Assembly: GCA_016235545.1 (NCBI GenBank)
Contig: JACRKB010000048.1
Coordinates: forward strand, 1-32,565
Length of the DNA: 32,565 nucleotides
Direction: 5' to 3'
Source of the DNA: Verrucomicrobiota bacterium
Lineage (GTDB): Bacteria; Verrucomicrobiota; Verrucomicrobiia; Limisphaerales; SXTU01
A program made the translations under genes and the position numbers. Positions 1-32,565 of the stretch are shown piece after piece. The notes under the pieces are model-generated. The model searched no databases, had not been told where the DNA came from, and saw nothing but the letters and a program-made list of their open reading frames with translations. Each line of letters opens with the position of its first letter. Positions within the stretch are counted from its first letter, which is position 1.

Positions 1-78
1 GAAGTGAACAGCGAGAATGCGACGCATCATGCGACCCACCGTCGAGTGAGTTTTGCACAGACATGGCTTTCCAGCGTT

Positions 79-106
79 CCTTCGCCTCCTTCGCGGTCTT
101 CGCGCG
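79..106. repeat. Nonamer tandem half-array (CCTTCGCCT type)
   Basis: Three degenerate 9-base units, CCTTCGCCT, CCTTCGCGG and TCTTCGCGC, run head to tail. No complementary arm is visible nearby; it could lie upstream of the window. The same unit forms a complete hairpin at 27903-27965 and a related unit does so at 8796-8955. The rest of positions 1-135 shows no supportable gene. Confidence 0.6.
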
Positions 107-135
107 ACCCTCCACGATCTCAACTGCATGGTTGG

Positions 136-1221
136 CTAAAGTTTCCGGTGATTCGCCGCGCTGACGGGGATGTCTTTCGGCGCCTCGACCAGCAGGCGTT
201 TCACGTCGGCCACGAAGGCGCGCACGTCGGCCTCCGTCGTGTCCCACGCGCACATGAGGCGGCAGCCGCCCTGCCCGATGAAGGTGTAGAATTTCCAGCC
301 CGCAGCCCGCAGCGCGGTGATGAGCCACGGCGGCATCTCGATGAAGACTGCGTTCGCCTCGCGCGGGAACATGAGGCGCAGCTCGGGCAGCGCCACCAGC
401 TCGTCGTGGAGCAGCGCGGCCATCGCGTTCGCATGGGCGGCGTGCCTCAGCCACGCGCCACCTTTGAGCATCCCCACCCACGGCGCGGAGAGGAAACGCA
501 TCTTGGAGGCGAGCTGGCCGGACTGCTTGCAGCGGTAGTCGAACTCGTGCGCCAGCTCGCGGTTGAAGAAGACCACGGCGTCGCCCACAGGCGAGCCGTT
601 CTTCGTGCCGCCGAAGCACAGCACGTCCACGCCGGCCTCCCACGTCACCTCGCGCGGCTTGCAGCCCAGGGACGCGACGGCATTGGCGAAGCGCGCGCCA
701 TCCATGTGCAGCTTGAGGCCAAGCTGCTTCGTCCTGGCCCAGATGGCCTTCAGCTCTGCGGTGGAATAGACCGTGCCCAGCTCGGTGGACTGCGTGACGC
801 TGACGGCGCGGGGCTTGGGGTAATGCACGTCGGAGCGCTTCCTGACCATCCGCTCGATGCTGGCGGGGTCAATCTTCCCATCCGCGCCGGGCACGGTGAG
901 CACCTTCATGCCGTTGCTGAAAAACTCCGGCGCGCCGCACTCGTCTGTCTCCACATGGGCGGTCTCGTGGCAGAGGACGCTGTGGTAGGACTGGCCCAGA
1001 GATGCGAGCGAGAGGGAGTTTGCCGCCGTGCCGTTGAAGACGAAGAACACCTCGCACTCCATCTCGAATGTTTCTCGCAAGAGGTCGGCGGCCTGCGCGG
1101 TCCAAGGGTCATCACCATAGCTGGGGGCGTGGCCGCAGTTGGATTCTTCGAGAGCCTTCCATGCCTCCGGACAGACCCCGGCGTAGTTGTCGCTGGCGAA
1201 GTGGCGGCGGGCGGATTGCAT
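136..1221 (-). CDS. ltaE: Threonine aldolase-type PLP enzyme (beta-eliminating lyase family)
   Basis: This 361-residue cytosolic protein matches the low-specificity L-threonine aldolase family. Such PLP enzymes cleave L-threonine or allo-threonine to glycine and acetaldehyde. Visible hallmarks are the early FASDNYAG segment (residues 8-15), FNGTAANSLS (62-71) contacting the cofactor phosphate, HMDGARFANA (172-181) with Asp174 for the pyridine nitrogen, and CFGGTKNG (202-209) with Lys207 as the expected Schiff-base lysine. The length is normal for the family. It is transcribed divergently from the pseudopilin gene across 223 bp and has no partner on its own strand. The family is clear, but substrate preference within it (threonine, phenylserine or another beta-hydroxy amino acid) cannot be read from sequence, so the symbol is tentative. 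Confidence 0.85.
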   Translation of the reverse strand: MQSARRHFASDNYAGVCPEAWKALEESNCGHAPSYGDDPWTAQAADLLRETFEMECEVFFVFNGTAANSLSLASLGQSYHSVLCHETAHVETDECGAPEFFSNGMKVLTVPGADGKIDPASIERMVRKRSDVHYPKPRAVSVTQSTELGTVYSTAELKAIWARTKQLGLKLHMDGARFANAVASLGCKPREVTWEAGVDVLCFGGTKNGSPVGDAVVFFNRELAHEFDYRCKQSGQLASKMRFLSAPWVGMLKGGAWLRHAAHANAMAALLHDELVALPELRLMFPREANAVFIEMPPWLITALRAAGWKFYTFIGQGGCRLMCAWDTTEADVRAFVADVKRLLVEAPKDIPVSAANHRKL

Positions 1222-1385
1222 GCTGGCCGAGGATGCACAGGCTGAGGTTCGGTATCAATTTGCAATTGTCCCGCGATGACCGCGAAGGGGGTGCGAAGGG
1301 ACAAGCCACCTCCCGTCGAGCACGTCGCGGCTCGCGCGCCCCCTGGGCTTTGGCGCGAAGTCAGACGCTCCGGTTGTGTGGCGAA

Positions 1386-1414
1386 TTGACATGCGCGCCG
1401 GCTGGCGGGATAAG
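1386..1414 (+). promoter_or_regulatory. Sigma-70-like promoter for the pseudopilin gene
   Basis: A perfect -35 hexamer TTGACA (1386-1391) is followed by a 17-base spacer and GATAAG (1409-1414), which matches the -10 consensus at four of six positions. It predicts a transcript starting near 1421, about 24 bases before the ATG at 1445. This is a prediction from sequence only. Confidence 0.55.
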
Positions 1415-1444
1415 TAGCCCGACCCGCAACCAACTTTGGCCGAC

Positions 1445-2287
1445 ATGAAATCAACGGACTTTGCCGCGCGACCGCTCCCCAGGGCCGGCTTCACGCTCAT
1501 CGAATTGCTTGTCGTCATCGCCATCATCGCGATTCTGGCGGGGATGCTCCTGCCCGCCTTGGGCAAGGCGAAGCAGAAGGCCCACGGAACGCAGTGCATG
1601 AACGGGCTGAAGCAGCTCGAACTGGCCATCACGATGTATAGCGACGATCACGAGGACAAAATCATCTCCAACAACAACGCCCCGGCTGCCGCCACCTCTG
1701 CCGAGCCGAACGCCTGGATTCAGGGCAACGTCCAGCTGGGCAGCGCCACTTACACGAGCGAGATTCGCAACGGCAAGCTCTTCCCTTACCACAACACGGA
1801 GAAGATTTACGTCTGCCCCGGCACGCGTGCAAAAACTGTTGCGGGCGCTCCTGCGGGCATTCCACACCACCGGTCTTATGCGATGTCGGTCGGGGTTAAC
1901 TGCACGGTGGAGGCGCGCAGTGTCAGACGCATCGCCGAGATACAAAAACCCTCGGACTTGATTGTCTTCTTGGAGGAGAACCCGGTCAGCATCGACAACG
2001 GGGCCGCCGGCATCCGGCCCTTGAGCGCGCTGCAAGGAGGGGCTTGGAACACTTGGAACCCGCCCTCGGGCCGGCACAACAATGGGGCCGCCATTTCCTT
2101 CGCCGACGGTCACGTCGAGAACTACGTCTGGAAAGGCGCGTTCATCCGCGTCAACACCCAATACAACGACATGACTCACCCAACCCAGCGCACTTCCGCC
2201 ACCGCCAACCCGCTGAACGGCACCTTCAACGTCGGCGTGAATGATGTTGACTCTCTCCGCATGGCAAATGGTTTGAACTACCAGTAA
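1445..2287 (+). CDS. Secreted pseudopilin-like protein with H-X9-DG motif
   Basis: The 280-residue product begins with a class III (type IV pilin-like) signal: a short basic leader, a Gly15/Phe16 cleavage site, Glu20 at mature position 5 and a hydrophobic stretch to about residue 38. The prepilin peptidase should cleave it. Near the C-terminus, [16 protein letters not shown] has His followed by nine residues and Asp-Gly, the prepilin-processing-associated H-X9-DG motif common in Planctomycetes and Verrucomicrobia. These proteins occur in large paralogous families whose role is poorly known; they are not core pilus genes. A TTG nine bases upstream (1436) is an alternative start, but the ATG is preferred because it gives a normal short leader and fits the promoter. 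No pilus assembly genes are nearby. Confidence 0.85.
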
Positions 2288-2345
2288 GCCACGCAATCCC
2301 CGCTCGCCAAAAGTTTCCCGTCGGTCTAATACGCCGCCCAAGATT

Positions 2346-5300
2346 ATGAGCGGCCCATGCCCATTCCCCGCCCCGTGCCGGCGACTTGCAATCGCGGCCC
2401 TGTCCAGCCCGGCAGGGCGAGACTCCGTCGAGCCACCCTTCGAGCGCAGAGAGGGTAGCACGGCGGGTTTCTCGAATCGTCTGGCCGGGATGCTCGCCTG
2501 GCTCGCGCCTTCCTCGTCGGCAAATGGGGTTCGACGGAGTCTCACCCTACCAGTTTTGGTGACATTGCTCGCGTTGACCCTCCTCGCCCCCGCAGCCCCG
2601 CGCACGCCGTGGTCCACCTCGCGCGTCACCGGCTCGCCGAATCCTCCTGCGCCCTTCGTGGTCGAGCGCGCCTTCCCGCAGCTCAACTTCAACCGACCGG
2701 TCGAGTTCATGCGCCAGCCAGGGAGCGCCCGCTGGGTTTTGCTGGAGGAAGGCGGCAGGCTGGTTTCCTTCCGCCCGGACGCCGGCGTGACGAACACCGA
2801 CCTCGCGTTGGATTTCACAACCTTCCGGCCCGATTCCGCGCGCACATTCGGATTCACCTTCCACCCCGGTTTCGCGACGAACCGATTCATCTTCATCAAC
2901 AACAACGAGAGCTTCGGCAAGACGAACGGCGCTCGCGTCTCGCGCTTCACCGCCACGTCGCTGGACCCGCTGCGCCTCGACCCCGCCAGCGAGCGCGTCA
3001 TCCTCCGCTGGCTCAGTGGCGGCCACAACGGCTGCACGCTCGTATTTGGTCCCGACGGGATGCTCTATGTTTCCACCGGCGACGCCGCCGTGCCGGACCC
3101 GCCCGACCATCCGCACAAGACCGGCCAGGACATCTCCGACCTGCTCGCCTCCATCCTGCGCATTGACGTGGACCGCACCGAGGGCACGAACAACTACGCC
3201 GTGCCCAAGGACAACCCCTTCGTCACCACGCCCGGCGCGCGGCCCGAGGTGTGGGCGTTCGGCTTCCGCAATCCTTTCCGCACCAGCTTCGGGCCGGACG
3301 GAATGCTGTGGGTCGGCGACGTGGGCTGGGAGCAGTGGGAGATGGTTTATCGCGTGAAGCGTGGCGGCAACTACGGCTGGTCCATCACCGAGGGCCCGAA
3401 CTCCCGCGTCCGCACAGACGTGAGGCCCGGCCCCGGCCCCATCATCCCCGCCATCGTCGCCATCCCGCACAGCGAGGGAGCCAGCGTCACCGGCGGCCGC
3501 TTCTATCGCGGGAAGAAGTTTCCCAAGCTCATCGGCGCATACATTTTCGGCGACTGGGAGACCGGCAAATTCTGGGCACTCCGCCACGACGGCGACAAGC
3601 TCCTCTCCAACGACGAGCTTTGCGACACGGTGCTGAAACCCGTCTCCTTCGCCGAGGACGCCGACAACGAACTGCTCATCCTCGATCATCAGGGCGGCAT
3701 CCACCGCTTTGCCCCCAACCCCGCGCCGCCTGCGAACCAGGCCTTCCCGCGCAGGCTCTCCGAGACCGGCCTCTTCGCCTCTCTCAAGCCTCTCTCGCCC
3801 GCGCCCGGCGTCGAGCCTTACGCGCCCGCCGCGCCGATGTGGAACGACGGCGCGGTCGCGCAGCACCACCTCGCCATTCCCGGCCAGGGCGTCATCGCCA
3901 CGACCAACGCGCGCAGGGTCATCTCCGGCTTCATGTGGCGTTTTCCGACGGACACAGTCTTCGCCCGCACGCTCACGCTGGAGATGAAGAAGGGCGATTC
4001 CGCCAGCGCCCGCCGCATCGAAACGCAGCTCCTCCACTTCGACGGCCAGGGCTGGAACCCCTACACCTACCGTTGGAACTCCGCGCAATCCGACGCAGCG
4101 CTCGTCCCCGCCGAGGGCGCGGGCGACACCTTCAACGTGACCGACGCCACCGCGCCCGGCGGACGCCGCGAGCTGGCGTGGCGCTTCCACAGCCGCGCCG
4201 AATGCCTCCGCTGCCACAACGCATGGGCGAGCGAAACCGTCGGCTTCAACTGGCTGCAACTCGGCGCGGCCACCTACTCGCCAGCGAAGGGGCAGACCAC
4301 CACACCCAGCGAACTCCGCCGCCTCGAAGCGCGTGGCCTCGTGCAGGTGAGCGGCGTGCCGAAGGACCTCGCCCGCCTTGTTAGCCCGCACGACGCGACG
4401 CAGCCGCTCGACCTGCGCGCCCGCTCCTGGCTCCACGCCAATTGCGCGGCGTGCCACCGCACCGGCGCGGGCGGGGCCGTGCCCGCACACCTCAACGCGG
4501 ACAAGAAACTTGCCGAGCTGCGGGCGGTGGATGCCAGGCCCACGCGCGGCGACTTCGGCCTCGACGATGCGCGCGTCATCGCGCCGGGCCGGCCTTACAG
4601 CTCCGCGCTCCTCTGGCGCATCGCGACAGAAGGTGCGGGCCACATGCCGATGACGGGGTCGCGGACGGTGGATGAGGCGGGTGCAAGGCTGGTGGCCAAA
4701 TGGGTTGGAGACATGAAAAAGCCTGAAGCGGACGCGGACACCAGGTTGACCGGCAACAGCGCCTCATTGCGCACCGCGCTCGTGGCAAACGACCTGCCAA
4801 CCGCAGCCCACAACCAGTTGGTCGCTGGAATTTCGATGAACACCAACGCCCTCGTGCGCGACCTCTTCCAGCGCTTCCTCCCGCCCGAGCAACGCCGCCG
4901 CACGCTCGGCTCGGACTTCGCCCCGTCCGAAGTGCTCGCGCTGCGCGGCGATGCCAAGCGCGGCAGCGCCGTCTTCGCCAACGAGTCCGGCGGACAGTGC
5001 GTCCGCTGCCACCGCGCGCACGGCGCGGGCCGCGACTTCGGCCCCGACCTCACCGGCATCGCCCGCAAATACGACCGCGCCGCGCTGCTCACGCACATCA
5101 CGCAGCCCAACCTCTTCGTCGCGCCCGAGCACCGCACACACTCAGTGATGCTCCGCGACGACACTGAGCTGACCGGCTTCCTCAAGTCGCGCACGCCCAC
5201 GGAACTTCTCCTCCGCATCGAAGACGGCACAGAACGACGCATCCCCGCCACGCAAGTCGCGAGCTCCCGCGAGTCCGCCCTCTCTGCGATGCCGGAGGGC

Positions 5301-5363
5301 CTGCTCGGCGCGCTCACCGCGCAGGAAGTCGCCGACCTTCTGGAGTTCCTCCTCACCAAGTAG
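2346..5363 (+). CDS. PQQ-dependent sugar dehydrogenase fused to cytochrome c domains
   Basis: A 1005-residue exported redox protein. Residues about 100-460 resemble the soluble glucose/sorbosone dehydrogenase beta-propeller, with FGPDGMLYVSTGD, ILRIDVDRTEG, WAFGFRNPFRTSFGPDG and GGNYGWSITEGP. A linker region follows, then three CXXCH heme sites: Cys620-Cys623-His624, Cys700-Cys703-His704 and Cys885-Cys888-His889. The last lies in the Pirellula/Verrucomicrobium-type heme-binding domain (GPDLTGIARKYDR to MPEGLLGALTAQEV). The fusion would pass electrons from an oxidised sugar to its own hemes in the periplasm. The N-terminus is doubtful: residues about 23-69 are encoded by a terminal-inverted-repeat element, and the hydrophobic export segment (LPVLVTLLALTLLAPAAP) begins only after it. 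The native start may have been displaced; later TTG/GTG codons near 2555 are alternatives. Confidence 0.85.
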   Translation: MSGPCPFPAPCRRLAIAALSSPAGRDSVEPPFERREGSTAGFSNRLAGMLAWLAPSSSANGVRRSLTLPVLVTLLALTLLAPAAPRTPWSTSRVTGSPNPPAPFVVERAFPQLNFNRPVEFMRQPGSARWVLLEEGGRLVSFRPDAGVTNTDLALDFTTFRPDSARTFGFTFHPGFATNRFIFINNNESFGKTNGARVSRFTATSLDPLRLDPASERVILRWLSGGHNGCTLVFGPDGMLYVSTGDAAVPDPPDHPHKTGQDISDLLASILRIDVDRTEGTNNYAVPKDNPFVTTPGARPEVWAFGFRNPFRTSFGPDGMLWVGDVGWEQWEMVYRVKRGGNYGWSITEGPNSRVRTDVRPGPGPIIPAIVAIPHSEGASVTGGRFYRGKKFPKLIGAYIFGDWETGKFWALRHDGDKLLSNDELCDTVLKPVSFAEDADNELLILDHQGGIHRFAPNPAPPANQAFPRRLSETGLFASLKPLSPAPGVEPYAPAAPMWNDGAVAQHHLAIPGQGVIATTNARRVISGFMWRFPTDTVFARTLTLEMKKGDSASARRIETQLLHFDGQGWNPYTYRWNSAQSDAALVPAEGAGDTFNVTDATAPGGRRELAWRFHSRAECLRCHNAWASETVGFNWLQLGAATYSPAKGQTTTPSELRRLEARGLVQVSGVPKDLARLVSPHDATQPLDLRARSWLHANCAACHRTGAGGAVPAHLNADKKLAELRAVDARPTRGDFGLDDARVIAPGRPYSSALLWRIATEGAGHMPMTGSRTVDEAGARLVAKWVGDMKKPEADADTRLTGNSASLRTALVANDLPTAAHNQLVAGISMNTNALVRDLFQRFLPPEQRRRTLGSDFAPSEVLALRGDAKRGSAVFANESGGQCVRCHRAHGAGRDFGPDLTGIARKYDRAALLTHITQPNLFVAPEHRTHSVMLRDDTELTGFLKSRTPTELLLRIEDGTERRIPATQVASSRESALSAMPEGLLGALTAQEVADLLEFLLTK
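2411..2551. repeat. 141-bp terminal-inverted-repeat element, copy 1
   Basis: The 24-base ends (2411-2434 and 2528-2551) are inverted copies matching at 21 of 24 positions, with the core GAGACTCCGTCGA against TCGACGGAGTCTC. The element lies inside the 5' coding region of the PQQ dehydrogenase gene and is translated as GRDSVEP through NGVRRSL. A second copy is at 28058-28205. It encodes no protein of its own, so it resembles a MITE or REP-type palindrome. Confidence 0.8.
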
Positions 5364-5726
5364 TGGCAGGGCCCCATCACTAGCCGGAGCTCCGAAGTGG
5401 AATGGCCGCGAAAGGTTCCCCGCTGTTTCCAGTGGAATGGAGTCAGCGGGGAAATCCGCGCAGGAGTCGCGCATGAAGGTAGCCGGTGGGAAGCTCCGCC
5501 TGCGGAGCGCACGCACCGGGGTTGGCTCCAAGCGCACGGCGCCCCGTGCGGGGCGCATGAATCATCGCCCTGCCAAGGTGGGGCTGTGCCAAGATGCGCC
5601 CGGAGCAGAAGTCAGGAGCCAGGAATCGTCCGAATTCTGACTCCTGGCTCCTGACTTCCGTCTCCCCTCGGTGGCCGCTGTTTTTTCTATTTGCCCGGCG
5701 CGGGCTTTTGGTCAACATCGCCCACC
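5364..5726. other. Intergenic region with hairpins, no gene
   Basis: This 363-bp gap holds no convincing reading frame. It contains GC-rich hairpins at 5493-5508 (stem GCTCCGC) and 5539-5556 (stem GCGCCCCG, 2-base loop), and the heptamer hairpin at 5608-5658. A weak 5-bp stem followed by TTTT lies at 5693-5709. No sigma-70 promoter stands out ahead of the membrane-protein gene at 5727. Confidence 0.5.
5608..5658. repeat. Heptamer-array hairpin (GTCAGGA type)
   Basis: A perfect 17-base inverted repeat (5608-5624 and 5642-5658) has arms made of the 7-base units GTCAGGA and GCCAGGA. The loop is 17 bases. A single-armed relative of the same unit overlaps the end of the FKBP gene at 9197-9230. 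Confidence 0.8.
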
Positions 5727-6845
5727 ATGCAACGGCTTACATTTCAACGCGCGCTCGTCGCGGGGCTGGTCTGCCTGGCGGGTGTGTCGCTGGGCGCGGA
5801 ATTCAAATTGAAGGACGGGACTTTGCTGACTGGCGAGGCGCTCGGTGCCAACGAGAAGAGCGTCGTGATCAAGAACACCGAGGGCAAGATGTTGCCGCGC
5901 ACGGAATGGAGCAAATTCACGAAGGAGACGCTCAAGGAAATCGCGAAGAATCCGAAGATGCGCCAGTTTGTGGAGTTGCTCATCGAGGACGCCGCTCCCG
6001 CAGGTGTCGGCGCGGGCGGGGAGGTTGTCATCCCGGAAGTCGTGGCCTCCAAGCGCGAGTGGAAGAAGCCAAAGGAAGTGGCGGAGAAGCCCGTGTTGCC
6101 GGAAAAGCCGGGCATCATTGCCGGGGTGTTCACGACTGGCGTGGGCTGGTTGAGCCTGATCATCATCTATGCGGGCATCATCTACGCGGGTTTCGAGGTG
6201 GCCCTCTATCGTCGCCGTCCCAAGCAGCTGGTCATGGGCTTGTCCGCCATTCCCGGCATTGGCTTCTTCGCACCCATCGCCTTCCTCTGCATGCCGGCGG
6301 TGAAAACCGTGGATGAAACCAAGCCCAACGCCGTGGCGCAGGCCGCCGCGATACAGGCCGCCAAGGATGCGCAAAAGCCGGAGGAAAAACCCGCAGGCCC
6401 CGGCAAGAAAAAGCCAGGCCTCGCCTTCGGCAAGAAGTCAGACGAGGCCGCCCCCGCTGCCACCGGGCACAAACCCGTGGCCACCACCAAGCCCGGGGCC
6501 ACGGCCGCACCCGTCGCCGCCGCCTCGCCCGTGACTGCCCCCGCGCCGCAAGGCGCCCCGAAGCTCGAACCAGCCGTCTATCGTCGGGGCGAGACCAACA
6601 TCAACAAACGATTCATCGAAACCAAGTTCGGCGGCTTCTTCAAAGCCGTCCTCGGCCCCGCCGAGAAGGAGATGTGGCTCGTCTGGGTCACAGCCACCGG
6701 CGGCGAGTTCTGGAGCAAGCGCGTCGTCAGCATCAGCCAGACCGAGGTCGTTGTGAACTGCCCTCAGGAAGGCGGCGGCACCCTCGACCAGACCCTCCAA
6801 ATCGTCGAAGTCTCGGAAATCCACCTCCGTCCCCAGGAAGGCTGA
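5727..6845 (+). CDS. Membrane protein of unknown function with Ala/Pro/Lys-rich linker
   Basis: I do not recognise a family for this 372-residue protein. It starts with a signal-peptide-like segment (residues 1-22, ending VSLGAE). Next comes a region containing FKLKDGTLLTGEALGANEKS, reminiscent of the short beta modules found in many envelope proteins of this phylum. Two hydrophobic segments follow (about residues 132-153 and 162-186). A disordered Ala/Pro/Lys linker (about 200-280) leads to a soluble C-terminal domain (about 285-372). The ATG at 5727 is chosen because it gives the signal-like N-terminus; an in-frame upstream start at 5691 would add 12 residues with no such feature. The stop lies three bases before the adenylate kinase ATG, so the two are probably co-transcribed. 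Confidence 0.75.
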   Translation: MQRLTFQRALVAGLVCLAGVSLGAEFKLKDGTLLTGEALGANEKSVVIKNTEGKMLPRTEWSKFTKETLKEIAKNPKMRQFVELLIEDAAPAGVGAGGEVVIPEVVASKREWKKPKEVAEKPVLPEKPGIIAGVFTTGVGWLSLIIIYAGIIYAGFEVALYRRRPKQLVMGLSAIPGIGFFAPIAFLCMPAVKTVDETKPNAVAQAAAIQAAKDAQKPEEKPAGPGKKKPGLAFGKKSDEAAPAATGHKPVATTKPGATAAPVAAASPVTAPAPQGAPKLEPAVYRRGETNINKRFIETKFGGFFKAVLGPAEKEMWLVWVTATGGEFWSKRVVSISQTEVVVNCPQEGGGTLDQTLQIVEVSEIHLRPQEG

Positions 6846-6848
6846 CCC

Positions 6849-7430
6849 ATGAAGCTCCGCACCATTCTGCTCTTCGGCGCACCCGGTTCCGGCAAGGGCA
6901 CGCAGGGCAAAATCCTCGGCACCATCCCAGGATACTACCATTGCGCCTGCGGCGACGTGTTCCGCAACCTCAACGCCGACAGCCGCCTGGGCCACACCTT
7001 CCTCGATTACTCCAGCCGTGGCGAACTCGTCCCCGACGAGGCCACCGTGGACCTCTGGCGCAACAACATCCAGGCCAACACCATGCTGGGCCGCTTCAAC
7101 CCCGAGCGCGACACCGTCGTGCTCGACGGCATCCCGCGCAACGCAGCCCAGGCCCAGATGCTTCAGGGCACACTCGATGTCCGCGCACTTCTCCACCTCA
7201 CCTGCCCCGACCGGAACAAAATGATCGAGCGCCTCCAGCGCCGCGCCCTGCGCGACAACCGCCTCGACGATGCCAACCTCGACATTATCCGCACCCGGCT
7301 TCAGGTCTATGACCAGGAGACCAAGCCCGTGCTCGACTTCTACGGGCCAGACGTGGTCCGCGACATCAACGCCACCCAGACGCCAGTGGAAGTCCTCCGC
7401 GACATCCTCCGCGTCATCGCCACGCTCTGA
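6849..7430 (+). CDS. Adenylate kinase-family nucleoside monophosphate kinase
   Basis: This 193-residue cytosolic P-loop kinase has the adenylate kinase Walker A motif GAPGSGKGTQ at residues 10-19, the nucleotide-binding segment CGDVFR, and VVLDGIPRN in place of the usual DGFPR. It has a short LID (RRALRDNRLDDAN) instead of the long, often zinc-binding LID of most bacterial Adk proteins, so it resembles the short-LID form. The likely reaction is phosphoryl transfer between ATP and AMP or another NMP. It sits between a membrane protein (3-base gap) and a zinc-ribbon protein (2-base gap), not beside secY and map as the housekeeping adk often is. It may therefore be a second, specialised paralogue. 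The family is firm; the substrate is not. Confidence 0.85.
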   Translation: MKLRTILLFGAPGSGKGTQGKILGTIPGYYHCACGDVFRNLNADSRLGHTFLDYSSRGELVPDEATVDLWRNNIQANTMLGRFNPERDTVVLDGIPRNAAQAQMLQGTLDVRALLHLTCPDRNKMIERLQRRALRDNRLDDANLDIIRTRLQVYDQETKPVLDFYGPDVVRDINATQTPVEVLRDILRVIATL

Positions 7431-7432
7431 CC

Positions 7433-7648
7433 GTGGGCCGGCAGTTCAACGAGTTCAAGGCGTCGGAACTCCACTGCCCCAAGTGCGGCGTCTCCCAGCC
7501 CGTGCGCGAACGCGCCTCGGCGCTCCACGGCTCGCAGACCATTGAACTCCTCTGCTCACGCTGCGCCACCGTCGTCGGCCACCACACGGTGATTGACCAC
7601 AGCCTCGGCGGCAAACTGGCCAAGCTCGTCGGCAAGCTGCTCAAATAG
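7433..7648 (+). CDS. Small zinc-ribbon protein
   Basis: A 71-residue protein starting at GTG two bases after the adenylate kinase stop. Two CXXC knuckles (Cys15/Cys18 and Cys41/Cys44) form a zinc ribbon, followed by a short basic C-terminal helix (GKLAKLVGKLLK). No signal peptide or membrane segment is visible. The function is unknown; nucleic-acid or protein binding is typical of such domains. The tight spacing supports it as a real gene. Its stop TAG lies within the left copy of the 12-bp direct repeat that brackets the next repeat element. Confidence 0.75.
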   Translation: MGRQFNEFKASELHCPKCGVSQPVRERASALHGSQTIELLCSRCATVVGHHTVIDHSLGGKLAKLVGKLLK

Positions 7649-7739
7649 GAAGCCACAGATGGACACAGACAAGCACAGATGGAAATCGGTTCCCCTCTGC
7701 ATCTGTCTTCATCAGTGGCCATCACTGGCTCAAATAGGA
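7639..7739. repeat. Decamer-array hairpin flanked by 12-bp direct repeats
   Basis: The insert (7651-7727) begins with three units near CACAGATGGA (period 10) and ends with a degenerate complementary arm; 7651-7682 pairs with 7699-7730 at 23 of 32 positions. GCTCAAATAGGA occurs perfectly at both 7639-7650 and 7728-7739, directly bracketing it. This has the form of an insertion with target-site duplication. Removing one copy plus the insert places the zinc-ribbon stop TAG immediately beside the epimerase Shine-Dalgarno and ATG. Confidence 0.75.
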
Positions 7740-7740
7740 G
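7736..7740 (+). promoter_or_regulatory. Shine-Dalgarno AGGAG deciding the epimerase start
   Basis: AGGAG lies one base before the ATG at 7742, closer than the usual 5-9 bases, as part of TAGGAGCATG. It supports that ATG over the upstream in-frame ATG at 7679, which lies inside the repeat element. Most of the site lies within the right copy of the 12-bp direct repeat. Confidence 0.5.
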
Positions 7741-7741
7741 C

Positions 7742-8767
7742 ATGACCACCCCAGCCACCCTCGCCGAACTGGAAGACAGGCTCAGTGAGCCAGCCCCCGG
7801 CGTCATCGCCGCCCTCCGCGAACTTCCCGGCGACTTCCTCTTCCTTGGCGTCGCCGGCAAGATGGGCCCCACCCTCGCACGCATGGCCCGGCGCGCCTCC
7901 GACGCCGCCGGGACACGCCGCCGCGTCCTGGGCGTCTCGCGCTTTTCGGATGCCGCCCAAGCCGCCCATCTCAACGCCCACGGCATCGAGACGATCCGCT
8001 GCGACCTGATGGACGAGGAAGCCGTCGCGCAACTGCCGGACGTGGAGAACGTCGTCTATTGCGCGGCAATGAAGTTTGGCTCGACCGGCAACGAGTCGCT
8101 GACCTGGGCGATGAACACCTGGCTCCCCTCAGTTGTGTGCCGCAAATTCCGCCGCAGCCGCATCGCCGCCTTCTCCACCGGCAACATCTACGGCCTCGTG
8201 CCCGTCAGCAGTGGCGGCTCCGTGGAGACAGACTCGCCGCAGCCCCTCGGCGAATACGCCATGAGCTGCCTCGGGCGCGAGCGGATGTTCGAGCACTTCA
8301 GCCGCACGCTGGGCATCCCCACCGCCCTCATCCGCCTCAACTACGCCTGCGAGCTGCGCTACGGCGTGCTTGTGGACCTCGCGCGCAAAATCTGGGCCGG
8401 CCAGCCCGTGGACCTCGGCATGGGCTGGTTCAACTGCCTCTGGCAGGGCGACGCCAACGCGCACACGCTCCAGACCCTCGCGCTCACAGCCACGCCGCCG
8501 TTTGTGCTCAACCTCACCGGCCCCGAACTCCTGCGCGTCCGCGACGTGGCCGGGGAACTGGCCCGCCGGATGAGCCGCCCCGTGACCTTTACCGGCGCGG
8601 AAAGCAGCTCCGCATTGCTGAACAACGCCGCCCGGTGCCTCGGGCGCTTCGGCCCGCCCCGCGTGTCCGCCCAAGAACTGCTGGGCTGGGTGGCCGAGTG
8701 GGTGATGCGCGGCGGCCCCGACCTCGGCAAGCCCACCCACTTCGAGAGCCGCGACGGGAGATTTTGA
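7742..8767 (+). CDS. NAD-dependent epimerase/dehydratase-like protein with altered active site
   Basis: This 341-residue protein has the extended short-chain dehydrogenase fold. The Rossmann glycine motif is GVAGKMG (residues 36-42), followed by CDLMDEE and VVYCAAM, and AFSTGNIYG matches the active-site Ser segment. The YXXXK motif is changed: EYAMSCLGRE has Tyr172 but Cys176 where Lys is expected (codon TGC, read directly). Loss of that lysine usually abolishes or alters dehydrogenase chemistry, so this may be a binding protein or an atypical enzyme. The first 21 residues of the longest frame are excluded because they come from the repeat element. It probably belonged to a tight operon with the zinc-ribbon and adenylate kinase genes before the insertion. 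The sugar or other substrate is unknown. Confidence 0.8.
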   Translation: MTTPATLAELEDRLSEPAPGVIAALRELPGDFLFLGVAGKMGPTLARMARRASDAAGTRRRVLGVSRFSDAAQAAHLNAHGIETIRCDLMDEEAVAQLPDVENVVYCAAMKFGSTGNESLTWAMNTWLPSVVCRKFRRSRIAAFSTGNIYGLVPVSSGGSVETDSPQPLGEYAMSCLGRERMFEHFSRTLGIPTALIRLNYACELRYGVLVDLARKIWAGQPVDLGMGWFNCLWQGDANAHTLQTLALTATPPFVLNLTGPELLRVRDVAGELARRMSRPVTFTGAESSSALLNNAARCLGRFGPPRVSAQELLGWVAEWVMRGGPDLGKPTHFESRDGRF

Positions 8768-8795
8768 CCCGGAACGATTCCTCTGAACCAAAAAA

Positions 8796-8955
8796 CCGCA
8801 GTTGGTTCACGCAAAGGACGCGAAGGATGCAACGCCGAATGGCATTTCTTCCAAATGTAGGCGCCGGCAGTTCTCACCCAACGGGTGAGAGGTCGCGGTT
8901 TCAAGAGTCTTTTCCTTTGCGCCCTTTGCGCCCTTTGCGTGAGGTTCAACTGCGG
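8796..8955. repeat. Nonamer-array hairpin (CGCAAAGGA type)
   Basis: The left arm (8796-8826) is CCGCAGTTGGTTCA followed by CGCAAAGGA and CGCGAAGG. The right arm (8914-8955) has three 9-base units (CCTTTGCGC twice, then CCTTTGCGT) followed by the inverted outer sequence ending AACTGCGG. A small hairpin (CTCACCCAACGGGTGAG) lies in the roughly 87-base centre. Confidence 0.75.
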
Positions 8956-8963
8956 AATCTAGG

Positions 8964-9123
8964 CTGAACCCGACTTCCGAAGTTGGCCGCAAAAAGCGCA
9001 AGAAAACGCAAAGAAGACAGGGGCTTTCATCACATTGCCCGGAACTCTTTCACTCTGCGGACTCTTGGCCGCAATCTCCTCTCTTTGCGTTTTTTGCGGC
9101 CATTCCATTTCGGAGTTCGGGTT
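8964..9123. repeat. Second nonamer-type inverted repeat
   Basis: The left arm (8964-9016) pairs with the right arm (about 9078-9123). The inner parts carry TGGCCGCAAAAA followed by CGCAA-rich units; the left arm has one 9-base unit more than the right. The outer parts (AACCCGACTTCCGAA against TTCGGAGTTCGGGTT) are also complementary. It abuts the previous hairpin but differs in sequence. Confidence 0.65.
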
Positions 9124-9196
9124 GAAACCCTCCGGGTTTGGGGCAGCGCCTCGCCGAAGTCGCCAAAAGCTGAGATGCGCCCACGCGAATTGCACC

Positions 9197-9230
9197 CTGA
9201 CCTGACTCCTGACTTCTGACTCCTACTTCC
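9197..9230. repeat. Heptamer half-array overlapping the FKBP stop codon
   Basis: Degenerate units TGACTCC, TGACTTC and TGACTCC run in tandem. Read on the minus strand, the last of them supplies the TAG stop (9223-9225) of the FKBP gene. No complementary arm is present. Confidence 0.6.
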
Positions 9231-11157
9231 CAAGTATGTCGAGCAGCTCGATCTCGAAGTAGAGCACCTCGTTCGGGCCGATGCCGGGCGGGCTGCCGCG
9301 CTCGCCGTAGGCGAGGTAGTGCGGGATGAAGAGCTGCCACTTGCTGCCCTTGGGCATCAGCAAAAGCGCCTCAGTCCAGCCTTTGATGACTCCGGTCACG
9401 TCGAACTCGGCAGGCAGGTTCTTCTCGTAGGAGCTGTCGAAGATGCCGCCGGGCTGGAGGGTTTTCTTGTCTATCACCTTGCCGGTGTAGTGGACGCGCA
9501 CCTTGCTCTTCTCTGTGGGCAGCTTGCCAGAGCCAGCCGTGACCACGCGGTATTGCAGGCCGCTGGGGCGCTCGACGATGTCGGCCTGCTGCTTGTTCTT
9601 GGCGAGAAACTCCTTGCCGAGCTTGAGGTTGGTTTCGGGCATGTTCAGGTCCACCGAGGGCGGGATGTAGGTGGACGGGCGGTTGGTGCCGGCTTGCGCC
9701 ACCGCTGTGCCGGTGGCGGGCGCGGTGAGCCACGGCGCATTCTTGGGCACAGGCAGGTTCAGCGCGGTGAGCAGTTGCAGGCGCATCTGTGGATTCCAAC
9801 CCTCCCCAGCCGGGGCGTCAACGAGCCGGTCCAGCACCAGCTTGCGCAGCGTCGCCAGTGGCGGCAGGTCCACGCGGTCGCGCTCGGAGCGCTCGACCTT
9901 TTTCGCGTATTCGCGGTGAATCTCCCGGATGAGGCGCACGTAGCCCTGCGCGCGATCGTCCTCGCCGATGGCCAGCTCGTAGAAGTGCCGCATGAACATG
10001 CCCTCGATGGCGCTCTGCACCTTGTCCTTGCCCAGGTCCATCAGCTCCTTGTAGCGCTCCAGGACGAACTCGGTGACGGTCTGGCCGGGCTTGGTGTAGC
10101 GGCCGACGTATTTCTTCCCGAGGTAGTCGTGCCAGCGCGCGGCGTCCTGCTCACGGTTGTGCAAGTAAAGATCGGTGATGGCCTGCTTGAGGAAGTTCGC
10201 GTGCGCGTTCTTGATGTTGTCGAGGTTCGCCGGGTCGCCACCTTGCATCTGCTCGTAGCCTTCGTTCGCCATGGGGATGGCGACGAGGTTGGGGCCAAAC
10301 TCGAAAAACTTGTCCACCGGGTTGTAGATGAGCCGCCCGCGCTGCGCGGCGAGCTGCATGGACTGGTAGATGACCCGGCGCAGGGTGATGAGCTGCTCGG
10401 CCTTGGAATTCTTCAGGCCCAGGGAGGCCCAATAGACTGCGTGAGTCTCCGGGAGACGCCATTCGAGCGGGCCATATTGCTCGTCCACCTCGCGCGCGAG
10501 CTTTGGGTCCATCTTGTATTTTTCGCGGAGGAGTTTCGTGCGCAGCCTTGCCTCGTCGGTCTGCGGGCTGAGGAGCTCCTCCCAGTTGGGCTTGGACTGG
10601 CTGCCGAAGACCTCGGTCATCTGGCGCGCCCACTCGCGCTTGTAGGTCATGTGGGCGTTGTCGAGGTTCGCGCCCATCTTGTGCTGAAAGTGCCAGGCCA
10701 GCTCGCGGTAGATAAGCGTCTCATTCGGGTTGTATTTGAGCGCCTCGTCGCGCAGCAGCTCGATGCCGCGGTTGACCCAGAACCAGCGGTCGTTCGGGTC
10801 GGGGAATTTCACCGAGATGTTGTAGGAGAGGTTCCACGCCTGATGCACCCAGACGGCGACAAAGTGCGGCTGCATCTTTGTGATCCAGTCGGAGAGCTGC
10901 ACCATCTCAAAGTATTTCTCGTCGAGCTGGAGGTCGTTGAGACGGATCCAGAGCGCGTTGGAAACCAGTCCCCTGAAGCCGCCCAGCGCGACGGCGGTGA
11001 AGGCCATCGCCGGGGGCATGCTCTGGTCCGCCTCGACTCGTGTGAGCTTGAGGCGCGTGCGCTCGGCGGTCAGCTGGCGCTGGGCGAAGTTGACGCCGAC
11101 CAGCAGCACGAGCGCGAGCAGCGTGAGCAGGGGTTTGAAAAAGCGGCGATCGTTCAT
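9223..11157 (-). CDS. Membrane-anchored protein with C-terminal FKBP-type prolyl isomerase
   Basis: The 644-residue product starts with a signal anchor (FFKPLLTLLALVLLVG, residues about 6-21). A long, mostly helical domain (about 30-500) rich in Trp and Tyr follows, which I cannot assign. The last 115 residues are an FKBP domain: PSGLQYRVVTAGSG, KVRVHYTGKVIDKK, GGIFDSSYEK, VIKGWTEALLLMPKGSKW, FIPHYLAYGERG and GIGPNEVLYFEIELLDI. FKBP enzymes isomerise peptidyl-proline bonds and often act as chaperones; here the domain should face the periplasm. The ATG at 11157 follows the permease stop by one base (TGA-C-ATG), so it is preferred over an upstream start at 11214 that would overlap the permease. 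Coupling to the ABC exporter suggests it folds a product of, or assists, that exporter. Confidence 0.8.
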   Translation of the reverse strand: MNDRRFFKPLLTLLALVLLVGVNFAQRQLTAERTRLKLTRVEADQSMPPAMAFTAVALGGFRGLVSNALWIRLNDLQLDEKYFEMVQLSDWITKMQPHFVAVWVHQAWNLSYNISVKFPDPNDRWFWVNRGIELLRDEALKYNPNETLIYRELAWHFQHKMGANLDNAHMTYKREWARQMTEVFGSQSKPNWEELLSPQTDEARLRTKLLREKYKMDPKLAREVDEQYGPLEWRLPETHAVYWASLGLKNSKAEQLITLRRVIYQSMQLAAQRGRLIYNPVDKFFEFGPNLVAIPMANEGYEQMQGGDPANLDNIKNAHANFLKQAITDLYLHNREQDAARWHDYLGKKYVGRYTKPGQTVTEFVLERYKELMDLGKDKVQSAIEGMFMRHFYELAIGEDDRAQGYVRLIREIHREYAKKVERSERDRVDLPPLATLRKLVLDRLVDAPAGEGWNPQMRLQLLTALNLPVPKNAPWLTAPATGTAVAQAGTNRPSTYIPPSVDLNMPETNLKLGKEFLAKNKQQADIVERPSGLQYRVVTAGSGKLPTEKSKVRVHYTGKVIDKKTLQPGGIFDSSYEKNLPAEFDVTGVIKGWTEALLLMPKGSKWQLFIPHYLAYGERGSPPGIGPNEVLYFEIELLDILGK

Positions 11158-11158
11158 G

Positions 11159-13021
11159 TCAGCCCTTGCCCTGCGCCGTCGCCAGTTCACGCCGCGTGAA
11201 CGCGAGGATGCCAAACGCGGCGAAGATGCCGCCGATGAGGCACCAGATTTGCAGAACCGCCCGCAGCAGCGTCATCCACGACACGCTGCGGCCCGTGCTC
11301 AGTGCGTCGATCGGCGAGAAGGAATTCACCAGCGTCAGCACGTCGTGGGCGGTCTTGAAAAGCGGCACCATGATGAAGTCCACCGCGCCCAGCACGCCCT
11401 CGGGCACGCCGGTGTCGTGGTTCGTGCTGCCGAACGTGCCGTCCTTGACCACCGTGGCGATGGTGCCGCTGCTCATGCCCACGATCAGGACGGTGATGGA
11501 GAAAAAAGCGGCGACCGGGAAGGACAGGTAGCTTGCGCCGGCCAGCCCAACCGCCGCGAGCAGTCCCAGCCAGATGAAGACAATCGCCGTGCCGCGCGTG
11601 AAGTTCAGCCCGAAGCCGCTCTCGTGGTAGAGCACCTCCATCCCCTCCTCGAGGTCGAAGAGCACGGCGGCCTGGTTGGGATTTCCGAAGAGGATGAAGA
11701 GGCGGCCCTCCGCATCCAGAAGGTTCTTGAACTTGCCGCCCTTGACCGGGTCGGAGACGGGATTGCCCTTTTGGTCGAGCAGGTTGATGCCGAACTCGTG
11801 GAAGGTGTCGGTGGTGAGCGGGCGGCTGATGCGGACGCGGTTGGTCGCGTTGGGCGGGCCGATTTCCCACAGAGTCCCGTAAGTCTCAGGCTTGAGGCTG
11901 TATTGGGCGCTGCGGAACTTGACCCGGAGGTAGATGGGCGTGTTCTCCAACTGGCCGCGGGCCAGCCCGGTCTCGATCACCCACGGGCGAGTCTGCTGCG
12001 GCGGCACGGCCTGATACTGCGACTTGATGGCCTCCTTCACATCCTTGCGCACCTGTGCGAGGTCCGCGCCGTTGGCCACCGCGCCAATTTCCTTGATGCG
12101 CTCCTTCAGGACTTTCTCCACGTCGGCGTCAATGTCCGGCGGCACTTCCTTGAGCGAGCCTCGGGCGATGAGCAGCTCGTTCTTCAAGATGGCCTGCTGC
12201 TTGTCCGGCAGGCTCGCCGCGCGCCACTGGATGAGGAGGTAAATCGAAAGGCCGGAGAGGCCAAGCAGCACGAAGTTCAGCCCCATGATGCCGAGCCATT
12301 TGCCCAGCCAGATTTGCCAGCGGGCGATGGGCTTCACCGCGACCATCTGCATCGAGCAATCCTCCACATCTCGCGCCAGTGTGCCGGTGGCCAGCCAGAG
12401 CGTGACCAGGCCGAGGATCGCCGTGACCGCGCTGAGCGTGTAGGTGATCACGATCTGCACGAGGCCGCGCGCGGTGCCGTCGTGTTTCAGCGCGAGGGGC
12501 AGGCCGACGACCACGAGCACGAGCAGGACGGCGAGCACGGGCAGCAGGCGATAGCGCACTACGGCCTTGATGGTGAGCCGCGCGACGGCCAGCAACTGCC
12601 GCAAGCCCGCCGGCACGGTCAACAGTGCCGGGGCAACCCCAAGCCGCCACTCGGCGGGAATGTCCTCGCCGACGGCCTTGAACTTCGCGATGGCGTCAGC
12701 GGGAGAGGTGGCGGGAACAAGACCCTGATAGAAATAGCCGCGCTCCTGATACGCGCGGCTTAGAAGATAGTTTGCGCGCGCGCCGAAACAGGCCTGCAGA
12801 CCGACACCCACGGCGATGAGCAAACCAGAATTCTCGGAGACCAGCTTGGTGGCGATGAGCGCGAGCGTCACGTGGACGACGAGCAGCGCTGCGCCGGGAA
12901 GCCAGACGCGCATGGCCAAGGCCCAGCCCCAGGCAAGCATCGCCGCAGGCCATGAGAAGCCGTGCTTCACGGCGGCGAGGCCCTGGTGCGGATGCCTCAG
13001 GATTTCAAAATGGGCGGACAT
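11159..13021 (-). CDS. ABC-2 type permease with N-terminal DUF2628-like domain
   Basis: A 620-residue multi-span inner-membrane protein. Residues about 1-110 (FEILRHPHQGLAAVKHGFSWPAAMLAWGWAL, with later YQERGYFYQGL and the NYLLSRAY segment) resemble the DUF2628 family. From about residue 135 the protein looks like an ABC-2/NosY-type permease. It has paired membrane helices near 150-215 and 250-275, a periplasmic insert of about 170 residues (about 280-450), and three or four C-terminal helices with a PLFKTAHD segment. It follows the ABC ATPase with a 5-base gap and precedes the FKBP gene with a 1-base gap, so the three form a coupled unit. The exported substrate is unknown. The DUF2628 assignment is from pattern memory and moderate; the permease assignment is firm in type. 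Confidence 0.75.
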   Translation of the reverse strand: MSAHFEILRHPHQGLAAVKHGFSWPAAMLAWGWALAMRVWLPGAALLVVHVTLALIATKLVSENSGLLIAVGVGLQACFGARANYLLSRAYQERGYFYQGLVPATSPADAIAKFKAVGEDIPAEWRLGVAPALLTVPAGLRQLLAVARLTIKAVVRYRLLPVLAVLLVLVVVGLPLALKHDGTARGLVQIVITYTLSAVTAILGLVTLWLATGTLARDVEDCSMQMVAVKPIARWQIWLGKWLGIMGLNFVLLGLSGLSIYLLIQWRAASLPDKQQAILKNELLIARGSLKEVPPDIDADVEKVLKERIKEIGAVANGADLAQVRKDVKEAIKSQYQAVPPQQTRPWVIETGLARGQLENTPIYLRVKFRSAQYSLKPETYGTLWEIGPPNATNRVRISRPLTTDTFHEFGINLLDQKGNPVSDPVKGGKFKNLLDAEGRLFILFGNPNQAAVLFDLEEGMEVLYHESGFGLNFTRGTAIVFIWLGLLAAVGLAGASYLSFPVAAFFSITVLIVGMSSGTIATVVKDGTFGSTNHDTGVPEGVLGAVDFIMVPLFKTAHDVLTLVNSFSPIDALSTGRSVSWMTLLRAVLQIWCLIGGIFAAFGILAFTRRELATAQGKG

Positions 13022-13026
13022 GACGA

Positions 13027-14238
13027 TTACTTCGGCTTGCCCAGAAGGTTCGCGAGCCTCTCGTTGGACTTCGCCTCGTCGTGCACCTGCTTCGCGGCGA
13101 CCTCAACATGCGGCTCGGGCGCGACAGGAGCCGGAGCGGCGAGGGCTTCCAGTTTTTTCTGCTGTTCCACCTGCACGGCACTGGGCGTCAGAACCACCGG
13201 CTCCACCACATCCGGTGCGGCGGGCCCGGCCACGAGACGGTCGAGCACGCGCGCCTGCTGCTGCGCTCCGGCTTCCGCCCCACCTCGCAGGTATTCGGCG
13301 ACCTGGCTGCCGGAAGTCGCCCCGGAGGTGTTCTGCTCGCTGGCCCGCGCGCGGTTCACCACGCCGAGGAAATAGCTCTCCAGATTCTGCGTCGGGTTGT
13401 CGAGCTGGATGCGGTCAGCAGCCACATCACGGCGGATGGTGCTGAGGATGTTTTCCATCGCCTCGCGCGGCAGCGCGGGCAGCGTGATGCGCACGGAGTC
13501 GCGCTCGGTGAGCAGCTCCTTGAGCGTGCCGTCGGCCTGGATTTTGCCGCCGTAGTAAATCACCACTCGGTCGCACACATCCTCCACGTCGCTGAGAAGA
13601 TGGCTGGAGAGAATGACCGTCTTGCCACGGTTCTTGAGCGCGAGGATGACGTCCTTCACCTCGCGGCAGCCGAGCGGGTCGAGGCCGGCGGTCGGCTCGT
13701 CGAGGATGACGAGGTCGGGGTCGTTGATGAGCGCCTGCGCGAGGCCGATGCGGCGCTGCATGCCCTTGGAAAATTCGCCCACGGTGCGGCTGCGGACCTG
13801 GTTGAGGCCGACCATTTCGAGGAGCTGCTCGGTGCGCTTGTTCCTCTGTTCGGGCGGGAGTTCGAAGAGGTTGCCGAAGAAGTCGAGCGTCTCGCGTGAG
13901 TCGAGATACTTGTAGAGGTAGCTCTCCTCGGGCAGGTAGCCGATGCGCGCCTTGGTCTTCACATGGCGCGGCGAGTGGCCGAAAATCTCGATGTGACCCT
14001 TGGTCGGGTAGAGCAGGCCCAGCAGCAGCTTGATGGTGGTGGACTTGCCGGAGCCGTTGGGTCCGAGCAGGCCGAAGACCTCGCCGCGCCGGACCTCGAA
14101 GTTGACGTTGTCCACCGCGCGGGCCTTGGGCCGGCCCCAGAAATCCTTGAAGACCTTGGTGAGGCCGCGCACGGAGATGACGGCCTCGGTGACGGTGCGC
14201 GCGGAGGCTTCGGGCTGGAGGGTGTCGAGGGCGGTCAT
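13027..14238 (-). CDS. ABC transporter ATP-binding protein
   Basis: This 403-residue ATPase has Walker A GPNGSGKST (residues 59-67), the Q-loop region GYLPEES (100-106, Glu-rich as in NatA/CcmA-type proteins), signature FSKGM (156-160), Walker B LVILDEP (176-182) and switch His213 (SSHLLSD). All catalytic residues are present. The nucleotide-binding domain ends near residue 240. A C-terminal tail follows, rich in Ala, Pro, Glu and Val (about 290-403), ending in a charged helix; it is longer than usual and could be a dimerisation or regulatory extension. The start ATG overlaps the stop of the upstream B-box-like gene (ATGA), implying translational coupling. It should power the permease immediately downstream and perhaps also the permease at 21619, which lacks its own ATPase. 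Confidence 0.9.
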   Translation of the reverse strand: MTALDTLQPEASARTVTEAVISVRGLTKVFKDFWGRPKARAVDNVNFEVRRGEVFGLLGPNGSGKSTTIKLLLGLLYPTKGHIEIFGHSPRHVKTKARIGYLPEESYLYKYLDSRETLDFFGNLFELPPEQRNKRTEQLLEMVGLNQVRSRTVGEFSKGMQRRIGLAQALINDPDLVILDEPTAGLDPLGCREVKDVILALKNRGKTVILSSHLLSDVEDVCDRVVIYYGGKIQADGTLKELLTERDSVRITLPALPREAMENILSTIRRDVAADRIQLDNPTQNLESYFLGVVNRARASEQNTSGATSGSQVAEYLRGGAEAGAQQQARVLDRLVAGPAAPDVVEPVVLTPSAVQVEQQKKLEALAAPAPVAPEPHVEVAAKQVHDEAKSNERLANLLGKPK

Positions 14239-14624
14239 GGGAGTTTCGCAGCGCGGCGTTTGAATTCACGGGCAAGTCGGCGGAAAAAATGTCCCATCGC
14301 AATGAGACCTACGCCTACTACTACAAACATCGTGTGTTCCACGCGACCGCCAATCCCCATGACCAGCGCGTAGCTACCAACACTAACCCCGGCCACCCCA
14401 ACCGGGTAGCCAAGGAATGCCAAGAGCCGAAACATGGGCACCAGTGACACAAGGTTATACCGCGTGAACTGGGTTTCTGCGTGGCTTGCTTCAACCTCGG
14501 CCTCACACCGTCCCTTGCAGGCTGACATTCCGGAGCTTTCCACAACGCATCCGGAGCAAAGCGCCCTCCCGCAGTGCTTGCACACCGCGATGGCGTCGAG
14601 TTCACGATGGTTGAAGCATTTCAT
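14235..14624 (-). CDS. Small B-box-like zinc-finger membrane protein
   Basis: The 129-residue protein begins MKCFNHRELDAIAVCKHCGRALC. Cysteines and histidine at 3, 6, 15, 18, 23 and 26 (then 36 and 40) are spaced like the bacterial B-box zinc finger. Two or three hydrophobic segments follow (about 57-75, 76-92, 97-113), ending in a basic tail. In other bacteria such proteins pair a cytosolic zinc module with membrane helices, often beside ABC genes; the function is unknown. The stop overlaps the start of the ABC ATPase gene by four bases, so it belongs to that operon and may regulate or assist the transporter. Confidence 0.7.
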   Translation of the reverse strand: MKCFNHRELDAIAVCKHCGRALCSGCVVESSGMSACKGRCEAEVEASHAETQFTRYNLVSLVPMFRLLAFLGYPVGVAGVSVGSYALVMGIGGRVEHTMFVVVGVGLIAMGHFFRRLAREFKRRAAKLP

Positions 14625-14639
14625 CGGGCAGCGAAGTCG

Positions 14640-14803
14640 CTCTCATTAGCACCCGGCTTCAGCCGGGTGTCCGGGCGGCAAGCGCAAGGGAACCGTTTCA
14701 ACGGTTTCCGTCCGGCGGTCGTGGCGCACCCGGCCAAACCGTTGAAACGGTTTGGCTTTTCTCCGCCGCCAATCACCCGGCTGAAGCCGGGTGCTAATGA
14801 GAG
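14640..14803. repeat. 164-bp palindromic element with perfect 30-bp ends
   Basis: The ends (14640-14669 and 14774-14803) are perfect 30-base inverted repeats, and each contains its own hairpin (CACCCGGCTTCAGCCGGGTG). Two further internal palindromes built on AACCGTTTCAACGGTTT lie at 14691-14707 and 14736-14753. The element fills most of the gap between the DUF2442 and B-box-like genes. It has no coding capacity and resembles a MITE or REP-doublet. Confidence 0.85.
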
Positions 14804-14835
14804 GGTTCCACCCATGCGTGTAAAGGCTTCGGTGC

Positions 14836-15099
14836 TCATTGGATGGTTCCCGCGTAGAGGTCAGCCATCGGGAACACCAACTCGAAGTCATTCCAGTGGA
14901 GAAAGCCGTCTTCCACGGTGAACTGCTTGAAGCGGGACTTGTCGAGATATGCGCGGATGGATGGGTGCGCCGAGGCGGTGAGGAACGGGCCGAAATCCAC
15001 CAAGTTTTCCTTCCCGTCATCGAAGCGGAGCCGCAGGCGATACTGAGCGACGTAGCTCGCCGACTCGATGGCGACGACCTTCCGATAGCGAAAATCCAC
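14836..15099 (-). CDS. DUF2442 domain protein
   Basis: The domain reads from about FRYRKVVAIES through LRLRFDDGKENLVDFGPFL to FTVEDGFLHWNDFELVFP. It matches the small DUF2442 family, which is often encoded beside DUF4160 genes in toxin-antitoxin-like pairs; no such partner is visible here. The open frame continues upstream to 15375, overlapping the metal ATPase stop as GTGA, but its first 90 or so residues are translated from the 191-bp palindromic element and look non-native. I therefore choose the GTG at 15099, giving 87 residues, close to the family length. The original start may have been lost when the element arrived, so the gene could be impaired. Function is unknown; the family resemblance is good. 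Confidence 0.65.
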   Translation of the reverse strand: MDFRYRKVVAIESASYVAQYRLRLRFDDGKENLVDFGPFLTASAHPSIRAYLDKSRFKQFTVEDGFLHWNDFELVFPMADLYAGTIQ

Positions 15100-15104
15100 T
15101 TTAT

Positions 15105-15295
15105 CCAGCCCGGAGGGCTTTCGGAGCTTAGCCGGGGGCACCGCCCCCGGACACGGTCCTGAAAAAGATTTTGCCCCAGCGGGGCGACGGAATTGCGATT
15201 GGGCGCTTTCCGGCGTCCCTCCGGGACGCGGGAATTTGGTGGTTTCATTCCGGGGGCGGTGCCCCCGGCTAAGTTCCAGAAGCCCTCCGGGCTGG
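15105..15295. repeat. 191-bp palindromic element with 46-bp ends
   Basis: The left end (15105-15150) and right end (15250-15295) are inverted repeats matching at 43 of 46 positions. Each contains the hairpin GCCGGGGGCACCGCCCCCGG or its complement. Smaller palindromes (GCCCCAGCGGGGC; GCGTCCCTCCGGGACGC) lie in the centre. The element stands directly upstream of the DUF2442 domain and forms the N-terminal part of its extended frame. Confidence 0.85.
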
Positions 15296-15371
15296 CTATC
15301 GAAACGGCTTCGCGACGCCTCGGCCGAACTATTTGTGGCAGATTGCGGTATGGGACACATCGCGTCTCCCC

Positions 15372-17393
15372 TCACGCCAGCTTCGGCTGCAACTGGCCGG
15401 CAGCCTCATGCTTGCTCGCGCCACCGGCAGACGGCGGATTCGCGGGCGCTCCGGCCTGGAAGGGTTCCAGCTCCTCGCCCTGGCGCACGAGGCGGGCGCT
15501 GTTGAAGACGACGATGAGCGAGCCGGCGACGTGCATCAGCGCGGCGACGATGGGGTTGATGTAGCTCAACGCCGCGAGCACCAGCCCGCCGATGACGAAG
15601 ACGATGCCGAAGAGGAAGTTCTGGTTGATGACGCTGCGGGTCATGCGAGAGAGGCGGATGAGGAAGGGCAGCCGGCGGAGGTCGTTGTTCATCAGCGCGA
15701 TGGTGGCGCTGTGGATGGCCACCTCACTGCCAGCCGCGCCCATCGCGATGCCGAGGTCGCCGGCGGCCAGCGCGGGCGCGTCGTTGACGCCGTCGCCCAC
15801 CACCGCGACGCGGTAGCCTTTGGCACGGATGGCCTTCACATACTCGACCTTGTTCTGCGGCAGACACTCGGCCACGACTTCCTCGCACCCGATGTCCTTC
15901 GCCACGCGGGCGGCGACGGGCTGGCGATCGCCGGAGACCATCGCCACGCGGCGGACGCCGATCTCCTTCAAGTCGTGCAACGCCTCCTTCGCCTCGTGGC
16001 GCGTCTCGTCCTGCAGGCCCACCCAGCCGATGCACGCGCCGTTGCGCGCGACGAAGAGCAGGCTGTAGCCCTCGGTCTCGTTCACGTCCACGGAGCCGAG
16101 GATGTCGCCGGTCACGCCGTTGTCCTTGAGCCACTGCGCGCGGCCCACGAGGACGACCGTGCCATCCACGTTCGCCTTCACGCCGCGACCGGCAGTCTCG
16201 GCAAAATTCTTCGGGTCACTCAGCGGAACGCCCGCCTCCAGCGCGAGCGCGGTGAGGGCCTTGGCCGTTGGGTGGTTGCTGAACTGCTCGGCGCTCGCGG
16301 CGATGCGGAGCAGCTCGGCGGGGGCCGTGCCGCTCAAAGGCGCGAGGCGGCTCACGGCAAGCTTGCCGGTGGTGAGCGTGCCGGTCTTGTCGAAGACGAA
16401 GGCGTTGATTTTCGCGGCCAGCTCGATGTCGGCGACGTTCTTGATGAGGATTCCCAGGCGCGCGGCGGCGGAGAGCGCGGCGACCATCGCCGTGGGCGTG
16501 GCGAGCACGAACGCGCACGGGCAGGCGACGATGAAGACGGCGATGACGCGGCTCAACTCGCCGGTGAACGCCCACACGAGCGCGCCGATGACCAGCACGA
16601 GCGGCGTGTAGAAGCTCATGTATTGGTCCACGATGCGCATGATGGGCAGCTTGGTCTTCTCAGCGGCGAGGATCAGCTCGCGCACGCGGGAGAGGGTGGA
16701 GTCGGTGCCGGCACGGGTGACTTTGATTTCGAGGACGCCTGTGAGGTTGATGGTGCCGGCAAAGACAGGGTCGCCGGGCTTGCGGTCCACGGGGAGTGAT
16801 TCGCCGGTGATGTTCGCCTGGTTGATGGAGCCTTCACCGGAGACGATCTGGCCGTCGGCGGCGACGTTGTCGCCGGGGCGGACGCGGATGACATCGCCGT
16901 TGGCAAGCTCGTGGACGGCGACTTCCTCCTCCTTGCCTCCGACGATGCGGCGGGCCTTGGTGGGCGTGAGCTTGATGAGGGACTCGATGGAGAGGCGGGC
17001 GCCCTCGGCTGTGCGGCTCTCGATGATCTGGCCGAGGAGCATGAAGAAGCTCACGACGCCGGCTTCCTGATAGTGGCCGCTGGCGAAGGACGCGAGGACT
17101 GCAAGCGCCACAAGCTCGTTGGTGGTGAGGTTGCCCCGGCGGAGATCCTTCACGGCCACGAGCACGATGGGCCAGCCGAGGACGATGGCTCCGATGCCAG
17201 CGCTGAGGTCAGCCATGGTCTTGCCGTTGACGGTGAACCACTCGATGATGAACGAGTTGATGATGAGGATGAGGCCGAGGATCGTGACGCCGAGCTGCTG
17301 TGTGGCGTGATCGTGGTCGCCGCAGGAGGAGCATTTCTCGCCGTCGGCGTGGTTGTGTTCGTCCTGCTGGCTGAGGAGGGAGGTGACCTGCAT
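15372..17393 (-). CDS. P1B-type heavy-metal-translocating ATPase
   Basis: This 673-residue pump has every P-type hallmark: TGES (196-199), the metal-site CPC in ACPCAF (291-293), phosphorylation motif DKTGT (335-339), the nucleotide-binding His-Pro in SNHPTAK, and GDGVNDAP. It would export a soft metal ion across the inner membrane using ATP. There is no HMA domain; instead the first 30 residues are rich in His, Asp and Cys (DEHNHADGEKCSSCGDHDH), a likely metal-binding tail. The last helix (NPIVAALMHVAGSLIVVFNSARL) lacks the MXXSS typical of copper pumps and the DXG of classic ZntA. Zinc, cadmium, cobalt or lead are possible; the ion cannot be decided. It follows the HflK-like gene, separated only by a heptamer hairpin, and that neighbour also has a His-rich N-terminus. 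Confidence 0.9.
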   Translation of the reverse strand: MQVTSLLSQQDEHNHADGEKCSSCGDHDHATQQLGVTILGLILIINSFIIEWFTVNGKTMADLSAGIGAIVLGWPIVLVAVKDLRRGNLTTNELVALAVLASFASGHYQEAGVVSFFMLLGQIIESRTAEGARLSIESLIKLTPTKARRIVGGKEEEVAVHELANGDVIRVRPGDNVAADGQIVSGEGSINQANITGESLPVDRKPGDPVFAGTINLTGVLEIKVTRAGTDSTLSRVRELILAAEKTKLPIMRIVDQYMSFYTPLVLVIGALVWAFTGELSRVIAVFIVACPCAFVLATPTAMVAALSAAARLGILIKNVADIELAAKINAFVFDKTGTLTTGKLAVSRLAPLSGTAPAELLRIAASAEQFSNHPTAKALTALALEAGVPLSDPKNFAETAGRGVKANVDGTVVLVGRAQWLKDNGVTGDILGSVDVNETEGYSLLFVARNGACIGWVGLQDETRHEAKEALHDLKEIGVRRVAMVSGDRQPVAARVAKDIGCEEVVAECLPQNKVEYVKAIRAKGYRVAVVGDGVNDAPALAAGDLGIAMGAAGSEVAIHSATIALMNNDLRRLPFLIRLSRMTRSVINQNFLFGIVFVIGGLVLAALSYINPIVAALMHVAGSLIVVFNSARLVRQGEELEPFQAGAPANPPSAGGASKHEAAGQLQPKLA

Positions 17394-17399
17394 GAGAAA

Positions 17400-17499
17400 G
17401 TTTCGGGTTTAGAGTTTCGAGTTTTGAGTTGTGCCGAAGCTCCGAATGGCCCGCGTGCGGCGGACGCCAACTCGAAACTCAAAACTCAAAACTCGAAAC
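17400..17499. repeat. Heptamer-array hairpin (AACTCAA type)
   Basis: The right arm (17469-17499) has four 7-base units related to AACTCAA/AACTCGA. The left arm (17400-17430) is the degenerate complement. The 38-base centre is unrelated. It fills nearly all of the 110 bp between the HflK-like stop and the metal ATPase start. The same unit occurs inside the PSD1 gene at 29826-29858. Confidence 0.85.
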
Positions 17500-17503
17500 G
17501 GGT

Positions 17504-18676
17504 TCATTGCTGTTTCGGCGCAGCCGGCTTCAACGGCTCACGGTTCAAAAGGATGCGCAGCTCGCGCGGGGTTCCGTCGGAGCGCTCGACGAGGAAGTAT
17601 TTCTCCTGCGCGTTGGCCAGGACGGTGGCCATCGTCTCGGTCAGGCGGCGGTCGCGAAAGAGCTGCGGGTTGCTTTTGAACTCCGGCAGGCGCGCGAGGA
17701 AGTAGTCGGCATCCGCCTGCGCGGACTGGACGATGCGCGTGGCGTCGGACCGGCCCGCGTTGCGGACGGCGTCAGCCTCGGCCTGTGCCCGGGTGAGCGT
17801 GGTGTTGGCCTCGCCCTGCGCGGTGTTGATGGTCTTGCGCTTGTCGTTCTCGGCCTCGAGCACGGCGTCAAATGCGGCCTTCACCTGGCGCGGCGGGATG
17901 GCGGTGACGTCGCAGCCGCGCGGGTCGAACTCGACGCCGAGGTTCTGGGCCGAGACGAGCTGCTGGACGCGGTTCATCAGCCTCTCCTTGAAGCCGGCGA
18001 TGTCCTGGCGCGTGGCTTTGTCCACGGTGAACTGCGCCGAGGCGTGATGGAGCGCGTTGTTCAGCGCGTTCTGGACGAGGTTTGAGGCTGCGGTGAAATC
18101 AAACACATGGGCCACTGGGTCGCTGATGTAATAACGCAGCGTCACCTTGACGTGCATGATGTTGCCATCGGCGGTGAGGGTGTAGCCGTCGGTGGCGGGG
18201 TTGAGGGTGCCCCCGGCGGCCGGTTCCTGCCCGGCGAGTTCCTGTTCCCGCGTCACGGGATACCAGCCCGCGCTGGAGACGACAGTGTGGACCTGGCCTT
18301 TCGGGATCTTGACAATCTCGTTGATGGGAAACGGGAAGGACCAGTGGAGGCCGGGCTTGAGCAATGCAGCCTCGCCGATGCCGGTGGGCGCGCCGAAGAG
18401 GAGCTTGATGGCGACCTCCTGCGGGCCAACGGTGAAAATGCCGGAGGCAAAGAAGAGGACGATGAGGCCCGCCATGACGACGCGGACCACGAGGAAGCTG
18501 CTCTTCAACGCGTCGGAGAGGGCCTGCGTGCTGGAGTCCTCCATCGGCAACTCGTGCTCAGGCTCGGGCGCGCCGGGGCCGTGCGAATGCGAATGCGCCG
18601 GGGCTTCCGTGCCCGGCCCGTGGCTGTGGCTGGGGTCGCCCGGCCCGTGGGAATGAGAATGGTCGTGATCGCTCAT
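17504..18676 (-). CDS. HflK-like SPFH protein with His-rich N-terminus
   Basis: A 390-residue member of the SPFH/band-7 family. The first 45 residues are a His-Gly-Pro-rich tail with four HSHGPG-type repeats, probably metal-binding and cytosolic. A membrane helix (about 63-83, VVRVVMAGLIVLFFASGIF) precedes the SPFH domain (about 85-290: GPQEVAIKLLFGAP, GLHWSFPFPINEI, VTLRYYISDP), followed by an Ala/Glu-rich coiled coil. In E. coli HflK and HflC form a cage around the FtsH protease; no ftsH is visible in this window. The start lies ten bases after the HflC-like stop, so the two are co-transcribed, consistent with a hetero-oligomer. The His-rich tail is not part of standard HflK and echoes the tail of the metal ATPase encoded next. 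Confidence 0.85.
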   Translation of the reverse strand: MSDHDHSHSHGPGDPSHSHGPGTEAPAHSHSHGPGAPEPEHELPMEDSSTQALSDALKSSFLVVRVVMAGLIVLFFASGIFTVGPQEVAIKLLFGAPTGIGEAALLKPGLHWSFPFPINEIVKIPKGQVHTVVSSAGWYPVTREQELAGQEPAAGGTLNPATDGYTLTADGNIMHVKVTLRYYISDPVAHVFDFTAASNLVQNALNNALHHASAQFTVDKATRQDIAGFKERLMNRVQQLVSAQNLGVEFDPRGCDVTAIPPRQVKAAFDAVLEAENDKRKTINTAQGEANTTLTRAQAEADAVRNAGRSDATRIVQSAQADADYFLARLPEFKSNPQLFRDRRLTETMATVLANAQEKYFLVERSDGTPRELRILLNREPLKPAAPKQQ

Positions 18677-18686
18677 GGCAGGCTGC

Positions 18687-19592
18687 TTACTTCTTGCCGG
18701 CAGGGCGGGCGGGGGAGTTGGTGGCGCGGAGCAGGTCGAAGGGCGGCGTGTTCTGGTCGAGAATCAGCGTGGCGCGCTCCTTCGAGACCTGTTCCATCGA
18801 GGAGAGTTTCTGGAGGAACACGGCGAGTTCCGGGTTTTGTTCGAGGGCCTTGTAAGCCTTCGCAGCCTCGGCCTCGGCCTTGCCGCGGAGGGTTGTGGCC
18901 TCGGCCTCGGCCTTGGCGAGTAGCTCGCTGCGGTCGCGGTCGGCCTTCGAGCGGATGATGCTCGCCTCGCGGTCGCCCTCGCCCTCGAACTGCTTCACGA
19001 GGCGCTGGCGCTCCTCCTTCATGCGCTCGAACACCTTTTGCGTGACGCTCTCCGGGAAGCCGAGGCGCTTGATGCCAAGGGATTTGATTTCGAGGCCGAA
19101 CTTTTCCTTCGCCGTGCCGGCCACCTGCTGGAGCATTTCCTTCTCGATGTCCTCGAACTTGAGCTGGGCGGGGTCGGTGTTGATGAAGTGGCTGAAGGGA
19201 TGGCGCCCGACGGCGGCGTTCTTGGCGCTGCGGATGAGGCTTTCGAGGTTGCGCTTCGCGTCGTCCACGCCGCCGGGGAAGCTGCGGTTGAACTTCTGGG
19301 GTTCGGTGATGCGCCAGCCGACATAGACGAGCACGAGCACGTTGCGCTGGTCGAGGGTCTGGGCCTCCTCGAACTTGCCCTCGAAGTTATGCACGCGGGC
19401 GTCGAATCGGTGGACTTTCTGGATGGGCCACGGGAGCTTGAGGTGCAGGCCGGACTTGATGATCCCCTCGTCGGCCTTGCCGAAGGTGGTGAGAAAGGCG
19501 ACCTCGTTCTGCCGCACCTGGAAGAGGAACGAGATGGAGCCGAAGATGAGTAGGATGACGAGGCCGAGGACGAAGGTTACTGGGTTGCGCAT
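18687..19592 (-). CDS. HflC-like SPFH protein
   Basis: This 301-residue protein has an N-terminal membrane helix (about 6-24) and then the SPFH domain (NEVAFLTTFGKADE, LHLKLPWPIQKVHRFDAR). The HflC-type segment RLGFPESVTQKVFERMKEERQRLV follows, then a long charged coiled coil with GKAEAEAAKAYKA repeats. It closely resembles HflC in length and layout. HflC partners HflK in an inner-membrane complex with most of its mass in the periplasm. It is followed after ten bases by the HflK-like gene and preceded by a third, larger SPFH gene across a hexamer hairpin. Assignment to the HflC class rather than a generic prohibitin-like protein is good but not certain. Confidence 0.85.
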   Translation of the reverse strand: MRNPVTFVLGLVILLIFGSISFLFQVRQNEVAFLTTFGKADEGIIKSGLHLKLPWPIQKVHRFDARVHNFEGKFEEAQTLDQRNVLVLVYVGWRITEPQKFNRSFPGGVDDAKRNLESLIRSAKNAAVGRHPFSHFINTDPAQLKFEDIEKEMLQQVAGTAKEKFGLEIKSLGIKRLGFPESVTQKVFERMKEERQRLVKQFEGEGDREASIIRSKADRDRSELLAKAEAEATTLRGKAEAEAAKAYKALEQNPELAVFLQKLSSMEQVSKERATLILDQNTPPFDLLRATNSPARPAGKK

Positions 19593-19620
19593 AGTCAGTG
19601 GGGGGCGGTCAGAGAGGGGG

Positions 19621-19724
19621 ATTGAGAGTAAGAGTAAGAGTAAGATTACGATTAAGATTAAGAGGAGGCAGGAGACGCGAAGCCGCTGTCGGCCTCTTAA
19701 TCGTAATCTTACTCTTAATCTCTC
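19621..19724. repeat. Hexamer-array hairpin (GTAAGA/ATTAAG type)
   Basis: The left arm (19621-19665) has three GTAAGA units running into ATTACG/ATTAAG units. The right arm (19693-19724) is complementary, with fewer units. The loop of about 27 bases is unrelated. It lies between the large SPFH gene and the HflC-like gene. Confidence 0.85.
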
Positions 19725-19727
19725 GGC

Positions 19728-21614
19728 TCATTTCTTTGCTGGGATTTCCAAGTTCAACAGGTCCTCGCGAATCTTGTCCTCAAGGTTGAGCTGGATCATC
19801 TCCTGCGCGTTGGTCGTGGCGATGATGTATTTGCGGGACTTGGCGATGGCCTTGGCGAAGGTCTGCAGATAGAGGCGCTGCGGATAGACGGTCGGCGCGG
19901 CCTCGAACGCGGCCATCTGGTGCTGGAACTGCCCGGCGATTGCCCCGGCCTCGGCGACACGCCGGACCTCGAAGGAGCGGGCGGTGTCCTGCACCTTTTG
20001 GGCCTCGCCCGCAGCCATCGCGCTCATCCTTGCAGCCTCGCCCTCTGCTGTGAGTATCTTCGCGGCGCGCGTCTGCTCCGCGCCGATGACGGCCTCGAAG
20101 GCCTCCGCAACGCTGACAGGCGGGTGCACGTCCTGAAGCCCGACGAAGAGAATCTCCGCGCCGAGCTGCTCCTGATCGGCGGCCTTCTGAATGTTGGCGC
20201 GCAGACTGTCAGCGGATTTCTGCCGGCCCACGGACATGAAATCGAAGAAGTCCACACTCACGAGGTGGCGCACGACCTCGCGAGTCGCGAGGCGTTCCAG
20301 CAGCTCGTTCGGATTGGCGTGGTTGCGGGCCCAAGCGACGATGTCCTTGATCTGATACTGCACCGGAACGCTGGCGGTGACGAGGTTGGCGGGCGGGGCA
20401 GACTTCTCGCCGGCGGCGTTGGTGTTCGAAGCGCTGTCCTGTTCCTTGTTGGCGACGGGCAGGTTGAACTCCTCTTTGTAATGGCTCTTCGTCCAGACGA
20501 TCGTGCTCTCCGGCGCCGCGCCGTGATCATCCTCCTTGGTCACCACGCCCACGGTGAAGGTCTGCACGCGGTGGGTCTGGAAGCGATACACCGAGTCAAT
20601 CGGCCACGGGAACTTGACGTGGAAGCCGGGATCGAGGACGGGGCGGCCCTCGGCTGGCTTGCCACAGCGTTCCAAGATCGCCTGCTCCTCAGGCTCAATG
20701 AAGACGAAGCTCGTTGAAAGCCAGAGCAGGCCGGCCTGAATCAGGAGCAGCCAGAGGAACGCTTTTTGAAGGAACTGGAAGAACCATGTCTCGGAAACCT
20801 TGAAGCCGAACTGGTAGTCCAGCGCGTGCGCCGCCGTGGTGAAGACGCTCTCCGGCTGGCCGAGCAGGCCCACGAGACGGCTCTCGTAAAGCACGCGCGC
20901 CGCCTGGCCCCGGACACGCGGCCGATAAATTTCGAGGATGAGCGCGAAGAGATTTTCGACCGCCGCGAGCGTGAGAATCACGCACAATGCGCGGGCCATG
21001 AAGAGATCCGCCTTCGAGTGGCCGAAGTGAATCGCCACGTTGCCCGCCGCCGCCAGCAGGCACAGATACGCGCCCAGCAGCAGGTAGCTGCCGGCAGGTT
21101 GCAGCAGCCGCTGGCCTTCGAGGCGCGCCACGTTCACGGAGTAGCGGCCCGGGAGGAACTGGAGGAAGAAGAGGAAGCCGAAGAACGCCGCCATCATCGG
21201 CAGCGAGGCGCGCACCTCGCGGGCCTCGGGATTGAGGACCTGCTTGCCGAGCCACCAAGCAGCAGCAGCCTGCAGCACCAGCAGCACGATGCAGAAAGCC
21301 GGCACCAGCCACCGCTCGAACTGCTCGCGGGCGCGGCGCGCGGGGAAGGCTTCCGCGTCCGTGGCCTCGAAGAGCGCGGTGTTGCGGGCGGACTTGGCCA
21401 GCTCGTCCAGCTCGAGCTTTTCCAGCTTCTCGCGGGCCTCCATCCGCATCTGGAAATAGCTGAACAGGGCCACCAGGAAACCCAGCCCGAGGAACACGCC
21501 CACCACCTCGTCCGTGTAGGACGCGGTCGCGCGCGCGATGAAGGTCCCGACGCCGGCGGCGGCGAGGGCAAAGAGGAGGTTGACCAGCCCGGTCGGTTTC
21601 AAGTTGCGTTCCAT
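19728..21614 (-). CDS. Large SPFH protein with polytopic membrane N-terminus
   Basis: The 628-residue protein joins a polytopic membrane region (roughly residues 1-305, about seven or eight hydrophobic segments, including LVNLLFALAAAGVGTFIA and WLVPAFCIVLLVLQAAAAWW) to an SPFH domain. The SPFH part (about 310-560) shows FIEPEEQAILERCGKP, GFHVKFPWPIDSVYRFQTHR, SVPVQYQIKD and ILFVGLQDVHPPVSVAEAFEAVIGAEQ, then a short coiled coil. Ordinary HflK has a single membrane helix and about 400 residues, so this is an unusual architecture. It starts four bases after the ABC-2 permease stop, so those two genes are coupled, and it heads the three SPFH genes. It could act as the membrane-embedded platform of a mixed SPFH assembly; that role is inferred. 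Confidence 0.8.
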   Translation of the reverse strand: MERNLKPTGLVNLLFALAAAGVGTFIARATASYTDEVVGVFLGLGFLVALFSYFQMRMEAREKLEKLELDELAKSARNTALFEATDAEAFPARRAREQFERWLVPAFCIVLLVLQAAAAWWLGKQVLNPEAREVRASLPMMAAFFGFLFFLQFLPGRYSVNVARLEGQRLLQPAGSYLLLGAYLCLLAAAGNVAIHFGHSKADLFMARALCVILTLAAVENLFALILEIYRPRVRGQAARVLYESRLVGLLGQPESVFTTAAHALDYQFGFKVSETWFFQFLQKAFLWLLLIQAGLLWLSTSFVFIEPEEQAILERCGKPAEGRPVLDPGFHVKFPWPIDSVYRFQTHRVQTFTVGVVTKEDDHGAAPESTIVWTKSHYKEEFNLPVANKEQDSASNTNAAGEKSAPPANLVTASVPVQYQIKDIVAWARNHANPNELLERLATREVVRHLVSVDFFDFMSVGRQKSADSLRANIQKAADQEQLGAEILFVGLQDVHPPVSVAEAFEAVIGAEQTRAAKILTAEGEAARMSAMAAGEAQKVQDTARSFEVRRVAEAGAIAGQFQHQMAAFEAAPTVYPQRLYLQTFAKAIAKSRKYIIATTNAQEMIQLNLEDKIREDLLNLEIPAKK

Positions 21615-21618
21615 CTGT

Positions 21619-22599
21619 TCAGCTCAGCTCACGGTCCTCAAACAACATCAGCGCGACGGCCAGCGACGCGCCCAAATATCCAACCACATACCCGATGGCC
21701 TTGCCCACGTAGCCCCAGACGCCCGCTATCGCGTGCGACCGGGTGCCTTCAATCGCGTCCGCCAGCCAGAACAACTGCCAGTTCGGAAGGACCGTGTGAA
21801 ACACCGTCGCCCACCACACACCGGCTTCCGCCCGGCGGCCAAACAGGTAATCGCTCATCAACCCGAGCAAAAACAATGCCGTGCAGATGACCAGCGTGGG
21901 CACCGTGTCGTAGCGCGTCGAGCACGCCAGCGCCAGCCCGGCAAAAAGCAGCAACGCCAGCAGCACCAGCACGCACGCCGGCAGGAGCCGCCAGTCCACG
22001 ACATACATCCCAGCCTCCGTTGCGCCGTTGCGCTTGAGTTCGATGAAGAAGGCCAGCACGACAAAGGCAATGCTCGTCATCACCGTCACGAAGAGCACCG
22101 CGTCCGACACGAACGGACGGCGCAGAAAGTAATTGGTGAACCCAGCCAGCACGTATGCCAGAGCCACAGCCCCGAAATATATTCCCGTCCCGACCAGGTC
22201 CGCCTCGCCATAGGCATCGAACGCCATGCGGCTCGCCAGCAGCGTGGCCAGCGTGTTGACGTAGGCCAGCACCGCCAGCGCTGCCGCCAGCCCGCAGTAT
22301 TTGGCCAGAAGGAATTTCGCGCGCCCCACCGGCTTGGCCAGCACCGCCAGCGCCGTCCCGGTGCGGATTTCGTGCGCCACGGACGAGGACGCGCTCAGGA
22401 CCGCCACGAAGAGCCCGATCATGAGCATCACCGCCAGCGCGCTGTCCTTCACCAGCTTCGTGTCCTCTCCCATGCCGAAGTAGGGCACCGCCGCGAGGAA
22501 CACGATGAACAGGGAGGACAGAGTCGTGAGCAGCAGAAAAATCGGCTGCCGGACCAGTTCCATGAAGGCATTCGTGGCGATGGTGGTGAACTGTCGCAT
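21619..22599 (-). CDS. ABC-2 type permease lacking an adjacent ATPase
   Basis: This 326-residue protein has about six or seven membrane segments and an ABC-2/NosY-like opening (MRQFTTIATNAFMELVRQPIF). The signature cytosolic segment SSSVAHEIRTGTALAVLAKPVGRAKFLLAKY follows, resembling the coupling region of GldF/NosY-type permeases. The ATG at 22599 is chosen because residues encoded further upstream (to 22698) are basic and unlike the family, and they approach the repeat element. No ATP-binding gene touches it; the nearest unpaired candidate is the ATPase at 13027. Its stop lies four bases before the large SPFH gene, suggesting the permease and the SPFH protein work together. Substrate unknown. 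Confidence 0.75.
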   Translation of the reverse strand: MRQFTTIATNAFMELVRQPIFLLLTTLSSLFIVFLAAVPYFGMGEDTKLVKDSALAVMLMIGLFVAVLSASSSVAHEIRTGTALAVLAKPVGRAKFLLAKYCGLAAALAVLAYVNTLATLLASRMAFDAYGEADLVGTGIYFGAVALAYVLAGFTNYFLRRPFVSDAVLFVTVMTSIAFVVLAFFIELKRNGATEAGMYVVDWRLLPACVLVLLALLLFAGLALACSTRYDTVPTLVICTALFLLGLMSDYLFGRRAEAGVWWATVFHTVLPNWQLFWLADAIEGTRSHAIAGVWGYVGKAIGYVVGYLGASLAVALMLFEDRELS

Positions 22600-22712
22600 T
22601 TGTTTGGTGCGGCGGGATAATACGGACGGAGGACGGCTTGGCAACCCCCTGAATGAAGATTGTGAGCAGGAGGCGCATCTCCGTTTCTGGCAACGCAAGA
22701 GGCTTTTCGGGA

Positions 22713-22795
22713 CCTGCTCGTAATCCTGATCCTAATCTTGCTCCGCTGCGGGGAACGGGAGGAGGAGCAAGATTAGGATCAGGGTTACGAGCAGG
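22713..22795. repeat. Hexamer-array hairpin (TAATCC/GATTAG type)
   Basis: The 32-base arms (22713-22744 and 22764-22795) match at 31 of 32 positions and consist of 6-base units such as TAATCC, TGATCC and TAATCT. The loop is 19 bases. It lies between the MlaD-like and ABC-2 permease genes; the rest of the 269-bp gap shows no gene. Confidence 0.85.
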
Positions 22796-22868
22796 CGGAG
22801 CGGCCCAACTGCATCACTCGCCACATTGGACCTGCAAGAAACTGAGAGGCGCCCAACGCGCAGGGCGG

Positions 22869-24065
22869 TCACTTCGCCGGCTTGACGGGGGGCTTTTCTT
22901 TGAAGGCGGAGCGCAAGAGCCAGTGGCGCTTCAACCCCTGAACCAACCCGTCCGTGTGGACGATGGCGGCTGAGACTTCGGTGAGCAGGTTGGTGTTGCC
23001 CGCGACCTGCGCGTTCAGGTTGCTGGTGAGGTTGGCGAGGTGTGTCAGCGAACGGTCAAGATTCAGCGCGAGGGTGGTGAGGTTCGTGTCGGCGGTGCTC
23101 ATGAGGCGGCGGGTGTCGGCGAGCGTGGTGTTCGCGTTGCTGAAGGTGGTGCGCACGTCGGCCAGCGTGGTGCGGACGGAGAGGAGTGCCTGCTCGGCGG
23201 AGGTGCTCATGTTTGTGGGCAGCAGCCAGGTGCCGAGGGAGCCGGCAGGGTTGGTGAGGTTGGCGGTGATGCGGTGGACGTTGGAGCTGACGGGGTGGAG
23301 GCTTGCGACGAGGAAGTTCGCGTTGCTGACAACGGGCTTCAGCTCGGCCACGCGGGCGTCGAGGCCTGTGAGGGTGCGCGTGCTGGTGGCCAGGAGCGCG
23401 GTGACCTGGTTGGTGAGGCCAAGGATGTTGGGCAGAGCGGTCTCGATTTGGGAGACGAGCTTCTCGGCGCGCTTGGTCAGGGCGAGGGATTCGTCGGCGA
23501 CGATGTAATACGGCGTGGAGCCGACGCTCCAGTTGGTGTAGTTGGCGGACTGATCCTGCCATCTGGCGGTGATGAGCTTGCCCTTGACCTCGTAGGCGGC
23601 GCGCAGGGTTTTCTTGGAGCCGTCGAGATTGGTGTAGCCGTTCCAGCCGCCGGGGAGGATTTCCAGGTAGCGCCCGCCGAGGAGGTCGCCCGCGTTCACG
23701 CGCACACGGGAGTCGTTCCAGATGTAGCCCACGGAGTGGCTGCGGATGACGAACTCGACATAGACAAAGCGGCGGTCGAAGTATTCCTCCGAGTCTGGTG
23801 CCATCGGCTGGATGGCGGTGATCTCGCCGGCGTCGAAGCCCATCATCTTCACCTTGTCGCCAGTCTTGAAGCCGCCGGCGCTGTCCACGTAGGTGTAGAA
23901 AGGGGCCTTGAGATCGAACCAGCCCTTGTTCTTCGCGGTGTAGTAGAAGTAGTAGCCAAAGCCCGAGAGCAGCAGCGCGGTGGCGAGGATGACGAACACG
24001 CCCACGGTGTGCTCGACGCGGCTGAGGCGGGTGCGGAGTTGCGGGGTGAGGTCTTGCAGGGGCAT
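22869..24065 (-). CDS. mlaD: MlaD-family MCE protein
   Basis: A 398-residue membrane-anchored lipid-binding protein. One membrane helix (about 20-42) precedes an MCE domain (about 53-160: YTYVDSAGGFKTGDKVKMMGFDAGEIT, VRVNAGDLLGGRYLEILPGG). A long helical C-terminal region follows (about 190-370), rich in Asn, Thr and Leu, with heptad-like repeats. E. coli MlaD has about 183 residues; this version is much longer, like PqiB/YebT or actinobacterial Mce proteins whose tails form a needle or tunnel. It follows MlaF and MlaE in the same direction, so the three make an Mla-type transporter that moves phospholipid between inner and outer membranes. A heptamer half-array separates it from mlaF. Confidence 0.85.
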   Translation of the reverse strand: MPLQDLTPQLRTRLSRVEHTVGVFVILATALLLSGFGYYFYYTAKNKGWFDLKAPFYTYVDSAGGFKTGDKVKMMGFDAGEITAIQPMAPDSEEYFDRRFVYVEFVIRSHSVGYIWNDSRVRVNAGDLLGGRYLEILPGGWNGYTNLDGSKKTLRAAYEVKGKLITARWQDQSANYTNWSVGSTPYYIVADESLALTKRAEKLVSQIETALPNILGLTNQVTALLATSTRTLTGLDARVAELKPVVSNANFLVASLHPVSSNVHRITANLTNPAGSLGTWLLPTNMSTSAEQALLSVRTTLADVRTTFSNANTTLADTRRLMSTADTNLTTLALNLDRSLTHLANLTSNLNAQVAGNTNLLTEVSAAIVHTDGLVQGLKRHWLLRSAFKEKPPVKPAK

Positions 24066-24076
24066 GGCTCTAAAAT

Positions 24077-24107
24077 GGGAATGGGGAATGGGGAACCGGG
24101 ATTGGGA
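24077..24107. repeat. Heptamer half-array (GGGAATG type)
   Basis: Four degenerate 7-base units (GGGAATG twice, GGGAACC, GGGATTG) run in tandem without a complementary arm. They occupy most of the 57 bp between the MlaF-like and MlaD-like genes. Confidence 0.7.
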
Positions 24108-24122
24108 AAAAGGGGCGCTTGT

Positions 24123-24908
24123 TCATGCGGTCATGAATTCATGGAGGGCCGGCTCGGCGCTGGCGGCCAGCTCCGCCCGCCCGCCAAGTGACAACCACCG
24201 CCGGCCTTGCAGCAGCGCGAACTGCCGCGCGCGTTCCTGCCACGGGCGCAGGTCGTCCGTCGTGGCCACCAGCGTGAGGGGACGGCCCACGAAGGCCGGG
24301 TGGCCCGCGTTGAGCGCGGCGAGCGTGTCCAGCCACCAGCGGGTCTGGCGCGGGTCCAGCCCGGCGAGCGGGTTGTCCAGCAGGAGCACTTCCGGCTGGA
24401 GGACGAGCGCGCGGGCGAGCGCCACGCGCTGCCGCCAGCCGCGGTTGAGCTGGCCGGCGTTCTGCCCCGCGAACTCCCTCAACCCGGCGAGTTCGAGCAC
24501 GGTGGCCACCGTCTCGCGGGCCTCACCCTGAGGGCAATTCCGGTGGTAGCGCAGCGGCAGGGAGACGTTTTCCTCCACGGTCATCTGGGTGAAGAGCCTT
24601 CCTCCATTCTCAAACACCAGCCCCACGCGCAGCCGCTCCGCGACCAGTTCCGTCTGCGTGAGCGAAGTCGCCTCCCGCCCGAAGAGGTGGTGCGTGCCTG
24701 CGGCAGTCCGCTGCAACCCGGCCACCGTCGTGAGCCAGTCGCTCTTGCCGGTCCAGTGCAGGCCGCCGACCGCCCAGAAATCCCCCGGCATCAATCTCCA
24801 GTCCACGCCCTCCACCAGCGCCACATCCGGCTCCTGCGCGGATGCGATGCTCGCACCCACCAGCTCGATGAGCGGCGGGACGGAAGGGTTGTCCTGGGGC
24901 TTGGCCAT
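24123..24908 (-). CDS. mlaF: Degenerate MlaF-like ABC ATPase
   Basis: This 261-residue protein is placed like MlaF, the ATPase of the Mla lipid transporter, and aligns with it in layout. Walker A is kept in minimal form (GLHWTGKS, residues 49-56), but other catalytic motifs are changed. The Q-loop position reads LVFEN, with Glu100 for Gln. The signature is LNRGW (154-158) instead of LSGGQ. Walker B ends LLLDNP, with Asn179 for the catalytic Glu. The switch position reads ATTDD, with Thr217 for His. I checked the Glu100 and Asn179 codons (GAG, AAC) on the minus strand. In most ABC ATPases such changes stop or greatly slow hydrolysis. It is encoded three bases after mlaE. Whether it binds ATP without turnover or uses another mechanism is open. 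Confidence 0.8.
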   Translation of the reverse strand: MAKPQDNPSVPPLIELVGASIASAQEPDVALVEGVDWRLMPGDFWAVGGLHWTGKSDWLTTVAGLQRTAAGTHHLFGREATSLTQTELVAERLRVGLVFENGGRLFTQMTVEENVSLPLRYHRNCPQGEARETVATVLELAGLREFAGQNAGQLNRGWRQRVALARALVLQPEVLLLDNPLAGLDPRQTRWWLDTLAALNAGHPAFVGRPLTLVATTDDLRPWQERARQFALLQGRRWLSLGGRAELAASAEPALHEFMTA

Positions 24909-24911
24909 GTC

Positions 24912-25772
24912 CTACATGAACAGATAGACCAGGATGAAAAGCGCGTCAGCCAGCACGCAGCCCGCGACGCTCTGCGCCACCGCGCGAGTGGTCGCATCGG
25001 AGACCTCCTCCAGCCGCAGGCGTTGCGCCAGGCCCTGATAACAGGTCACGGTCGCGATGATCGCTCCAAACGTCGCCGTCTTGAGACCGAGCAGCGCGAA
25101 ATCCTCCCACGCCAGCGCGCGGGCGATCTGGTTGAAGTAATCCCCCGGCAACAGCGGCACGTCCTGCAGGAACACGAAGAGATACCCGCTGACCACGGCC
25201 ACAAGGATCAGATAAACCGTCAGCGAAAAGATCGCCGCCGCCAGCCCGATCACCCGCGGCATGACGAGGTAATGCACCGGGTCAATCCCCAGCGCCTCCA
25301 GCGCCTCCACCTCGCCCTGCGCCCGGCTCAGGCCCAGCTCGATGACGATGGCCGTGCCCACGCGCGCCAGCACCACCAGCGCGGTGGCCAGCGGGCCGAG
25401 CTCGCGGATGAGGACCGTGACCATCACCGTGCCGGCGTATTGCTCCGCGCCCACTTTCTGGAGCAGCGAAACCGTCTGCCCCACTATCACCAGCCCCAGC
25501 GCCAGGCCCAGGAGCACGATGCCCGGCAGCAGCCGGACCCCGGCCCGATCAATCTGCGCGCGGATGAGAGGGTGGATGACGCGCCACGACGCGTTGAACT
25601 TCGTGAGCGTGACGCCCAGCGTGATGAGCGCGAAAGCGCCCACCCCCTGCATCGTCTGGAGCAGCCTGAAAATCTGGTGGCCGACGAAATTGAGGTAGCT
25701 CTGCGGCAGCGGCAGGGCCAGCACGCTTTGCAACAGCGCGGGCTTGGCCGGCGGGGCAGAGGCTGTTTCCAC
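24912..25772 (-). CDS. mlaE: MlaE-family ABC permease
   Basis: The 286-residue inner-membrane protein matches the MlaE/YrbE family: five or six hydrophobic segments, with the conserved motifs VLIRELGPLATALVVLARVGTA and EVEALEALGIDPVHYLVMPRVIGL. With MlaF and MlaD it would form the inner-membrane complex for phospholipid transport. It starts at GTG (25772); an in-frame TAA lies just upstream, so no longer form exists. It is the first gene of the minus-strand block and is divergent from GAPDH across 169 bp. The stop is three bases from the MlaF start. No mlaB or mlaC is visible. Confidence 0.9.
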   Translation of the reverse strand: METASAPPAKPALLQSVLALPLPQSYLNFVGHQIFRLLQTMQGVGAFALITLGVTLTKFNASWRVIHPLIRAQIDRAGVRLLPGIVLLGLALGLVIVGQTVSLLQKVGAEQYAGTVMVTVLIRELGPLATALVVLARVGTAIVIELGLSRAQGEVEALEALGIDPVHYLVMPRVIGLAAAIFSLTVYLILVAVVSGYLFVFLQDVPLLPGDYFNQIARALAWEDFALLGLKTATFGAIIATVTCYQGLAQRLRLEEVSDATTRAVAQSVAGCVLADALFILVYLFM

Positions 25773-25869
25773 GCGCGCAGCTTAGGCGGCGGGGGAAAGG
25801 AGGGACAACTGGATTTTCGCGGGCTGGGCCGCTCGTGCGCCCCTGCCGCCACATCGCCGGATTTGCGGA

Positions 25870-25897
25870 TTGACGGTCCCTTGCTCGCCGATACGAT
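25870..25897 (+). promoter_or_regulatory. Sigma-70-like promoter for GAPDH
   Basis: TTGACG (25870-25875), a 16-base spacer and TACGAT (25892-25897) match the consensus at five and four of six positions. Transcription would start near 25904, giving a leader of about 38 bases. Predicted from sequence only. Confidence 0.5.
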
Positions 25898-25929
25898 GCG
25901 CGGCTTGTTGGTCTGGAATTGAACCTTAA

Positions 25930-26991
<1,062 letters not shown>

Positions 26992-27017
26992 GCGCGCGGC
27001 TCAAGGTGAACTCAACG

Positions 27018-27048
27018 AACGGCGTCCCCGCAACGGGACGCCGTTTTT
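27018..27048 (+). terminator. Rho-independent terminator of gap
   Basis: An 11-bp stem (AACGGCGTCCC, 27018-27028, pairing with 27035-27045) with a 6-base loop is followed by a T run (27044-27048). It lies 27 bases after the gap stop. On the opposite strand there is no T tail, so it acts in the gap direction only. Confidence 0.9.
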
Positions 27049-27098
27049 GTTTGGAGCTTCCCATAACCGAAGCCATTCCGTGGCAAGGAATGTTCCGG

Positions 27099-27833
27099 TC
27101 AGGACCTCTTCCCCGGCGAGCGCCTAAACCCATTCTGAAACCACAGCTTCCACACCATGAAGAGAGCCTCTTTGACGATCCCTTTGGACATCTTCGAGTT
27201 CCCCTGAAAGCGGTCGGTGAAAACAATGGGCACCTCGGCGATGGCCAGCCCCTGTCGCCAGATTTTGTGCGTCAGCTCGATCTGGAAGCTGTAGCCGTTG
27301 GACTGCACGGCATCGAGATTGAGCGATTGCAGCGTGGCGCGGCGGAAGCATTTGTAGCCGCCGGTCGGGTCGCTGATGCGCATGCCGGTGATGATGCGGA
27401 CATACTTCGCCGCGCCGAGGGAGAGGACGAGGCGGTTGAGCGGCCAGTTGATGACGCGGATGCCGTTGCAGTAGCGCGAGCCGATGACGAGGTCGGCGGC
27501 CTGAGCGGCGGCGAGGAACTTCGGGATGTCGTCCGGGTTGTGAGAGAAGTCGCCGTCCATCTCCATGATGAACTCGTAGTCGCGGGCGAGCGCCCACTTG
27601 AAGCCGGCGAGGTAGGCGCGGCCCAGGCCGTTCTTCTCCGCCCGGTGCAGGACGTGGATGGATGGATGTTTGGCGGCGAGCTCGTCGGCGAGCTTGCCGG
27701 TGCCGTCGGGGGAATTGTCGTCCACGACGAGCAGGTCCACGGGCGTCGGCAGTTTGAGAATGTGCGCGGCGAGCGGGGGAAGGTTCTCCCGCTCGTTGTA
27801 GGTCGGCACGATGACTAAGGCGCGCTGGCTCAT
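27099..27833 (-). CDS. Polyprenol-phosphate mannose synthase-type glycosyltransferase (GT2)
   Basis: This 244-residue protein is a family 2 glycosyltransferase close to dolichol/polyprenol monophosphomannose synthases. It shows VIVPTYNERENLP (8-20), LVVDDNSPDGTG (35-46), the metal-binding MDGDFSHNP (92-100), VIGSRYCNG (117-124) and DPTGGYKCFRR (155-165). It would transfer mannose or another sugar from a nucleotide donor to polyprenyl phosphate at the cytosolic membrane face. It has no C-terminal membrane domain, as in the soluble subclass. The ATG at 27833 is chosen because homology starts there; the frame continues upstream to 27998 but runs through the nonamer hairpin. It is convergent with gap and divergent from the PSD1 gene. 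Confidence 0.88.
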   Translation of the reverse strand: MSQRALVIVPTYNERENLPPLAAHILKLPTPVDLLVVDDNSPDGTGKLADELAAKHPSIHVLHRAEKNGLGRAYLAGFKWALARDYEFIMEMDGDFSHNPDDIPKFLAAAQAADLVIGSRYCNGIRVINWPLNRLVLSLGAAKYVRIITGMRISDPTGGYKCFRRATLQSLNLDAVQSNGYSFQIELTHKIWRQGLAIAEVPIVFTDRFQGNSKMSKGIVKEALFMVWKLWFQNGFRRSPGKRS

Positions 27834-27902
27834 GCTTGCTTGGGCGGCAAGCGTCAGGGAACAGGCGGGCCAACTCAAGCCGGGATTCCCTGTAGCAGGG
27901 TC

Positions 27903-27965
27903 GCGCGAAGGCCGCGAAGGGAGCGAAGGAGAAAGATGCCTTCGCCTCCTTCGCGGCCTTTGCGC
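27903..27965. repeat. Nonamer-array hairpin (CCTTCGCGG type)
   Basis: The left arm (27903-27929) and right arm (27939-27965) each hold three 9-base units and match at 24 of 27 positions, with a short loop. It lies between the divergent glycosyltransferase and PSD1 genes. Its right arm matches the half-array at 79-106. Confidence 0.85.
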
Positions 27966-28016
27966 CACAACTCCTTCACGGCGAATCCCAGCCGCCACGC
28001 TGCGTCAGACACCGTG

Positions 28017-31000
28017 ATGCCAGCTCTGACAACCAGCGCGCCCTTCTCCCACCGCCCGGTAGGGCGAGACTCCGTCGAGCCCCAATTCGCGCGGAGCGAG
28101 GCGAGCGCAGCGAGCATCTCTGGAGTCACAGCGCCCACCCGAGATGCTCGCTGTGCTCGCGCCTCCTGCGCCGGCGAATGGGGTTCGACGGAGTCTCGCC
28201 CTGCCAGCGGACGCGGGGCCGCCGCGCGTGCGTTCGTGCTTGGAGCTTGGGGTTTCTTTGGAGCTTTGGGCTTGGGTTTTGGAGCTTCCCCCTCCGAGTT
28301 CGACTTCTTCGAGCGCCGCATCCGCCCCGTGCTGGCGCAGCATTGCTACGAGTGCCACAGCGCTCAGAGCAAGTCGCTCAAGGCCGGCCTGCGCGTGGAC
28401 ACGCGCGATGGCCTGCGCCTCGGCGGCAAGTCCGGCGAGCCGGCCATCGTCCCGGGCGACGTGGAGAAAAGTCTTTTGCTCAAAGCCATCCGCCACACGA
28501 GCGCGGACTTGCAGATGCCGCCGAAGAAGAAGCTTTCGCTGCAGCAAGTCGCCGACTTCGACCAATGGATTCGCGCCGGAGCGCCGGACCCGAGGGACGA
28601 GAAGCCGTCAGCCGTCAGCGCTCAGCGGTCAGCGAAGACCCACTGGGCGTTTGTGCCGCCCAAGGACCAGCCGTTGCCGAAGGTGAAGGACAAGGCGTGG
28701 CCGCAGTCCCCGGTGGACCACTTCATCCTCGCGAAGCTGGAGGCCAGCGGGCTGAAACCCTCACCGCCCGCTGACCCGCGCGCGTTGATTCGCCGGATGA
28801 CCTACGATCTCACCGGCCTGCCGCCGACGCTGGAAGAGGTCGAGGCGTTCGTGAAGGAATTCTCACCTTCTCACTCTCCCACTTTCTCACCTGCTGGCGG
28901 GAAGGCAGGTGAGAAAGCGGGCAGGCGGGAAAGTGAGCAACGCGCCGTCGCCATGCTCGTGGACCGCCTGCTCGCCTCGTCGAACTACGGCGAGCGCTGG
29001 GCGCGGCACTGGCTCGACGTCGCGCGTTATGCGGACACCAAGGGCTACGTCTATGCGCGCGAAGAACGCTTCTTCACTCATGCCCACGCCTACCGCGACT
29101 GGGTCGTCCGCGCGCTGAACAGCGACCTGCCTTACGACCGTTTCCTCATGCTTCAGATTGCCGGCGACCAACTCGTCGAAGGGTCCAAAGTCCAAGGTCC
29201 AACATCCAAAGTCACAGAGGCTGCCGCCACCACGACGCCCTCCGCACTAATCACTAATCACTATTCACTTCCCGACTTGGCCGCCCTCGGCTTTCTGACC
29301 ACCGGCCGCCGCTTCATCGGCGTGACGCACGAGATTATTGACGACCGCATTGACGTGGTGACGCGCGGCACGATGGGCCTGACCGTCCAGTGCGCGCGCT
29401 GCCACGACCACAAATACGATCCCATCCCGACCACCGACTACTACTCGCTCTACGGCGTGTTCCAGAGCAGCGCCGACGAGCTGGTGCAGATTGAGTTCCC
29501 GGAAAAGTCTGACGCGCTGGCCGCCTTCGAGAAGGAACACCGCACCCGCCTCGACAAGCTGAACTCAACGCTGGCCGCGCGCCGCGATGAAACCACCGCC
29601 CGCGCCCGCGCCCGCGTGACGGAATACCTGCTCGCGCAGTTCGAGCTGCACAAATATCCGGAGGAGGGCTTCGACCAAATCCTCACCGACCAGGACCTCA
29701 TACCCACGACCGTCCGCCGCTGGCAGGCGTATCTGGAGCAGGCGAAGAAACGCGGCGACCCCGTGTGGGCGCTGTGGCACGCCAGCGCGCAATTGCCGGA
29801 GGAGAACTTCGCGGCGGCCAGCGCCCAACTCAAGACTCAAAACTCAAAACTCAAAACCATCCTCGCCCCGCCGCCCAAATCCATGCGCGAAGTCGCCGAG
29901 CGTTACGGCAAGGTGCTTTCTGACATTGAGCAGCAGTGGCAGGCCGCGCTGGCGCTCGCGAAGACGAACAATTCTCCCCCGCCCACAGCGCTGCCCGACC
30001 CGCAGGCCGAGGCGCTTCGCCAAGTTCTCCACGGTGCGAACTCGCCCGCCGTCGTCCCGCCCGACGGCATCGTCAACACGGAGCTGCTGCTCATCTCCAA
30101 GCACACGGAGGAACTCTGGAAACTCCAAGGCGAGGTGGACCGCCATCTCATCCGCACGCCCATTTCGCCGGCCCACGCGCTCATCGTCACCGACCGCGAG
30201 CCGAACGGAAACCCGCGCGTCTTCCTGCGCGGCGACCCGAAGAACAAGGGGCCGGAAGTGCCGCGACAGTTTCTGCAAGCCGTCGCCGGCCCGCAACGCC
30301 AGCCCTTCACGCAGGGCAGCGGGCGTCTCGAACTGGCCCGCGCCATCGCCAGCGCGGACAACCCGCTCACCGCGCGGGTGATGGTGAACCGGGTCTGGCT
30401 CCACCACTTCGGCTCGGGCCTCGTGAGGACGCCCAGCGACTTCGGCCTGCGCGCAGAGCTGCCCAGCCATCCCGAGCTGCTCGACTGGCTCGCCCGCCGT
30501 TTCATCGCCGAGGGCTGGAGTTTGAAGGCGATGCACCGGCTGATGCTGACGAGCGCGGCGTATCAGCAGAGCGGGGAGTTTTCAGTGTTCAGTAACCAGT
30601 ATTCAGTGGGGGCACCGGCGTCAGGGCGGCCCACTGAAAACTGGAAACTGAATACTGAACACTGGAAGCGGGCCGCCGCGCTCGACCCCGACAACCGCCT
30701 GCTCTGGCGCGCGAACCGCCAGCGGCTCGACTTCGAGGAGCTGCGCGATTCCCTGCTCATGGCCAGCGGCGAGCTGGACCCCAAGCCCGGCGGCAAGCCG
30801 GTGGACATCTTTGGCAGCAAACGCCGCAGCCTTTACGGCCTCGTGGACCGCCAGTATCTGCCAGGCGTCTTCCGCGTCTTCGACTTTGCAAATCCCGATC
30901 TTCACATCCCGCAGCGCCACGAGACGACGGTGTCGCAGCAGGCGCTCTTCTTCCTGAACCACCCGTTCGTCGCCGACCGCGCGAAGGCGTTCGTCGGAAA

Positions 31001-31769
31001 AAAAGATTTCACCGGCCTCAGCACGCCGGAGGAAAAGGTGCGGCTCCTCTACAGCGCGCTCTACCAGCGCGAGCCGACGCCGGGGCAAACCGCCGCCGCT
31101 GTGCGCTTCGTCGCAGACGCTGAGGCGAACCACCCGCAACCGCCGAAGCCGCCGCCTGAAAACCAGTGGCGCTACGGCTACGGCGAGTTCGATGAGGCCG
31201 CGCGCAGGCTGAAAAACTTTGCAGCGCTGCCGCATTACACCGGGCGCGCATGGCAGGGCGGCCCGCAGTGGCCGGATGCGAAGCTCGGCTGGGCACAGCT
31301 CACCGCCGACGGTGGCCATGCGGGCAACGACCTCCAGCACGCCGTCGTCCGCCGGTGGGTCGCGCCGCGTGATTGCGTCGTCAGCATCGCGGGCCGCATC
31401 GCGCACGAAACCAGCGCTGGTGACGGCGTGCGCGCGTTCATCACCCATAGCCGCGCCGGCCAGCTCCGCACCGTGACCGTGCACAACGCGGCGGAGGACC
31501 TGCGCGTCGCCAGCACCGCCGTGAAGGCTGGCGACACGATAGACTTCATCGTGGACTTCCGCGCGAACCTGAACAGCGACGAGTTCAAGTGGTCGCCCGT
31601 GCTCACCGAGTTGAACACCGCTGCCGCGACCGGGGCCGTGCCCGCGAAGCAGTGGGATGCGAAACAAGACTTCCGCGGCGCGGACGTGCTCGTGCTCCCG
31701 CCTCTCCCGCCGTGGGCTCAGCTCGTGCAAGTGCTGCTCTCGGCGAACGAGTTTCTCTTCGTGGACTGA
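28017..31769 (+). CDS. PSCyt1-PSCyt2-PSD1 protein (DUF1549/DUF1553) with repeat insertions
   Basis: This large exported protein (1250 residues from the ATG at 28017) has a planctomycete-type cytochrome domain (about 97-190, heme site Cys110-Cys113-His114). PSCyt2/DUF1549 follows (about 230-480: [51 protein letters not shown]), then PSD1/DUF1553 (about 780-1080: [50 protein letters not shown]). A C-terminal extension (about 1090-1250) looks like a beta-sandwich. Such proteins are abundant in Planctomycetes and Verrucomicrobia and are linked by context to polysaccharide or sulfated-glycan use; the reaction is unproven. A terminal-inverted-repeat element (residues about 14-63) lies before the signal-like helix (72-90). 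Six short tandem arrays are translated in frame near residues 74-91, 197-206, 282-307, 389-418, 604-614 and 855-884, between conserved blocks. The start is uncertain: the frame opens at 27840, and a GTG at 28236 would give just the signal-like segment. Confidence 0.85.
   Translation: [1250 protein letters not shown]
28058..28205. repeat. 148-bp terminal-inverted-repeat element, copy 2
   Basis: The 24-base ends (28058-28081 and 28182-28205) match at 22 of 24 positions and are the same as those of the copy at 2411-2551. The right halves of the two copies are clearly related (both contain GATGCTCGC and CTCGCGCC before the right end). An internal inverted repeat (AGCGAGCATCTC / GAGATGCTCGCT) makes this copy foldable along its length. 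It is translated at the N-terminus of the PSD1 protein. Confidence 0.85.
28238..28287. repeat. In-frame heptamer array (CTTGGAG type) encoding a signal-like helix
   Basis: Seven degenerate 7-base units (CTTGGAG, CTTGGGG, TTTCTTT, GGAGCTT, TGGGCTT and so on) run in tandem. In the reading frame they encode the hydrophobic stretch [16 protein letters not shown] of the PSD1 protein. Confidence 0.6.
28604..28634. repeat. In-frame heptamer half-array (CCGTCAG type)
   Basis: Four 7-base units (CCGTCAG twice, CGCTCAG, CGGTCAG) are translated as SAVSAQRSA between PSCyt1 and PSCyt2 of the PSD1 protein. Confidence 0.7.
28860..28937. repeat. In-frame array hairpin (TTCTCAC type)
   Basis: Units near TTCTCAC with a period of 7-8 (28861-28891) face a complementary arm ending GGGAAAGTGAG (28907-28936). 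Translation gives a Ser/Pro then Lys/Gly/Glu-rich segment just before [16 protein letters not shown]. Confidence 0.7.
29182..29270. repeat. In-frame pair of heptamer arrays (GTCCAAA and ACTAATC types)
   Basis: Two different 7-base arrays lie side by side: GTCCAAA/GTCCAAG/GTCCAAC/ATCCAAA (29183-29213) and ACTAATC/ACTAATC/ACTATTC (29245-29268). They are translated as [10 protein letters not shown] and ALITNHYSL within PSCyt2. Confidence 0.75.
29826..29858. repeat. In-frame heptamer half-array (AACTCAA type)
   Basis: Four units of AACTCAA/GACTCAA are translated as [11 protein letters not shown] between PSCyt2 and PSD1. The unit is the same as in the hairpin at 17400-17499. Confidence 0.8.
30579..30666. 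repeat. In-frame heptamer-array hairpin (TTCAGTA type)
   Basis: The left arm (30579-30610: TTCAGTG, TTCAGTA, ACCAGTA, TTCAGTG) and the right arm (30630-30665: ACTGAAA, ACTGGAA, ACTGAAT, ACTGAAC) are complementary. Translation inserts about 30 residues ([12 protein letters not shown] to LNTEHWK) inside PSD1, between AAYQQS and [11 protein letters not shown]. Confidence 0.85.
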
Positions 31770-31927
31770 GACTTCCTGTGCGGTCCCGTGCCCGCGACTT
31801 GCCGTCGCCGTCCCCTGCGCGCAGCACGCCCGACGGCGAGCGCAACTCGCCGGCACGATGCGCCCTCGTGCCTTTCACCTGCCACGAGTCACTTGTCACG
31901 CCACCGCTCCACGCCTAGACTCGCGGC

Positions 31928-32383
31928 ATGAAGAACGAAGTGGTGCCAGTGCAGATTCGCGGGATTCTCCCGGCGAACAGCGGCTGCGCCATCTTCGTGG
32001 GCAATGACGAAAAAGTCTTCGTCATCCAGGTCGAGCACAACCTCGGCGCGGTCATCGGCATGTTCCTGCGCGACCAGCCCAAGGAACGCCCGCTCACGCA
32101 CGACCTCATGGTCAACGTCTTCAAGGGCTTCGGCATCAGCGTCGAGCGCGTCATCATCACCGACCTGAAGAACTCGACCTACTTCGCGCGCCTCATCCTC
32201 AAGCAGGAGAACGAGCTGGGCAAAAAGTTCGTGGAGATTGATGCACGCCCAAGCGACTGCCTCGCCCTGGCTGCAGCGCACAAGCGCCCCGTCTTCGTCA
32301 CCAAGGCGCTCTTCGAGCAGGTCGAGGACATGACAGAGTATCTGGACAAGCTGAACGAAGGAACGGGCGAGCAGGAAGCCTGA
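31928..32383 (+). CDS. Bifunctional nuclease (DUF151) family protein
   Basis: The 151-residue protein matches the BFN/DUF151 family, with a central LKNSTYFARLIL and the signature FVEIDARPSDCLALAAAHKRPVFVTKALFE. Family members in plants have been described with DNase and RNase activity, but most bacterial members are uncharacterised and are often annotated only by this name. No signal peptide is seen, so it should be cytosolic. It begins 158 bp after the PSD1 stop, with no clear promoter in the gap, and is followed by a heptamer hairpin. The family call is firm; nuclease activity here is inferred. Confidence 0.88.
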   Translation: MKNEVVPVQIRGILPANSGCAIFVGNDEKVFVIQVEHNLGAVIGMFLRDQPKERPLTHDLMVNVFKGFGISVERVIITDLKNSTYFARLILKQENELGKKFVEIDARPSDCLALAAAHKRPVFVTKALFEQVEDMTEYLDKLNEGTGEQEA

Positions 32384-32386
32384 GGG

Positions 32387-32468
32387 GGGAAAGTAATTAG
32401 TGATCAGTAATCAGTGCCTGCTCCGAACCCACCGCGCCGACTAAGCACTAATTACTAATTACTTTCCC
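32387..32468. repeat. Heptamer-array hairpin (TAATTAC/AGTAATT type)
   Basis: The left arm (32387-32417) has units AGTAATT, AGTGATC, AGTAATC. The right arm (32445-32468) has CTAATTA twice. The outermost GGGAAAGTAATTAGT is perfectly complementary, and the left arm has one 7-base unit more than the right. It fills the gap between the BFN gene and the next start. Confidence 0.85.
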
Positions 32469-32472
32469 TCCG

Positions 32473-32565
32473 ATGCCCCCGCCCGCCCAACCCGCCGCGC
32501 CCACGCCCCGCGCCCACCGCCACGGCGATGAGGACTTCGCGGTGAAGCAGCGCGCGCGGCAGCTC
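32473..32565 (+). CDS. Start of an unidentified gene (truncated by window end)
   Basis: An ATG at 32473 opens a frame that runs 31 codons to the window edge. It begins with a Pro/Ala-rich stretch, then HRHGDEDFAVKQRARQL, a charged helix start. The end resembles the opening helix of several enzymes, epoxyqueuosine reductase QueG among them, but too little is present to decide. Confidence 0.4.
   Translation, partial: MPPPAQPAAPTPRAHRHGDEDFAVKQRARQL

Follow-up and report, generated by a model that had tools for sequence, protein, structure and literature searches.

Introduction

What writes the short tandem arrays that dot a 32,565-nucleotide contig of a Verrucomicrobiota bacterium (this whole stretch is called the window here), and do they form one family or several? 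Reports of dispersed heptamer repeats in several phyla go back to about 1990, and we know of no accepted origin for them. A first-pass annotation had named 18 array loci in the window, described them as one hairpin architecture built from unrelated units, and proposed slippage, a reverse transcriptase or a Y1/RAYT transposase as the generator. We show that the arrays are genuine and greatly exceed chance expectation, and that they fall into at least two classes, transposon arms and heptamers; the inverted-array architecture is indeed shared, and the single class does not stand. Because relatives often carry different words at the same places, the repeats look, from sequence comparison, like replaceable, partly mobile elements rather than random stutters.

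The arrays far exceed chance

The tandem arrays named in the window were confirmed at 15 of the 18 loci by TRF, which caught 7651 through its second arm alone and gave no row at 79, 8964 or 28238. A stricter gap-free scan passed eight of the 18, namely 17400, 19621, 24077, 28604 and 29826, together with 8796 and 30579 by their second arm and 29182 by its second array. By the same scan the window holds seven period-7, three period-6 and two period-9 arrays, against none of any of these periods in 30 dinucleotide-preserving shuffles. The period-6 matches at 18897 and 29597 and the period-9 match at 25289 are GC-rich stretches inside ORFs and lie outside the earlier list.

Random-sequence controls gave almost no period-7 arrays in larger samples as well: 44 were found against 0.6 expected (five shuffles) in a 396,718-bp host-genome sample skewed to contigs bearing AACTGAA matches, and 135 against 0 (one shuffle) in 1.43 Mb from ten genomes. 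A reverse-complement partner, defined by a score of 11 or more within 150 nt, accompanies 93 of 308 arrays, compared with 4 after flanks were swapped between loci. Called genes contain 31 of the 81 period-7 arrays of the host sample. Array load within single genera ranges from 0 to hundreds of matches, the host being one of the two most array-rich members of its genus searched; the reversed pattern used as a control for these counts, TGANNNN, is not neutral because it is itself a real heptamer family. Rfam models returned 0 gathering matches in the window. A scan of genome contigs kept 80 loci with best-segment identity of at most 51%, none at congener level, and records near the window may be absent from the material searched.

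The features outside the DUF1549/DUF1553 gene, none with an assigned strand, are:

79..141: one-ended transposon remnant in which a 9-mer array (CCTTCGCCTCCTTCGCGGTCTTCGCGCGA) leads into CAACTGCATGGTTGGCTAA, a terminal-repeat-like end resembling the RCCGGAACCATGCAGTTGA terminal repeat, imperfectly and as judged by eye
5608..5665: heptamer hairpin between ORFs, with 17-nt arms GAAGTCAGGAGCCAGGA / TCCTGGCTCCTGACTTC
7639..7736: 10-mer inverted array of the CACAGATGGA type, with the direct repeat GCTCAAATAGGA on either side, as read from the sequence
8767..8967: miniature transposon copy with 9-mer (CGCAAAGGA) inverted arms and CCGCAGTTG ends; CTGA at 8783 and 8964, and a terminal-repeat-like stretch, CCGGAACGATTC, next to the left CTGA on its outer side
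8967..9120: a further miniature transposon copy with 9-10-mer arms; its ends, AACCCGA.TTCCGAA / TTCGGAGTTCGGGTT, GGCCGC, are related to those at L028:11181 and L341
9197..9229: TGACTCC heptamers in a single array that runs into the 3' end of the minus-strand ORF 9223-11214
17399..17499: heptamer hairpin GTTTNGA ... AACTCRA with five cores in each arm, taking up the space between two minus-strand ORFs (17393, 17504)
19620..19721: hexamer (GAKYAN) hairpin that occupies the interval from one ORF boundary (19592) to the next (19728)
22713..22795: hexamer hairpin with almost perfectly complementary arms, polarity opposite to 19620
24077..24108: single heptamer array GGGANNN between ORFs
27903..27964: 9-mer (GCGAAGG) inverted arms with GGGATTC-like outer ends
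32387..32463: AGTAATT/AGTGATC hairpin, immediately 3' of the ORF ending at 32383

Arrays of 9-11 bp are the arms of a miniature transposon

The 9-11-bp arrays are the inverted arm pair of a miniature transposon (MITE) of about 200 bp, and the window's 9-mers include copies of this class, transposon-like ends being present at 79, 8796 and 8964. The element is short and multi-copy in the host, where 41 of 47 matches span at least 142 bp at 80-100% identity. Its terminal inverted repeats read RCCGGAAC..GTTCCGGY, and a 14-nt end pattern has 51 host matches against 1 for the control; from these ends it is presumably kin to IS5/Tourist elements. Of 20 copies, 11 are flanked by perfect 4-bp target duplications of the form YTNA, where permutation gives a mean of 1.69 and at most 7. 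Congener G005 holds its own subfamily at about 70-75%, with a weaker duplication signal (perfect in 4 of 12 copies; p 0.08 for the mean number of matches), and in seven further congeners (G001-G004, G006-G008; G009 and G010 lay outside this search) the best matches are 32-45 bp of arm only. The search for a MITE transposase, which covered the Y1 type, found none.

A single scaffold, with the same ends and length and often the CACCGTTTGGTG core, is fitted with arms of different families from copy to copy. The arms are paired within each copy: left against right scores 14-26.5, at least 20 in 16 of 19, versus a mean of 12.4 between copies of different type, where the maximum (50) is inflated by element L034, entered unturned and wrongly under another arm type. 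The arm words CACGGATGGAA, CACGAAGG and CGCAAAGG resemble one another.

Heptamer hairpins have one polarity and a preferred layout

Units had been described as unrelated in sequence, which is wrong because they form a limited vocabulary that recurs across loci and genomes. Of 38 heptamer hairpins, 26 have AGT in the left arm and one has ACT there, and the CAGT..ACTG arrangement is present in 10 of 146 genomes while the opposite polarity occurs in 0 of 146; hexamers and octamers have no consistent polarity. CAGT hairpins prefer a layout of five cores, 25 nt and five cores: of 23 hairpins, 15 have five cores in the right arm, 11 have five in the left arm and 14 have a centre of 22-29 nt. This 89-bp layout is common to genomes of several families. 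The strict polarity and preferred geometry are not accounted for by simple slippage, one of the generators first proposed.

Like foldback elements, heptamer hairpins have inverted arms of tandem repeats around a middle that looks unrelated between copies. Centres compared copy against copy score a mean of 5.97 versus 5.83 when shuffled (top 15 versus 12), so no recent copying of whole hairpins is seen, and there is a mild word excess (GAACGC 14 of 86, 3.5 expected; CGCGTTC 10, 1.5 expected). The target duplication of foldback elements was not clear in 35 pooled heptamer hairpins: the best one-offset 4-nt match is 3 of 35 versus a permutation 95% of 2, at most a trace, and a similar scan on MITE copies gives 10 of 19. 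Flanks of heptamer hairpins share nothing beyond AAGTATT.

Pairing was rejected as a conserved feature of CAGT arrays, given a mirror identity between arms of 0.567 versus 0.516 permuted (p 0.04); at the best offset the values are 0.692 versus 0.615 (p 0.001). Neither outer flanks (p 0.29) nor centre ends (p 0.95) of CAGT hairpins are complementary, and in a looser AGT set outer-flank complementarity has p 0.03. In a fixed-core test, for which part of the loci were picked by the AGT pattern, variable positions are concentrated within arrays (103 columns versus 137 expected); columns with at least three bases are not in excess (11 versus 15.7), so duplication of variant units may explain the concentration.

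Slots often stay while their words change

Orthologous places often still hold an array whose word differs between species, in frame where the place lies inside a gene. The DUF1549/DUF1553 gene of the window provides one series:

28272..31769, plus strand: PSCyt1-PSCyt2-PSD1 (DUF1549/DUF1553) gene with five in-frame array slots
28603..28634, plus strand: slot S1, CAGCNNT array; the same codons in G004, G005, G006 and G007 hold a GTYCAAR array
28860..28942, plus strand: slot S2, octamer GAGAAAGTG hairpin, of period 8 and not 7 as first listed; also in three host paralogues; elsewhere a CAATCGG array (G002, G004, G005, G008), decayed in G001 and G003
29183..29269, plus strand: slot S3, GTYCAAR arm and CACTAAT arm, with a conversion tract around it; other species have CTCAACT or GTTTCGG/AAACTCC
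29827..29857, plus strand: slot S4, AACTCAA array
30576..30664, plus strand: slot S5, CAGTNNN hairpin of 32+25+32 nt; elsewhere a GAATTCC array (G002, G006, G008, G009) or a GTCGAGA hairpin (G005)

The slot is the same and the family different at S1-S3, S5, S6 and in MutY, whose slot was compared across nine species. Lengths at S5 are stable between species (114 bp in G000, G001 and G007; 45 bp in G002, G006, G008 and G009), a further point on which slippage fails. The comparison at slot 14160 is loose, its right anchor being 452 nt off, and slot 14725 is without an ortholog call. Gain or loss between species, which the first-pass annotation had anticipated, is borne out by the CAGT hairpin at L035:4723, where all six aligned congeners have an empty site.

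A mobile-element reading and its alternatives

We tentatively favour, at just short of an even chance, the reading that small non-autonomous inverted-array elements underlie the arrays, which are their visible part; the 6-8-bp kind of element would be foldback-like in function, with two convergent short-core arrays around an arbitrary centre. The repeated core would most likely be a multiple binding site for a putative trans-acting recombinase or transposase. An element of the 6-8-bp kind may have reached permissive places (intergenic gaps, protein loops, linkers) and then persisted as a slot, whose family could change as new arrays enter or overwrite old ones, by gene conversion from other strains, or by homogenisation of units between and within arms. 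Inside genes, only in-frame, stop-free versions would survive.

Possible, if doubtful, is concerted evolution in place, whereby hairpins originate rarely, new unit variants spread by replication slippage inside an arm and by template switching from arm to arm, and the hairpin drifts whole to a new word with its place, polarity and length inherited, making heptamer mobility unneeded. Such a process would suit the DUF58 slot, where both arms changed together from GTTCTGA (G000) to GTTCAAA (G006) and where the change may be gradual drift of one unit, as well as the close mirroring of the arms at 5608 and at 22713, the likeness of the MITE arm words, the concentration of variable positions within arrays and the AGTG common to the MutY words of four species. 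It sits less well with the slight mirroring of CAGT arms and with the empty sites; the hexamer-to-heptamer and CAGT-hairpin-to-GAATTCC switches at one site are not drift, and the 89-bp layout across several families is left unexplained.

The preferred core number and spacing could also mean, though we think it unlikely, that the arrays are convergent cellular sites, maintained by selection, to which a regulator or nucleoid protein binds, as was proposed for paired repeats in Geobacter metallireducens in the part of that report available (PMC2700814). Sites under such selection would hardly be absent from congeners G004 and G010 (0 matches to the CAGT hairpin pattern) with 41 overlapping matches in G006, lie so often inside called genes, or turn over in family at the same place.

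We regard as quite unlikely a process in this order's bacteria that rewrites short inverted arrays in place, its agent recognising the array or hairpin and swapping the units of both arms together from another template; this would leave slots that hold their position while their words change, in settings ranging from protein linkers to transposon arms.

Very improbable is the writing of arrays from templates by a dedicated reverse transcriptase, a Y1/RAYT transposase or an end-joining polymerase, although template copying would fit the fixed polarity and the restricted vocabulary. Neither the reverse transcriptase domain PF00078 nor Ku was detected in the array-rich host (95% complete), which leaves room for divergent reverse transcriptases outside PF00078 and for Ku-independent routes. 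Y1 is near-universal, with a match in 124 of 146 genomes; the array-bearing draft assemblies G004, G021, G028 and G039 gave no such match. With 96 of the 146 genomes entered, its rank correlation with AGT arrays falls from 0.29 to a partial 0.03 after allowing for genome size, or from 0.40 to 0.18 with a second pattern added. REP/REPIN elements with a RAYT were rejected because array presence does not track Y1, contrary to the earlier suggestion, and reverse transcriptase, Ku and Y1 are not supported as drivers. Chance, base composition or codon periodicity, which in coding DNA yields some period-6, -9 and -12 matches, is refuted for period 7 by the shuffles and has a negligible claim.

Relation to known systems

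Such elements reshape conserved proteins in frame (MutY, DUF1553, DUF1501). In eleven members of the genus, states can be read at the same codons; they comprise polarity, preferred geometry, empty sites, family switches and an exchangeable-arm transposon, and they make the question of heptamer origin testable.

The STRR heptamers of heterocystous cyanobacteria are dispersed, degenerate 7-bp tandem units. Arrays of that description occur here in a host that is not a cyanobacterium, its protein matches pointing to the Verrucomicrobiota/Planctomycetota type.

The published systems that follow are compared on the available portions of their reports. Heptamers of the Beggiatoaceae TAACTGA type occur in several phyla, some in ORFs, with no known mechanism given, as here; they are direct repeats with one indirect example, unlike our inverted pairs (PMC4679880). 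The GGGAATC heptamers of Xanthomonas and Nostoc share a four-unit mode, convergent pairs (70 and 75) and a degenerate GGGANTN unit, but constitute a single G-rich family interpreted through G-quadruplexes (PMC4692102). The opposite-strand paired tandem repeats of G. metallireducens were read as regulator binding sites, and orthologous sites are not compared in the available text (PMC2700814). Bacillus tandem repeats of constant size and variable sequence likewise have a fixed period and several sequence families per genome; they are direct, of 20-21 or 52 nt, and inverted pairs are not described in that portion (PMC8161180). BrickBuilt and MITE464 of Porphyromonas gingivalis are MITEs with similar ends and different internal tandem repeats, which are direct and of 23 and 41 nt rather than paired inverted arms (PMC4596501). 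Foldback transposons (Tetris, PMC4079207; Galileo) have tandem-repeat inverted arms, a variable middle and extra transposase sites in the repeats; they are eukaryotic, large and make target duplications, whereas the heptamer hairpins are about 89 bp with no clear duplication.

The heptanucleotide hairpin P6b of the Nostoc tRNALeu(UAA) intron (Class I TDNGATT, Class II NNTGAGT; PMC4476775, PMC3488679) has arms made of heptamers in which some positions are fixed and others vary. Its single site hosts two word families, one of which has repeatedly and independently replaced the other, and its repeat number is called lineage-conserved. P6b is confined to that site in a single RNA gene, where intron folding needs it, as opposed to many slots genome-wide, in protein genes and on a transposon scaffold. 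Heptamer repeats and the replacement at one slot in Nostoc are already known; the genome-wide turnover of slots and the exchange of arms look new.

Results

Periodic arrays exceed chance and fall into at least two classes

The draft genome to which the window belongs, as contig 288 (G000; 5.01 Mb, 95% complete, 311 contigs), has protein matches indicating a bacterium of Verrucomicrobiota/Planctomycetota type, and the comparison set within the genus comprised ten congeners, G001-G010. Period-7 arrays numbered 7 in the window versus 0 in 30 shuffles, 44 in the host sample versus 0.6 in shuffles, and 135 in ten genomes (1.43 Mb) versus 0 in one shuffle; periods 6, 8 and 9 also rose above shuffle in these ten genomes, by smaller margins. 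Period-7 arrays are thus not a random-sequence product. The first-pass annotation had proposed one shared inverted architecture. A complementary partner lay within 150 nt of 93 of 308 arrays, compared with 4 after flank swapping, which upholds the inverted arrangement. A single class is not supported: the 9-11-bp arms of a miniature transposon (MITE; class A) are separate from the heptamer hairpins (class B). In a 525-kb host sample, with genes called by a home-made program, 44 period-7 arrays lie in 72.6 kb of intergenic sequence, 31 lie in 452 kb of coding sequence, and 6 sit at the edge of a gene. Array densities from one set of host stretches are biased because the contigs were selected for AACTGAA arrays; further stretches were picked either for the size of their contig or after a match to a protein, domain or pattern had already pointed to it.

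Array families turn over at orthologous slots

The arrays of one window gene occupy fixed orthologous places, or slots:
28272..31769 (+): PSCyt1-PSCyt2-PSD1 (DUF1549/DUF1553) gene with five in-frame array slots, S1-S5

Depending on the species, S1 holds CAGCNNT or GTYCAAR and S2 either an octamer hairpin or CAATCGG; S3 has one of several arm combinations. S4 is mostly a single family, AACTCAA, and some species carry longer, unrelated inserts there. S5 is occupied by a CAGT hairpin in three genomes (G000, G001, G007), by GAATTCC in four (G002, G006, G008, G009) and by GTCGAGA in G005, of which G004 has a reduced form; G010 has a different hairpin. In three outgroup members, drawn from other families, the loops at S2 and S3 are short. 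A small contig, G033:C140 (L054), is 95% identical to G003 across the DUF1553 gene; the G033 bin is assigned to another family, and this is probably a stray contig.

Between G002 and G008, the left flank of S3 is 96-100% identical at 100 to 600 nt and 70-80% identical in the last 100 nt, and the right flank is 92% and then 94-98% identical out to 450 nt. This dip indicates a short replaced tract, most simply explained by gene conversion. Host paralogues that share 46-48% identity with the window gene also have the S2 octamer hairpin (4 of 10, counting the window gene), which suggests one or more of permissive loops, paralogue conversion and targeting.

Similar turnover is seen at other slots. 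In G000, G002 and G004 the DUF1501 slot is filled by CATCYCC, and in G001 by a short form. G006 and G008 have CAATCGG there, and G008 still contains a CATCCCC remnant. Immediately upstream of a conserved CSALNQSLMELGATLCTPQN stretch, the MutY slot, compared in nine species (G003 yielded no usable alignment), holds AGTG-type words in G001, G002, G008 and G010, CGTAAT-type words in G005 and G006, GGATGCT in G004 and GTTGAGR in G000; in G007 the stretch has decayed. In a block common to G000 and G006, seven of eight slots were comparable (one comparison loose): two are empty in G006, one has the same family, one is shifted in both arms and three differ. Together with a CAGT hairpin missing from all six aligned congeners, these empty slots give the presence/absence differences that the annotation had proposed looking for. 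At L043:1194-2267, HAD and NUDIX domains share a single ORF whose linker contains a CTCAACT array, a possible array-mediated gene fusion.

Class B hairpins have a fixed polarity

Among 38 period-7 hairpins, the left arm carries AGT in 26 and ACT in 1. Within the order, 10 of 146 genomes match the CAGT..ACTG hairpin pattern, with 118 overlapping matches in total, and 0 of 146 match the pattern of opposite polarity; hexamer and octamer hairpins have no consistent polarity. Of 23 CAGT hairpins, 15 have five cores in the right arm and 11 in the left, 14 have a centre of 22-29 nt, and seven total 89 bp, a length found in genomes of several families. The short centres of heptamer hairpins are on average no more alike than shuffles (5.97 vs 5.83; top 15 vs 12), with a mild excess of GAACGC, TCCGAA and CGCGTTC in the centres of 86 hairpins. 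A direct-repeat scan of 35 pooled heptamer hairpins gave at best a 4-nt repeat at one offset in 3 (permutation 95%, 2), compared with 10 of 19 in a comparable scan of MITE copies. Class B is real and ordered.

Class A is a mobile element with exchangeable arms

The 11-mer hairpin at L037:9947 belongs to a dispersed element, with 41 of 47 host matches at least 142 bp long and 80-100% identical. A divergent subfamily is present in G005; in the other seven congeners searched (G001-G004 and G006-G008), the best matches are 32-45 bp of arm sequence. Twenty host copies define the ends RCCGGAAC..GTTCCGGY, and 11 of them have perfect 4-bp YTNA target duplications (permutation mean 1.69, maximum 7); in the G005 subfamily the signal is weaker, with 4 of 12 perfect (p 0.08 on mean matches). 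The host has 51 matches to the end pattern and one to a control pattern. These data show that class A is a mobile element. The window contains, by sequence reading:
about 8767-9120: two adjoining class A copies
79-141: one-ended class A remnant

Thirty loci around RCCGGAAC-type ends, together with the host stretches, yielded 23 elements bearing both ends, of which five are longer or composite. Nineteen span 150-215 bp end to end: 12 have CACGGAT 11-mer arms, three CACRAAG, one GCGAAGG, one CGCAGAG and two GC-rich non-tandem arms. Left and right arms within one element score 14-26.5 (at least 20 in 16 of 19), against a mean of 12.4 for arm pairs of different type, and a CAC(C/T)(G/T)TTTGGTG core is present in four of seven non-CACGGAT elements, looser in two and absent from one. 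On this evidence, the arms look like exchangeable pairs carried by one scaffold.

Other structures were also observed. A single-sided array of about eight tandem CATCTGTGTT 10-mers lies at L080:8056-8134 (G002). At L143:4897 (G006:C123) and L081:10968 (G001), whose nested-hairpin centres are related to each other, a GCGAAAGG/GTGAGAGGG-type hairpin sits inside the centre of a CACGGAT hairpin. At window 7639-7736, a 10-mer inverted array is bracketed by a 12-nt direct repeat, GCTCAAATAGGA, which may be a long target duplication. Another dispersed element, ~140 bp long, lies as inverted copies at L035:9598-9751 and 11207-11348; among the matches listed, G002 and G010 have many copies of ~90% identity, and G001, G006 and G008 have some.

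Discussion

Our favoured reading, held tentatively and with slightly less than even confidence, is that class B hairpins are foldback-like mobile elements with slot turnover. Concerted evolution of the arrays in place ranks second, and we consider it rather unlikely.

The suggestion that a reverse transcriptase or Y1/RAYT protein tracks array number fared poorly. Of the 146 genomes, 86 have AGT-type arrays, ranging within a genus from 0 to hundreds of matches, and the Y1 transposase (PF01797), reverse transcriptase (PF00078) and Ku are present in 124, 64 and 23; by profile matches to its 95% complete draft, the host has PF01797, and PF00078 and Ku were not found. Across 96 of these genomes, AGT arrays had a correlation of 0.49 with genome size. 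Their correlation with Y1, 0.29 (0.40 with a second pattern added), fell to 0.03 (0.18) after allowing for genome size, and neither reverse transcriptase (p 0.65 and 0.21) nor Ku (p 0.24 and 0.22) showed an association. G023 (L091, L145-L153) has 472 TGA-type heptamer pattern matches, and its congeners G078 and G107 have 0.

Among the titles and abstract openings listed from the open-licence literature, none describes turnover of slots across a genome or paired arms that can be exchanged, which is weak evidence of novelty. Heptamer repeats (e.g. PMC4679880), paired convergent heptamers (e.g. PMC4692102) and the replacement of heptamers within a single Nostoc intron (PMC4476775; PMC3488679) have already been published, as have P. 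gingivalis MITEs that combine similar ends with different internal repeats (PMC4596501).
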